Assembly: GCA_905221605.1 (NCBI GenBank)
Contig: CAJNDS010000493.1
Coordinates: forward strand, 62,001 to 126,000
Direction: 5' to 3'
Length of the DNA stretch: 64,000 bases
DNA from: Symbiodinium natans
Lineage: Eukaryota; Sar; Dinophyceae; Suessiales; Symbiodiniaceae
The position numbers were made by a program, and so were the translations under genes. The stretch's first letter is position 1; each line of letters begins with the position of its first letter. The notes under the pieces were generated by a model that saw only the letters and a program-made list of their open reading frames with translations, was not told where the DNA came from and did no database searches. Positions 1 through 64,000 of this stretch are shown here, one piece after another.

Positions 1-2039
1 ACCAAAACCTTGACCTCGCACTCCGCTACCCCACTGCGCCCTTGCGGTTGCCAGGGCATCGAATTTGCGCATCCTTTTAGTGTGCTTTGGCCTTGCGAGG
101 TGTGGCTTGCAAAAGACAGGGGCCTGGTGATCTTGGGTGGTCTCCATTATATTGATGTAGGGACCATAAAGGGACAATATTGATGACTTTTACATATTCC
201 TGACATGTTTTTGTAGGGATCATACTGGGGAAGTATTGAGAACTATTCAGGCTCCAGTTTTATTTTTTGCAGGCCTTCCTCCGGGAGCCCCAAACTCCTC
301 CAACACCTCTCTTTTTTGTGCCTTTCGTGTCCGGCACGTATGGCCAAACCTGGCCCAAGGGCTTCAGAAAATAGACAGCACGTTTAAGGGTCTAGGTTTA
401 AACAGGTCCGCAAAAGCGGAAAGTCAAACAAATAACAAGCAAGCGCAGAGAAACTCTCGGAATCTCAGTCGTGAGGCCTTGAGGACCCTGAGCGCAAGTT
501 CACCCCGAAAAAGGAGATCGAAAGTAACATGTAGGGGTTTTAGGGTTTGGGGTGCCAAACCCAAACAGAACCAGCTCTGCACTTTAGGGGGTTAGGGTTT
601 AAGGGCGTGCATGACTCTGCTTAACAGAAGCTCTCCCCTAAACCCTCTCACATCCCGGCCTCCTAAACCCCTAAAACCCCCCAAACTCGCCGGGACATGT
701 GCACAACGTGCCCCCCTCTGATGTCTCGACGTTGCTTGATCTTATGACGCCAAGGACCGGCAGTCCGAAATAACTCCCTCCCTCCCTGCCTCCCTTCCTC
801 CCTCGCCCTCAACCTCAGGCTGAAAACCTCAGGATTTACTCCTGAACCCCCAAGCTCTGTGTGAATCAAAGTTTGGGCGCCTGCGCTCACACGGCAGCTT
901 TTCTCAGGCGGCTGCGAGCCAAGCCAAGAGGATTTCAAAAGCTGCGTTGGAAATTTGGAGGGTGTGGGTTTCCCATGGAATTAAGTAGGACTCAATTTCA
1001 GGGAGGCTGCCGGACGTGAAAATGCACGGTGCTCTTCAACAAAACAGGCACAGCTGGGCGTCTCTTTTCTCGAAGCCGTACGTACGCTCGTTCGTCTCGC
1101 GGCGGAGCCTCCGGGCTCAAGGTTTAGGGGCTTTTCGTGGAAGAGGTGCCACATGAGACCCGCCCTGAAACCCTCGACAGCCCTGAACCCGATGTTTGGG
1201 CCTGGGCTTTGATGCAAGGGAAGCTCAACAGTGCCAGAAACATCCCCAAACCCTAAACCCTAAACCCTAAACCCATGTCTGGATCCTGACCCCAACTTAC
1301 TTATGGCCACGATCGCAGCGCTAACGCATCCTGAAGGTCACAAAAACACACACATGTGCCTCGAAGGAGAGCACGTGGACAAGAAACCATACTCTATACT
1401 CGAAGTGGTGTCGCCTTTCGTACACCTAGCGTTTTTTAGTGTTAAAAAAACCCATTTAGGTTTTTTTTTAATGCTAAAAACCCTAAAACATGTGCTGAGC
1501 CCCCTAAGCCCTCAGCCCTATGATCAAAGAGAGCGCACGAGGTCCCCGCATCTTTGCCGCGACAAGCTGCTGGAGCTTCTCCGAAAGCCTTGGAAGCCAG
1601 GTTTAGGGTTTAGGGTTTAGGGTTTGGGGTTTAGGGTTTAGGGTTTAGGGTTTAGGGTTTTGGGCTCAACTGGCCCTCTCTTCATTCAGGGTTCCTGAAC
1701 CTGTAGGGCTTAGGGCTTGGGGCTTCGCTTAGGCTTCCTGGCTGATTTATCCACCTAGCCCCTGGCCTAGCTGGCCCCAAGTGCTGCCGATGCTCTGCTC
1801 TACATTTTTAGACCTCGAACCCTGAGCCTTAAAAGGTGCACCCTCAACCCTCAACGCGGTCTGCAGGGCCCCTGCCGCTTGCAAGATGGACCGGTTGCTT
1901 TAGCGCTTCAGGAGCTGGCCTCCTAGGAATAAGAAGGTACTTGTTAAGCTACAAAGAATACACTCAGTTGCAACAAGAATATGAAAGAATATGCCACTAC
2001 AATAGAGACCGCACAGTCGGCTCATAAGTTGGTAGCCCT
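1..2039. other. No gene recognised; telomere-like arrays
   Basis: AT/GC-mixed sequence with CCCTAAA units at 1,239-1,275 and TTTAGGG units at 1,598-1,660. The short open frames here (for example 236-595) have no protein-like features. Confidence 0.6.
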
Positions 2040-2150
2040 CTCACCCTCTCACCCTCCCACTCCCTCTCACTCCCTCTCACTCCCTCTCTCTCCCTCTCCC
2101 TCCCTCTCCCTCCCTCCCTCCCTCCCTCCCTCCCTCTTCCTTCTTCCTTC
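2040..2150. repeat. CT-rich microsatellite at the 3' side of the retroelement
   Basis: A run of CCCTCTCA, CCCTCTC and CCCT units. A similar CT-rich tract borders the 5' side of the element at 13,020-13,078 and 13,258-13,380. Confidence 0.85.
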
Positions 2151-2729
2151 CACTGCACCTGGTCCCCCTGTGTGGGGGGGGGACCGCCCTAACGGGCGAG
2201 CTCCAGCGATCTGTCTGTGTGTGAGACTTCCGTGGTGTTGGGACAACCTCTAGGAATGATCCGGATGTGTGTAATCCACGCTGATTCATCTTGGGGCCTG
2301 GGGTAATGCTTCACGGGTGGAACCGGCCATTCCTGTTTATGAGGGAAACTCCCACGCCTGTACTCACCACGGTCTGTACGCCCCCGGAGAGCTATGTGCT
2401 GTGGGGTGGGGTGTTTCCCGGACTGCAAGACACTTCAGGTTCAGGTGGCCAGAGGGTGACCAAAGGACTGGTTTGGGAGTTGAGGGTAGCATCACAATTG
2501 TTCCCCTTACAGCACTGGCTCCGGGTTCAAACTGGGTTTGGGGTGCAACTTGATGGGATAGGTGACGGTGTTATTGTCCCTCCCTCCTCTTGCGAAACTG
2601 CCGGGTCATTGCCCAGGCTCGGTTGCTTCCCCTCTCCCCTAGTGGCCTAAAGTCCCAAACCTTATTGGATCAGGTGCACTCGTTCAGTGGGAGCAATTTG
2701 TGGGGTGACAACAGAACCAACACAACGTG

Positions 2730-3090
2730 CTAGAGAGTTAGCATTATATTCCATTGTTCTCCCCTGATGTGACCTGCGCCTTTGCCTTTGCCCTTCTGAG
2801 GTGGGTTTGGGAATAGGGTAGGAACAAGTACTCCCGTTACGTGATGAGTAAGGTGAAGACACGAAGGGTGGCTTGGCTTAGGCTCGGCTAACGGGCTGCC
2901 TTCAGTCACTGCTGGCACCATCATGTTCGCGCCTTCTCCGGTGTTCGGGTAGGCGGTGCGCACGACGGTGGTGGTCTCCCATCCACTCTGGTAGTTGATG
3001 TTGTCCCTGGTCAGGTAGTCGTGGGTCTCCCCGGTGATGGTGTCTCCCATGATCACGTAGTCGGTGTTGTCCACGTTGTAGGTTGGCCCC
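2730..3090 (-). CDS. C-terminal segment of the broken long ORF
   Basis: In the frame ending at 2,730 the sequence reads GPTYNVDNTDYVIMGDTITG, then DNINYQSGWETTTVVRTAYP. Its composition is far more protein-like than the Arg/His-rich reading of the overlapping frame. This is probably the true carboxy terminus of the long ORF that begins at 8,723. It could be a beta-rich domain; no family recognised. Confidence 0.4.
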
Positions 3091-5217
3091 CGTGGTTCCC
3101 GTCGTTGGTGATGTTGGCGACATGGTTGGCGGCTCTTCCGGTGTCGCGGCGGGTGGCCAAGGGATCGTAGGTGGTGTTGAGCCAGGTGGGGAGATGAACG
3201 TCTCGGTCTCCCTGTGCACCATGGCTTCATGGAGGACCTCGTGTGCTTCCCTGGCCGTGTGGGCTCTCACGATCACTTGCTCGAGCAAACCGGCCGTGTG
3301 TTCCACCCTCATGCCAAGCGCGGTTTGGAGTGAGAGCTCATTGAGGATTTGGATGGCTTCTTGACAGGCTCGCTCTCCCCTTTGTTGCGCTTCCGATTCG
3401 GCTTTGGTGGGGGTGTGTTGCTCGTGTTGATATAGCTGGTAGGTGTGGCCTCGCCGGATCGCGGTGCGGAAGAGGGTGGCAATGGTTTGGAGGTCTTGCC
3501 TTCTCTCTTCCCTGGTTGTTCGTGGTTGTCCTGGTGGTTGGTCTGCAAGGAGGTGGGCGAGGCGAATGCTTTCCTCCAGTTCTGGTGTTTCCAGCTCTGG
3601 TGTTGGTAGGTGGTGTGCTGGGATTGGTGGGATATTGTTGTGGTCTTGTGTCACGGAGGCATGGTCGCTGGTGGTCGTGTCGGTGTGTGGTGGTGGTGGA
3701 GGTGGCGGTGGTGATGGTGTTTGGCTATCGATCAGGACTGCGTCCTCACTCTCCCAGTGCTGGCCCACCCATTGGTGGATATGCTGAATCGCCTGTGTGA
3801 CCTGTGTTGCGGTCTGTTGCTCGAGAAACGGTATTGTTTCCCGAAGGAGGCGCAGTGCTTGTATGAGTGGTTGTGGTGTGTTGCTGGTGTGGTTTGGCCG
3901 TGCTTCTGGGGCTCCCCGGGATAGGTGAATCACATCCGCTGGGTGTGCTGGCACGGTGTGGTTTGCCTGTGAGCTGCTGGCCTCATGGTGGGGGTGCTGT
4001 TGTGCTGCTGGTGGTTGGCTCCACTGCGGGGCTCGGATCACCAGTGTATGTGCCCTTATCGCGGTGGTGATCATGTGTGTTATGTCCTGGAGCTGGGGTG
4101 TCAGTTGGGTGGTTGTGGGTGATGTAGTGGATCGCAGGGTCTGGGTGATCCGTGTGACTATGTGGTGGGCTTGTGTGGCTGCTTGTTCCCCTGTCCCCCA
4201 GGTTTGCCAGTCTGTGACTGCTTGGACTTGGTCCATGTGTTGGATGCCAAGTTCGAGGAGGGCCGCTACCAGCTCGCATTGTTGGATTTGTTCTTGGATG
4301 CCCATGTCGTCGTGGTGATCCATCAGGTGTTGGATTTGGTTGCGGGCTTCGTCGAGTTCGGTAGCTCTGTCCTGGCCCGGTATTGTCGGTGGACTGCACT
4401 CGTCTTCCCGCCCGGTATTGATGTGACTGGTGGCGTGGGCGAGGGTTGGTGCTGCGCGGGTTTGCTCGTGGTTGTTGGTGGACGTACTGCGTCTGGCTTT
4501 CTTGTTGTCTGTTTGCGGTTTTGGGTGTGTAGGCTGGGGTGCTAGCCCTTCTGGCATGCCTGGGTCTGGGTCGTCTGCTTTGTGCTTGCGGGTCTGCATC
4601 ATGTTGGTGTGGTCTGTCTCCCAGGCTTCATCAGTGTAGTGTCTATGTGCTCCCCGGGGGTCGGGGTAAAAGGATTGGGCAGGCGTCTGGGCCATGTGGC
4701 CGTTGCCATTGGGCATGGTTGCTTCGGTTGGGCTAGCCATGGTGTCGTGTTGGTGGTGACTTTGGTCTATCACAGGTGGGTCTGGATGTTGTGCTGGTGG
4801 CGTCTGTGGATGAGGGGGCGTGTGGGTGGTTGTTTCGGGAGAGGCGTCTGGTGGGGTGCCCAGTGTTAGGTGCACCCATGATCCGGGGTTGACAGCCTGG
4901 TACGGTCCTCCCGAAAGGAGGTGGTGCGTGTGTGGGGGGGGGGGGGGGTTGATGGACGTGTAGGTACCATTGGCTGGATGTGGGATCTTCCTGGTACATG
5001 TAACCTGTTGTCCCCGGTGGTAGCGTGGGGGAAAGGCCTGGTGGACTGGATATGGATGGGTGGTGTGGGGAGTGTGGTGTGGTGTGAACTTCAAGCCACC
5101 ACCCGCCTTGGTGGGGTGTGAATGAGATTGTGGTGGTGGGATCCTGCGGGAGCTCAGGTGGCAGTGGGTCTGTGTAGGGGGCTGGGCCATGTTCTTCCTG
5201 GGTTTGCTCCATTTCAT
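2902..5217 (-). CDS. Fourth segment of the broken long ORF, helical Gln/His-rich region
   Basis: The open frame spans 5,217-2,902, but the protein-like part starts after the C-run near 4,930 (SGGPYQAVNPGSWVHLTLG). It continues with MASPTEATMPNGNGH and long helical stretches such as LLELGIQHMDQVQAVTDW and LIQALRLLRETIPFLEQQT, separated by Pro/Thr linkers. Near 3,085 the signal changes frame again: the frame ending at 2,730 reads TYNVDNTDYVIMGDTITGE and continues as ordinary protein. An ATG at 4,741 is an alternative start. Function unknown. Confidence 0.45.
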   Translation of the reverse strand: MKWSKPRKNMAQPPTQTHCHLSSRRIPPPQSHSHPTKAGGGLKFTPHHTPHTTHPYPVHQAFPPRYHRGQQVTCTRKIPHPANGTYTSINPPPPPHTHHLLSGGPYQAVNPGSWVHLTLGTPPDASPETTTHTPPHPQTPPAQHPDPPVIDQSHHQHDTMASPTEATMPNGNGHMAQTPAQSFYPDPRGAHRHYTDEAWETDHTNMMQTRKHKADDPDPGMPEGLAPQPTHPKPQTDNKKARRSTSTNNHEQTRAAPTLAHATSHINTGREDECSPPTIPGQDRATELDEARNQIQHLMDHHDDMGIQEQIQQCELVAALLELGIQHMDQVQAVTDWQTWGTGEQAATQAHHIVTRITQTLRSTTSPTTTQLTPQLQDITHMITTAIRAHTLVIRAPQWSQPPAAQQHPHHEASSSQANHTVPAHPADVIHLSRGAPEARPNHTSNTPQPLIQALRLLRETIPFLEQQTATQVTQAIQHIHQWVGQHWESEDAVLIDSQTPSPPPPPPPPHTDTTTSDHASVTQDHNNIPPIPAHHLPTPELETPELEESIRLAHLLADQPPGQPRTTREERRQDLQTIATLFRTAIRRGHTYQLYQHEQHTPTKAESEAQQRGERACQEAIQILNELSLQTALGMRVEHTAGLLEQVIVRAHTAREAHEVLHEAMVHRETETFISPPGSTPPTIPWPPAATPEEPPTMSPTSPTTGTTGANLQRGQHRLRDHGRHHHRGDPRLPDQGQHQLPEWMGDHHRRAHRLPEHRRRREHDGASSD

Positions 5218-6049
5218 ACTGAGATGGTGGCGAGTATTCTGCTGCAGCTGCGTGGCTTCCGGTGTTGGTTGGCTGCTGCCTGGGTTGTTTATGCCGGTTT
5301 AGCATCTCGCTCCAGTCAGTCTGGTCGTCGGTGTTGGGCGCTGAGCGGGTTTGGGTGTATGCGGTGATGTCGATCCACCGCTCTCCTGGTCTGCCCCCTG
5401 CTGGGTGTTTGCGCTGGCTATATTCCCACGTGTATGCTTGGTATTGCTGCCGAATGGTCTGCCTGTCTCGGTGTGTGGTGTCGTCCGGCGGTGGCACATA
5501 TTGGTTGGCTCTGCGGAGCTCCTTCTTCATCTCAAATTTGGTGTCTTTGTTGCGTTGGCGAAGGGTTTGGTGCAGGTGGTGTGTGGGCTGGTGGGTGGGG
5601 ATGTGTGATGGGTGTTGTGGGCTTCCCCCGTCTGATGTGTCACCGGGGACTGGAGGTGGTGGTGCTTTGGGTTGGGCCGGGGTCGTTTGGGGGTTCTGTG
5701 CCCCAGATTGGTCTGCCGGTGTTGTGTTGGTTTGGTCCTGTGCTGCGGTGCGGGTGGACTGATTGTGGGGGGGGCTGGTGTCTGTTGTTTGTGATGGTGG
5801 GGTTGGTCGCAGTGGGTGTTGTGGTTCTGCTTGCTGGTGGAGGGTCCAGCCATATTGGTTTTGGTTTGGATGTGGGTGCTGGTGTGCACTGGACCAGGGT
5901 GCGTGTGGGTGTTGGTGCTGGTTGTAGTCGTACCACGACCATTGGGATGCTTGCCAGCCACTTTGCCATCCAGCGTGCCACGGTTGCCATACTGGGGTCC
6001 ATTGCCAATAGGTGGCTGTTGGGCGGTTGAGTGGTTGTACTGGTGGTTC
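4733..6049 (-). CDS. Third segment of the broken long ORF, Trp/Gln-rich
   Basis: The frame is open from 6,049 to 4,733, well upstream of the first ATG at 5,530. The upstream part is rich in Trp, Gln and His (TATYWQWTPVWQPWHAGWQ), then comes LHQTLRQRNKDTKFEMKKEL and a region with QAYTWEYSQRKHPAGG. At about 4,927-4,942 a run of about 15 C (minus strand) encodes a proline tract. After it the protein-like reading is in the other frame. The stop at 4,733 overlaps an ATG of the next frame (4,741) by 8 nt. No domain recognised. Confidence 0.45.
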   Translation of the reverse strand, partial: EPPVQPLNRPTATYWQWTPVWQPWHAGWQSGWQASQWSWYDYNQHQHPHAPWSSAHQHPHPNQNQYGWTLHQQAEPQHPLRPTPPSQTTDTSPPHNQSTRTAAQDQTNTTPADQSGAQNPQTTPAQPKAPPPPVPGDTSDGGSPQHPSHIPTHQPTHHLHQTLRQRNKDTKFEMKKELRRANQYVPPPDDTTHRDRQTIRQQYQAYTWEYSQRKHPAGGRPGERWIDITAYTQTRSAPNTDDQTDWSEMLNRHKQPRQQPTNTGSHAAAAEYSPPSQYEMEQTQEEHGPAPYTDPLPPELPQDPTTTISFTPHQGGWWLEVHTTPHSPHHPSISSPPGLSPTLPPGTTGYMYQEDPTSSQWYLHVHQPPPPPTHAPPPFGRTVPGCQPRIMGAPNTGHPTRRLSRNNHPHAPSSTDATSTTSRPTCDRPKSPPTRHHG

Positions 6050-6759
6050 TTATGGGTAGGTGAGTCGCCTGGTGGTGAATCTTGGGTGGGGTCAGTTGGG
6101 TGCGGCGGCTGTGTTGTAGTGTCTGGGTCGGTGGTGCTGTTCATGGTTGTACGGTCTCCGACCGGTTGTGGTGGAGTGATCGGTGTCGGTGGGTGTGTTT
6201 CTTCGAGGGGGGCCGTGGAGGTGGGTCTGAGCTGTTGCTCGCGTCTGGAAGGTGGCTCGGTGGGAAGGGCCTGTTCTCTGTTGGTTTGTGGCGCTGTGGG
6301 TCTTGGGTGTGGTAGTGATTGTGGTTCTGTTTTGGACTTGGCCAATCGGTGTTTGTGTAGTGCCGAGGCTGTGAAGAGTTTTTGGGCTTTGGCGGCTATG
6401 ATGGGCAGGTGGTGGAGTGCAACTACTCCATTCTGTATCCATGCCCGGTGTTCTTCTGCGGTCATGCCTGGCACTATCGGTGTGTCTGGTGGAGGTGGGT
6501 GGGTGGTGGTATACACAGGGTCGAAAGTGGGGGTGTCGTTGGGAAGAGTGTTGTTGGGCCAGTCGGCATCTTCTGGTGGACGGAGGCTGGGATGATGGAA
6601 GTACCGTTCATGTTCTACCCAGGCATCCATAATGGCTTGGTGGTAATGTTGCAGGTGGTCGGCCGAGCTGTCCGCCGTATGGGTTGGGCGGTGGTTCGGT
6701 TGTTCGTCTTGGTCGGTGGGTGTGGTGGTGGTCGTGCTGCTTCCAACGTTGCATGCCAT
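5527..6759 (-). CDS. Second segment of the broken long ORF downstream of the reverse transcriptase
   Basis: A 410-residue frame whose reading is open upstream of its first ATG as far as 7,326, so the ATG is not a convincing start. The part from about 6,895 to 6,050 looks like ordinary protein (MDAWVEHERYFHHPSL, PGMTAEEHRAWIQNGVV), rich in Thr, His, Pro and Gln. Downstream of about 6,050 the protein-like signal moves to the neighbouring frame, which opens right after a TAA at 6,050-6,052. I recognise no domain. The simplest reading is one protein interrupted by frameshifts. Confidence 0.45.
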   Translation of the reverse strand: MACNVGSSTTTTTPTDQDEQPNHRPTHTADSSADHLQHYHQAIMDAWVEHERYFHHPSLRPPEDADWPNNTLPNDTPTFDPVYTTTHPPPPDTPIVPGMTAEEHRAWIQNGVVALHHLPIIAAKAQKLFTASALHKHRLAKSKTEPQSLPHPRPTAPQTNREQALPTEPPSRREQQLRPTSTAPLEETHPPTPITPPQPVGDRTTMNSTTDPDTTTQPPHPTDPTQDSPPGDSPTHKNHQYNHSTAQQPPIGNGPQYGNRGTLDGKVAGKHPNGRGTTTTSTNTHTHPGPVHTSTHIQTKTNMAGPSTSKQNHNTHCDQPHHHKQQTPAPPTISPPAPQHRTKPTQHRQTNLGHRTPKRPRPNPKHHHLQSPVTHQTGEAHNTHHTSPPTSPHTTCTKPFANATKTPNLR

Positions 6760-8723
6760 GTTGGCCGTTGGCTGTTGGGGGTGGGCGGTCGTCCAGGTGG
6801 GTGTGGCGGTAGCATCCGCGGCGGCCGTGTTGGTGGCAGTGGTGGTTGTGGTAGTGCTGCTGTCCTGGTTCTGGTCTGGGTTCGTGGGTGTGTGGAGATG
6901 ACGTAGATGGAGACCTGTCGTGTGCGCAGCGCAGCTGGCTGGATGTGGATGTGTACGCTCGATCCTGGTAATAGGTATGGTTGGGCTGCTCCCGCCAGGT
7001 CGACTTCGCAGGGGGATGGAAGCGGGGCCGTTCGTCCTGGCAGTCCGGGGAACCTGGGTCTTGGCGCTTGCTGTTGGTCTGGTTGTGGCGCGGGTCGGTC
7101 CCTGGATGCTTGTGAGGAGGACGAGGCTGCCGCTGGGTGTGATGACTGGTGCGCGGCGGGGTGTGAGGCGTGCTGGTGGGCTATGCTGTGTGTTGGGCCG
7201 TGCCGTGTTGGCTGATGTGGGTATGGCCTCGATGCTTGGCGAGGGGGGGAGGCACGATTCCGTATTACCGGATCTGTGGGCGGGTGTGCCGCCGGTGTGG
7301 CCTCTTGGGCTGGTACTTGCCTTGCATCAGGAGGTACTGTAGGCGTGGTGGTGCGCGTTGTGGTGGTGGCAGAGGGGTTTGGTGTGGTGTGGTTGGTGGC
7401 AATGTGGTTGGGGTCGATGTTGCCGTGTGCGTCGTGTGGTGTCAGCGTGGCTATGGTGCTCGGGGAGGCGGCTTCGTCTGGTGCCTGTGTGGTAGGCGAG
7501 GGCGAGGATGGAGACGGCGGCGTGACCGGATTGTTGGGTGTGGGTGTAGTTGACGGTGTCGTGGTTGTAGTCTCGCACGTTGCAGCCAGGGTTGTGGTAG
7601 CCGGTGGTGTGCTGAATGTAGTCCTCTCGATCGCCGCATCTTGGGACGCCAGTGTCGGGGTAGGGGAGGACGACGTTGATGAGCCGGTAGATGTAGTCGT
7701 TGGTGTCGTCGGGGAAGCTGGTGTTGCCGTCGAAGATGTAGCCGTGGGTGTAGTCGAGGTAGTTGATGTTGCCGTCGGTGTAGACGAGGACGTTGTTGGC
7801 GTTGAGCTGGCAGATGAAGGCGGCGATGTTGTCGAGGTGGAGGAGGTAGCCGGTGTTGTCAAGGGCGTCGTCCGGGGTGTTGGGGACGTTGTCGAAGATG
7901 AGGTTGCGGTTGTAGTTGTGGTTGGGGTCGTGGATGTTGTCGTCGGTGTGCCTGAGGACGTTGTCGACGTCGGGCTGGCCGATGAAGGCGGTGGTGTTGA
8001 CGAGGTGGAGGAGGTATTCGGTGTGGTTGAGGGCGTCGTCGGGGGCGTTGGGGACGTTGAGGACGTTGTCGAGGTTGAAGTTGTAGACGCTGTCGACGTA
8101 GGTGGTGATGTTGTCGGGGTGAGTGAGGTAGTTGGTGCGGCCGTGGGTGTCGTCGGGGACGCAGAGGGCGTTGCCGAGGTTGTGGGTGCCATCCAAGGGA
8201 TCCAGGACGTCGTCAAGGGGGGGGAGGTAGTTGGTGTTATTGTTGGTGTAGTCGGCGTAGTCGTGGAGGAGGTAGTTGGTGTTGTAGAGGGCGTCGTCGG
8301 GGGCATTGGGGATGTTGGGGACGTTGTCAAGGTCGAAGTTGAGCTGGTAGTTGTGGTTGAAGTCGTGGACGCTGTTGATGAAGGCGGTGGTGTCGTCGGG
8401 GTGTGTGAGGTAGCCGGCGTCGTCGGAGACGTTGAGGACGTTGTTGAGGTTGTGGATGCCATCCAAGGGGTCCCGGTCGTCGCCAAAGAGGTGGAGTCCG
8501 CTGGTGCCATTGTTGGTGTAGTCGCCGTCACTGTTGGCGTGGGCGGTGTTCCCAGGGATGTAGGTGCGGTAGAAGAGGCAAGGTTGGCTCCCTCGTCCGC
8601 CGCAGTGGTGGCTGTGCCCGGGGGTGTCGTAGGGTCCCCTATGCGTACTGGCTTGCCGTAGAGGAGGACGAGAATGGCGCTCCACGCCGTGGTCCAGAAG
8701 AGCAGCTTGCCAGCGCGCACCAT
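6615..8723 (-). CDS. Mucin-like Thr/Ser/Pro-rich protein with N-terminal hydrophobic segment (first part of a broken long ORF)
   Basis: A 702-residue open frame starting 193 nt after the stop of the reverse-transcriptase ORF and on the same strand. Residues about 8-22 (LLFWTTAWSAILVLLYG) would serve as a signal peptide or membrane anchor. Residues about 40-400 are almost entirely Thr, Ser, Pro and Ala in degenerate repeats, as in heavily O-glycosylated mucins. Around residues 570-615 the composition becomes ordinary (CEVDLAGAAQPYLLPGSS). The last stretch looks like noise because the protein-like reading moves to the next frame near 6,850-6,900. The antisense and shifted frames over 7,276-8,685 are also open, a by-product of the repeat composition. 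Function unknown; it may be a third ORF of the element or an adjacent host gene. Confidence 0.5.
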   Translation of the reverse strand: MVRAGKLLFWTTAWSAILVLLYGKPVRIGDPTTPPGTATTAADEGANLASSTAPTSLGTPPTPTVTATTPTMAPADSTSLATTGTPWMASTTSTTSSTSPTTPATSHTPTTPPPSSTASTTSTTTTSSTSTLTTSPTSPMPPTTPSTTPTTSSTTTPTTPTITPTTSPPLTTSWIPWMAPTTSATPSASPTTPTAAPTTSLTPTTSPPTSTASTTSTSTTSSTSPTPPTTPSTTPNTSSTSSTPPPSSASPTSTTSSGTPTTTSTTPTTTTTATSSSTTSPTPRTTPLTTPATSSTSTTSPPSSASSTPTTSSSTPTATSTTSTTPTATSSTATPASPTTPTTTSTGSSTSSSPTPTLASQDAAIERTTFSTPPATTTLAATCETTTTTPSTTPTPNNPVTPPSPSSPSPTTQAPDEAASPSTIATLTPHDAHGNIDPNHIATNHTTPNPSATTTTRTTTPTVPPDARQVPAQEATPAAHPPTDPVIRNRASPPRQASRPYPHQPTRHGPTHSIAHQHASHPAAHQSSHPAAASSSSQASRDRPAPQPDQQQAPRPRFPGLPGRTAPLPSPCEVDLAGAAQPYLLPGSSVHIHIQPAALRTRQVSIYVISTHPRTQTRTRTAALPQPPLPPTRPPRMLPPHPPGRPPTPNSQRPTWHATLEAARPPPHPPTKTNNRTTAQPIRRTARPTTCNITTKPLWMPG

Positions 8724-8916
8724 GGACTCGAGAAAGCGGTGACTCTAGCTTGTCGGTGCGAAGTCAGTGAAGCAAGAGCCAAGGAAAGCGGCTGCGGTTG
8801 CGGCACCATCAATGTCGAGCTGCGAGGGTGGGGGTGGGGCATGCGTAGGTCGTGAGGGTGGTAGGGTCCAGGAGGCTGTCGCCTGGCGTACTGCAAAGGG
8901 GTGGGGGACGGGTTTC

Positions 8917-11889
8917 CTATCGGGTGGTATAGTGCTCCCCGAAGTCATCTACTGTCTCTCCCATCCTGGATTGCGTGCGCTGGGGGGGGGGCCCGGTGGG
9001 TGTTCTGTTGGTCGCAAGGTTGTGGATGGCCGTTTGCCTTCCAGTCGTCCATGGTGGGTCGTGTCTCGCAATGAAGGTGTGGCTCATGCTCTCCCACTGG
9101 GTGCGGTTATGGGCCGCTGAGATCCATTCAAGGCCTGCCACTGCCACTAGGTGTCTTTCAATATCAAGGTGCGGGTTGAAACGGTGAGCATGCCGAGCTC
9201 CATGTTTCTGTTGCTGCTCTTGTCTCCACCAGCTGATGCCCTTCCATCGAAGCATGTCTTGTAGGCATGCCGGGCCGCGTGCTATGTGACCATTGAGCCC
9301 CCATATTTGCCTCAGGATGAAAGTGGACCATCGGGTGATCCCCTCCTTGTGGAGGGTTGTTCGTGCTGCTCGTAGAGTCCTGGTGTTCCAGTCTGTCCAA
9401 GCCTCCCCCGTTAGGCGCTTTTTCCCAAGCATGTTGCGTGTTTGGGTAAGTTGGAGCGAGTTGGCTTGTTTCAGCAAGCATTCTTGTGGGGGCCATGTCC
9501 CACATGCCCAGAGGGCTGAGCTTCGCACGTAGGTGTTGTGGAGGATGAGGCGTGGGCGAATGGGGGTGTCCGCGCACAACACCTTCTTGCGGAGGTGGAA
9601 TGTTTTCCTGGCCCTGTTGTGCATCTCTGCTGCTAAGGCTGTTGTGCCGTTGTCAAAGGCGAGGGGGGAGCCGAGGGCGTTGAGGATGTGGGATGGATCT
9701 TTGGCCAGTACCGTTTCCTCGCCGATTCGGAAAGGTGTGCCCGCGCCCTCCGGATGACTGGCTATGATCCCCGTCTTCTTCGGGTGGATATGGAGGCCTC
9801 TAAGTCGGAGTTTGCCTTCAAGGACAGTGAGAAGTCGTTGTAGGTGGGCTTGCGAGTTGCTCCAGAGGTATGTATCATCCATGAAGCCCGCGCCCTGCAT
9901 CGGTGAAGGTGGCGTCTGTGGTGGGGGACCGACTTCTTGCAGCGTGTCCTCCAGGACTTCCCCTACGAGATCGGCGAACAACACCGGTGAGTCCGGAGAG
10001 CCTTGACGTACTCCATTAGATTGGGTCACGATGGTGATGGCGTCACCCACTGCGATGTGTAGTTCACGGGCTTGGATGATGTCGATCCATAGGTTGGCTT
10101 CCCAAGGGAGTTGGGCTTCTACGGCAATCTTCCGGTAAACTATGTCGGCCATCGCGGGCTGAGAGACCGAGTCAAATGCTTTTTGGATGTCCAACTTGAC
10201 GATGAAGGTGGTCTCGCCCCAGTCCTTCGACATCCTGACCACCCTTCGTAGGACGTATATCAGTTCTGTGGACTGTCGGTGGGGGGCTGCAAACTGGCAT
10301 GGGTTGCGCGTGAGATAGCTCCCACCCCGTAGGAGGAGAAGCTGTGCTGCCCATTTGAGGAGCGTGCTGCTGAGGGTGATCGGGCGTGTGTCACTCCACT
10401 CCTCCGGCTGAAGTTTTTTTGGTAGTAGGACTGTGATGCCGTCCGCAATGTTGGAGGGAAATTTCCCCATGTAGAGGGCGTCGTCCAAGAGGTCCTTGAG
10501 TGCGACAGACCAAGTCGGGTGTGTCAGCAGGTGGCGGATGGCCTCATGTGAGACGCCGTCCGGCCCAGTGGCTTTGCGAGGTTCCCATTTTAGTGTGACT
10601 TCTTGCATCTCTGCGATCTCGAAGGGTCTCCACGGGGTGACTTTGCAACGTGAGCGGATCTTGTGGCGGATAGCTGCAAGTTGAAGGTCTGGTTGGCTGG
10701 AGGGGGACTTGTGGAAGATGCCGGCGAAGTGATCTCGTAGGGCTTGTTGCCAGTTTGGTGAATCCAGAAGGTGGAACTCCCAATTGCGCGGTTTGTTGAG
10801 GTGGTCGATGGCTCGCATGGCTTTCCAGTCCATCTTGCTGGCGGCTTCGATGAGGTTCTTCTCCCATTGTCTGTGCTCCATTTTGTGGACTTTCTGGACC
10901 TCTTTCCACGCTTGTTTCCGGCCTGCTCCTGGAGGGGTGCCATGTGCTTTGGCACGCAGATCTTTGAGCGCTGCACTTTCCTGGAACGAGGCCGTGGGGG
11001 GCAGGGGCATGGTGATGGCCTGGGAGATGTTCTTGATGCGTTCGTGGAGAGTGTGACCTTGAGGTGCTTCCGCTTCAGCTGCTGCGATTTGGTCTGGATC
11101 CCGTAGGGTGCGGGCCCCCCATGTTTTGGGGGTGCGGGTCTTGCGTTTGAAGGAAGGGGTGTTCGCTATGATGGGCTCGTGATCGGATCTGGCAACATCA
11201 CGGAGCTCACCGACATGCGCTTCCGACATGTACCCACCTTTCGTGGCCAGGTAGTCGAGGAGTCGTGGGGGGACCATGTCGTGGTTGTAGGGGTAGTGCG
11301 AGGGTTCAGTCATGTGTTGCGGCGGCCATCTGAACTTTTGTTGTGTCGCCCAATCCAGAACGACATTGCCCCTTCCACTCCGCGCCAAAAGACCAGTGTC
11401 CCCTTCTTTGAACGATTCATTGGCGTCGAGGCCTAGTATGCATGAGTGATTTCGACATGCGTGGCTTTCCTCCCAGCTAGCAAGGATCTCCTCGGTGAGC
11501 GTGATGGTGGCGTTCCAGGGGATGTGACCAGAAATGACTCCTAGCATCGATTGTCTGTTCTCGCCTAGGTACAAGGTTGTGGTGATACCGGCAGTATGGA
11601 CGTGTGTGTGGTGATGCGGTCCGAGCGATTGCTTGTAAACTATGGCTGTGCCTCTCCATTCGTTCATGCACTTCCCGTAAAGGACGACCCAAGGCGGTTT
11701 TTCTTCCATATGAATTCCAGCTTCACAAATCACTTCCTGTATCATCAAGATGCGAGTATCTCTTAGAGATTCGATCTCGGTGATCGTGGTGGTGAGGTCC
11801 AGAACCTGTTGCGGTGTTAGGCCTCCCACATTCCAACTTATCACTTCGAAGTCGGGGCGGATGGATTTGTGGTGAGATGTGAGACTCAT
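8917..11889 (-). CDS. Non-LTR retrotransposon ORF2: APE-type endonuclease plus reverse transcriptase
   Basis: A 990-residue ORF. The N-terminal 230 residues carry the endonuclease/exonuclease/phosphatase motifs in order: ISWNVGGL, MIQEV, ILGLDANESF, LLDYL and ARSDHEPI. The reverse transcriptase follows: KKLQPEEWSDTRPITLSS, FIVKLDIQKAFDSV (motif A), NGVRQGSPDSPVLF (motif B) and GAGFMDDTYLWS (motif C). Motif C has Met where most LINEs have Ala (FADD). The endonuclease nicks target DNA and the polymerase primes reverse transcription of the element RNA there. No RNase H domain is evident after the polymerase. The reading frame is intact end to end, so the copy may be young, although the coding region downstream of it is frameshifted. 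Confidence 0.93.
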   Translation of the reverse strand: MSLTSHHKSIRPDFEVISWNVGGLTPQQVLDLTTTITEIESLRDTRILMIQEVICEAGIHMEEKPPWVVLYGKCMNEWRGTAIVYKQSLGPHHHTHVHTAGITTTLYLGENRQSMLGVISGHIPWNATITLTEEILASWEESHACRNHSCILGLDANESFKEGDTGLLARSGRGNVVLDWATQQKFRWPPQHMTEPSHYPYNHDMVPPRLLDYLATKGGYMSEAHVGELRDVARSDHEPIIANTPSFKRKTRTPKTWGARTLRDPDQIAAAEAEAPQGHTLHERIKNISQAITMPLPPTASFQESAALKDLRAKAHGTPPGAGRKQAWKEVQKVHKMEHRQWEKNLIEAASKMDWKAMRAIDHLNKPRNWEFHLLDSPNWQQALRDHFAGIFHKSPSSQPDLQLAAIRHKIRSRCKVTPWRPFEIAEMQEVTLKWEPRKATGPDGVSHEAIRHLLTHPTWSVALKDLLDDALYMGKFPSNIADGITVLLPKKLQPEEWSDTRPITLSSTLLKWAAQLLLLRGGSYLTRNPCQFAAPHRQSTELIYVLRRVVRMSKDWGETTFIVKLDIQKAFDSVSQPAMADIVYRKIAVEAQLPWEANLWIDIIQARELHIAVGDAITIVTQSNGVRQGSPDSPVLFADLVGEVLEDTLQEVGPPPQTPPSPMQGAGFMDDTYLWSNSQAHLQRLLTVLEGKLRLRGLHIHPKKTGIIASHPEGAGTPFRIGEETVLAKDPSHILNALGSPLAFDNGTTALAAEMHNRARKTFHLRKKVLCADTPIRPRLILHNTYVRSSALWACGTWPPQECLLKQANSLQLTQTRNMLGKKRLTGEAWTDWNTRTLRAARTTLHKEGITRWSTFILRQIWGLNGHIARGPACLQDMLRWKGISWWRQEQQQKHGARHAHRFNPHLDIERHLVAVAGLEWISAAHNRTQWESMSHTFIARHDPPWTTGRQTAIHNLATNRTPTGPPPQRTQSRMGETVDDFGEHYTTR

Positions 11890-11898
11890 CGCAGGTTG

Positions 11899-12966
11899 TC
11901 AAAGCTCTCGCCTGATGCTGCCCCAGTGTTCCTCCACTTCTTTCTCCTCCTTGCTGACCAGGCGCGAGATGGCAGGAATGTCAATCCACCCAAGTCCTGC
12001 AGGTGTGGTGCCTGGCTTAGGTTGTGTGGAGGTGGAGCAAACTCGGTGTCCTTGAATCCAGATAGTCCCCGTGGCGAACTCGGCCTCTACGCTCGTGAAG
12101 CTGGCTCCCAGTTCGAGTGCCAGACGTTTCACTCTCCCGGCTAGGCGTGCTTTCGCCCGGCGGGTGGGGCTTTGTGACATCGCCATCCACATGCGTTGGG
12201 GTGTTCCATCGGGTCTCTCCCCCAGAGTAACGTGTGCATCTCGTACTTTCTTCAAGGCTCTGCGAACTTGTTCCCGGACGTTTTGGTCGTGCGGTTCTTG
12301 CGGAAGTGGGATGATGGCATATCCCCGTCTTACTCCGGGTACGAAGGCATCCTTCATGTTCACTTCTAATTGCAAGGTGGCCGCCGCCTGCTGTGCTTTT
12401 TCCAGTGTCTCTGCTGCAGGGGTGTCTTCAGGCCATCCTCCTAGGATAAGGGCAGGTTTCCTCCCCATGTCTGAGCTGTCTGTGGAGAGGTTGGTAGAGG
12501 AAGAGACGCTCCCTCGGCTGGCCGTCTCTTGCCACCTCCCAAATTTGCCTTCCAGCAGGGCGATACGGGTGTTCAGGGCTGCATTGTCGTTGGCGATGGA
12601 TTGTAGGCTCGCCTCCTGTCGGACCTGTGCGTCTCCCAACCTTTTCAGCGAATCTTCATGGGTGGAGTACTTCTCGGTGAGGTTGTGCAGCAGCTTGAGC
12701 GTATCGGACAGTTGGGTGGTGACGCTGGACTCGACTTGTTCCACCCTTTCCATGGTGTGGTGGATTTCCGCCTTAACCTCGCCCATGAACTCGGATTTGA
12801 ATTCTCTTCTGTCGTCTCTGAGCTCCCCTTTGATAACTTCACGGATGGCGTCGATGGTGAGCTCTCCCGCGTCTCCCCCGAGTTTTCTTTTCGGTGTAGT
12901 GGCTGTGTCCATGGTCCCGGATCCTTCGTCGTTCCAGGTGGTTCTCCTTCTCGGGCTCCCTGCCAA
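11899..12966 (-). CDS. Non-LTR retrotransposon ORF1 protein
   Basis: A 355-residue ORF directly upstream of the endonuclease/reverse-transcriptase ORF, with only 9 nt between its stop and the next ATG. Residues about 35-150 are charged and heptad-like (repeated Glu/Lys/Leu/Gln), which suggests a coiled coil. Residues about 165-300 include PALILGGWPEDT and a later FVPGVRRGYAIIPLP, which fits an RRM-like RNA-binding fold as in L1-type ORF1 proteins. The C-terminus is acidic and basic mixed. The expected role is binding the element RNA and forming a ribonucleoprotein with the ORF2 protein. A (TC)n run lies just outside its 5' end at 13032-13078. Identification rests on position and architecture, not on a sequence match. 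Confidence 0.7.
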   Translation of the reverse strand: MAGSPRRRTTWNDEGSGTMDTATTPKRKLGGDAGELTIDAIREVIKGELRDDRREFKSEFMGEVKAEIHHTMERVEQVESSVTTQLSDTLKLLHNLTEKYSTHEDSLKRLGDAQVRQEASLQSIANDNAALNTRIALLEGKFGRWQETASRGSVSSSTNLSTDSSDMGRKPALILGGWPEDTPAAETLEKAQQAAATLQLEVNMKDAFVPGVRRGYAIIPLPQEPHDQNVREQVRRALKKVRDAHVTLGERPDGTPQRMWMAMSQSPTRRAKARLAGRVKRLALELGASFTSVEAEFATGTIWIQGHRVCSTSTQPKPGTTPAGLGWIDIPAISRLVSKEEKEVEEHWGSIRREL

Positions 12967-13019
12967 AGCTCAAACTGGTAGGTGAAATACTCCCTGGCGG
13001 GGAAGTGCAGCCGGCGAAT

Positions 13020-13033
13020 CGTCTCTCGGTCCC

Positions 13034-13078
<45 letters not shown>

Positions 13079-13380
13079 AAGTGAAACTAGTAACTTTCAT
13101 CATTGAGGGCAGATAATCAAAACACAGCAATTGTCTTTGAATTTTGCACCCTTCGCTCAAAACACCGGCCACCTGCAAGCTGAAAACTGCATTTCCACAT
13201 TTATGTAAACGAAGCCCAAATGAGGATATCTATAATACACAACCCGACTGACACTCCTTCCCTCTCCCTCCCTCTCTCTCTCTCTCCCTTCTCTCTCCTC
13301 TCCCTCCCTCTCTCCCCCCCTCCCCCCCTTCCCCTCTCCCCCCCTCACCCTCTCCCTCTCTGCCTCTCTCCCTCTCCTTT
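13020..13380. repeat. Two CT-rich microsatellites upstream of retroelement ORF1
   Basis: (TC)n at about 13,032-13,078 and a longer CCCTCTC/TC tract at about 13,258-13,380, separated by 180 bp of ordinary sequence. They may mark the 5' boundary or the insertion target of the element. Confidence 0.85.
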
Positions 13381-13679
13381 TGAAGGATTTTGGGTTCGGG
13401 GGTGGCAGGGGGCGGCGATGAGGCACCCACTTTCCTGGTCTCCAGGGTGCGAAAAACTTCCGCTTCTCCTGAGAGCTGGTTTTTGGAGTGGCTCAGGGTA
13501 GGGGCTTCAACCCTGATGCAAAAGGAGTCGATGCCCCTCCCAACCCTCGAAAACATGTGCTCGGATTTCCGGCATGCTGAGCCCCCAAACTGTACTTAGG
13601 TAACTCCGTCACTTAAACGAGTTTAGGGCTTAGGGTCACCAACTCATACAAACTCGGAACTACAAGCAAAATCCTGCCA

Positions 13680-13775
13680 AAAAGGCGCGCAGTCTTCCAG
13701 GTCCCCAGGCCTCTCGGTAGAGCCGGGACGTCAGGCGCCGCAGCTGCGAGGGGTAGCAGCGCCTCACAGTCTGTT
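13680..13775 (-). CDS. Candidate exon, unknown gene
   Basis: The minus strand reads about 33 residues of ordinary, basic protein sequence (RRCYPSQLRRLTSRLYREAW, then GPGRLRAFLAG), too short to show as a long ORF. It is flanked by telomere-like and GGGTTT-rich sequence, as for other exons in this window. No domain recognised and no partner exon assigned. Confidence 0.35.
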
Positions 13776-14147
13776 GGTGCAAGAGAAACACAAGGGTTCA
13801 GGGTTTAGGGGGTTAGAGTGTAGGGTTTGGGGTTTGGGCATTTTGGGACTTTGGGGGGTTTACGTCAGGGCTTCAAGGGGTTCAGGGGGCATGGGTTGAT
13901 GATTTTGGGCTTTGGGGGGGGGGGAGGTTTGAAGGCTTCGGGCCATGGAGCTTAAATGGCTCTTGGGGATTCAGGGGTTTACGGTTTGGGTGGTTTTTTG
14001 CCTGCTACGGAAGTGGACACGTCGAAGTTCAACCTAAAGCCCCCCCCCCCCCCCCCCCCCAAACCCTAAACCCTCAGCGCCCTAAACCCCAAACCCCCAC
14101 CCCCCCCCCCCCCCCCCCTGCCCAAAAAAAAGCGCGGATGCAGTGCC

Positions 14148-14262
14148 TTGGATCTTCCCGCTCCGGTCCATCTTCCTTCACCTTTGGACCTCAAAGAGCC
14201 AGTGTACAGTCGGCTGCTACGCGCTGGGGCTCTTGCTGAGGAACTTCGGCTGAGCTGCCAAG
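14148..14262 (+). CDS. Candidate exon, unknown gene
   Basis: The + frame reads DLPAPVHLPSPLDLKEPVYS followed by RLLRAGALAEELRLSCQG before running into TTTAGGG-like sequence. The composition is protein-like, but the opposite strand is also open, so strand is uncertain. Confidence 0.25.
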
Positions 14263-14397
14263 GTTTCAGGGCTGCAGGGTTTAGGGTTGTAGGGTTTTCG
14301 GGTAGTCAATGGCAATATCGGGCTTGGACCATCGGGCTTGGACCCTTGCCGAGGAACTGCAGCTAAGCCCGACCATGGGGTTTAGCGTTTAGGCGAG

Positions 14398-14587
14398 CTA
14401 CTGGGAGGTTCATGGGTAGTTAGAAGTAGGGTTCTCAGTACCCAAGTGGGGTTATAATCAATGTACATATAACCCTAAACCCTAAACCCTAAACCCTAAA
14501 CCCTAAACCCTAAACCCTAAACCCTAAACCCTAAGCCCTAAACCCTAAACCAACCCTACGTCTAATTACGCATGAACCTCCAAGTAG
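14398..14587. mobile_element. Hairpin element (family C) with a telomere-like array in its loop
   Basis: The left arm begins CTACTGGGAGGTTCATGGG and the right arm ends CATGAACCTCCAAGTAG; the arms are inverted copies for about 35 bp. Between them lies a (CCCTAAA)n run at about 14,467-14,555. Related copies are at 51,199-51,296 (near-complete hairpin without an array inside), 20,290-20,392, 16,652-16,735 and 34,063-34,135. The structure is that of a MITE: short, non-coding, terminal inverted repeats. Confidence 0.7.
14467..14555. repeat. Telomere-like array (CCCTAAA)n
   Basis: About 12 units, nearly perfect, lying in the loop of a hairpin element. Confidence 0.95.
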
Positions 14588-14672
14588 GCTTTCAGGCGTC
14601 CAGACAGGCACAGCAGCACCCAAGACCTCCTGACTCGTCATGTTGACATGTTGACCGTGCACGGCAGCCCAT

Positions 14673-15310
14673 TTAAAAAAGGCTAAGTGTGCGAAGAAAC
14701 TTCGAAATGTACATATTCTGTTCTAGAACAATATCATGAGGTACTGCATCTTCGTCATGCTCACGCAAGCTGCGTAGAGATCTGAACTGCGCACGCCGAC
14801 GTCTTGGCGCCAGGCAGAAAGGTTGCAAGTAAGCACGGGCCCTCGCCTGCTTTAGGCCAGGCGCCGGCTTTTGTCCCCTCTATACTCCCCTTAGAACCTT
14901 AATAAAACTATAGTTTTAATATCCTCTTGGGTTATATATAAACAAAATCAAGAATAATTCCCAAGGGAGATATAGCCCTTGGGCCCTTCGGCACTATAGG
15001 GACCTCTTTGAATCTCGTAAGGTCTGGAATGCTGGAATACGGACGTGCTGATCCTTTTGGAGCGAAAATCCGAAACCTACACGCCCAAACTCCTTTGAAC
15101 CTACACCCCCAAACCCGAAACCCTGAACCCTAAACCTGAAACCCAAGCAACGCGCTGGTGCAGCCACCGGCAAGCCTCACAGTAGCGCTTCATGTGGGCC
15201 GCCAGGGGCAAGGGATACCCAAACTCCTTGCCTTGCGCGTGAGGTTGCAGTTCAGGGCCAGCTGCAGCTGTCCAGAAGGGCCCCAGAAATACGACCCTCG
15301 AACTTTCACG
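14673..15310 (-). CDS. Unknown gene, three exons, with an introner-type intron
   Basis: Three minus-strand exons join in frame. The first (about 15,310-15,152) reads VFLGPFWTAAAGPELQP, then GYPLPLAAHMKRYCEACRWL, and ends at a GT donor. The second (15,053-15,004) reads DQHVRIPAFQTLRDSKR. The third (14,877-14,673) reads GQKPAPGLKQARARAYLQPF, a basic RRRR stretch, then IVLEQNMYISKFLRTLSLF and a TAA stop. The second intron, 14,878-15,003 (126 bp, GT-AG with a following G), consists of a copy of the AT-rich repeat family also found at 37,604-37,721 and 39,248-39,350. No domain recognised; the 5' end is missing. A Cys-x2-Cys pair (CEAC) is present in exon one. Confidence 0.6.
14878..15003 (-). mobile_element. 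Introner-like element, family A, copy 1 (complete intron)
   Basis: The sequence carries the family core: near-terminal inverted CTCCCCTT / AAGGGAG, an AACCTTAATAAA block, TTTAATATCCTCT and TATATAAACAAAA. It fills the intron between two exons of the minus-strand gene, with GT donor and AG acceptor. Confidence 0.7.
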
Positions 15311-16169
15311 CCCTTGGAGCGAACACCCTCAACCCGAAACCCACTTGGTACACTTCCCTCAATTTGGTGCGGGGTTTAGGGGCCAGACCAGGCCCAGTGA
15401 AAGGCCTACTCACAAGGGCCCGAAAGAATCCCTTGAAGTCTTTTTCCGGTGCCTACTGCCCCAAATCCCTCAAAACCTTGCCTGCCCGGATCACGCCCCT
15501 GGCCTTGCAAGTTGGGGCGAGGCTGAGGGCTCAAGGTGAAAAAAGGCACCGCAGCTTCGGTACGAAAGTCGCCAAGTTTCAAGAGTGTAGGGGTTCAAGG
15601 TTCAGAGTGCAAAGGTTTGGGTTCCTGTTCAGGGTTCAGGGTTCAGGGTTCACAGTTTAGGGTTTGCAAGCACTCTCGGGTTTAGGATTTTGGGTTCAAG
15701 GTTCAAAGGTTCAAGGGTCAGGGTTCCAGGTTCAGGGATTCGGGCTCAAGGTTTAAAGCCTCCCAGGGGCTTCAAAATCAGGTAGGGCACTTGTACAGCA
15801 GGAGCTAAGATCAGGCAACTCCTTCTCCACAGAGCGACACGACGGCAAGAACATCAAAAGACATTCGAGAATCGAGAGGTGGGCGCTTTTCTCAAGGTGC
15901 AATCGTAGCTGGCTCCAAGCACTTCTCTGTGTAACCGTGTTTCGTTGATGCTAGGACTTGCGGATCACTGTCCGCGCACTGCAGTTGTGAGAATGAGCGG
16001 CGCCGAATTCGAAGCTGGCCCAAATGACCCTTTTTTGATGACCCTAAACCCTCTAAACCCTCTAAACCCTAAACCCTAAACCCTAAACCCTAAACCCTAA
16101 CCCCCCAAACCCTAAACCCTGAAGCCAGGCCAAAGGTTCAAGACCCAACCGGTTTCAGGGCCCTGGCCA
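15311..16169. other. No gene assigned
   Basis: Degenerate GGTTCAGGG/TTTAGGG sequence and a CCCTAAA run at 16,035-16,105. A segment near 15,835-15,930 reads like protein on both strands and I leave it uncalled. Confidence 0.5.
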
Positions 16170-16265
16170 TGACGCTTTTTCCATCTGCGTCCTGCGCCGG
16201 GGCTCCAGGGATGGGAAGTAGAGGATGTTCTTCTTTCTGGTTTTGCCACATGTCTGGCGGTCTTT
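16170..16265 (+). CDS. Candidate exon, unknown gene
   Basis: Reads RFFHLRPAPGLQGWEVEDVL then LSGFATCLAVFAR, ordinary protein composition, ending at a TTTAGGG run. May belong with the + strand candidates at 16,835-16,905 and 17,066-17,143. Confidence 0.25.
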
Positions 16266-16834
16266 GCTCGGGTTTAGGGTTTAGGATTTAGGGCTCAGGG
16301 GTTTAGGGGTTTATGGGTGTAGGGTTTTAGCGGTCTAGGGTTGAGGGCTCGAGGCTCAAGGAGAGTAGAGCGCTACACGTAGGGGCAGATGTTGCCCAAG
16401 GCCAGGGTTCGGGGCGACGGGGTCGAAGTTCGTAGTTCGGGATCTTAGAGCTCGCTTGGGATTCTTCAACCCTAAACGCAAAACCCTAAACCCTGGACGC
16501 TGGAGGGGGGTCTTCTGGGATGCGGGCACGGGGTCTTCTAGGATGTGGGCGCTCAAGGGATGCTCTGCCGGATTTCCGGTGCTTTAGCGTTTAGGGTTTA
16601 GGGTTTAGGGTTTAGCGTTTAGGGTTTAGGATTCAGGGTTCCGGGTTTTGGAGGTTTATGGCTGGTGTTCTAGGGACCCTGTCGGGGCACAAGGATAATT
16701 ACCATACTTATAGCTCTACTTAGAATACGGGCCCACACTTCGGATCCCATAAACAAGCGTAAGGGGGCCATACTAAGGCCCCAGAGTTCCAACCTTCGAC
16801 CTAAAGATATTTTGAATTCGATGACCCGGGCGAG

Positions 16835-16905
16835 ACGCGCAGGAGAAGTGGGCCAGGAGAAGGTAAAGGAACCCCTGCGCTTGCATCCGGTCTTGTGCCA
16901 GACCT
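16835..16905 (+). CDS. Candidate exon, unknown gene
   Basis: Reads ARAGEVGQEKVKEPLRLHPV in a segment bounded by hairpin-family and CCCTAAA sequence. Protein-like but short. Confidence 0.25.
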
Positions 16906-16911
16906 AAGCCC

Positions 16912-17055
16912 TGAACCCTAAACCCTAAACCCTAAGACCTAAACCCTAAACCCTAAACCCTAAACCCTAAACCCTAAAACCCTAAAACCCTAAAACCCTA
17001 AAACCCTAAAACCTTAAACCCTAAACCCCAAACCCTAAACCCTAAACCCATCCTA
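16912..17055. repeat. Telomere-like array (CCCTAAA)n with an 8-bp variant block
   Basis: CCCTAAA units interrupted by a block of CCCTAAAA units at about 16,976-17,012. Confidence 0.95.
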
Positions 17056-17065
17056 AACCCGAAGG

Positions 17066-17143
17066 CTCGAAGGCCTCCAAGGCTTGCCGGAAGGCGTTGG
17101 ACTCCGATGCCACGGCTCGGGACCTGCAGAAGGCGGGCTCTGG
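17066..17143 (+). CDS. Candidate exon ending at a GTAAGG donor that runs into a TTTAGGG array
   Basis: Reads EGSKASKACRKALDSDATAR then DLQKAGSGT. The donor GTAAGG is immediately followed by the (TTTAGGG)n array at 17,151-17,250, so the array would begin a few bases into the intron. Confidence 0.35.
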
Positions 17144-17150
17144 GACAGTA

Positions 17151-17250
17151 AGGGTTTAGGGTTTAGGGTTTAGGGTTTAGGGTTTAGGGTTTAGGGTTTA
17201 GGGTTTAGGGTTTAGGGTTTAGGGTTTAGGGTTTAGGGTGTAGGGTTTTC
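17151..17250. repeat. Telomere-like array (TTTAGGG)n
   Basis: About 13 near-perfect units, opposite in orientation to the array 100 bp upstream. Confidence 0.95.
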
Positions 17251-17437
17251 TTTGCCACCCGCCTAGCTGGCACTCAGGCCACGTTGCAGGGACTAGTTCC
17301 GGAAATACTGTGTTGTAGGAGAAAGATATGCTGTTAAAGCCAGCTTTGTAAAAAGACAAAGGGATCATACGGGGATCATTCTAGAAAGATAAGTACAAAC
17401 AGAATAGACAACAAAGGAACATAGCACATGGATCCCC

Positions 17438-18178
17438 TGCAGATCCCTTCCCAGAAAGAAATGCCCATCTGTTCCTCTCCAAGGCTCCGGGCTCCAATCA
17501 TTTTGTACATCCATCATTGACAGCGAAGCACCATAGTACAACCCCCAAGTTGATCAATACACTAGATGCACAAACGAAAAACCCCACGTTAGGTGTTCCA
17601 CTGCCCATTTCAACCCCGAGGCTCTGCTACTCTGACTCATGCCGCCTGGCCATTCAGGCTCTTGTACAGTGGCAGCCCACAAAGACAAGAAGCAGCAAAA
17701 ACCCCTTCTCAGGTCATAAGACCAAAAAAGACAGGCAGGTTCCCGGCGAGATGTGCTAGTCCCATCACAGTGGTCAAGCCCAGAGTATCTCCGAGCAACC
17801 AGGTCCCTGGAGAGATACCATGCCAGCAAGACCGCACCAACCCCAAAACACCACATAGATCCAAAAAATGTTAAGCACCACCACCAAGCAACCAAAAAAC
17901 TACATCGATCCAAACAATGGAAAGGTTGTGGCTGGCGTCTCATCCAGGGCCTCCTAGACGACTTGCACTTGCTCGACTTCTCCAGAAGGGGGATGTAGAA
18001 GCACTGAAAAATCAAAAACCTTGCTCATACAGTCTCAGTAAGGATAGACACGCAGATCCCCTCCCAGAAGGAAAGGTCCATGTGTCCTATCTCCAAAACT
18101 ACGGGCTCCAATCATTTTTGTACATTTGTCACGGACCAGCAAAACACCGCAATACAAAAACAAAGGCTGATCATCACA
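17438..18178. repeat. Pair of diverged direct repeats (17,438-17,561 and 18,050-18,178)
   Basis: Both copies share CAGATCCC(C/T)TCCCAGAA and CGGGCTCCAATCATTTT followed by GTACAT. They lie about 610 bp apart, on the 3' side of the protease ORF. I see no reverse transcriptase or primer-binding site between them, so LTR status is not supported. Confidence 0.55.
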
Positions 18179-20082
18179 TTTGAGGAGCTGGCAGTTGGAT
18201 TGGTGCTGCGACGCTTTGGCTTTGGCTTAGGCTTTGCTCTTGCCCCAGGCGCGAGAACAGTACGGGTAGGAGCTGGATTTGAAGCTGGCGCAGGAGTATC
18301 AACTCGCGCTCCAGCGGTGAGCGAGATGATGTTGCCATTCACAGCCACTACAGTACAGCTCCGGCTCGGCGACTCTCGTTGGTCGCTGCAATTGTTGCCC
18401 AACGAATTGCAGGCTCGATCGAAAACTCATCGCCGTGGTTGCCAGAGACATCGTTGTCGTAACCGTAATATTCCTCTTCTCTTGCTAAGCGTTCTGCTTC
18501 TTTCTCTTCTTGTCTACGGTAAAACTCCTGAATCTTTTCTTCTTCACTGTAGAATGGAAGTTGCTTCCTGATCTTGTACATCTCCCGATGTTCCATGATG
18601 TTAGCACTTCCGCGAGCGGCGTTCTTAGAAGCCTTTTGCTCGCCGGTTCTGAGTTGCTTCCTGCCGAGGCGGCCTCGTGTATGACGAGCGGTCCTACCGC
18701 CATCAATGTTGGCCTGCTTGTGTTGTCGCTTCGGCTTGGAGGCAGAATGCGTCTCATCTGTGTTCACTTCACAGTAGTACGATGGGAGTGGAACAAGATC
18801 TGAGTCTTCCAATTCCACGACAGAGTCGTCGATGAAGGAATGTTCACCGCAAAGCACGCGGATTCGGTCGAGGGCGCTGATCGTTGCAGCATAATTCTCC
18901 GGAAGATGCCGGATTTCGCCCAGAGCTTTAAACCTCCACGGTGAGGAACAAAGGTGTACCCCGGCAATGCGCCAACGCCCGTGCACCATGACGAGCAATG
19001 GACTTCCGGAATCCACTGCATTGAGTGGTTCTGCCATCGATCCGATGGTGCCTGTAGAGGATGTCCCGAAGATTTCCCCTTCTAGGACCTTGGGTGTGGA
19101 GAAGATGGTCGCCTTTCCCACTCCGCTAACCGTCAAAGTGGCCTGGCTGATGCTTTTGCAACCGAGAGCGCACCAATCAGGAGAGCTCAGGCGGAGCGCA
19201 CAAAGATCGTAGCCACTACAAGAGCGGAGGGGTTTGGTCCCATTCTGAGCGACCTTCTCGAATATTGCGGTGGAGAAGTCTATTTTGCGTCGGCGAGAGC
19301 CATCATAGGACGCTGCAAAGAAGCGTCCTGGTCTGACTGCAACTCCTTCGAGTGTTTGCACCAGGCCAATATGGAACGCTGTGTATGCGTAAAGTCCTTC
19401 CCTTACGGCAAAACCAACATGAGAGAAATCCCCATTGAATGGCCCCATTGTCCTCGAGAAGAATCCTGATGAGCCAATTAGGTACGACATCTATGGGCAC
19501 CACAAGTTCCCTTGCTGTGTCCAACACAGATTCGTCGAATGTCTCAGGCGGAGTTTGCCTCGAACTCGCAATGTTTGCCTGCTCTAGCGCCAAATTTTCT
19601 TCTGGTGCTCTTAGGGAAAGCGAGCGAGGACAGAGGCGAGGGCCTAAGACAACGTTAAATGCGTTGGACGTCGTTCCGCCGCCAACAAAGAGCACAGTGA
19701 TGGACGAGACCGCAAGTTCAATCACACACAATGAAGAAGGGGGTTTGAAGAATGCGCGAAGACCAATGTCTACCTCGTCATCTGGAACGACATACGTTCG
19801 TGCCAAATCAAAGGACGATGAGTCAGGACTGGACTCAGCCTTCAATCTAGCCGCAAAGCGGCTATTCCAGCTTGCATGGAAAGCCGGAAAACAAGGATGA
19901 AATTCACCGCAGCCAGCCAGTGCTTTCAATCGGGTGATCGGAAGGCTCCATCGAAAGACAGTGCCCAAAGCACGAGGACAGCACAAGACCGAAAGTCTCA
20001 CGCGCCGGTCAGCTTTTTCGGTTAAGGCGGTGTCTTGCACTGGCATGGCAGCTGCACCACCAACAGCCATAAAGACAGGCAT
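18110..20082 (-). pseudogene. Disrupted ORF with chymotrypsin-like serine protease; candidate endogenous sobemo/dinornavirus-like element
   Basis: Three overlapping minus-strand frames form one reading. 20,082 to about 19,490: about 195 residues with a hydrophobic stretch (LCVIELAVSSITVLFVGGG). Then 19,490-18,348 in another frame: 380 residues with a protease triad by position, H40 (AYTAFH), D95 (GYDLCAL) and S161 (VDSGSPL), followed by RWRIAGVHL. The protease is followed by a Lys/Arg-rich and then acidic tail. Then about 18,400-18,112 in the first frame again, with KPKPKPKRR. Membrane segment, protease and basic/acidic tail is the order seen in sobemovirus polyproteins and in the related dinoflagellate virus HcRNAV. 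No polymerase is present. A host trypsin-like protein is the alternative. The frame changes suggest a decayed copy or sequence errors. Confidence 0.5.
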
Positions 20083-20149
20083 GGCTTGTGAGTACGGTTA
20101 AAGAGCGATGTTCCTGTTTGAGGCGCGAACGCTAAGCCCTGAGATTGAT

Positions 20150-20290
20150 CAGGGTTTAGGGTTTAGGGTTTAGGGTTTAGGGTTCAGGGTTCAGGGTTCA
20201 GGGTTTAGGGTTTAGGGTTTAGGGTTTAGGGTTTAGGGTTTAGGGTTTAGGGTTTAGGGTTTAGGGTTTAGGGTTTAGGGTTCAGGATTT
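20150..20290. repeat. Telomere-like array (TTTAGGG)n
   Basis: About 19 units with TTCAGGG variants, just beyond the 5' end of the protease ORF and abutting a family C hairpin copy. Confidence 0.95.
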
Positions 20291-20292
20291 AC

Positions 20293-21340
20293 CTGGAGGT
20301 TCGTGAGTGGTGTCACAAGGACCCTCAGCGGGGTTATAAGTATAATTACCATACTTAAAACTCTACTTGTATCTACCCATGAAGCCCAAAGTAGGGGTTG
20401 TTTATGCCACCCGCCAAGCAGAACAGCCACACTTTGGGGTAAAAATTTCGGGTTTGGGGCTTAGGGCTGGGGGTTTGGGGGTTTAGGGTCCCGGCGGCAT
20501 CATGCGGACTTCAGGGCAACAGGGGGCTTAGGGTTGTAAGGGTTGTCGGGTTACAAGTTACAAGAATATGGGGTTATGGGGTTATGGGGTTAAGGGTTCA
20601 GGCTTTGGAGTTGGGTTTAAGATTTGAGAGGTCAAGGAGGTGCCCGGGGAAGCAGCTGCGTGTTGCATCACCCTCCCCGGGAATGCAAGCAGTGTTTCCA
20701 AGTTCAAATGCGAATAACAGCACAACAGGCTTTGATTTTCAAACGTAATTACGTAAGTCTTACCCTAAACCCTAAACCACTCCCAAACCCTAAAACCTAC
20801 TACGGTGAGCATACTTGTGAACTGGGCCTCGGTCAGCAAACCTGATTTAAATGCTGCAGTTGCGAGGTTCGCCATCGATGGCAACTTGATTCAGGTTTCG
20901 GAGTTCAGCTGTTTCTTGGAAATTGTCAGCACCTGCATCCTACAACCAAAAACCGTTCAATCGGCAAATGACGCTGTGGGCGCTGCCATTGCGCATGCCT
21001 TCGCTTGCCGGATTTGGCGAAAGCGACCTGGTTGGCTGCAGTCGGGGCTTGAGCACCTCTAGATCCGAGGGACCCGGGCTGAAACGCTGTAAAGCGCGTG
21101 TGCTCAAGGCAAGCTGCATGAACAATTTGGGAGGGGGAGGAGGGGGAGGGATGCTTCCCAACAAAGACCACGAAGCCCGAAACCTCCCCCCTCCCCTGAG
21201 TCCAGCCACGAACGCGGCGTCCAGCTCGTCCCAACTTATCCCATGCGAGTTGCCTGCGAGAAGAGGGGGGAAGGCGGATGAAGTTTGGCGAGCATCAGGG
21301 CTTCAGGGTTCTGGGTATTCTGCCCCTAAACCCTAAACCC
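20293..21340. other. No gene assigned; hairpin-family copy and mixed sequence
   Basis: Holds a family C hairpin copy (20,290-20,392), GGTTTAGGG-rich sequence and open frames on both strands at 20,805-21,336. The + frame reads SKPDLNAAVARFAIDGNL at about 20,845, possibly an exon. Confidence 0.4.
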
Positions 21341-21357
21341 TAACCCTAAACCCTCCA

Positions 21358-22500
21358 AAAAGGAAGGGCTCCAGATGGCTCCGAGAGGGCTCAGCTACGG
21401 GAGAAGAGAAATCGCAAGGACGGGCCCACGAAGCCCAATGCCCTTCAATTGATCAATTGAGGGTGTGTAGGGTGTAGGGTTTAGGGTTTAGGGTTTAGGG
21501 ATCTTAACTCATATTAATCCCCTCCCTTCTTTGAGGGTGTAGGGTTTAGGGTTTAGGGTTTAGGGATATTTATGTAAATTCAGGTGCATTCCTTAATTGA
21601 GCGGTATGGGGCTCTTTGGGGGGATGTGTCGGGCAAGTCTTACTTCTTTCTTACAGTTCACATTAGAGCTCCGGGGTTCTCAAACCTTTCGGGCTTGCAT
21701 TATAAACCCCATGACTTGAGAACCCGAACCCATAGCGCTCACCACCCAAGATCCCCAAACGCCTCCCCGAAAAGAGAAACCCTGCCTAAAATATAAATGC
21801 CCCAGACCTTAACCCCAAAATTTAAAGGCACCACACCCTGAACCCTGAACCCTAAAAATTGAAGGTCCTCAAAGCCCTGACGGCCCCGCCCCCAAACAAA
21901 ACATAAACTAAACCCTAAGCCCTAAACCCTAAAGCCTAACCCTGAACCCCCCCCCCCCCCCCCCAAAAAAAAAAAAAGACAGAAAACATGCACAAAGGGT
22001 AGAGGCTCAGGTTCGGGCTCATCTTCCAGAGGGCTTCGAGCCTTACCCGGCAAGGCGAGCCCATACAGCAACCCTTAGGGTTTCGGGTTTATAGGGTTTA
22101 GGGTTTAGGGTTTATAGGATTTCGGGTTCAAGGTTTAGGGTGTAAGGTTTAGGGTTTATAGGGTATAGGGTATAGGGTATAGGGTTTAGGGTTTAGGGTT
22201 TAGGGTTTAGGGTTCCCCCGGGTTGGGGAAACGAGAGAAGCTACCTGGAGCAGAGGGAGTTCGGGGACGGCAAGGCATCAACCCTGAAGACCCTCGATAG
22301 GAGGTTCAGGATCTCCTTAGTGCCTAAACCCAAGCTTTAGGAGGGTTTCGGGTTAAAAACCCTAAACCCTAAACCCTCATTCAACCCTCGTGGCAATGAG
22401 TGGGCTTGCGGCTTTCGGTGCTTTGACAGACGAGCTCACCGCCTCTGGCGGTTCTCGTTCAGCTGCCGCTCGTCCCTGTCCGGATCACCTCAGGGTGTCA
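21358..22500. other. Array-rich interval with several candidate exons, strand unresolved
   Basis: Three islands look coding. 22,231-22,318 reads SYLEQREFGDGKASTLKTLD on + and EILNLLSRVFRVDALPSPNS on -, the latter between AAG|G and AG|GTAGC splice signals. 22,425-22,476 reads DERQLNENRQRR on - between CAG|G and GTGAGC. 21,358-21,445 reads GSERAQLREKRNRKDG on +. The splice signals favour the minus strand for the first two. Arrays at 21,478-21,565 and 22,085-22,215 separate the islands. Confidence 0.35.
22085..22215. repeat. Degenerate telomere-like array (TTTAGGG and TATAGGG units)
   Basis: Mixed TTTAGGG, TATAGGG and TTTATAGGG units. Confidence 0.9.
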
Positions 22501-22521
22501 GGTTCGAGGTTCGGGGGACTC

Positions 22522-22580
22522 CTAAACCCTAAACCCTAAACCCTAAACCCTAAACCCTAAACCCTAAACCCTAAACCCTG
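22522..22580. repeat. Telomere-like array (CCCTAAA)n
   Basis: Eight units, ending at CTGCAG, which would act as a + strand splice acceptor for the candidate exon that follows. Confidence 0.95.
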
Positions 22581-22642
22581 CAGGAACGTGAAAGCCACAT
22601 TCAAGGCATCGGGTCGCCAGAAACTCAAAGAAGAAAGTGCTA

Positions 22643-22744
22643 CTTGGGATGTTTCCCCTTATGCCAACAGTCCTTAATGGGGATTGTAATCGGGGTCCTA
22701 GAATCCCTGTTAAGGACAGTTAGTATCAGGGGGAGCATCCCAAG
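22643..22744. mobile_element. Hairpin element, family B, copy 1 (candidate introner)
   Basis: Begins CTTGGGATGTTTCCCC and ends GGGGGAGCATCCCAAG. Inner arms CAGTCCTTAATGGGGATT and AATCCCTGTTAAGGAC are also inverted, so nearly the whole 102 bp can fold back. On + it sits between coding-like segments (KASGRQKLKEES before, and LSLWDWHPKPSNACSEAG after if a GC donor is used), consistent with a GC-AG intron. Confidence 0.65.
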
Positions 22745-22949
22745 CAGCGCCTTTTGTCACTCTGGGACTGGCACCCCAAACCCTCAAACGCCTGTTCTGA
22801 GGCTGGAGACCCAAACCTATTTGCTTATACTAAGAACCCCCCCAAAAAAAAAGCACAAATGTTCTTTCTGAATAAGGGTACAAAAGGGATTATAATCTTC
22901 TATTTTCTTGGAAGTTTTTAAGCAAGCAGTAAAACCTCTCAAGACCGAA

Positions 22950-23035
22950 AACCCCACGAAGCTACCGCGGTCCCGGCTGGATTGTTCCTCGCCGATCGAA
23001 TCCCTCGGCGTCGGATCAGCAGCTCTTCTTGCTTT
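22950..23035 (-). CDS. Candidate exon, unknown gene
   Basis: The minus strand reads KQEELLIRRRGIRSARNNPA then GTA, ending at a GCG|GTAGC donor-like site. Basic and ordinary in composition. Confidence 0.3.
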
Positions 23036-24432
23036 AGGGTTTACGGTTTAAGGGTCAAAGGGTCAAGGGTCAAGGGTCAAGGGTTTAGGGTTTAGGGCTT
23101 AGGGTGTTCTCTCAGGTTTAGGGGTCTTTTGGGCGCAGGGCTTTGTGGACCCGACCTTTTCGGCTGCAAATGCTGTGTAGGGCCACTGTGTAATGGGGGG
23201 TGATTGAAAGTTCGTGGGATCCGCAGGGGTGCTCTGATGGCACAGCTTACCGGAAAAAACTTGGGCGAAAGTTCGGCTTTTAACTATGGCTAAGGCATTC
23301 GGCCTTGTCCTTGTCTCCTGTATATAAAAACTACACCACCGAAGACCCCAAACAGTCAGAGGCACGTCAAAGAAACGGTGGAGACAACGGGAGACAAAGG
23401 GAGACGAAGGGAGACAAAGGGAAACGAGGAGCACAGCAACCCGGCAAAGCCAAAGGGAGACAAGAAGCCCAGGAACCCGGCAAAAGTCCTCAGAATGTCG
23501 GAAATCATTAAATGAATTTAGAACCCCAACAGTAGACTGTTTGGGGGAAAACAATCAACGACATGTCTGGGAGGCCTTGATCCTAAACCCCAACATCGTA
23601 AAAACCCGTGCAACCTCAAACCCTAAACCCTTTTACATCCAGGCCTCTGAAGTCTGCCGGGTAAGTATGCCCTAAACCCTAAACCTAAACCCTGAACCCT
23701 AAACCCTAAAACCTAAAACCACTCTCAAAGCCACCCTCTTGGCCTTGTCCTACACAAAGACCTTACGAGGTCCCCACCCCCGAGGCCGCACGAAGGGACG
23801 GGACCGATGGTCGTGCAAGGCCGGATGTGGCCATAGAACCTTAGGGGTACAGGTGGCTTTAGGCTTCAGGCTTTAGGGGTTTAGGGGCTTGGGGTTTAGG
23901 GTTTAGGGTTTAGGGTTTAGGGTTTAGAGTCATCCCCAAGCCATTCAGCTGCCATACAGCTGGTGTTCAGAACCCTCAAACACGAAAGCTGGAAAACCCA
24001 GAGCTTAACAAATAGGAACAAGACTGAGTTTGTCAGCCCCCAAAAAGTGTACGCTTTCAGTTTTATAGGGGGTTATACTGTCCCAAAAGTGTAAAGTGTG
24101 CTCGCTCAGCTACTAACCCTAAACCCTAAACCCTACTGCCCCCCTTTCCCCTCAATGCCTCCCATTCCGAGAATCTCCTCCCATCGTTTCACCCCTAAAC
24201 CCTAAACCCTAAACCCTAAACCCTAAACCCTAAACCCTAAAGAAGGCCAACCGAAACCACAAGCAGCAAAGAAAAAGGCAACTGAGAAGAGGGCATTGGG
24301 CTCAGGCCTTGGTCCCAAGGGCAAAAAGATTTGCCCACAGCTGACCCGAATTTGAGGGTTTAGGGTTTAGGGTTTAGGGTTTAGGGTTTAAGAGATTAAG
24401 GGTTTAAGGGTTCCAGGGTTTACGGAAGCTGC
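23036..24432. other. Telomere-like arrays and weak coding-like islands
   Basis: Arrays at 23,665-23,715, 23,880-23,935, 24,112-24,135, 24,192-24,240 and 24,355-24,395. A purine-rich GGGAGACAAA repeat lies at about 23,385-23,435. A Lys-rich + frame at 24,241-24,355 (KKKATEKRALGSGLGPKGKK) may be an exon. I assign no gene. Confidence 0.4.
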
Positions 24433-24541
24433 CTCAATCGCGGTCTTCTTGGTTTTTTTCGGTTCAGGGATCAGGCAGGCGTTTGCCACCTGCTTCCTCG
24501 TCTTGTGAAAGGTTTCGAATCTTGGCAGCCGGCCGTGTCTC
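24433..24541 (-). CDS. Candidate exon, unknown gene
   Basis: The minus strand reads RHGRLPRFETFHKTRKQVAN then ACLIPEPKKTKKTAIEAA, convincingly protein-like and Lys-rich, and bounded on both sides by telomere-like arrays. The next minus-strand candidate upstream is 24,602-24,690. Confidence 0.4.
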
Positions 24542-24601
24542 CTAAGCCCTAAACCCTAATCCCTAAACCTTAAACCCTAAACCCTAAACCCTGAACTCTA
24601 A

Positions 24602-24690
24602 ACCCCTAAGCCTCCTTTCCTGAGACTCCGGCTCCATCTCGAAACCCGAGCCTCCGCCCCAGTTCGATGGCAGGCCATCGGACTCCTCGC
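24602..24690 (-). CDS. Candidate exon, unknown gene
   Basis: The minus strand reads EESDGLPSNWGGGSGFEMEP then ESQERR, between two arrays. It could precede the exon at 24,433-24,541 in the same gene. Confidence 0.3.
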
Positions 24691-24699
24691 ACACCACTG

Positions 24700-24723
24700 G
24701 GTTTAGGGTTTAGGGTTTAGGGT

Positions 24724-24755
<32 letters not shown>

Positions 24756-24790
24756 GGTGTAGGGTTTAGGGTTTAGAGCCAGTTTAGGGT
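24700..24790. repeat. Telomere-like array with a TTGAGGG variant block
   Basis: TTTAGGG units, then five TTGAGGG units, then TTTAGGG again. Confidence 0.95.
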
Positions 24791-24860
24791 TTAGGGAGGG
24801 CTTTGTTGGGCCCAAGGCTTGTGCTGCCCTAGCCACAAACTCTAAGCACGCAAGGCCTTA

Positions 24861-24983
24861 CTTGGGATGTTCCCCCTTATACTAGCAGTCCTTGAAAGGG
24901 ATTTTCGTACCCTAAACCCTAAACCCTGAACCCTAAACCCTAAACCCTAAACCCTAAACCCCAAGAAGGGGGAACATCCCAAG
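24861..24983. mobile_element. Hairpin element, family B, copy 2, loop replaced by a telomere-like array, with 6-bp target duplication
   Basis: Ends CTTGGGATGTTCCCCC and GGGGGAACATCCCAAG. The right inner arm is missing and a (CCCTAAA)n run occupies 24,908-24,960. GCCTTA flanks both sides directly. If the left GCCTTA supplies a GC donor and the element end supplies CCCAAG|G, splicing would remove the element and one target copy exactly. Confidence 0.7.
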
Positions 24984-25254
24984 GCCTTACCATAAACCCA
25001 AGTGGACCGGGGTCTGCAGCCCCTCTCAGTAACTGCTTGGTGCAAATAGCTTGGTAGCCCAGTAACCATCTTAAAGTATCTCAGAAAAAGGGTAACCTTT
25101 TTTTGGTTGGTTATTTAATAAGGGAACCCAGAACCAAAAAAGTCTTCTTGCAGGACAAGTCGGACCCGCCGCGGACTCCCCTCAGCAACAACGCCCTCAA
25201 ACCAGGGCTTCGCCTCTCACACTCCCACAAGGCAGGCAAGGCTTCGGTTGACTT

Positions 25255-25524
25255 TGGGTCGAGCAGACACGCCGCAGTGCGGGAGAACGACGGGAAACGG
25301 AAGTGTTCGGCGTCAGCAAGAACAGGACAACGTCCGCCAGGACTGGCGCTACAGAGTGCTCAGGGTGTTTACAGAAAGTGCCGCTGGTTCAATACCATGT
25401 TGAGAGTCGATGCAGCAAGGCCTCTCTTCCTTTTATTCCAAAGCAAGGTGCGACCCCTTTTTGCTATCGTGTCCATGCAATGTGCCCTGTTTGTGAGCTA
25501 TGTGGTTCATCAGCCATAGGTTAA
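25255..25524 (+). CDS. Candidate exon with a Cys/His zinc-finger-like motif
   Basis: The + frame from about 25,255 ends at TAA (25,522-25,524). It reads TECSGCLQKVPLVQYHVESR followed by Cys (pattern C-x2-C-x9-H-x3-C), then a second cluster CPVCELCGSS. The first cluster resembles UBZ/TRAF-like zinc fingers. A second + frame over the same interval (25,103-25,519) is open but lacks such a pattern. Start unknown. Confidence 0.35.
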   Translation, partial: WVEQTRRSAGERRETEVFGVSKNRTTSARTGATECSGCLQKVPLVQYHVESRCSKASLPFIPKQGATPFCYRVHAMCPVCELCGSSAIG

Positions 25525-25634
25525 ACGGGGCAGCTAAGGCCACGACAGAAAAACATCATAAACTCAGGCTGTTTGGCCAAAGCTTCGCCTGGGTTTCCCA
25601 GAGAGTACGGCTGTTTGGCCGCTTTGTGGGACCC

Positions 25635-26222
25635 CTAAGATTTAAGCTTCAGATCAGATCCGCTGCTGTCAGCTTCTACACACTTCCAGAATCGCACCAT
25701 GGTCTCGTTCATGATGCGGGGACGTTGCGTCTCAACCTCAGCGGGCGGCAAAGCAAGCCCGTGATCCATAGATGAATGGGAGATGTGGATGGCCACGCGG
25801 AAGAAGCGGAAAAGGTCGCAGGCTTCTGGCTCTGGCAAACGCAGTGACCGCAGGTAGTCGGCTGCATCGGCCACCATCTCGAAGGCGTGTACGCGGTCCT
25901 CAGACCTGTTTCTGCTCCCCGACTTGTCCACCAGCCCCAGCATCGCGTGCATGTCAGAAACCAACTTTGGCATGGGAATCTTGCGCGCCAGCAGCACAGC
26001 ACTGTCCGAGAGCTGATTGGAAATACGGCGCCATTCCTCCTGGCTACCGGACATCAATGCCGGTACATGATTTTGATACACAGTGAACTGGCCATTTTCC
26101 GGCAAGTCGCTGGAAGCTGGGAAATGCAAGGGCAACGTATCCTCGCCGAAGAGGTGAAGACAAGGCTCGGCTCTCCAACCCGAAGCTTGAGACCCAAACC
26201 CCCATATACCTGAACTCCTCAA
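25635..26222 (-). CDS. Unknown protein, 195 residues or less
   Basis: A clear protein-like reading from about 26,170: HLFGEDTLPLHFPASSDLPE, then WRRISNQLSDSAVLLARKIP, FEMVADAADYLRSLRLPEPE and LFRFFRVAIHISHSSMDHG, ending after SDLKLKS. It is mixed alpha-helical in character. The first 15-20 residues lie in repeat-like sequence, so the true start or a splice acceptor is probably near 26,170. No domain recognised. Confidence 0.55.
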   Translation of the reverse strand: MRSSGIWGFGSQASGWRAEPCLHLFGEDTLPLHFPASSDLPENGQFTVYQNHVPALMSGSQEEWRRISNQLSDSAVLLARKIPMPKLVSDMHAMLGLVDKSGSRNRSEDRVHAFEMVADAADYLRSLRLPEPEACDLFRFFRVAIHISHSSMDHGLALPPAEVETQRPRIMNETMVRFWKCVEADSSGSDLKLKS

Positions 26223-26834
26223 GCCCGAAACCCTAAACCCTCCTTAAACCCTCCCAGCGGGTTCAGCTACGGAGGTGGCGTTGGTCGGTATTTACAGGGT
26301 TTGCTTCTGGTCTATAGTCGACGCACATGCCGGCAGCATGTCCAGGTGCCCTTTTGCGTGTTCTGAGGAGATTGCAACACCGACGCAGATACCCCTTCCC
26401 CCCCTTCTCCCTGCTTTCGTCAAATTTCACGTCCGCGAAGGAACGCAGGCCAAGTTTCCAGGCAAAGCATGCAGGTGGAGGGGACATGCGTGATGCGACT
26501 ACGCTGGGCCTTTAAGACTCGTAAAAATCCTCCCTATACGTGAACCCATCTCCTAAACCCTACAACCCCTAAAGTCCTCGACCCCAACCAACCCTAAGCC
26601 CTGCACCCTGATCAGCCCTAAACCCTAAACCCTAAACCCTAAACCCTAAACTCTGAACCCAACACCCTGTTTGTCAAACATACCTTGCTGGTATCTGCGA
26701 AGTTCAGCCAAGACATGGCCACTTCTCTCAGCTATCAGAGTTTAGGCTTTAGGGTTTCTAGGGGGTGACTGCATGAGGCCACATGGTGTTTACTCTTTGT
26801 TTTTCGAATTTCTTTTTTTGGGGGGGGGGGGGGG
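26223..26834. other. No gene assigned
   Basis: CCCTAAA units at 26,618-26,655 and a G run at 26,818-26,834. Open frames at 26,263-26,515 on both strands have no protein-like features. Confidence 0.5.
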
Positions 26835-28145
26835 TTAGGGTTTTGCGGGCTTACAGTTTTGGGGCTGCACAAGCTCTTCACGCCGAGGCTCATAGTCGCT
26901 CATCCAGCCGCCCCCGGCTTCCGCCATGGCCAGATATCGAAAGTAGCACATCTTCTCGTACTCTGCGTTTTCCCCCAGCGGAATCCGTCTAAACCTCAAG
27001 AGGAGCTGCTTGTAGAAGGGGGACTTTTTGGCATCTGCAAGGCCAAGAACCCTTGTTCGCCAGCCTGCTTGCTGCCAATGGTGCGCCCAAGCAGCCAAGG
27101 TCTGCTTCCTTGCAGGCTCCCGGTCGTCCTTCGCACTTGGCTCGTAGAACGTGCTGATGATGCCGGGTGTCTGTGTGTTTGGGACGAGCCTCTTTCGCCA
27201 GTCCACATCTAGGGCCGCAGCTCGACATGGGTCTGATCCCGCAGCGGCACAGTAGGGTGCCTCAGCCCTTCGCCCGCACAAGGTCGGACACGTGAAACCC
27301 AGCGAGGCCGAAAAGCGGCACACATCGCCATGCTGCGACTCATTATGGACTTCCAGCTGCGTCTTTCTGGGGCATGGCTCCGGCGCCCAAGATATCTTCG
27401 AGCTACAGGATGCCCAGTGATTCCAAAGATCAGGCGAGAGCCCCTTCTGCATCACCGAGTTGACGTAGCTGGCAATCCAAGATGGGTACGAGGTCGTCTG
27501 ACAAATAGCCCCGTGCTCCGTGACGCTCTGCCAGGCGCTGACCTGTTGATCTGTAACAGAAGGGTCCATTTGCAGAAAGCCCGCCAGCGCCTGCAGAGTC
27601 TCACGCGGCTGCAAAGCCACCGCCTCATACAGAAGCACAAAGGATCCGGGCTGCTCTGAATGTTCGCGATGCCGAGCCTCCGTCCAATTGACCACTGCCT
27701 GAATGTCTTGGACAGCACACTGGTACTTGCTGGGACAATCGCCCTGGCCTCCTTGTGATGTGACCCGTGGTGTGACCACATCACGGGGATCACGCAAGAT
27801 CAGGACAAACAAGCGAGGGTCCACGGCAACGGCTCTCCTTTCACGAATTGCCATGCCGCGCTGCATCTGGCAATGGGCCGTCGGGCATTTCACCCTCCAG
27901 CGGCAGCCTTGCCTCATAACTTCCTCAATTGCCCTGCAAACTGCCCTGCTGTGACTTCCGGCATGTGTGATCAATACAACTTCTGTTTCAGGGATGAGGC
28001 GATACAGAATAACACACTGTAGCAGCAGCACGGTTGCCAAGAAGCCAACAGCCACTCTGCGCAAGCTGAGGATATGGCACATCACCGCAGGGCTGCCATC
28101 TAGTGCTCCGACTAACGGTCCGCAAGTCCACAATCTACGTGGCAT
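26835..28145 (-). CDS. Type II membrane protein with sulfotransferase and glycosyltransferase-like regions
   Basis: A 436-residue ORF. A membrane segment lies at about residues 31-49 (VAVGFLATVLLLQCVILY), giving Golgi-type topology. Residues about 55-195 fit a sulfotransferase: VVLITHAGSHSR at the PAPS 5' loop position, LFVLILRDPRDVV at the 3'-phosphate position, and LLYEAVALQPRETLQALAGF. Residues about 320-420 (IISTFYEP, YFRYLAMAEAGGGWMSDYE) resemble glycosyltransferases that end a helix with a GG(W/I)xxDxD motif. The last 15 codons look non-coding; a GA donor after SDY, near 26,900, would let the gene continue downstream. An alternative start is Met22. Substrates are unknown. Confidence 0.65.
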   Translation of the reverse strand: MPRRLWTCGPLVGALDGSPAVMCHILSLRRVAVGFLATVLLLQCVILYRLIPETEVVLITHAGSHSRAVCRAIEEVMRQGCRWRVKCPTAHCQMQRGMAIRERRAVAVDPRLFVLILRDPRDVVTPRVTSQGGQGDCPSKYQCAVQDIQAVVNWTEARHREHSEQPGSFVLLYEAVALQPRETLQALAGFLQMDPSVTDQQVSAWQSVTEHGAICQTTSYPSWIASYVNSVMQKGLSPDLWNHWASCSSKISWAPEPCPRKTQLEVHNESQHGDVCRFSASLGFTCPTLCGRRAEAPYCAAAGSDPCRAAALDVDWRKRLVPNTQTPGIISTFYEPSAKDDREPARKQTLAAWAHHWQQAGWRTRVLGLADAKKSPFYKQLLLRFRRIPLGENAEYEKMCYFRYLAMAEAGGGWMSDYEPRREELVQPQNCKPAKP

Positions 28146-28804
28146 CCACCTTAACGTGAGGTAACATTATACCAAGCCCTAGCACGACAGCCGGTTTGCC
28201 GGCTCCTATGTAGGTAGGACTCATGAGTACCATGCGCGACAGACGCGTCCGTGTACCGTCTGCTCCTCACCAGCTGCAAGTCGTGCATCCCAGTCCAGAG
28301 AATTTAGAGGAGCCTAACATCCCACATCCCCAAACTCCCTCGTCAATGTTAGCCTCGACAGGAAACCCTCCCTTCAACCTAAACTCCCTCAACCCTTAGC
28401 CCTAAACTCCCCCCAACCCTCCCCCCAAAACCCACCCCGAACTCCCCGAACTCGGCCCTGAACACAAATCCCCTTGCAGCCGACCACGGGCTTGAGCTGA
28501 CCACCCTCAAACCCCCCAAAAAAGCTCACCCTTTCGCGCCCGTTCCACTATGACACTATGAAACCTTGCCTAGCCCACGAACCATGTTGCAATAAGGGTG
28601 CCCTTTCTTTGGGGTGGGATACTCTTTACGGGAACCTTGAGCCCGAAAAAAAAGGCAGAAGGGTACTACTGGGCTACCAAGATGCACCCGAGATTAAACC
28701 CTTTTTCCAAATCAAACCCTAAACTTGTCACCAGCACTGTTCTTTGGACAGAAGCCAACATGTAAAGTGTGCAGTGCTCTTGACGAGAAATCATAGGACA
28801 CAGA

Positions 28805-28847
<43 letters not shown>

Positions 28848-29060
28848 GGCAAGGCAGCTCCTGTCAAAACATGCGATTTGTCTTTGTTGTTGCTGGGTGG
28901 CACAGAGTGAGCCCTGCGTGACCCTGCTGTGGAGCCCGAAGCCCATGCAAGACCTGCCAACCCTAAACCCTAAACCCTAAACCCTAAACCCTAAACACTG
29001 AACCCTGAACCCTGAACCCTGAACCCTGAACCCTGAACCCTAACCCCTAAACCCTAAACC
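28146..29060. other. No gene assigned; (TC)n and telomere-like array
   Basis: Contains a CCCCAAA-type degenerate tract (28,380-28,450), a (TC)n run at about 28,808-28,845 and CCCTAAA/CCCTGAA units at 28,963-29,062. The segment 28,661-28,681 is an inverted match to 25,048-25,066 (CTTGGTAGCCCAGTA). Confidence 0.6.
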
Positions 29061-29073
29061 TTAAAACCCTCCT

Positions 29074-29132
29074 CGGAGGGGATGCCGGCCCTCTCGAGCT
29101 CCAGGTCCACCCACTCGCCAGCCTCTGCTTTG
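29074..29132 (-). CDS. Candidate exon, unknown gene
   Basis: The minus strand reads KAEAGEWVDLELERAGIPSE, acidic and protein-like, in a GC-rich island between arrays. It lies 3' of the cysteine hydrolase stop (29,369), so it belongs to a different gene if real. Confidence 0.3.
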
Positions 29133-29368
29133 GGGGTTGAAGGCGTTCGGGAGTTCGGGTTCTGGGGGGAGGGCGAGGTGGTGTTTTTCAACCCTAAACA
29201 CTCCATGTCGAAGGGTGGGGTGTGCGGGTTTAGGGTTTAGGGTTTCGGGCTTAGGATACAGTAGCTGTACTATTTCGGCCTATTTCGGAAGCATCAGCAC
29301 ATAAGGTGCGGGGTCCGTCGGATCTAGCATCCCTTGATGCGGCTACTTCACTCCGGTCACTGATGAGG

Positions 29369-32300
29369 TCAGCCAGTTCTCAGGCGCTTGCCGGGCACGG
29401 ACTCTGAGTCCTCCAGTTCAGACATTGCACTGAGCAATGCGTCGCTGGTCGCCACAGCCCCAAAGACGCCATGCTGCATCTTTACTTGCTTTAGGGCGGA
29501 GAAATGGGTGTCGCTTGCCGTGGTCCCAGTGCAGTCTGACAGCAGCAGACACTCAAAGCCACGATCATTCGCTTGGCGCAGGGTGGTGTGGACACAGATG
29601 TCGGTCGGCACACCCATAACCACAAGGTGCGTAACGCCCATAGCGTGAAGGCTCAGCTCCAAGGAGGTCAGATGGAAAGCTCCATGTCCACACCTGGGTT
29701 GCTGTTAAGGCTGCTAAGGAACTTAAACTGAGTCACCACAGTAAGGAGACATACCGAGCATTTTACTGCAGGGTCCTCAGCTGACGGTAACTTAAGCTGA
29801 AAACTTCTCCACAGCAATCCAGACACTTCTCGACCACGGGCTCGTCCGGGAGCGGCGAGAGCTGCGAAAGGAACTCCCAGCCCTTCTCCTGAGCGACTTT
29901 CTAGGGGTTATACTTTGGACCCTTAAGTCTTGGGACCCTTTTTGCAGATCCCTAGGGGATATATAAGGGCCATAGTTGGAGTACATTAAGGGGAACCTTT
30001 GGGGTACAACCTGAGGGGTAGTAGTCTTCATTCCCTGAGACTTGGCACGGCTTCGAAGACTCAACGGAGACGTATGGAAAAGTAGAAGGCTGGGACCCTA
30101 AACCCTAAACCCTTGTGAGACTTGAGAAGAAGGCTTAGCAAACAATCTTACACACATCGCAATGCCCCAAACGAAGGCCAAGTTGCCTTGACAGAGTGGG
30201 TGCAGAACACATCCGCTGGAAGAAAACGCAGATGTTCTTCCCCCGAACCCTTTTTGGTCTTAAACCCTAAAGGGTTTAGGGTTTAGGGTTTCGGGTAAGT
30301 AAGCCCTAGTGCCCGAGGGTTTGCAAGCAGCCAGTGAAACCCCAACTCTACCTACCTAAACATCTTATCCTGAAGCCTGAAGCCATCAACTCCTTAGCAC
30401 CGGGCCAGGAACCTCAAGATTTTTATTTTCGTGTTTTTGAACCCAGGCCCTCAATCCTAATCCATACTTGGAGGTTCAGGGCACGTGTTAGCCCAATACT
30501 AGCTGTACTCATCACCCAATTCTAACCATCTAAACCCACAACCCCCTAAACCCTAAACCCTTTACCCTAAACCCTAAACCCTAGACCCTAAACCCTAAAC
30601 CCTAAACCCTTTTTTCTGCCAAACCCCCACAGTTCGAGCCAGGAGTCGCCCCGGACGAGGCACCGGCCCAAGGGGCCATCCGCCCCGGCCGGAAAGCGCC
30701 GCCCGCGCTGCGGGCAGTCCGCGAGATTCCTTGAAGCGAAGTTTAGGGCTTAGGGCTTAGGGTTTAGGGTTTAGGGCTTAGGGTTTAGGGTTTAGGGTTG
30801 AAGGTTTAGGGTTTAGCCGTGAAGCAAAGTCTCGGGTTTGGGGTTGAAGGTTGCTGGCACCCGCTGGACGAACCACACCGCTCAGGGATTGCAAACCCCA
30901 TGAACCCCCCCTGAACCCTGAACCCTAAACCCTAAACCTTAAACCCTTAACCCTACCATGCACCCCACAAACCCTGCAAAAACCCGGAAGCCTCAAGTTC
31001 CACCCAGGTGGCGGTGCGAAACCCGTCCTCACGTGGACAACGCGAAAGCCTGTGGCGCGCATGCGCTGCAGCACCTTTCCAGACTTCTCCTTGGTGCTTG
31101 TCTGGCCTTCCATACTCCCCCCTATAATAAACACCAGAAAGTTGGAACATCAGTATCCTCATACCCTTTAAGGTGACAAGTGAAGTAGAGGGAAACCCAG
31201 CAATAATCATCCTACACCCATGTTCCAACTTTCTGGAGTCCACTATAGAACACCCAATGCAACCTGCGGCTTGCATGGGCAAAAGAAAAACGCAGAAGAT
31301 TCTGGTTGCTGACGCTGTACAGGAAGAATGTCTTTACGTGACTGTTCTGCTACTGCGGCCAGGCGCCAAGAACAACTCAACAACCCACTATAAGACAATG
31401 TGAGGGTTTGGGGCCGACAAGGTTTGCTCAAGATCACCCACGTCACAACCACCGCAGCAGAGGAGTCGATCGCATGGCCAGCTTTGGGCAGGCCTCCCTC
31501 TGGTTCCAAAAAGTCCTGCTGCTATCAAGGTGTGTCGTCTGTTTGTGGGCATGTGCAGGAATACATCGTATTCCTCGTTACAGTACCCTTGTAAACCTCC
31601 TGACGACAATCCCCATATACCTCCCGCATACATCCTTCTGGAAGTTGATGGCTACAAGCGCTGTCTTCTCCGGGCGCATGCCACCGTCGAATGGCCATGC
31701 ATATGGATCGGCGGCAACGGCTCCCTTTGCCGCAGCCACCTTCGGCGACACGAAGGTATCCGAAATGGACTTGGGCATCCAAAGGCCAGTCGGAGGTCTC
31801 GGCATGCGCACCTTGATGCCGCTGCCGACTTCGAACTCCTCAATGTTTGCCTCCAGTGATGTGGGGCAATCGACGCCCATGGCGCGCAGCAGGTCCGCAG
31901 TCGAAGCTACGCAACCGAAAGCACCCCCATAAGCCTGCGTGGTCTTCAGCGTCGCCAGATAGTTGCCATAATCCGTTGCAGCCGTGCAGTCCGAGAGCAG
32001 CAGGCAATCGTATCCCAGGTCGTTTGCTTCACGCATGGTGGTGCTCACACAGACGTCAGTGGTGATGCCGGTTAGGACCAGCTTCTTGATTTTCCTCCCA
32101 CTGGTTTGAAGCAAGAACTGCTACTACAAGCAGTCAGTGGTCTACGCAGGGTGCATTAGCTATACTACCCTTAGAACCTAGATCCTAAACCCTAAACCCT
32201 AAGCCCTAAACCCTAAACCCTTCTCTAACTTTCGTAAGCCGAAGTGCTTCTTCCGGAGCATCAGATGCAGGTCGGTCGCCACGAAGGAGCCCTTGCCGGG

Positions 32301-34860
32301 CTTGTCCAGGACCTCCTCGCCCTCTGCAGGCTGGAGCTCCTGTATTTAAAGGGTTTAGGGTTGAGGGTTGAGGGTTTGAGGGTTTGAGGGTTTGAGGGTT
32401 TGAGGGCTTAGGGTTTAGGGTGTAGGGTTTAGGGTTTAGGGTTTAGGGCTTGGGGTTTAGGGCTTAGGGTTTAGGGTTTAGGGTGTAGGGTGTAGGGTTT
32501 AGGGTTTAGGGTTTGGGGTTTAGGGTTTAGGGTTTAGGGTGTAGGGTTTAGGGTTTAGGATTTAGGGTTTAGGGTTTGGGGTTTGGGGTTTGGGGTTTGG
32601 GGTTTAGGGTATAGGGCTTAGCACCCCGCAGAGTTTTCCTGGGGCTTCTTGCCTTGATAGTGTTGAAATGAGGATACCGCAATGGTCTTAAGTGAACCGA
32701 ACCCCGAAGAGAGAGCGTAGCACGCGTAACAAGGAAGGGAACTCCACATGCGTCATCGCCCCCCTTCAAGTAGATGCAGCCGAGTTACTCAAAGTAAACC
32801 CTAAACCCTAAACCCTAATCCCTAAACCCTAAACCCTAAGCCCAAAAACTCCTATGTTTAGCCAAAGGAGGGGCCGAGTGTGACCCTGTAAAAGTTAGAT
32901 CGTCAACCACACACACATCCCAAAAGGAGAGCGCCGCCCCAGAACCTGGTACTATCAGAACTACTAGACAAAGGGGGAAAAACATGCTTCCCTTTCCCCC
33001 AAAACCGTAAACTATTCGATAAACCCTGAACCCCAAACCCTAAACCCTAAACCCTATACCCCCAAAGCACCTCGATGAGGTTCCAGCCGGGCTCGCCGCG
33101 CACCAGGACGCGGCCGCAGGGCCCCGGATCGCCAATCCCCGCTCCGATCTGCCTGCGGTTTTAATGGTTTACGGCTCTTGTGTTTTAGGGCTTCGTATGG
33201 TTTAGGGTTTTCTTGTGTGGCTTAGGGCTTTTATGCTTCAGGGATTTACGTTTTAGGGTTTTGTGGTTGGTTTCTGGTTTAGGGTTTAGGGTTGTCCGGC
33301 TTCGGGTGCTTTTCGCTCCTGCGCCGCCGGTTTGGGCTTTTGCCATCCGCAGGGTTCTTGTTCAAGCCACCCCCCTCGGTGACCCCCTTGGGACTACTCC
33401 GCAGGGAACAGCCGTGGATCTCGTACAGTGCTGGCTTTGAAACACAGACGAGCCGTTCAGACCTCAACACAACCTTTTACTACAAAAGTAATCGACGACG
33501 AGATGGAGGGGATCATTCGCAGTATCAGGTTCCGGACGTGCCTCAACCCCTGTCACGTCGCGTGCTTCGGGCTAGACGTGTGGGGATGTTAGGCCACCGA
33601 AAAGTTGCATCCCTTTAATGCTTGAAAAACGTTTCGGGCTTTACGAGGATGTATACGGTCAAAGAACACCACAGCAAATCACAAGTCACAATGTGCACCA
33701 TTTAGGTTCCCAAGCCGCTAACAAGTACACACGTTAAGTATACTATACAATGAACTATTGTGGGTTTAGGGTCTAGGGTTTAGAGTCTAAAGACCATACT
33801 CGAAAATGCCATAACGCGCGAGCTACCATCGGATATATTTTTAAGATCACAGAGGTTTTGAAACAATGGGGATCGAGTACTTAGGCCTTAGCCCTTTGTT
33901 TAAACCCTAAACCCTCAACTTTAGAGTGTTGGGTTTTCAGGTACCCCTAAAACCCTTTTTGAATTGGGGGTCCAGCGCCGTGCAGCTTTGGATCTCGCAT
34001 GACCTCGTATGTATTCTAGCATGGTCAAGCAGATGGCAGCAGATTATGGTGTGTGATGCTAGTACTTGGAGGTTCATGGGTAGTTATAAGTCGGGTTACA
34101 AGTACCCTAGATGGGGTTATAAGTTCAGTTACAGTACCATATCGTGTCTTAGTATATTGTCTTGCGAAAGCACGTTATCCTTTGCTATTGCATAGCATTG
34201 TCTGATGCTCGGCTTTATCGTAGATGATATACATATGTTGCCGTCTATCTCTTTTTGGCCTCTTGGGAGAACTTCGGAGCCTATACACCGCCTCTGACTT
34301 GAGGGTTTAGGCTTTATCATTTAAGGGCCAGGCCGGCCTGGAACGCCAGCGCTTGTTGTCAGGGCAGTCGGAAAGGGAAGGCTTGTGGCCCTCGCGCGTG
34401 TGGATGATGTGGAAGCCTTTGTCCCGGAACGCCTTGAAGAGCACCTTCAGGGGCTCGATCGGAGCCCGCGTCATCGAGATGTCGTAGCCCATGCTGTCGA
34501 CATAACCCCCTTTGCCGCAGAAGTCGATTTGCATGTCCTTGGCGCCAGGCGGTTGGGGGCTGAAGGGCTTGTACCTCAACCCCAAACACGAAATGCCTAT
34601 CAAACAAACCCCAAAACAAAACCTCAAACATCTTCAAAGGTGTAGCTTCCGAAATTTGGGTCCCTTCACAAGGGATCCCTTTAAAAGGGACCCTAACTTA
34701 GAGAACTGCCCCCAAAAACCTCCCAAGACCCTGAGGGCAACCCTAAACCCTAAACCCTAAACCCTGAGGGCAGCCCGGCATCGATGGCCAGCAGCGCCGT
34801 CTCCGCGGGCTCCAAGCGGCCATCGGAAGGCCAAGCCAGAGCACCCCTCGCCCGCGCCAT
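29369..34860 (-). CDS. Tandem-domain cysteine hydrolase (isochorismatase / ureidoacrylate amidohydrolase-like), nine exons
   Basis: I assembled this gene by reading the minus strand against the cysteine-hydrolase fold. Exons: 34860-34783, 34537-34338, 33152-33071, 32339-32248, 32094-31621, 31114-31013, 30729-30648, 29888-29827, 29693-29369. They total 1,497 nt, stay in frame and end at TGA, giving 498 residues if the ATG at 34860 is the start. Domain 1 shows [13 protein letters not shown] (D27), DKPGKGSF (K133) and [12 protein letters not shown] (C166), the family's Asp-Lys-Cys triad. Domain 2 repeats the fold ([32 protein letters not shown]) but has Asn where the catalytic Asp is expected. 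Family members hydrolyse amides such as isochorismate, nicotinamide or ureidoacrylate; the substrate here is unknown. Donors are GA, GC, GT, GC, GT, GC, GA, GT in order; all acceptors are AG, seven of eight followed by G. A further 5' exon is possible. Confidence 0.85.
30540..30612. repeat. Intronic telomere-like array (CCCTAAA)n
   Basis: About nine units with single-base variants, close to the exon at 30,648-30,729. Confidence 0.95.
30745..30830. repeat. Intronic telomere-like array (TTTAGGG/CTTAGGG)n
   Basis: About ten units starting 15 bp from the exon at 30,648-30,729, opposite in orientation to the array on the other side of that exon. Confidence 0.95.
31134..31236. mobile_element. Hairpin element, family D, copy 1
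   Basis: Ends CCAGAAAGTTGGAACAT and ATGTTCCAACTTTCTGG form a perfect 17-bp inverted repeat 103 bp end to end. It lies inside the fifth intron of the cysteine hydrolase gene. A related copy is at 61,395-61,475. Confidence 0.75.
32348..32620. repeat. Long intronic telomere-like array (TTTAGGG)n with variants
   Basis: About 38 units including TTTGAGGG, TGTAGGG, TTTGGGG and CTTAGGG variants. The longest array in the window. It starts 9 bp from the exon at 32,248-32,339. Confidence 0.95.
32797..32842. repeat. Intronic telomere-like array (CCCTAAA)n
   Basis: Six units with one CCCTAAT variant. Confidence 0.9.
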
Positions 34861-35320
34861 GGCCGGGACGTTTGTGGGGGCCGCCTTCTGCACACTTGGG
34901 TCTAGGGCTTTTCTTTCCCCTGCAGCTGTTTAGGGTTTAGGCCCTTTAGGGTTCATAAGGCTTCGGATGGATTAGGGTTTGGAAATGGTTTTGGGGTTCA
35001 AAGGGGCCCAGGGTTTACAAAAGAAAGAGGCTTTGGATTCAGGTTGCAAGGGCATTCCATCTGCAGCTGTCAAGGCTCCAATAGTGCCTTGCACATGTGT
35101 GTGTGTGCATGCCATGGGTTTGGAGATACTTTCTGGCATAGGTCCGCCATGCCCCGAGACGCAAAGGTGTTGAAACGAGGCGGAGGAGAAGCAGGCCGCG
35201 CCCCAAATCCAAAACCCCAAAGAAACAAATATGAATCCGACCCCCCCCCCCGCCCTTCTAATCCTAGAGACTGAGCCTACACCCTAAACCCTAAACCCTA
35301 AAGCCGATAAACCCTAAACC
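34861..35320. other. No gene assigned
   Basis: Upstream of the cysteine hydrolase ATG. The frame is open back to about 34,890 ([12 protein letters not shown]), so an additional 5' exon or an upstream AG for trans-splicing may lie here. CCCTAAA units at 35,279-35,331. Confidence 0.5.
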
Positions 35321-35324
35321 CTAA

Positions 35325-35425
35325 ACCCAAAGTTCGAGGCGCGGGCGTTGCGCCAGGTGGCGGGCGCTAGGTCGGCGCTCTTATGCAAGTGGCGCCCAAA
35401 GAGCCCTGCACTCGACTGGGGAGGT
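35325..35425 (+). CDS. Candidate exon, unknown gene
   Basis: The + strand reads KFEARALRQVAGARSALLCK then WRPKSPALDWG, ending at a GGTAAAG donor-like site and preceded by a CCCTAAA run. Protein-like and basic. Confidence 0.35.
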
Positions 35426-37133
35426 AAAGTAAGGGTTTGGGATTTAAGGTTAGGGTTTCGGGTTTCGGGTTCAGGGTTTGGGGCTTAGGGTTTAGGATTT
35501 AGGGTTCCAGAGGTTTGAGGGGTTCAGGGCTTAGGACGGCCCTCAGCCTACAGGAATATGCTCGTATTTCGACCCCAAAAGTGCCAGGAAGTTAGATCCC
35601 GTCCTGGTCTGTCCTCCTGTCGTTGCTTTTCACCCTGGACTTTGTTTTGGCTACTGCGTCTGATGGCTGCATGTTCTGCACTATGTCCCTCTTGACCTGC
35701 CTCCTCTGACGTCATGTCTTCTTGTCGGCTAGCGTCATGTTCCCACATGCTCTTCAAGTCTCCTGTTCTTGCTTTTCCCACTCTTGTACACTTGCATCTT
35801 CAACTCCTGTGCTCCCATAGGGTTGAAAAAAGTACCTTGCTGCATTCTTACGACTTCCGCCCACCGGAAGCCTGCCTCCGCGTGGCAGCTGCTCCTCATT
35901 CTCTACGGCCTCCCGCACTTTCGGGGTTCAGGGTGTTGGAAGAAAGCGTGCTTCCAGGAACCTGACGAAAGGTTGCGGGGAGGACGAACAATGCCAGTCC
36001 CGGTTCAACCCCCTCAACCAAGCTTGCATGCACCCACCTGCTCTTCGCCGGAGTCCTGCGCGCCCTGAGGAGGGTTTTCTTGGGCAGGCGTGCGCATGTC
36101 ACCACACTCACGCGAACGGTTCACGCATTTCACACGGACCACTGCAACAGAACGGGGAACGTCATAAGCAATGGTGCCGGTAGCTTTATGATTGGCGAAT
36201 CCTGTTATGATACAGCCCTATCAGATCGAGGACCTAGAGCGACCAAAGTTGGAACACAGGCGGGGCTTCTGCCACGCTTGCCTCCTCACTGTCGGTGGCG
36301 GGGTCCTGCGCTGCTCTGCTGCGCTTTGAGGGTGTAAGGGCTGGAGCTTACAGCGCTCGATGAGGTCTCATGTTCGGCACATCGCCGCACCAACAGTCCC
36401 TGCCAGTTCCGGCTTTTCGTCTTTTGATGGGTCGCGAGCCTTGCCATCGTCAGAATCGCCAGCGCTGCCCTGGCCAACAAGTGCTGCTGCGAGGCTTGGC
36501 TCTCAGTTCTCAGTCGGCACATCGTGGAAAAGCAAGCTTCTGCGCAGGTCCCTAGAGAAACTGGGGGTGAGGGGGGGGGCGAAGGCCAATATGGCCCAAG
36601 ATTGTATAGGACTGAGGGGCTCTGCTGCCAACATACACTGCTGTTTCTCCCGCACGCGCTTTGAGTGGTAAGCGAGGTCGCAAGAAGCAGGAACTATAGG
36701 GTCTGTAGCACACTGCACGCAAACCACATTGGCCTGCACCGGTCAATGCAATGTTTTGCTTTGACCGGTGCACTCCTATACACATGTCTGGCGATCTGTG
36801 TGATGCTATAGCAGCTGCTGCTCTGGTTCGGAGCATTCAAAATGGGCTGTCTTGAAACATTTCCTGTGCTCAGGAACTCGCACCTCTGTAGCAGCAAGGA
36901 CCACTTGCCCTGAACACGGGCATTTCCACGAGCTGAGCCACCAAGCAGGTATCTGAATTTCATGCCACCCCTTTGACATTTAGGATCTGCGATGCTTTAG
37001 CCGGAGGGCTCGCAATCGTCTACCATTCCGAATTTCAACCAAGCATGTACTTCTGAATCCGCAGTGCCGTTTTGCCAAGTTAGGGCCGCACCAAAACTTG
37101 CACACTCCGTCCTCATAGCAGCAGCGCGCCAGC
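35426..37133. other. No gene assigned; one perfect 12-bp palindrome
   Basis: Degenerate GGGTTT sequence to 35,540, then about 1.5 kb of ordinary sequence with scattered short frames. The + frame at 36,360-36,590 (Ser/Pro-rich) is the most protein-like. TGCACCGGTCAA and TTGACCGGTGCA at 36,738-36,772 form a perfect inverted repeat with an 11-bp loop. Confidence 0.45.
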
Positions 37134-38713
37134 CTGGAAGCTGTAGCTAAAGCAACTGAAGCCAGGAATGCTCGCCGTAGCACGGATTGGCCGTAACCAA
37201 ATTTCACATCGGCCAAGGCTGAACTCAATACCCTGACACAGTGGCGCAGCCGCGCATCTCGCCTTGCAATCTTGCAGGGGCCTTGTCTTCCCCAGCGTGT
37301 AGTAGCTGTCCATGTTGTCGGTGGGCGAGTCCCCACGGCAAGCACGGCCAGCGCCTCAACGTCAAGTTGCCATGGGTTCTTATACAAAGAAATAACATGT
37401 GTGCACACATCTGTGTGTATATGAACATGTTTATCTACATGTGTGTCTAAGTATGTATGTATGTATCGGAGTCGAGGCAACGCGCTGCTAAAATGACCCG
37501 AGCACCACCACCCATGGCCACGAGGTGCCTCGTTGCCCATCCATAGCGCATGCACGAGAATCCGTCGATCTGCTTTGTGGCAAAGATGCCCTCGGGCCTT
37601 GTCCTTGACTCCCCCTTCGAAACCTTAATAAGAATACTATTTTTTTAATACATCCTCTTTTGGGTTTTATGTAAACAAAAAAACAAAAAACGATTCCCAA
37701 GGGGGATAGGGATATAGTGTCCAGATCTCACATCGGCCGAAGCTGTACTCAATGCCTTTGCAGGAGGCATCTTGAACGCACAGCGCCTTGCAATCTTCAA
37801 TGCTGGTAATTCGCTGCGGCACTACCTGGACTCAAACCAGCTTCCGTGTCACTACAGTAGCTCATGACAATGAACATCTCAGGGGTTTTTTCTAAACCTT
37901 GGTAAAACAGGTCATCATCGAGAAACTTGTTCGGCAATTCATCAAGGCAGCCGAGTAGTGGCTCGGCGAGCTATCATTGGTGCTGTTTCCACGGCATGCG
38001 CTGTCAGACGTTCCCACCATTTCCCACTCCTTCATTGCGGCAGCTTGGGTCGTGGAGGGTGTCGAGGTGGTTGCTTCGGTGGTCTGAGCATCGGTCGTGG
38101 AGCTTGTGGCCGACGCCGTCGGACTCGGCTCAGATCGCACACACGTCTGGCACGCGACGCCATCCTTGGGGACGACATGAACCCTAAAGGACTTATGGCC
38201 TCAGATACCTGAAAAGGAATTCTCGTGGTCTTGGGTATATGACCCCAAATTTAGGGCTCTTTTGGTCCCCGAGGCCCCACCATCCTGGCAGTAGCTTGCG
38301 TGACTGTCACGGACAGCCACAGCGCAGCTGTGGAGTCCGCATCGCGATGGCAGCGATCCAAGGGTTCCGAAAGTACGAAGCCGGAAGGGCAGGTCAAGCT
38401 GGAGCGGCAGCACTCTTTTGAGTAGGAGGCAGGGCAGCTTTCTCCAGACAAACATGTCATCTCACCCACAGTTGGGCTTTCAGTGCTGGGAGGTGGCTCC
38501 GACGCCACGCACTTGCAGCTGTTGTACCTGAAGGCTCCCCATTCCCACGGCCAGTCCTTGCACTGTTGATTCCATTCGACGGCGACGAAAACGCTTCCCA
38601 AATCTACGCACGCGGCTCCTTCCTTGGCATCACAGCTGATCTCCTTGCCACATTCCAAGGAGCCACCATGCCGGCACCTCAAGTAGTAAAGCGTCGTAGT
38701 GTACCCGGGGCAT
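37134..38713 (-). CDS. Secreted-type Cys-rich protein with PAN/apple-like repeats, at least five exons
   Basis: Minus-strand exons. About 38,713-38,270: Cys-rich (CPGYTTTLYYLRCRHGGSLE, NQQCKDWPWEWG, CCRSSLTCPSGF), exact end uncertain. 38,164-37,949: CQTCVRSEP, a Ser/Thr linker, then SDSACRGNSTND. 37,825-37,722: ITSIEDCKALCVQDASCKGI, then GRCEIW. 37,603 to about 37,530: TRPEGIFATKQIDGFSCMRY. 37,354-37,134: ACRGDSPTDNMDSYY, LQDCKARCAAAPLCQGIEFS, GRCEIWLRP, IPGFSCFSY. The unit C-(K)-C-C-GIE-GRCEIW-RP-GF-C-Y occurs twice, as in PAN/apple-type extracellular domains. Donors include GC (37,948) and GA (37,721). The 5' end was not found; a frame near 38,770-38,830 has a signal-peptide-like VCFLLALAEA. 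Function is probably adhesive or binding. Confidence 0.6.
37604..37721 (-). mobile_element. Introner-like element, family A, copy 2 (complete 118-bp intron)
   Basis: The intron between the two halves of the first PAN-like unit consists of a family A copy: CCCCCTTGGGAAT near one end, GTTTACATAAAACCC, ATTAAGGTTTCGAAGGGGGAG at the other. It starts GACA and the next exon also starts GACA, so a 4-bp direct repeat brackets it and supplies the GA donor. Joining restores Trp-Thr-Arg-Pro in frame. Confidence 0.75.
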
Positions 38714-38941
38714 ACTGCAAGCGGTGCTCGTCCGTCACCACGGGCATGCTTCGAAAGGTTTCAGCCTCTGCCAGGGCGAGGAGGAAACACACAGGATCGG
38801 CACCATGATGCCCGGTTTTTTTGGCACCCGGCTAGCCACAGCACTGCGGGGATTCATGGTCGGTCTCGGAAAAAAGAGTAATCACGCCGGGGTTCAGGTT
38901 CGGGATGCCCAAACCGCCCGGGTTAGGGTTTAGGTTTTTTT

Positions 38942-39022
38942 TTTTTAGGGTTTAGGGTTTAGGGTTTAGGGTTTAGGGTTTAGGGTTTAGGGTTTAGGGT
39001 TTAGGGTTTAGGGTTTAGGGTT
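38942..39022. repeat. Telomere-like array (TTTAGGG)n
   Basis: About eleven perfect units upstream of the PAN-like gene. Confidence 0.95.
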
Positions 39023-39134
39023 CAACTGCTTGGGGCAACAGTGGCCAGCTGCGTTTGCTCGGCGTTCAGGCGTGTTCAGATGTGTTCAGGGATTGTTTGG
39101 GGCCCTCTACCTGAATACCAGGTTATGAATACCT

Positions 39135-39450
39135 TATGACACCGCATGTATGCAGCAATGTATGGGGGTTTCCGACATTAAGGGTGCCTTGTTGGGGTCC
39201 TTGTGATTTTTTGGATCGATATTGGGGGTCCCCTGTGGTCCCCTATTCTAGACTCCCCGTAGAACCTTAATAAAGATGATATCTTTAATATCCTCTCGGG
39301 TTTTATATAAACAAAAAAACAGTAATTCCCAAGGGGGATGTAATATTTTCGTAAACCCCATAAAGCAGCATCTGCATCTTGTGCGGGGGTGATACCTCGT
39401 CGTCACTGGCAGCTGGCGACTGCGCGGCCTGATGCTCACACGAGAATCAG
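39135..39450 (-). CDS. Unknown gene, terminal two exons split by an introner-like intron
   Basis: The exon at about 39,444-39,351 reads EHQAAQSPAASDDEVSPPHK then MQMLLYGVY and ends at a GA donor. The second starts at 39,247 and reads NRGPQGTPNIDPKNHKDPNK then APLMSETPIHCC before a TAA at about 39,136. The intron 39,248-39,350 (103 bp) is a family A repeat. Phase is 0 on both sides. The second exon is low in complexity and its reality is less certain. No domain recognised. Confidence 0.4.
39248..39350 (-). mobile_element. Introner-like element, family A, copy 3
   Basis: Shares AACCTTAATAAA, TTTAATATCCTCTCGGG, TTTTATATAAACAAAA and CCCAAGGGGGAT with the copies at 14,878-15,003 and 37,604-37,721. 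GA donor and AG acceptor at the ends. Confidence 0.65.
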
Positions 39451-39459
39451 CTGCAAGAC

Positions 39460-40500
39460 CCTAAACCCTAAACTCAATGGAGCTACGGACAACCCTTCAG
39501 CCTGGAACTTGGTGGAACTTGCAAAGTTCATCCGTGCCGCTAGCACAAACCAACATGGACGATGCACAGCCTTGGCATCTGCAGCGGCCACCTCACAGCA
39601 GCTCACAGCCATTAGGGTTTAGGGTTTATAGAGTTTAGGCTTGGGGTTTAAGGTTTAGGGTTTAGGGTTTAGGGATCCGAGCTGCCAACGATGGCAACGA
39701 CCCGCTCTGCTCTCAATCTGCTCAGGTCCGTCGCGGATCTTGCTAGTAACACTCGTGTTAAGCCCAGCACGTCTTCTTTTGCGCCAGCTGACTGCTCGGT
39801 GGCCTGGCATGGGCAGCGCGTGCGAGTCGTCCCGCTGCAGCACCAAACACGTGGGCCGTTCTGGGGCATGTTCCCGGCTTGCCGTAAGGCTGCAACATCC
39901 TCTGCTGGAGCATCGGACAACCCTGCAGCCTAACACTCAAGAGTGGTGCAATGCTGGAGTTTGCTAGTAACACTTCTGTGCAAAGAACGCCCGGGCGTTA
40001 AGGCCGGCACGTTTTCTTTTGTGCCAGCTGACTGCTCAGTGGCCTGGCATGGGCAGCGCGTGCGAGTCGTCCCACTGCAGCACCAAACACGTTGGGCAGT
40101 GCTGGAGCATCGGACAACCCTGCAGCCTGGAACTTGAGGGAATTTGCAGCGAAAATGCCACAGAGCCATTACTACTACCTATTACTAACTCCAACGTGGA
40201 CGATGCCACATCCGCCTTGGAGTCTGCAGGCACCTCAGAGCTCATCAGCTCATCCAACAAGCCAACCATAACAAACGAGTTGCCCCTGTCAAGACTCTGC
40301 TCAGGTGCTTTCCACACCATTTATTTATAAAGAGTGACGGATGATATAATTATGAATATAAGTATTGTGATAATAAAATAAAGGATTATTTGATGGATCT
40401 TGCGGCTGCCACCGTTAAGGCCGGCACGTCTTCTTTTATGCCAGCTGACTGCTCCGCATCTGCCCCCTTCAAGTCTGCAGCAGCCGCCTCACGGCAACCA
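39460..40500. repeat. Diverged tandem duplication, unit about 240 bp, two full copies plus fragments
   Basis: GCCAGCTGACTGCTC followed by GTGGCCTGGCATGGGCAGCG and the CAGCACCAAACACGT block occur at 39,785-39,870 and 40,025-40,110. A third partial copy is at about 40,415-40,460. The ATCGGACAACCCTGCAGCCT block recurs at 39,914 and 40,112, with a diverged version at 39,488. Open frames on both strands in this interval follow the repeat and are not called genes. Confidence 0.75.
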
Positions 40501-40511
40501 AGGAATCACCA

Positions 40512-40570
40512 GGGGTTTAGGGTTTAGGGTTTAGGGTTTAGGGTTTAGGGTTTAGGGTTTAGGGTTGAGG
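40512..40570. repeat. Telomere-like array (TTTAGGG)n
   Basis: About eight units, followed by a G run at 40,618-40,630. Confidence 0.95.
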
Positions 40571-41246
40571 GTTTACGGCCCAGTTACCACCCTCTCACCC
40601 TGCCTTTTTGGCACATGGGGGGGGGGGGGGTTGCTCTACACTCGAAGCTCATACTATGATCTTGGAATGTGTTGGACAGAACAGTACTCCGCAAACACGT
40701 CCGAGATGACCCACACAGACTCCTCAACCCAAACCCCAGCTCCCCATTCTAGCGCCGGCCGGGGAGTTTCATCTGCAACCTGTGCTAATACACCATCCCC
40801 ATTTTACGTTCTTTCATGAGCTTACCCCCCCTCAAGCGCAAGGTTGTCAGGTGTTCTCTCCCTCGCAGACTGGGCTGCTCGCCAGCTTCCGAGCTAAGAA
40901 AGGCCAATGCTCTCAGAGCCGGGCCCCCACCGCTAAACCCCAACGTGGCATATTAGGAGCGAGCGCTCAAAGCCCAGCAAAAAATCTGCCAGCTAGTGGC
41001 CTGCAAAACATAAACACGTTTCGCAAATGGCCGGGCAACCCACTTTGTTGGGTTGCGGGAAAGATCAGCAGAAAGTGCTCAGCACCTGCTTCAGGGGCCA
41101 ATCCGTATCGTTCAGAAAATAGTCTCCTGCAAGCGCTTCTGCCGAGCTGGTCAGGATGTCTGGGGCTGGTCGTTGCCGCCAACCTGGTTCATGGTTGGGA
41201 TAGCATGAAAACTTTAAAGTTCTATTCCTTATTGAGGTTAAGCACC
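40571..41246. other. No gene assigned
   Basis: Sequence downstream of the methyltransferase ORF; a + frame at 40,782-41,354 is open but overlaps that gene antisense. Confidence 0.5.
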
Positions 41247-43286
41247 CTAAAAAGTGAAAGAAAATTGTTTCCCAACTTTGACAAAGCAACCTGTCGTGCA
41301 AGCATCCAGAAGCTTCTTGCGGCCACGAGCTTGGTAGCGAGCCAGGGCGCATAGACCACCAGGGTCGTCTTGTGAAGGAAAGCTCAGGCCAGTGGTGCGC
41401 AGCAGGTCTGCACGAACAAACGTCGCGTCTACCCCGCCCAGGTGAACCAAGACATAGCCCAACGCACGCCCCACATTCCGCAGAGCCGTGATGCTCGCAG
41501 AGACCAGGGCCGGGAGCTTGCCCAAGTTCGACAAACATAGCTGATGCACAGGATAGCTGGAATACCTGACAGCCACATCTTCATCATATGGCAAGTCGAC
41601 ACCAAATTCGATGATGACGATACGAGGGCGGTACCTTCCCTCCAAACAGAGCTTCACCCACAAGAGCCACTGGTTCCCGTCGGTATCCAAGGACAGGACA
41701 TCAAAGGTCGATGGCACCATCTGCTCTTGAAACAAGCTTACAACATTCTCGGGTGTTACCCGGTGCGTGGTCAGATTGATCTCCTGGTTCTGAAAGTTGT
41801 CATCTATCATCAAGCCCTGAAAGCCATGGCGGGCCCGAAGGTAGCGCGTGTTGCACTGGTCGCCGAGCTGCGTGCCGATTTCGACGAAATACCGCCTCTC
41901 CGGCCCCAGCATTGCCAGAAGCCGCTCCAGAACGCCATCATTCAAGGCAGCGGAAAACACAGATTTCAACGAAGGCTCCCACAACGAAAGCGGGCCCAAG
42001 TCTCCCGGTGCAGCGCTTGCCCACACCGGCAAGCTGACGTTCGATTGAAGCCTTCGCTCTCGCCATCGCAGCTGCTCCTGAAGGCCGGCTTGCAGGGCCA
42101 TGAGCGCACGCCAAGCCCCCGGAAGTATCACCCCTTCGCTCTGGGTTCTGGGGAAATGCTGGGTAGCTTCGATCTCCGCTACGTTTGCTTTCCTCATGTG
42201 CATCTCTGCCAAGTTCGGCCGGATGTCCAAAAAACGTCGTGCGTTAAATACGTGTGCCATCACGCGAGCTGTGTCGCAACGGTGCTCCGATGATAGAAGC
42301 TGCCCATGGCTCGCAATGAGCAGAGCGAAACGCGACAAGTCTGGGTACGTGTAGACGTTGCCACCCGTGGACGCAGAAGTCGTCAGTGACAGCCCGTCTG
42401 CGTCAATGACCAGTTCCGCCATGTTGTTCTGAAAGTTCTCACAGGTCAATGCTGGCCGGAGGAGCAGGACGTTCAGCATCTGGATGTAGGACGCCGCGGC
42501 TTGCAGCATCGTGCGCAGCAATGGGTCCATCAGGTTCGACCATGCCAAGCTTTCGCTCCAAATTAAAGAGTTCCACATCTCGAAAAGACGATACCAGTCT
42601 AAACCTGAGCTCTCCAAGCGGTCCCCGTCTTCGCGCAAGCTCCAGCGGCAGACCTGCGAGGCCAGAATCAACAGGAGAGCTGCCGGGCATGCCTCGTAAG
42701 TGGAATCCGCGTCGTCCACCCACTGCCTCTCCATGACTTCCCATTCCGGCGAAGCGGAAGGCAAACCCTCATACAACAGTCGATCTGCTGCCTCCGCAAG
42801 GTACTTGGTGATGGGAACGTCGGCCCCTTGACAAGGAGACGGGGCATTCGCAATTCCGTGCGACAATTGGGCCACCTTGTCGTCGAGCCTTGCAAAGCGA
42901 TCCGGCGAACAACATGTTTCCCGAGAACCATGAGCCCAGCCATTCTCCCAACAGTCCGGCAAGGTCAACGAACTGCGCCAATGCTCTGGTTTGGCACAAC
43001 ACAAGAAGTACTGCGAATACGCAAAGCCTGTCAACCAGCAGTCGCCCCGTGATTTGCGCAAAGCCGCCATGCCAGCGCCGAATAGCAAGCGGAAACCCCT
43101 CAGAATTTCAACATGATCCACGATGTGCCAGAAAATACGATGATAGCTGTGGTGAAAATTTAATTTGAGCAACGCTCCTGAAATCATTGTAACAAACTCG
43201 GCAAACAAAGCCAAACTGCCTGCAAAACGCTGAGTGCGATGGCACTGGCGCGTAATCATGCTGACGACTTCTCCACACGCACCCAC
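41247..43286 (-). CDS. Large protein with C-terminal FkbM-like methyltransferase domain
   Basis: A 679-residue intronless ORF. The C-terminal part (roughly residues 465-600) fits an FkbM-type S-adenosylmethionine methyltransferase: RRYFVEIGTQLGDQCNTRYL (glycine-rich loop), GFQGLMIDDNFQNQEINL, TPENVVSLF, FDVLSLDTDGNQWLLW and RPRIVIIEFGVD. The N-terminal 440 residues are helical and contain a hydrophobic stretch near residue 25-40 (LALFAEFVTMISGALL); I recognise no domain there. FkbM proteins methylate hydroxyl groups of polyketides or sugars; the substrate here is unknown. The first ATG at 43,286 is used for lack of a better choice. It is unusual here in lacking short exons and internal arrays, which may mean a retrocopy. 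Confidence 0.75.
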   Translation of the reverse strand: MGACGEVVSMITRQCHRTQRFAGSLALFAEFVTMISGALLKLNFHHSYHRIFWHIVDHVEILRGFRLLFGAGMAALRKSRGDCWLTGFAYSQYFLCCAKPEHWRSSLTLPDCWENGWAHGSRETCCSPDRFARLDDKVAQLSHGIANAPSPCQGADVPITKYLAEAADRLLYEGLPSASPEWEVMERQWVDDADSTYEACPAALLLILASQVCRWSLREDGDRLESSGLDWYRLFEMWNSLIWSESLAWSNLMDPLLRTMLQAAASYIQMLNVLLLRPALTCENFQNNMAELVIDADGLSLTTSASTGGNVYTYPDLSRFALLIASHGQLLSSEHRCDTARVMAHVFNARRFLDIRPNLAEMHMRKANVAEIEATQHFPRTQSEGVILPGAWRALMALQAGLQEQLRWRERRLQSNVSLPVWASAAPGDLGPLSLWEPSLKSVFSAALNDGVLERLLAMLGPERRYFVEIGTQLGDQCNTRYLRARHGFQGLMIDDNFQNQEINLTTHRVTPENVVSLFQEQMVPSTFDVLSLDTDGNQWLLWVKLCLEGRYRPRIVIIEFGVDLPYDEDVAVRYSSYPVHQLCLSNLGKLPALVSASITALRNVGRALGYVLVHLGGVDATFVRADLLRTTGLSFPSQDDPGGLCALARYQARGRKKLLDACTTGCFVKVGKQFSFTF

Positions 43287-43289
43287 ACA

Positions 43290-44439
43290 AGCTGTCTACC
43301 ACACGGCACCAAGCGACCTCCTTGCTGCCTGGCATGACCTCTTCTGACCCAAACATCTTTAGGCCAGCGACCTCGTCTTGCACGGCACCACTCCCGGCAG
43401 CCTCTCAAAGGCAAAACCGATCAACTGTTGGAAATCCCTAATTTGTAAACCGTTTTTCTGAAGGTTCTCACATTCCTTGAACATCCTTAAACCTAATCCT
43501 TAAACCCTAAACCCATTAATTAAGGAGGACATTGGGGTTGAGGTTCAGGCCAAGGATGCTAGGGCTGATTGAACTGAGGCTGGGAGTGGGACAGGGGGCC
43601 CCTAAAATCCTATAACCGACCCCAAAATAGTTGGATTCCTTTAAAATACGGACCCCGAAAAGGTACCCCTTTTTGCAGCTGGGACTCTTTGATGCCAGGC
43701 AAAGCTGCTTAGAAAAGGTACCCCTAATTTCGGAAACCCTTCTTTTGAGATTGGGGTTGAAGTTCGGAGCACTTGTTGGGCGCGGGTTGCTAAAAGGGCG
43801 GGGCAAAGCTTGCAAAACACACGCGACGGTCACCGTGAATTATCACTGTCTGGAAGGCTGAAAGGCTGGACATGTGAATTGCAGGGTGTAGTTCCTCCAA
43901 GTGACTATTGTATGTCCTTCATTACGAAACGGGCCTGGAATTAGTTGCCCACATAAAAGTAACCATCGAACGGCGTTGTTGTAACCGTGTTTGTTTGTGC
44001 GGTTTGCTTTGAAGTTTTTTCTTGCTTACTAATTACGCCGTGGGGTTTTTACCTGGAGGTGTTCTTTCTTTTTTTCGGTACCTGTTGCGACATCCCCGCC
44101 ACTGTATTGTTCCTATTTCTGTGCCTGCTAACAGACCCCGGCACCCCAAGCTCAAAGGCTCAAGGGATTACGGCCCTTGATTCGGACGCCGCACTTGCAA
44201 AAGTTCCGGTTCGGAGTGGCAAATCCAAACCGTGCGCAGCGAAGGCGCCCACGTCGCTGCATGGGACGAAGCCATGCCAGGTCCACCCGATTCGCGCTCT
44301 CGCGGCGATGAGCCGGTCGATTTCTTGCAACGCGCCGCTTCCCACGCCTGTGATGAGCGCGCGCTCGAGACGCACCTTGTTCTTGCTGATCTGTCACCGG
44401 CCTCTCGTGCGCACAGCGCCCGCAGCGGCAGCCGGCGGG
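43290..44439. other. No gene assigned
   Basis: Includes a segment at 43,540-43,740 with internal short repeats and, from 44,150, degraded downstream sequence of the retroelement. Nothing protein-like was recognised. Confidence 0.5.
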
Positions 44440-47130
44440 CTTCAGCGCAGCGGCAGGCGACTCGGTCCGTCCGGGTCACCAAAAGCCAGGACGGCAGCCA
44501 GGGTCGGCAGGCTGTCTTGCGCCGGCCCCACTACCGCCCTTGCCCTCCCCAGCGCCGTTGAGCCGACCGCCTGCTGGCATGCGACGGACAGGGCGCTCCA
44601 CCACCTGCGTGCCCAGGCGACGCCGGCAACCGCGCGCAAAGGTGCCGGGGCGCGGCAGGCCCGCAAGCGGACCAGGCGTCGCACCACTGACGCAGCCTCG
44701 GCGTTCCAGCGCCCCCCGACCTCACAACCAAGCACGCAGAGCTGTTGCGCCCCCCCCTGTGCGAGCTCGGGGTAGGTGGCCGCCAGGTGGCCCGCTTACG
44801 CCGCTCGGCCGTGCGCAGCACGGCCCCGTCACGGTCTGCGGCTCCGCAGTGGGGCGTGCCATCCCTCGCCAGCGGCGAGACGAGTGTGCCGTAGATGACG
44901 AGGTCCAAGCGGCGACGGTCGCCCGGGGGTACTCCAGGCGCGGTGGTATGGGCCAGCCATTGCTGCGGCACCACTTGGCCCTCTGGCCCCCACAGCCTCG
45001 CCCGCGACGCGCACCCAGGCGCGCTCGACGACTTTGGCACGGCGCGCAAGCAGGCCCGTGCGGGGGCAAGCCAAGGCGTGGTCGCCGTGCTCATCGACAA
45101 GGCGGCCACACCCCGGGGTGGACTGCCCGCCATCCCCACCGCAACGCCCTGCGGCCAGCGGAAGCGGCAGGCGGAGGCGTCGCCTCAGTGCGATCTGCAT
45201 CATCTCCGGGGAGAGCGTCGTGTGGGGGTCACTTGGGATGGCCGTAAGCCATGCGCCGGCGTGGGGCCCAGCCTGTGAACGCACAAAAGCGCGATGAGCG
45301 GGCGACAAGGAAGGCAGCAACACGCGGTCGCGGAAGAAACGGTTCCGAGTACGCGACGCGTGAAACTGCCATCCATGCACCCGCCCGCCAGGCTCAGTGG
45401 CGTCGGGCTCGGGTCCCGGCGGTCTCGCCCCCCTAGCAACCCGCGACCAGGTCGGCACATCGACCCAGCCTTCGTGGAGGAGTAGCTGCCGACCAGCCTC
45501 GGCGGCTCGCAGGCATGCTGGGCCAGTGCCATCTTGGAGAGCCCGACCGCCCATGCGGCAAACCTGGGGCAGCGGGCCTCGGAGACGGCGAGCGAGTCAG
45601 CCCACGCAGCCCAGTAAGCTGCGTGGGCTGCGCGTGTTGCCTGAGTGAGACCCAGACCTCCTAAGCTTGCGGGCAACAGCGTGATGGCGCGTGCCGGGCA
45701 CTCCACGTCCTCGGCCGGCTCGCCAACACAAGCTTGCAACGTGCCCCACACAGCCGCATCGCGCGCCGCAGCGTACGGCTTGATCGACTCGGGCGGCACA
45801 GTTCGCAGGGCGTGGTTGGCGCGCGGCGAGGCGCAGTACGCCAGGAGCAACCACGCGCACTGCAGGTCGGGCAGTAGGGGGAGCTGCCGCAGGAGCTCGT
45901 CTTCCTTCGCCACGCGATCCCGCCCCCACGCCTTTATGAACTCCCACGGGGCAGCCCAACGCGACTATGCCGCGTTCGAGCAACGGCTTGTCCCCGCGCC
46001 ACACATCGTCGCCGAGGTCGCGAACCCCCGGCGGCGCTGGTCCCCCGGAGAAGTTGAACGCGAGTCTTGCCCAGGTTGGCCGCGATCCCGGTGTGGGCCT
46101 CAACAGACGCCGTTGCCGTATCGAAGGCTGCACGGGACCGTGTTGGGCACTGGAGCACGAGGTAGAGGTCATCCAAAAACGCGAGGAGTTCCTCACCATC
46201 CTGAAGCCTCTCAGCCGCGTGCTGCAGCCCCGCATGTTGTCCCAAGGCGAAGAGCGCGGGGGCCAACGGGTCCCCTTGCTCGCATCTCTCGCCCTGGAAG
46301 ATGCTATGGTGCTCGCCGCTCTCGTCCCACCAAAGGTATTCCGAGGCCTGACCGTAGAAAAGCCGGGCGAAGGGGACGAGAGCGGGCGCCACTTCATGGA
46401 GCTTGTGCAAAAAAGCAGCGCGGGAAATGCAGTCGTATGCGCTGCGACCGTCTAGCGAGACGACGGTGGTCTGAGGGTCGCATTCGAGAGCGGCCCGCAG
46501 CTTCGCTGTAAGAGCGTCCATGCCCGCGCGAGTGCTTAAGGCATATTGGAATGCTCGGGTCGCCTCATCGAATGTGGCAGCGTGGGAGGCGGCCAACGTG
46601 CGGGAAACAAGCCGCCGGAACGTGTCGCCAGTGGCGATGCCACGGACCCCGCCTCCAGGCTTCTGGATGGCAGTCATGCGCGCAAGCGCAACGCCGGCAG
46701 CGACTTCCTGGGGCACGCGAACACGGGGCGAGGAGGGTGGCAGCCTCGGCCAGCAGTTCCAGAGCATCGGCCTGATCTAGCAGGACTTTGTAGTGTTCGG
46801 CCCGCGCTCCCGACAAGCCCGGCGCGCTGCCGCGCTTGCAAGCACGCAAGCTGCGCGCGATGGCGGCGGCCGAGATGTGTACCTGGGCAGGAGGCCGGAA
46901 CTGGAGAAGCTCATCAGGGATATCCTGCCTGGGCCGAGCCGGTCTCTTCGTCACGTCCGTCAGCGCCGCGAGGGTAGCCGCATCTCCGGGTGCCAGGGGC
47001 GCAAACGTGAGGTCGTGGCGGGCGCGTGAAAGCTCGCCGTTGCGGACTTTAGCGCATGCGACCTCGCGTCGGTGGGCCGCAGCAGCCTCTGCATCGGCAA
47101 TGTTGCTCGCTCCGCGGGCGGGCCGATGCT
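44440..47130 (-). mobile_element. Degenerate retroelement copy: reverse transcriptase, Cys/His knuckle, restriction-like nuclease
   Basis: Minus-strand fragments in shifting frames follow the order of one polyprotein. 46,970-46,760: IARSLRACKRGSAPGLSGAR. 46,720-45,950: TAIQKPGGGVRGIATGDTFR, VVSLDGRSAYDCISRAAF (motif A), GERCEQGDPLAPALFALG (motif B), AFLDDLYLV (motif C) and NLGKTRV. 45,900-45,600: PDLQCAWLLLAYCASPRANH and LLPASLGGLGLTQATRAAHA. 45,400-45,030: RSQAGPHAGAWLTAIPSD and CGRLVDEHGDHALAC, a Cys/His knuckle. 45,020-44,440: WLAHTTAPGVPPGDRRRLDL and TLVSPLARDG, resembling the PD-(D/E)XK-type endonuclease of R2/CRE-like non-LTR elements. At least four frameshifts; base composition is very GC-rich compared with its surroundings. 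Confidence 0.75.
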
Positions 47131-47149
47131 GAGCGCGCGCACAATCCAA

Positions 47150-47720
47150 CAAGGCGGGCCATTCGGCACCGATGCCGCTGCGGGGGCATGCTTGACCTAT
47201 ACAGCGACCCCCGCTCGGTTTGCGCGCAAGTTGGGGTGCTGGCGCGGGGTCCAGATCGCCGTCCACACCACGCTGGTCAGCCCAGCCAGGCGCAACAGGC
47301 AGGTGCGCGCAGGCTGCGAGAGGACGCTGGGGCTTGCGCTGCAACACGCAGAGAATACGCAGAGGAGCGCAAACGCCGCACCTACCCCGAACTGCAGCCT
47401 CACGGGCGCGGCCGGTGCCGCCTCGTGGTCTTCGGGCTCGAGGTCGAAGGGGGCGTATTGGCGGGGCTGCTCCGACGGCTGGCGCGGGCGCGCGGCGCGG
47501 CGCGGGCACCGTGGAGTGCGGGGCCGCGCATCAAGGACGGCCATGGCCGCGCTCGCCGCCCTCACCGCATGGAAGCACGCTGCTCGAGTTGCCCGCGCAG
47601 CCACAGGATGCCGGGGATGGGCAGGAGGTGCCAATTGGAGAGCTCCTCGCCCAAGAGCCAGTGCGCGGCCCAATGGACCGCCGGCTGGCTCGCTGAGCGG
47701 CAGTGGGCCCCCCAAAACAC
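47150..47720 (+). mobile_element. Nuclease-end fragment of the same retroelement type, opposite strand
   Basis: On + the sequence reads CRCGGMLDLYSDPRSVCAQV (knuckle), then VHTTLVSPARRNRQVRAGCE (nuclease region), and in another frame RTYPELQPHGRGRCRLVVFG and LEVEGGVLAGLLRRLARARG. This is the carboxy-terminal part of the element in the minus-strand copy, placed head to head with its truncated 5' end. Confidence 0.6.
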
Positions 47721-48019
47721 CGACCCTTGGATCATCGGCCGGAAAAAGGAGCGTGGAAAAAAACAAATGAAAAACAAATACCCCGCCATTCCCCCGCCCG
47801 CAGTGTTGCTACGCAGCTGCGGACTGCGGCGCAGTCATGCTGCACTGCGCAGTCCGCTGTGGATTTGGGAAACCGACATGCCCGATGCCGAGTACCGCAT
47901 CGTGCTGCTGCGCCGGCTGAAGCCACCGCTCATTTTTTTCGCGCCTTTTGACGCCGGTCACGCGGTCCCTGTGCAGGTCGACCAAGTCCTAGGCGGAGAG
48001 GCCGAGGACTCGGCAAGAA

Positions 48020-48330
48020 GGTGGCTGGGGAGAGGCCGCTCATTCCCGCGCGATGCCCGTGCGGCGGCAACCTCGACGTATTGGGGGACCACCAGCGCGT
48101 GTGCGCGCTGGTCGGGGGGTTAGCCCGTCGTGCTGGCCCCCTCGAACGCGCTGGCGACGCCGGTTCCGCTCGGTTTGGGGGATTTGGTCCCACGCTAGCT
48201 TGCCTCAGCGCAGCACGCGGCAATGCCGAGGCCCTAGCTGCCACCAGCCGACTGCGGAGGCGCACGCTGCGTCCAGCACACGGGGACACGTGGCAACGGA
48301 ACGGGATGCTATACGGGTGGCAGTCGCAGC
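48020..48330 (+). mobile_element. Second + strand fragment of the retroelement knuckle region
   Basis: Reads CPCGGNLDVLGDHQRVCALV then GGLARRAGPLERAG, the same Cys/His knuckle as at 47,180 and 45,150 but better preserved (GDH retained). The segments on either side are shifted or unrelated. Confidence 0.55.
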
Positions 48331-48518
48331 TTGCGATGAGCGCGCTCTCCATTTCTCACATCGACAACTGTTGTGCCGTGCCTTCGAAATTCTCTTGCCA
48401 CCCGATCATCTCCGTGTGCTCCTATGCGACATGCGGCTGCCTGTCCCGCTCGCGACGCGCACCGCCCTTTGCCGAAGTCACCTCGAGCTCTTGCTCAGCC
48501 TGTGCAACGTCCGGGGCG

Positions 48519-48815
48519 TTAGCATCTAGAGCCCTCCCACTCGAGCATGCCGTTTGCTAACACCGTGATGCCTTTTTTTTGCCAAGCTGGGGATGCCACC
48601 GCTGCACAACACCTCACAAAGCTAACGGCCGCATCTTTTTGTTGCGAACGGTTTTTCCAAAAGACATCATTGCTGATGGCCATATACTCAATCAACTTCA
48701 AGATGTTTTGTTGCCATTTGCAGTTTGCTTCCGAATGCTTCCGACTTGGACTCGGTCGTTTCCGCTTTCCGCGTAGTTGGCCACACAGGGCCACATTCAT
48801 CACGCAGTCTCTCAC
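48519..48815 (-). CDS. Candidate coding segment, strand uncertain
   Basis: The minus frame reads WQQNILKLIEYMAISNDVFW then SFVRCCAAVASPAWQKKGIT, protein-like. The + frame over the same bases also reads like protein (AASFCCERFFQKTSLLMAIY). I cannot decide and assign no function. Confidence 0.25.
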   Translation of the reverse strand: MRDCVMNVALCGQLRGKRKRPSPSRKHSEANCKWQQNILKLIEYMAISNDVFWKNRSQQKDAAVSFVRCCAAVASPAWQKKGITVLANGMLEWEGSRC

Positions 48816-49002
48816 ACGATAGTGAGCTGCGGTGGGGCCAGATGCATGGTCTCGCCAACAGATGCATCACCTGCACGCATCCACGATGCTTGCCCTGGAG
48901 AATAAACTGCGCGACCCAATGCCTTCCTGCTATCTACCTTGCCCTAGAGGCTCAGAAAATTTGTTGGGTACTGCGGGCATTGGATGATGCACTCGAGATG
49001 GC

Positions 49003-49422
49003 ATGAGCATGATCCGGCGATATCCGGCGACACATGCGTCATGGGATGACTTTGTTCCAATGACACGCGATATGATGGATACGCAAGCACTGACGCAGAT
49101 AGGGCGACCAGACCTAATTACGTATGGAAGGCACTTGTGTGGTTGCGTTTGCGTTTGCTTCATGCTGGCGGTGCGGGTGGTAGTCGCCATGGCCGCAGCC
49201 CCCATGTTCGGCACGGAGTCCTGCGGAGAGAACTCTTTTTGCCGTCGTTTCAACGGTGGACATACATCTCTTGGGATGCTCTGCAGCAACATTCGCTTGA
49301 AGGGCGATCGGGCCACGTGGCACATGCGCGTCTCCTGTTGTGAATGCCCGGCAGGATACCGTGGCGTCACGGTCCTTGGACACGGCTACGCCATCTCCGT
49401 CTCCGCCGGTCGATCGCCGTAG
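49003..49422 (+). CDS. Candidate secreted Cys-rich exon
   Basis: The + frame reads a hydrophobic stretch (CFMLAVRVVVAMAAAPMFG), then ESCGENSFCRRFNGG, LCSNIRLKGDRA and CCECPAGYRG, an EGF-like ending. It looks like a signal peptide followed by a small Cys-rich domain. Frame stays open to 49,422, where retroelement sequence begins on the other strand. Confidence 0.35.
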   Translation: MSMIRRYPATHASWDDFVPMTRDMMDTQALTQIGRPDLITYGRHLCGCVCVCFMLAVRVVVAMAAAPMFGTESCGENSFCRRFNGGHTSLGMLCSNIRLKGDRATWHMRVSCCECPAGYRGVTVLGHGYAISVSAGRSP

Positions 49423-49449
49423 CGGCAGCTGCGAATGGGTGTTGCCCAG

Positions 49450-49665
49450 GGTTATGCCACGAACCTGCCGTCGCAGGGTCCTGGATGGCAGCGTGAACGC
49501 GTGCGTGGGCGGTCACGGTATCCGGGGGCACCGTCCGCAAGGCGTGGTTGGCCCGCGGCGAAGCACTGATCGCGAGGAGTAGCCACGCCCACTGAAGGTC
49601 TGGGAGCTGGGGCAGCTGCTGTCGGAGCTCCCATTCCGTGCTCATGTTCTGCCTATGCCGCCACG
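49450..49665 (-). mobile_element. Minus-strand fragment of the retroelement, third remnant
   Basis: Reads LRQQLPQLPDLQWAWLLLAI then SASPRANHALRTVPPDTV, clearly the segment that follows the reverse transcriptase in the copy at 45,900. Truncated on both sides. Confidence 0.65.
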
Positions 49666-51298
49666 TATTTGCCAATGGCCCGAGCGCGCTCGCACGTAGT
49701 CAGTACAAGTCATCGACGAACGCAAACAAGCTGTCAGAGGGATGGAGGACAATGGCGGCCATGCACAGGGCACCGAGGGCTTCCGTGTCCTTCCCTACAG
49801 CATGCGATTGCGCGCGTCGGAACCGTAGTTGCATTGTCTTCGTGTGCATACATGCCAGCTGGATTAGCTGGGGGCATCATGGTGAACTTGCATTCTGGAT
49901 CATTCTTGCCATAAGATTTCACAGGGAAACACAATCGAAGACTCGCGTGTCAACCGGCATGTGCCATGTGCGGTCTTGCTAAATTTGAGGTTTGGGTGGC
50001 AGGCCAGGCACGGAAAATGCAGTGAAAGGTGGCCGGCCGTGAAACAGAACCCCAGGCAAGAACGGCAGCAGGATGCAGCAGGGGCAGCTTGTGGTTACCC
50101 CGTGCGGAACCGTGGTGGTTTGGAAAGTGGACCAACGGGAAATATACGATGCCGCATGCTGCTTGGCTTTGTTGCGCATCAAAAGCGGAGCACGCGACCA
50201 ATGTGGACGAGGGGGCGACGAACCGGGGCACCGTCCGAGCTCCAGCTGCAGCTCGATCCCAAGCGTGACGGACGCCAAGCTCCGTTTCAAATCCGGGCGG
50301 ACTACCGGGCAGGACTGCACCAGCTATGCGGCGCAGCCACGTGGCGTCGTGTCGATTGCTGAGGTTATACCTGCGCGCCGCTCGAGAGAGGCTTCAGCGT
50401 GAGGTACGCATCAAGGCAAGACATGCCCTGCGCCACAGCCGGCCAGCAACCCGTGGTCTTGACGTCCTGCGACGAATTCGCGGAAGCCCCTGTGGGAGCT
50501 GAAGAGGCACGTACACACAATACGTTGTTGGCGCATGTTGCCACACAGCTCGCACATGGAAAGCGAAGTTCGGAACATAATCTGTGCGAATGCCGCTCCG
50601 CCGCAAGACGCGCAGATCGCCATGCGGAACGCAGAAGTGTATTTCGACAAGCGGCAGCTGTTTTCGTGGTCGCATTGTTCACCCTTGCGCTTCATCTTCT
50701 AAGCAACGCTCGACTTGGTGCGGGTGTGAATCGGAATGGGCCTGAACGCCGTGACGTGCCACTGCTATCTACAGTAACGCATGGGCGAGATCAGGCTGAA
50801 AAACCCCTCGTGGTTCCTCGGAGTTCCGTCGCCGATCTGGTTTTCGCTTCATCGAAACCATTCCCAAGACGGCGCTGTCTGTGCTGCACTTCCCGTATGC
50901 GGGCACCTCGTGAGACACCACGTGCACCACTCTTGCGTGCTAACTTCAAACGACTTGAAACCTGGTCGGGCTGCGCGTCTGGGGTTCTGGGTTTAGAATG
51001 GGTGCGTGACTCGAGTGCAAAGTGCACGCTTTGGGCGCTCTTCTTTGTCGGTTGGCCACGCATTTTTGGTCCGGATTGGTGGCAGCCAGTCCAACAAAAG
51101 TAATGGTCTACACTTCAGAAGGTTTTTAGATTCAAGGACATGGAGAGCGGCCACCGCACCGCAAAGAAGCCTATAAAACCTTCTAAGAACGTTGGGTGCT
51201 TGGAGTGGGTAGTCATAAGTAGAGTTCCAAGTATGGAAACTTGCTTATATAACCCCATTTATGACCCTACTTATAACTACCCCATGAACCTCCAAGTA
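49666..51298. other. No gene assigned; ends in a family C hairpin
   Basis: Open frames on both strands (49,961-51,103) with no consistent protein signal. The hairpin element at 51,199-51,296 and a CCCTAAA array at 51,300-51,340 follow. Confidence 0.5.
51199..51296. mobile_element. Hairpin element, family C, near-complete copy
   Basis: Begins CTTGGAGTGGGTAGTCATAA and ends with CTACCCCATGAACCTCCAAG. The arms are inverted copies of each other over about 28 bp; a telomere-like array starts 4 bp beyond the right end. Confidence 0.75.
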
Positions 51299-51477
51299 TC
51301 CCTAAACCCTAAACCCTAAACCCTAAACCCTAAACCTTAAACCTTGACAGCACCCATGAACCTCCATGCACCACAGAGTTGGACACAAAACCCCCGATCC
51401 TGCGAGCCTTGCCCGCATCCTCGCCCTGCCCAGACGTCTCTGGTGCCTGTCAATGCTCCAGAAGGAGACATATATAA

Positions 51478-51559
51478 AGATATATATATATATGTAAACA
51501 TATAAAAAATAAATGAAAAAACATAAATGCATAAACAAATATTGTATACCTATCTATAT

Positions 51560-51598
<39 letters not shown>
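51478..51598. repeat. (TA)n microsatellites
   Basis: Short (AT)n at 51,478-51,494 and a longer (TA)n at about 51,566-51,597, followed by a C run. Confidence 0.95.
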
Positions 51599-51599
<1 letters not shown>

Positions 51600-51631
51600 G
51601 ACTAACCCCCCCCCCCTATTTTACATTCTAC

Positions 51632-51732
51632 AAACGTAGATGCCTCGGGCAGATTCGAGTTTGTCACAAAGCCCCTTGCTGATTGCGCGCCTTCTTCGAG
51701 TCGCTGGCATGGCGCACTCGCCCCAGGCTGAC
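51632..51732 (+). CDS. Candidate terminal exon
   Basis: The + strand reads NVDASGRFEFVTKPLADCAP then SSSRWHGALAPG and a TGA. Protein-like but short, with no partner exon assigned. Confidence 0.25.
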
Positions 51733-51739
51733 GCCCACC

Positions 51740-53520
51740 GGAGAAGTGGCGCAGGGAGAGGGGCGCCGCCAAACGGGCAACGCGGCCGCACGCAGGCCTT
51801 GCAACGCACGAACTCGAACGCAACACCGAGTTGATCCCAACCGGCATTGTGAGACAGCAAGGGATCCACTTTCTTTGCGGCCCTTCCCTTGACTACTCAT
51901 ACTCACTTCCGGGTCACAGCCACAGGAACTTCCGGCCTCCCAGCACATGGCGTGAGCAGCGCAGCAGCGGCGCGGCAACCAGCTGCCGGGCAGCGGCCAT
52001 TCTCCCGAGGTGAGCTTCTGGGGGGGGTTCGGGGATGCTCGGGCATATTCGGGGGGATGTTCGTGGGGATGTTCTTTCTGGCCTGGGGATTCCGTTGAAC
52101 GGGCCGCCGACTAGAGTGCAGACTGTTGGATGTCTGTTGCTGACCCCCATCAGAACAAGAAACAGCTTCGCTCCGGGCCACTTGCTGGATCACAGCTGCG
52201 GCGGGTCACTCACCCATCTTCACCCCACAATGCGAACCGAAGAAGCAAGGCCCGAAAATCTAAGCTGGGTCCCCGCCACTAAATCTTCAAACGTTTACTT
52301 GCTGGGAATGCCGGAATGGGGCGTCATTCTGTCAGGCGTTTGGTTATTGAATGTGCTTACTTCCTAGGTCCCAACTTTTTGGACAAAACAGGGGCTGTGG
52401 AAAACCCCACAATTATTAGGTTGTTTGAAAAGCTCGTTGTTTTAGCTCCTTGTTTTTACGTTTGATGAGTGGTCTTAAAAAGCATGTTCACAGAAAAACA
52501 TGACTGCTTGTGACAGCACAAACAACCCTGCGCAGTATGTCGGGGTTCGCAGAAGCAAAAATGCCGTAAGTATCATTTGGCATATGCGCGACAGTCCCGA
52601 GAGTTCCAGACACGTCCAACATCCTGCTGAGGTGTGTTGCGCAAAGAGGCAAACACGCTACACATGCAGGGGAGGACCATATACACCACGAGCACACAGA
52701 AAGCAAGGCCACGCACCACCGACATGCCCACGACACAGAGATCAGCACTAATCGCAGCATTTACGGCACGACGAGGCCACAAGCACAAACGCGACCCTGC
52801 CTTGCTGACACGTCCTCTGCGACAGTCAACTAACGAACCCTAAACCCTAAACCCTAAACCCTAAACCCTAAACCCTAAACCCTAAACGACACGCAGCCGG
52901 GACATGAAACTCCCAGATGAGGCTACGACCTGGGCGCGACCAAACATCACCGACGTCTGCCAGCGACGCACGAGTCATCATCCAAATGAAGCACGCAGGA
53001 CACGACAACGACAAGACCCCAGGCTCACTTCCGGGCCAGGTGAACCCTTGCAAAGGCGTTGTGGACGCTTGGCAGACGCGATTTAGAACACCTCCCCAAC
53101 ACCTGGAGCTCGTCGCTGTCCAACGCTTTCTCGTTCAACCAACTCCAGAGACTTCCCTGCCATTTCTTCTCTTTGACGTGACACGATTAACTCATACGAA
53201 GGTTTTCTTTTGCGGTTGAAGTTCTGGATGCTCAAGTGACAACCCATCCCAGGGCCCCAAAGCCCCAAACCCTGCGCCATCTTTTTTTCAGACCGCTCCG
53301 TCAAGCTCAGCTTCTCAAGACTTGGTCCCTTTTGAAATCACTATTATCCAGCAGCCCCGGATTACTCGGGCATCCAAAGAGGGGACCCTGAAATTTAGAG
53401 AAGTGACCAGTTGTGCAGGTGTGTGCTCGCGTCTTCTCACCATAGGCCCACCCTGGCCAGCAGGGGACTGGATTTTGGGGACATGGGCTTTAAAGTGGCT
53501 GTCAGTCAAACTCAAACAAA
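51740..53520. other. No gene assigned
   Basis: Open frames on both strands around 51,830-52,370, a CCCTAAA array at 52,836-52,890, and otherwise unremarkable sequence. Confidence 0.5.
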
Positions 53521-53529
53521 CCCAAACCC

Positions 53530-53640
53530 CTCCTTTGGGGCTCTGCAAGCCTCGCCGATTCGCGTCGATGTCCGGCTCCCTGGACCTCGTTAGCTCCAAC
53601 ATGCCCATCAACGTGCTAGAGGAGTTGCGTTTCGGGTTCA
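53530..53640 (+). CDS. Candidate exon, unknown gene
   Basis: The + strand reads RRFASMSGSLDLVSSNMPIN then VLEELRFG, running into a TTTAGGG array at 53,655. Protein-like; the minus strand is also open. Confidence 0.3.
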
Positions 53641-53654
53641 GAGTTCAACAAGGC

Positions 53655-53920
53655 TTAGGGTTTAGGGTTTAGGGTTTAGGGTTTAGGGTTGAGGGTTGAG
53701 GGTTGAGGGTTGATGGTTTAGGGTTCAGGGTTCAGGGTTTAGGGTTAGGGTTTAGGGTTTAGGGTTAGGGTTTAGGGTTTAGGGTTTAGGGTTTAGGGTT
53801 TAGGGTCTCACTTCCCAGAATTCCTGACCCCGCCTTGTTGGAGAACCCTAAACCCTAAACCCTATAGACCCTAGACCCTAGACCCTAGACCCTCAACCCT
53901 CAACCCTAAACCCTAACCCG
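53655..53920. repeat. Two telomere-like arrays in opposite orientation
   Basis: TTTAGGG with TTGAGGG and TTAGGG variants at 53,655-53,810, then CCCTAAA with CCCTAGA and CCCTCAA variants at 53,845-53,920, separated by about 35 bp. The pair could fold into a long imperfect hairpin. Confidence 0.95.
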
Positions 53921-54141
53921 ACGGGTTAGCATGCAGAGCTCACGGATGGAGTCGCAAGCGCTGCTCAAGACGCGTCCAAGATGTAGCTGCCTGCCTGCTC
54001 CGCCCTTACCTGAACCCTACACCCTGAACACCCAAAACCCGAAACCCAAAACCCCAAACCCTAAACCAATCCCCAATCATCCCCTAATCTAAGAACGCCC
54101 TGGGCTCAGGGTTTAGAGTTCAGTGCCTGGGGTAACTGTGC

Positions 54142-54408
54142 GTGGAGATAATTCCCAAAGAAGAAACCTTTTTTATCCGCGGAGTGCCACAGGGGGCGGT
54201 ACCCGGGAGCAGAAAAGTCGGCAGCCCCTGCGGGCGGGGAAAACACGCCGAATTCGTTGGGGCCCTCAGCCCCAAACTCCAAACCCTAAGCCCTAAACTG
54301 CAAAAGGCCGCCCTCCAAAAGTTGAAGAAGCTCCAGTCAGAGGAAGGAAAAGTGAGGACGCAGGGGGTCCAACTAGGCTACATAGAGTTTAAGGATTGGA
54401 GGGATTGA
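54142..54408 (+). CDS. Candidate coding segment, 88 residues
   Basis: The + frame reads ETFFIRGVPQGAVPGSRKVG, then AEFVGALSPKLQT and KLQKAALQKLKKLQSEEGK, a short amphipathic helix. It may be one exon or two exons separated by the CCCTAAG-like stretch near 54,285. Unknown function. Confidence 0.35.
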   Translation: MEIIPKEETFFIRGVPQGAVPGSRKVGSPCGRGKHAEFVGALSPKLQTLSPKLQKAALQKLKKLQSEEGKVRTQGVQLGYIEFKDWRD

Positions 54409-54479
54409 GGGTTCATCGAGGTTGAGAGGGCAGATGTGTTGGGAGGGTCTTGGGCCTTACGGCTCCTTACCTAGGCCGG

Positions 54480-54560
54480 CGAAGGCCCTGGAAACATGCA
54501 CAGCAGCTCCAATTGGCAGTTGTCCCACGCGGCCGTGCACCCGTAGGAGGCACCTGCGAC
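54480..54560 (-). CDS. Candidate exon, unknown gene
   Basis: The minus strand reads GASYGCTAAWDNCQLELLCM after a CGCAG|G acceptor-like site and ends near a TAG. May follow the minus-strand candidate at 54,790-55,027. Confidence 0.3.
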
Positions 54561-54789
54561 CGCAAGCTTCTAAAGTGGGTTTGGGATTTGGGGTTTAGGG
54601 TTTAGGGTTTAGGGCTTCTCGCCGCGCCGCGGCAGTAGATTTCATGCGGAGATGGCGCCCCAACACACCCAGGGGGTGTGAGGGGGCGGCATATGTCGCG
54701 GCGGCGTATATTGAAGTTGGGGCCACCACAGCCAGAAAGGTTGGGTTGTTTTATTTTTCCCACCCCCTGCTTACGCAGGCATCCACCCA

Positions 54790-55027
54790 ACTTTTTTCCT
54801 TTTAGGGTTTCGGGCTAACGCCCTAAATTCCCACTTCCCACCCCCATCCTTTGAACGGCTGGGTAGGAGAGGTTCGGGCAGGTGTCCAGCAGTGAGGGGG
54901 ACCCCGTCCTTTAACTCCGTTCTTAGAGCTTCTTGTGGAGGTCGTAGAGTTGATGCTCCGGCTTGTTGCCTAGGATTAGACGTCGCTTGGTCAGAGGCTT
55001 TGGCAAGGGGTTTTGCATCAATGCTTA
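54790..55027 (-). CDS. Candidate exon, unknown gene
   Basis: The minus strand reads SIDAKPLAKASDQATSNPRQ, then GVPLTAGHLPEPLLPS and DGGGKWEFRALARNP. Ordinary composition over about 75 residues, better than its other frames. Confidence 0.4.
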
Positions 55028-55479
55028 CACCCCAACCCAAATGTCAACCATGCTCAAGGCATCAGATTTGATTATGATTATAGTCATTCTAGCAGTTCAT
55101 GGAATTCGTCGTTTTAATTGCCCTCTTACCGTCTGTCGGCCCAAGGAGGGCCAGGGTCGGGGGGGCCAGGGCTAGAGGGGGCGTCAGGAGGGCCAAACAG
55201 GGGCCAGGCGGGGGCCAGTCACGGAGGGTTACGTGGGTCTTTGAGCAATCGCCCAGGCCCTCTGGTCCCTTAACACGCAACCAACGCGCAGAAGCCTTCT
55301 TTGACAATGGGAAAAGGGGGGTGGGGTACTGCACCGGCACTGGAGGTGCAGCTCACGCTCAACACAACTCTTTAGGCTTGCATAGTAAGTCCAAGCGATG
55401 GTGTTAGTCGCTGTCGGGTGTAGTGCTGGGTCCAGGCAACCTAGAAAAGGGTGGGTACGGCCTAAGCAGGCCTGGGCGG

Positions 55480-55562
55480 GAATTTAGGGTTTAGGGTTTA
55501 GGGTTTAGGGTTTGGGGTTTAGGGTTTAGGGTTTAGGGTTTAGGGTTTAGGGTTTAGGGTCC
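55480..55562. repeat. Telomere-like array (TTTAGGG)n
   Basis: About eleven units, one TTTGGGG variant. Confidence 0.95.
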
Positions 55563-55568
55563 AAGGAA

Positions 55569-55757
55569 TCAGAGAGCTTTGGGTTGGCTTTGCAGCTTGA
55601 AGGTTTTCGAGTCTTTTGGGGGGGCGGAGGGGGGGGTGACGCTAATGGCCTCCTCTGGGCGGGTCGGTAGGAGCTCGCTAGCGCAAGGCAGCTCTGCCGA
55701 GACGGTTTTGGACGCCTGTGCTGAGCGGAGGTACCGACAGAGGGCAAGTTCGGCCAA
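55569..55757 (-). CDS. Candidate coding segment, unknown
   Basis: The minus frame reads LALCRYLRSAQASKTVSAEL then PCASELLPTRPEEAISV, ending in a proline/lysine-rich tail at the array. The + frame over the same interval is weaker. Confidence 0.3.
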   Translation of the reverse strand: MAELALCRYLRSAQASKTVSAELPCASELLPTRPEEAISVTPPSAPPKDSKTFKLQSQPKAL

Positions 55758-56059
55758 AGGAAGCAGTCAGAAGCAAGTCATAGTCGTTGCCATGGCCATG
55801 TTCAATGGTACATAGTAAGGAGTAAATAGTACATAGTGTCTAGTAAACGCAAACAGTGAACGGTAGAGAATCATACCCAGCAAACAGTGAACAGCAAATA
55901 GTGATATATCTCAAGTGCACAGAGTCAGTAGTAACGCGTACATATTTCTAAGTGGTAACTGTCAAAAGGCAGATAGTCAAACAGTCAAAGCAGGCATTTG
56001 TTGTTTTATGTGTTTTTCGACATATGTGTATTTTATTCTATTTACCCCCGCCCCGCCCA

Positions 56060-56190
56060 ACCCCCCGCACAACCCCCCCCCCCCCCCCCCGCCCCACCCG
56101 CCGATCAGCGACACTGCACCAAAAAAACAAAGACGTATATGTATGTGTGTGTATACATATATATATATATGTAAGTACATCGGGTTGTGT
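56060..56190. repeat. C run and (TA/TG)n microsatellites
   Basis: C-rich tract at 56,044-56,100 including about 20 consecutive C, then (TATATG)-type repeats at 56,135-56,175. Confidence 0.9.
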
Positions 56191-56299
56191 GTGTGTATTC
56201 TAGAACATGTACGGCCACGAGCTTGTGCAAAGGGAAGCGTGCAATCTGGCTTTGCGCGACTTCTGGCATTTCGCGACTACTGCTGCATAAACCAAATAA

Positions 56300-56615
56300 T
56301 CAACAGCCATATGGCAACTTTGAACCGAAAGCTCAAGCTGACGTAGCGGGCCTCGCCGCCGGCGCGGCACAGGAAGGCTGCGAGCAAGAGAAGCCTGGAG
56401 CACCAGCGACTGCCCCAGCAGTTTCCTCTACGACCCGCTACTGCACGAAGGGTTTCGGGAACCTGGCGAAATTTGAAGGGGCCTACAAGGTTTCGGGCTT
56501 CGGGCATACCCTACACCGAACCTTTAGCTGAGGGGCAACGAGGAGGCCGGGTTGGCGGCAGCCAACGCAAGGGCACAGAATGCCAGAGGAAAAACATCCG
56601 CGAGGCCTCCGGCAG
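56300..56615 (+). CDS. Candidate two-exon gene fragment
   Basis: The first segment (about 56,300-56,480) reads NFEPKAQADVAGLAAGAAQE, then TTRYCTKGFGNLAKFEGA. The second (56,526-56,615) follows a CTTTAG acceptor-like site and reads LRGNEEAGLAAANARAQNAR then GKTSARPPAG, ending at a GGTGTCAAG donor-like site. Both are Ala-rich and protein-like. A family B hairpin lies 30 bp further downstream. Confidence 0.4.
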
Positions 56616-56645
56616 GTGTCAAGTAGGAACTCTCAACCCTAAGGT

Positions 56646-56744
56646 TGGGATGTTCCCCCTTCTACTAGACAGTCCTTGATGGAGATTCTAGTTTCTCGTA
56701 TTAGAATCCCTATCAAGGACTGTTAGTATAAGGGGAACATCCCA
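56646..56744. mobile_element. Hairpin element, family B, copy 3
   Basis: TGGGATGTTCCCCCTT at one end and AAGGGGAACATCCCA at the other, with inner arms CAGTCCTTGATGGAGATTCT and AGAATCCCTATCAAGGACTG. Almost the whole 99 bp is self-complementary. Confidence 0.8.
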
Positions 56745-57194
56745 CATGTAAGGTCCCAAACCCTGTTGGGGTTCCTAAGTTTAAAACCTTCGAACCCTTC
56801 AAGCCCTGAAGATCTGAAGCAAGAACCTGCTCCTGCCCGTCTTCGTCCACACCAACACGGGCTAGGCGAGGCGTCTGTAGATTTCGGGAAGCTCAGATCA
56901 GAGGGATTGGCGGCTGATGTTGTTGGGAATTGCAGAAATCATTCAGGAACGTCCGCAATCCCTGAACCCATCGAACTGAAACCTGCCTGAGCACCTGGCA
57001 CAAGACGCAACTGGACTATGGCTCCTCGCAGTTTGAGCTGGCTTGAGGCAAGATAAGGGCAAGCTCTCCCAACAAGTACAGCGGGCTTGTTCCCCAGGCC
57101 CAGGGCACACATGGGGGCTTACCCTTGTATAAGCCCCCCCAAAAAAGTAGGATTCCCTTCTAAGCAGGACCCCCAAAACAGGTTCCCCGAATGG

Positions 57195-57317
57195 CGGAAA
57201 CCCCCGCATGCCTTGCCGGCACAGCCGCCCGGCTTTCGTGGCCTCTGCTGCGGGCTCGGTCTCCGTAACGCAGGGGGAGTCGATGTCGGTGTCGGCCTTG
57301 GCGACCTTGCGGTGACA
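57195..57317 (-). CDS. Candidate exon, unknown gene
   Basis: The minus strand reads HRKVAKADTDIDSPCVTETE then PAAEATKAGRLCRQGMRG. Protein-like; it lies beside a family B hairpin copy. Confidence 0.3.
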
Positions 57318-57318
57318 C

Positions 57319-57399
57319 TGGGATGTTCCCCCATTAACAGGGATTATAGTACCCATTTTAATTCCTATTAAGGACTGCTAAGAAAAGGAGGAGCGTCCA
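57319..57399. mobile_element. Hairpin element, family B, copy 4 (degraded)
   Basis: CTGGGATGTTCCCCCATTAA at the left, TATTAAGGACTGCTAAG and GGAGGAGCGTCCAAAT at the right. Arms still recognisable, loop shortened. Confidence 0.6.
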
Positions 57400-57595
57400 A
57401 ATGGTCACACTCTAAACGCTAAAAGCGTCGAAGATTTCTTTCGGGCAAAAGCATTCGGCGGCGTTTGGGCTCGAAGGCTTCTGCAGCTCCCTCTCTCCAT
57501 CGTCACTGTGGAACTGCAGGCCTGATTGTGTTGAAGTACTTTTGCCCTAAACCCGAAACCGGGACCCGAACACAAGCGTGCATCATGAACAACAC

Positions 57596-58130
57596 GCGAA
57601 TCATGAGCATCAGCTGGGCAGCTGCGCTCGAAAAGTGGCAGCAGAAGCGCCCATCATGGGCAGGCGCGCCCGGAAAGCAAAAGCAGCAGCGCGCATCATG
57701 AGCATCAGCTGGGCTGGTGCGCCCGGAAAGCAAAAGCAGTAGCGCGCATCATGAGCATCAGCTGGGCAGGTGCGCCCGGAAAGCAAAAGCAGTAATTAAG
57801 GCGCATCATGCGCATCAGCTGCGCAGGTCCGCACGGAAAGCAAAAGCAGTAGCGCGCATCATGAGCATCAGCTGGTTACGTGCTCCCGGAAAGCAAAAGC
57901 AGTAATTAAGGCGCATCATGAGCATCAGCTGGGCAGGTGCGCCCAGAAAGCAAAAGCAGTAGCGTCATGAGCATCAGCTGGGCTGGTGCGCCCGGAAAGC
58001 AAAAGCAGTAACGCGCATCATGAGCATCAGCTGGGCTGGTGCGCCCGGAAAGCAAAAGCAGCAGCGCGCATTATCAGCATCAGCTGGACACACCATCCGC
58101 TGGGCAGGTGCGCCCGGAAAGCGCCAGGAG
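57596..58130. repeat. Minisatellite, unit 51-57 bp, about ten copies
   Basis: The unit is built from GCGCATCATGAGCATCAGCT, GGGC(A/T)GGTGCGCCCGGAAAG and CAAAAGCAGTA. Some units carry an extra ATTAAG that makes them 57 bp. The + strand would translate as repeats of MSISWAGAPGKQKQ, but the 57-bp and truncated units, and stops, break the frame, so I do not call it coding. Confidence 0.9.
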
Positions 58131-59225
58131 AAGTGGGCACTATTAGCATGATCGGATAAAGCCGAAACCTTTTCGTATCAAAACCCTACGCAACCCCCCA
58201 CATCTCTGCCTCCAGGCGGGCCGTGAGAGTCAGGGAGAACTCGGGCGAGTGGAGGAAATCTGAGTAGGCGCGCCTCGCTGCAAAGCCCAAACAACGTTCA
58301 GCATTCTATGGCTTCTAAGGCGGCTGAGGGCCAAAGCAAATTGAGAAATCGTGTTCCACATCAACCCCTGGCCTAGAAACCTAAGCCTTTCGGGTGTAGG
58401 GCCTTCAGGCTTTGTGTATGTTGCCTCTTGGGGTTTATGAGCTTCTTCAACACGGATCTGCCCGTTGACTTCGCAGCACAGAACGAAAGTTCTGTTCTTC
58501 GAAGACTTGTCGCTTAGGCGCGTAATAGCGTAGGGGCGTGCGCTGAATTCTTGGAGGCGTGCTGTGGTTAGTAGGGAATGATGGAATGAGGTGCCCTATT
58601 GAGGTAGCCTATATCTCCCTGCATATACCCTTTAAGGGATTATATAGGCACCTCATTCCCTCATTCCCTACTAACCAATAGTAAGTGGCATGCTTCACAG
58701 GGTACAAGTATCTTTGAGCGGGCCGGGTCGGGGGGGGGAGCGGGGCGGAGCTTGGACCGTCAGGTGACACCCGATCGAGTCAGAGCTGCACTTGTTTTTG
58801 CATGGCCTGTAGCTTCAACACCCGGTTTGAGAGCGTGTCTTGGGATCGGCCTTGTGCTGTGAAGCCCCTGAGAGCTCACAGCAGGCATTCTTCGACATTC
58901 AGGCCCAAACTGAGCATCAGCTCCTGTACAGTTCTGGTTTCTGGTAAGCCCCAGAAGATGCATAGACTTCTACCGGAACACTCAGGAAGACCTCCCCACC
59001 AGGGCCCATCCCGGAAAAGTCCAAAGACCTCCCCCCTCCCCGCCCCGACTTGCCACCAGGAAACGGGTCGTGCTGGCCCCCTGCTCTGGAGGGCAGCCAG
59101 TAGCTCTTGCCACCATCCTGGTCAGGAGGGAAAAAAAACTCCCTCCCTTGCAGCGGAGGTCTCCGGACTTCCAGGTTCGGCTCGGGGTGTGAGGCTTGGG
59201 TGGGGGCGTTGAAGTGTGGAGCTTG
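58131..59225. other. No gene assigned apart from a hairpin element
   Basis: Holds the family E hairpin at 58,566-58,676. Open frames on both strands at 58,802-59,321 have no clear protein signal except at 59,231-59,334. Confidence 0.5.
58566..58676. mobile_element. Hairpin element, family E
   Basis: Begins GGTTAGTAGGGAATGATGGA and ends with its inverted copy, CATTCCCTACTAACC. Arms are about 30 bp and nearly perfect, 111 bp in all. Single copy in the window. Confidence 0.75.
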
Positions 59226-59230
59226 TGACT

Positions 59231-59334
59231 GCAGATTCGAGGCTTTGAGAGAATCCTGGCCATGAAGCGCACAAGAACCCCACGGAACGCCATGATCCAC
59301 AACGAAGGGACCCTCACTCAAAACAACTACCGGG
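59231..59334 (+). CDS. Candidate exon, unknown gene
   Basis: After a CTGCAG acceptor-like site the + strand reads RGFERILAMKRTRTPRNAMI then HNEGTLTQNNYR and meets a GGTGAGC donor. The minus strand is also open, so strand is not certain. It abuts a CCCTAAA array. Confidence 0.35.
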
Positions 59335-59339
59335 TGAGC

Positions 59340-59650
59340 AAAGCACTAACCCTAAGCCCTAAGCCCTAAACCCTAAACCCTACACCCTAGACCCTAAACC
59401 TTAAACCCTAAACCCTATAAACCCGAAACCCTAACCGTAAACCCCAAACCCGAAACCCTAAACCCTGAACCCCTGCCTGCATACCCTCCCGCCGGTTCTC
59501 AGCGATCTCGGTCAGCAGCCAAGAGCTGAGGCCCTCCGAGGCCCAGGACTTGAGGTCTGCCTGGAAAAGGGTTTAGGGTTTAGGGTTCAGGGTTTAGGGT
59601 TTAGGGTTTAGGGGTTTGGGGTTTAGGGTTTAGGGTTTAGGGTTTCGGGT
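59340..59650. repeat. Two opposed telomere-like arrays around a candidate exon
   Basis: CCCTAAA units at about 59,340-59,470 and TTTAGGG units at about 59,570-59,650, with the candidate exon at 59,472-59,563 between them. Confidence 0.9.
59472..59563 (-). CDS. Candidate exon framed by opposed telomere-like arrays
   Basis: After a TTTTCCAG acceptor-like site the minus strand reads ADLKSWASEGLSSWLLTEIA then ENRREGMQA. This is a convincing helical protein segment. The minus-strand candidate at 59,743-59,880 may be the preceding exon. Confidence 0.4.
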
Positions 59651-59742
59651 TTTTAGGGTAGCTATTTCGGGTTTAGGGGCGCGGGACTTCGGCGTGAGGG
59701 CATCGAAGGCTTTCAAGGGGGTTGAGGTCCTCGCCTCAGGTT

Positions 59743-59880
59743 TCAACATGTTTCAACGATGTGGACCGTTCGAGTTTGCGCGGCTTGGTCCATCACAAGT
59801 TGCACATCAAGGTCGTGGCTGGGCAGCGGGTAGGTCGCAAAAAAGAAAACTTCCCCCGAAAACGGCAGCTCCTCAAACAT
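59743..59880 (-). CDS. Candidate exon or short ORF, 45 residues
   Basis: The minus strand reads MFEELPFSGEVFFFATYPLP then SHDLDVQLVMDQAAQTRTVH and a TGA at 59,743. Strongly protein-like. The ATG follows a TTGAG, so it could be an internal exon rather than a start. No domain recognised. Confidence 0.4.
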   Translation of the reverse strand: MFEELPFSGEVFFFATYPLPSHDLDVQLVMDQAAQTRTVHIVETC

Positions 59881-60497
59881 CTCAACCCCACATCAAAGCC
59901 ACAAAAGACAACGCGGGAGATCTGCCGCCTTCAGCGAGCCATCGCTCGTCCGAAGGAACTGAATCCTGAGCTGAGCCGCCCTTGAACCACCCGTTTCCGT
60001 TCGGGGTTGAAGGTTTAGGATTGAGGGTTTTGGGATTCAGGGTTAGGGCTTTAGGGGTTAGGGCTTTAGGGTTTAGGGATTTAGGGATTTAGGGTCGAAG
60101 TTCCCTGCTCAGATTCCAATTGATGTGCGCTTGGAGAAGAACCTTTCCAATAAGAGCCCTGGCGGATTTGCTGAAGAAGATCGTCTTGATTCAAGCTCCC
60201 ATTCCCAAAAAAATCCCTAAGCCTTAGGCCCTAAGCTCTAAACCCCCAACTTCAGCACCCTAAACTTAAGCCCCACACTCTCCAACTCAGTCGGCGGCTT
60301 GCTGGCAGTGACCTCGTTCAAGATCCGGCGCACCGCCGACCACGTCCTCTCGTCTTCTTGCTCTTGGCTCTTTGCATCTTGCCGTTTGATGCTCCTGACT
60401 TACTAGTACTAGAGGATTAAGTACTAGAGGATGAGTACCTATACTAGCACTCAGTACGAACACTAAGGCAAATACTCGAACTGGCACTAGTACTCGT

Positions 60498-60534
<37 letters not shown>

Positions 60535-61394
60535 CAGAAAACGGCTTGAAGGGCGATGCGCAAAGGCCGGCTCGCTCTCTCTTTACTTTTTCTCTCTGAT
60601 TTTGTTTCTCTCCCTCTCTCACGGAATGGGTCTCTCCTTCGTCCTTTCCGTAGTTGTTTTGCACATTGATCTTGCTACTTAAGTCGTTCTCTCACTAAAC
60701 CCATCGTTTTCTTCTCCCACTCTCTTTTTCCTCACTGTCTCACTCACTCCACCTCGCCTCAATCAAGCGTTCCACTCAATCAAAAGCGTTCCACCCGCCC
60801 CAAATTCTGAACTAGCTAGATGAGGAGGAGGATCCCTCCCCACCCACGAACACCCCCCGCCCCCTCAATCAAAAAAAGATTCCACCAAAGAACCGCCGCC
60901 CCAAAACCCGAACCCTAGATAAACCCTAAACCTTGTTTTGCAAGTCCCCCCCCCCCCCCCCACCCCCCCCACGAAGGTCCCGCCAAAGATGCTTGGGGCA
61001 TCCACCAGCAGACAGCGGCCTAAGCCTGGGTTTGGTTTAGGGTTAGGATTTAGGGCTTCTGGCCTAGGCTTAGGGTCTAGGGCCTCGGGTTTAGTAGCTT
61101 TTACTAGTCGAGCTATCCCATAACATTAAGAACATATAAACTCTCATTTTCAGCTGCACCTTATCCCTTAAGCCTTGAGCTAAAACCTCTCTACGCCCCA
61201 AATCGCAGGCCTTGCAGCCTTGAGGCCCTGAAACCCTAAACCCGGGCCTGCCCACGAACACCCATTTAAGGCTTAAATATACAGATGATATAGAGGTTTA
61301 GCGTTTACGGTTTAGGATTTAGGGTGTAGAGTTTAGGGTTTAGGGTTTAGGGTTTAGGGTTTTTTTTATAAGGGTTTAGGGTCTACAGTAAACT

Positions 61395-61475
61395 CCAGAC
61401 AGTTGGAACATGGTTTAAGAATGAGTAGAGCTGGGAACCCTTTAGTATACCTTTTGGGGTATGGGAACTTTCTGG
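61395..61475. mobile_element. Hairpin element, family D, copy 2
   Basis: CCAGACAGTTGGAACAT at the left and GGGAACTTTCTGG at the right, matching the arms of the intronic copy at 31,134-31,236. Confidence 0.6.
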
Positions 61476-61829
61476 CGATTGCTGTACGGTTTAGGGTTTA
61501 GGGTTTAGGGTGAGGGTGAGGGGTTTTTGCGAGGGACGGCATGCGTCATCTCGCCGCTTGGGCAAGCAAATTCGACGCAAGTCGTTTCGGCCTCGGAGGG
61601 CGCTTGAAAGCTCTCGCGAATGGGGCCTTGTTTCAGCCGCGCCATTCTCCTTTGCCCACCCGCGCCCATAGAGGGCGGCTCCCACCCTTAACCAGCTCCG
61701 CCTTCGAGGGCTTAGTTTCCTAAACTCACTTTTAGGAAACGATCTTGATCTTCAAACTATGCTTTTGTCTTTGATTGTTTGCTGCTTTTATGTTTGTATT
61801 TGTTTTCTCTTTCTGTCTTTACTTCTTTG

Positions 61830-61980
61830 TTGCTCCTTTCTGCAGCTTCTTCTTCTTCTTCTATATTATTTCTTTATTTCTTTCCTTTTTCCTTTTATTT
61901 TATGTTCTTTCCTTTTCTTTTCTTTCTTTCTTTATTTCTTTATTTCTTTCTTTCCTGCTTTCCTTTCTTTCTTTCTTTCA

Positions 61981-62043
<63 letters not shown>
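61830..62043. repeat. Pyrimidine tract leading into (TC)n
   Basis: CTTTCTTT-type sequence followed by about 29 TC units. Long + frames here encode only Ser/Leu/Phe runs and are not genes. Confidence 0.95.
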
Positions 62044-62047
<4 letters not shown>

Positions 62048-62624
62048 GCTCTAATTGCGTGACTGGTTCAGCCGGAATCCCATAATTTACATACATGAGC
62101 AAGTTGTCGCGATACGAAAAAAGAGTGTGATGTAGGTACATGATTTAGCGACTATTTCACGCGTAGGGTTTAACGAGTATCATTTCAGAATATGACTTAG
62201 GAATATGATTTAGGAAAAAGGTTTGGGAATGCGATGTCATGAGTATGGTTTGAGAAAATGATTTAGGACCACGTTTTCAACAAAATAGCGAAGATAATTT
62301 TCAAACCTTCAAGTTTCCAAGATATTCTTTAAGAATATCATTTCGTGAATATGGATTTGGAACGATTTAATAGTCTGTTTCTCGAGTGTGGCTTAGCGAA
62401 CTGGTTTGGGAATATCTGCTCTGCCAGGATGTTGCGCTCACCCTGGACCTGTTGAAGGCGGCGCCCGAGTGTCTGGCAGCACCTGGCATCCCCAGCTTAG
62501 GCTCAGGGACGGCACCTTGAGCGGCCTCAGATTCGGAGTTCTTGGCCTCCAGATTTTTCAGAAGCCTTCAGCCACAAACCGCTGAGAAAGACCGGCCTCA
62601 CATCCTCCTCATGCAACGCCTGCC

Positions 62625-63195
62625 TTGCAGCCAGGGGCGCAGATCTATGAAGATTTGAGACTTGCGACACATTGCTTCCAAGGGACATGCCTGCCAGCTG
62701 AGCCTCTCAGATCTTGCAGAATGGGTTTGGAGATGTTTGGAGTCCCAGGCTCTTCACAGCACTACAACACAACATGCTGCAACGACGCTCATGTTGGACT
62801 TTGCTGCCTTCAAGGTTTGGATTTGGAGGCGCACTTTGGCCTTGGCGCGTTGCACCAGCGAGTGAGAGGGCATGAATGCCGCCGCCATGTCAAAGCACCC
62901 TGCCAACTCCTCATCCTTGATACTGAGCTCCTCGAAGCGAGGTTTCGAATGGCTGCTAAGCGTTCAAGTGATGCTGTTACGCCGCGCCTGCGGCTTCAGC
63001 CAGACAAAGAAGTCTGCCATGCTGCTGGCACAGTCAGCAGAGCTAAGTCGGACTTGTGTGCAGAAGGCTGGACGGAATTTGCGAATGGAGGCCCAGCTCT
63101 ATCTCCCAAATCAACGGCGCACCTCGCCTGAAAGACCATCCCTGGAGCAGCTCCGAACAGAACCGACACTTCTTGCGCCACGGGCGAAGGCTTAG
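62625..63195 (+). CDS. Possible coding region, unresolved
   Basis: Two + frames are open: 62,625-63,131 (168 residues, no internal stop) and 62,662-63,195 (one internal TGA at 62,863). The second reads LSLSDLAEWVWRCLESQALH and FAAFKVWIWRRTLALARCTS. I recognise no domain and cannot choose a frame or exclude exons on the other strand (63,456-63,300 - reads GGFLGVGFMGVIEIVYLDVL). Confidence 0.25.
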
Positions 63196-64000
63196 CTACG
63201 GCTTCCTCTCTGCGCTCTCAGGCTCAGCTGCCGGGAAGCAAGACCTCCATCGATGCTTGGCATCTCAGGCTTTCGCAGAAGCAGGTTGACGTGAACGCAG
63301 CACTTTTCTGCAGGATTGTGTCTTTTTGAAGGTGTAGGTATGCACTGAGGCTCCAAGGACATCCAGGTAGACGATTTCGATCACACCCATGAACCCCACT
63401 CCAAGAAAACCACCCGGCGCTGGCAGTTCGAGGCCTCGTGCAAACCCTTCCAACACCCTGGGCCTCTAGGACCCTAGGACTCAATTCAACCCACACAAAC
63501 AAGGGGGGGGGTAAGGCCAAATTTTGAAGATCTTGCGCTGGTGACCAAGTTAGATTAAGGGTCTCAGTTGAGGAGTAAACCACTGCCGGTGTTCATGCTT
63601 CCCGTTGGCAGCCGAGGGCCGAGCCTACTAATTCGATTAGACCATCATCTACAAGGGCAGTGGTTCGACCATAGAGAACTGCCGTACAGGCCCCCACTCC
63701 CTCTCTTCGGCAGGGGCCTGCGGGGGTAATGCTCAAGAATCCAAGAGGCAGCATATATAAAAAGTCTGAATTCCATCGGCCTCGTTTGCCCGCACTTTTT
63801 GTCCAGGCCTACTTGATGCTGAGCATTCAAAGACACGATAGACGTTTGAGAAATATTGAGAAATTATGCTCCATTGCCCGGAGCATCATGCCCGAACGAA
63901 CGATGATAACGTCCATGCTACCAGTGCTTCAATTGGCCAGAGCACCATGCACTTCCAACAAGGTCACGGCGCGGTTAGCGGCCGTGGGCCAAAAGCACAC
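63196..64000. other. No gene assigned
   Basis: Ordinary sequence to the window end; possible minus-strand exon near 63,300-63,456 as noted above. Confidence 0.4.

Follow-up and report, generated by a model that had tools for sequence, protein, structure and literature searches.

Repeats and genes of the window

The window, the 64-kb stretch of Symbiodinium natans DNA analysed here, carries three related copies of an AT-rich repeat on its minus strand, designated A, B and C, each flanked by a perfect 4-bp target-site duplication (TSD). Copy A is an element of 96 bp at 14,880–14,975, set between two copies of CCCT at 14,876–14,879 and 14,976–14,979. Copy B, of 114 bp, lies at 37,604–37,717 within a gene carrying two PAN domains and is bordered by TGTC, which reads GACA on the minus strand. 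Copy C, again of 96 bp, occupies 39,248–39,343, with TATT at 39,244–39,247 and 39,344–39,347. These perfect direct repeats were used to place the ends of the elements; the chance of a 4-bp border match is 0.006 per copy with fixed ends, and 0.05 if 1 nt of slack is allowed. A profile built from the three copies matches each of them at E 7e-34 to 2e-32 and recovers no further clear copy in the window, the next match having an E value of 0.8. Identity between copies, from pairwise comparison and a four-copy alignment, is 84–85% for A and C, 73–76% for A and B, and 71–73% for B and C, and inverted CTCCCC/GGGGGAG motifs are present near their termini. Copy B folds better than its shuffled versions (z -2.85), in contrast to A and C (z -0.67, with ends off by one base). 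Because only B behaves in this manner, RNA structure is not relied upon as a general feature, and a hairpin common to the family was dropped from consideration.

Several other features surround these copies. The exons of two tandem isochorismatase-family paralogues (Pfam PF00857) lie on the minus strand at 31,920–32,105 and 29,447–29,689, and a 993-amino-acid open frame at 8,917–11,898, also on the minus strand, encodes a reverse transcriptase domain (PF00078). Coding-like DNA with a 9-nt-periodic repeat and long open frames on both strands is found at 7,702–8,528, and a tandem array with a unit of about 50 bp, whose copies are approximately 80–86% alike, at 57,595–58,090. Rfam and tRNA scans of the window yielded nothing, and a search for the DinoSL relict, using a 15-base part and allowing up to two mismatches, found no match.

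Two further repeats are widespread, as judged from the window and from a 205,557-base sample of the same genome (stretches L001–L027, of which about 61 kb come from the window's own contig and two contain N). Telomere-type TTTAGGG/CCCTAAA arrays occur throughout the window and L009–L027; heptamers were counted in 18 ten-kb stretches, each of which contains between 7 and 214. One such array lies a short way upstream of one of the isochorismatase exons. A palindromic repeat (TTGGGATGTTCCCCCTTATACTAACAGTCCTTAAT...) forms a second MITE family, which outnumbers the family of A, B and C in the sample. Its copies lie in the window at 22,639–22,752, 56,638–56,752, 24,854–24,983 and 57,319–57,404, the third of which contains a TTTAGGG array, and in sample stretches L002, L006, L009, L012, L014, L017, L020, L021 and L024.

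Copy B in a gene with two PAN domains

On the minus strand, copy B is preceded by an exon at 37,722–37,813, which encodes the first half of PAN domain 1 as RITSIEDCKALCVQDASCKGIEYSFGRCEI plus two nucleotides of a Trp codon. It is followed by an exon at 37,512–37,603, which continues with the second half of the domain as (W)TRPEGIFATKQIDGFSCMRYGW... The outer ends of both exons, 5′ of the former and 3′ of the latter, are each one of several fits. Specifically, the upstream exon reads ...CEI(W) and ends in TG, after which come GACA, the element with its terminal CAAG, and then GACAAGG. TSD ends and register together indicate that the upstream copy of GACA (37,718–37,721) would supply a GA donor, and that the downstream copy (37,600–37,603) would form the first bases of the next exon. 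Excision of GACA and the element, a 118-nt putative intron of the GA..AG type, yields ...GRCEIWTRPEGIF... and rejoins a conserved Trp codon of the PAN domain that the insert divides. TSD and element account for every base of the candidate intron, leaving no intron sequence over. Among all sequence-neutral registers, B is the sole window copy that provides G[TCA]..AG. The insert length is 1 modulo 3, so that retention of the insert shifts the reading frame and brings in stops.

Homologous proteins align through this junction. A first search with a 69-residue query produced no match; a longer query, comprising the spliced PAN domain and its neighbour, then returned 26 proteins, whose three named sources are all dinoflagellates (Symbiodinium natans, S. 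microadriaticum and Durusdinium trenchii). In this protein-level comparison, all 26 align across the junction and retain the Trp that the insert divides. A small gap lies within five residues of that Trp in five of the homologues, and none falls at the join itself. The S. natans protein among them (P0006) is 51% like the query and would therefore be a paralogue.

The same gene also provides an empty site. PAN domain 2, in an exon at 37,143–37,354 (match 37,277–37,143) identified by tblastn and the gene model, is 57% identical to domain 1 (E 2.8e-15) and has no insert at the corresponding place. A Cys-rich exon farther upstream, with approximate ends at 38,254 and 38,724 on the minus strand, probably belongs to the same gene, as suggested by its open frame and by a resemblance, judged by eye, to the N-terminal part of homologues P0007 and P0018. 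In our gene model, further plausible G[TCA]..AG introns allow the exons around B to be joined with no stop arising, and at least two introns are present besides B. Every available test shows copy B in the layout of an intron, and its removal by the spliceosome is predicted. Exact removal of any insertion flanked by a TSD restores the frame, and so the coding continuity at B demonstrates an insertion in a coding exon, which is distinct from proof of splicing.

Copies A and C differ in these respects. Neither has a sequence-neutral register that gives GT, GC or GA with AG, and the peptides previously proposed to flank them have no homologue at E≤1e-3 among 33 candidates. A Pfam scan of the three minus-strand frames of 12.0–27.0 kb, which cover A, found no domain. 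This silence is weak evidence because a scan of the same kind over 26.7–41.7 kb reported only the two isochorismatase exons and missed the PAN exons. A TTTAGGG-type repeat lies close to A, and another about 0.2–0.3 kb downstream of C on the minus strand. Copy C is about 0.5 kb upstream of the exon that resembles, by eye, the N-terminal part of B's homologues, and is 1.5 kb from B in what is apparently one locus. A and C look like transposon insertions into non-coding DNA.

These results redraw a proposal made in an earlier note on this DNA, which described the three copies as complete introns. The three-copy family, its positions and the near-terminal inverted motifs are borne out by the profile search and alignments, as is the idea that GACA opens both intron B and the next exon through a target duplication that would supply the donor. 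Measured against the element plus its upstream TSD, the interval given for B was exact. The one for A overran by 24 bases on the donor side and by 2 on the opposite side, and the one for C by 3 on the donor side, having been stretched to reach a GT and a GA, respectively; TSD ends and register led us to reject these borders. An exact fit between protein-like segments, claimed for each copy, therefore stands for B and fails for A and C, where the register and homologous flanks are missing. Similarly, the placement of the copies in three unrelated genes is incorrect, since C lies near B's own gene.

Copies elsewhere in the genome

Exact matches to the element core occur at 305 places in the 759,417,921-base assembly (2543 contigs), the three in the window included, and a reversed-pattern control gave none. 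A first look with BLAST returned 2282 candidates, and all 40 of those scored, copy C among them, match at E≤5.6e-23. Many similar copies are thus present at unrelated places in the genome. Viral and GTDB contigs scanned for the core, and phage records searched with copy C, contained no match. From the 305 places we took the first 100 listed and fetched 97, the other three being A, B and C; a sample chosen by exact pattern favours well-kept copies. Flanking repeats agree at all four positions in 62 of the 97 and at three of four in another 21. When right flanks were swapped in 200 shuffles, perfect agreement was seen in a mean of 5.8 copies and at most 12. A 4-bp TSD also flanks the one clear copy found in the 205,557-base sample. 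The consensus of the 62 copies is 98 bp long, with terminal inverted repeats (TIRs) CTATATCCCCCTT...AAGGGGAGTATAG; the copies agree with it at a mean identity of 0.905. A fixed 4-bp TSD, seen in 62 of 97 fetched copies and in all three of the window, together with TIRs, are the marks of a TIR transposon or MITE. At one place (L048), a copy lies beside the apparent end of another copy of the same family, perhaps as a nested insertion.

Counts of splice registers and open frames were made on the 62 copies with perfect TSDs, leaving out the remaining 35 (one of which has no callable ends). The element ends in AG in 55 of the 62 copies in sense and in 54 in antisense, and a sequence-neutral G[TCA]..AG register is available in 21 and 11, respectively. 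The sense registers comprise 8 with GT, 7 with GC and 6 with GA donors. The TSD begins with G[TCA] in 19 of the 62 copies, compared with an assumed frequency of 0.19, or about one random TSD in five, as estimated from base frequencies (p 0.019).

After removal of the element and one TSD, the joined sense frame with 120 nt of flank on each side is open in 13 of 21 copies that have a splice register, versus 11 of 41 that do not (one-sided Fisher p 0.008). The antisense equivalent is 3 of 11 versus 9 of 51 (p 0.36). Overall, sense frames are open in 24 of 62 copies (null 15.2, maximum 21) and antisense frames in 12 (null 14.3). With shorter flanks there is no clear sense excess over the null (47 versus 46.3 at 45 nt, 41 versus 40.7 at 60 nt, and 30 versus 27.5 at 90 nt). 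The observed counts skip copies with too little flank and the shuffles keep them, which slightly biases the comparison against finding an excess. An open frame says little by itself, and such frames in part reflect G+C content: among the 21 sense-register copies, 9 also have an open frame in antisense, compared with 3 of the other 41. The flanks of the 13 copies that have both register and open frame are 60% G+C and contain no TTTAGGG heptamers, whereas the flanks of the other 49 are 53% G+C and contain 56.

Some joined peptides encode recognisable domains. Ten of the 13, picked by eye, were given to Pfam. An ankyrin match (1.4e-12) spans the join at L093, where the register is GC..AG and lies three bases into the TSD. 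Matches below the Pfam cut-off also span joins, specifically those to NCD3G at L067 (1.1e-6), a Na/Ca exchanger (Na_Ca_ex) at L091 (E 0.0032), a GH5 cellulase at L029 (E 0.0034), and peptidyl-tRNA hydrolase at L103 (E 0.019). One further peptide has a weaker match (0.061), and Pfam reported nothing for the other four of the ten. Searches of solved structures with three joined peptides found none below E 0.02, the best being a weak match to peptidyl-tRNA hydrolase at E 0.04. Precise coincidence with an intron layout in coding sequence is therefore seen at B and, on weaker evidence, at several of the 13 other copies, and is absent from A and C. From these patterns, a minority of the family's insertions appear to give rise to introns.

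Origin and meaning of the candidate introns

Taken as a whole, the sequences make it very probable that the family is a high-copy, non-autonomous TIR transposon (MITE) of about 98 bp with a 4-bp TSD, which would serve as an introner upon insertion into an exon, provided that its orientation and register are suitable. Copy B would be such an intron in the two-PAN-domain gene, with A and C as non-coding insertions. Mobilised by a presumed transposase, the element would enter an exon in the sense orientation and in a suitable register, duplicating its 4-bp target. The acceptor AG would be carried by the element's own end, and the donor would come from the upstream copy of the duplicated target, provided that this copy starts with GT, GC or GA. 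Spliceosomal removal of TSD plus element would then restore the former coding sequence exactly, and the donor rule would select which exonic insertions survive.

An ordinary, gene-damaging MITE is one competitor. By this account, the insertion of B left the PAN gene a pseudogene, and no splicing occurs. It accords with the 49 of 62 perfect-TSD copies that, along with A and C, fall outside the register-plus-open-frame class, and with the triviality of frame restoration noted above. Nevertheless, we judge it unlikely: the exons modelled around B join through plausible introns without a stop, just one of the three window copies lies in a recognised coding exon and that same copy alone has a GA..AG register, and across the 62 copies splice-permitting registers go with open frames in sense (p 0.008) but not in antisense (p 0.36). 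A different possibility is that the MITE inserted into a pre-existing, old intron, such that no intron was gained. The modelled gene does have at least two other introns, yet intron B leaves no residual intron sequence around TSD and element, and the paralogous PAN domain has no intron at this place, which renders such an origin very improbable.

The reading in which A, B and C each form a whole intron, in genes unrelated to one another, requires donors outside the TSD, GT for A and GA for C. The element end does offer an AG, GT and GA dinucleotides occur nearby, and introners that alter mRNA length are described elsewhere (PMC9860276). Against it stand the flanking peptides of A and C, neither pair of which has a homologue, the lack of a Pfam domain around A (with the weakness of that scan already noted), the TTTAGGG-type repeats near A and downstream of C, and the proximity of C to B's gene. 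We hold this version to be very unlikely. The earlier note's central proposal, a mobile family that makes introns with a TSD-supplied donor, is supported by the layout of copy B and of copies elsewhere in the genome, and lacks support for A and C. Its view that the gain is recent has moderate support, in that the 62 other copies are 90.5% identical to the consensus, whereas the window copies are 73–84% alike. The copies elsewhere, with a precise sense register in 21 of the 62 examined and an open frame in 13 of those, lend the introner reading further support.

The preferred reading, a MITE acting as an introner, has parallels in published systems. Introner family 1 of Symbiodinium microadriaticum (Gozashti et al., 2022; PMC9860276) likewise combines a 4-bp TSD, TIRs, its own 3′ splice site and a 5′ splice site from the TSD. 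An example of it spans 115 bp, similar in size to the present elements, and the likeness is one of described layout. Amoebophrya introner elements (Farhat et al., 2021; PMC7789003) share inverted repeats near both ends and direct repeats of 3–5 nt that overlap the borders, but their borders are highly varied, whereas the registers counted here are GT, GC or GA with AG. MITEs in general are similarly short and abundant, with TIRs and a TSD of fixed length; the difference is that a subset of the present copies is laid out as exact introns. Transposon-derived intron families are also described in dinoflagellates by Roy et al. (2023), as relayed in PMC11453091 and PMC10666404. According to the summary in PMC11453091, four of the five species covered show recent activity of these families, and that review attributes 12,253 recent introner introns to Polarella glacialis. 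GA donors are part of dinoflagellate splicing (PMC11453091, PMC10666404). The portions of the introner literature on dinoflagellates and Symbiodiniaceae consulted contain no matching family sequence, and Gozashti et al. (2022) and Roy et al. (2023) may already include it in their introner catalogues. The kind of intron origin is known; as far as seen, the family is new.

We tentatively suggest, with somewhat less than even confidence, that introner status arises mainly from the host's donor rule. A spliceosome accepting GT, GC and GA would allow nearly every target duplication that opens with G to act as a splice site and would thereby filter random MITE insertions, the element itself needing no particular adaptation other than a terminal AG. 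If true, intron-making copies would be split among the three donor types by target frequencies, and introns would arise in such a host from any TIR element with a terminal AG.

The origin of new introns is a long-standing question. Here, a single genome holds the same element in many copies, both as an apparent intron and as a plain non-coding insert, and the effects of orientation, register and donor type on its tolerability as an intron are therefore measurable. The duplicated PAN domain, with and without the insert in one gene, supplies a built-in before-and-after comparison.
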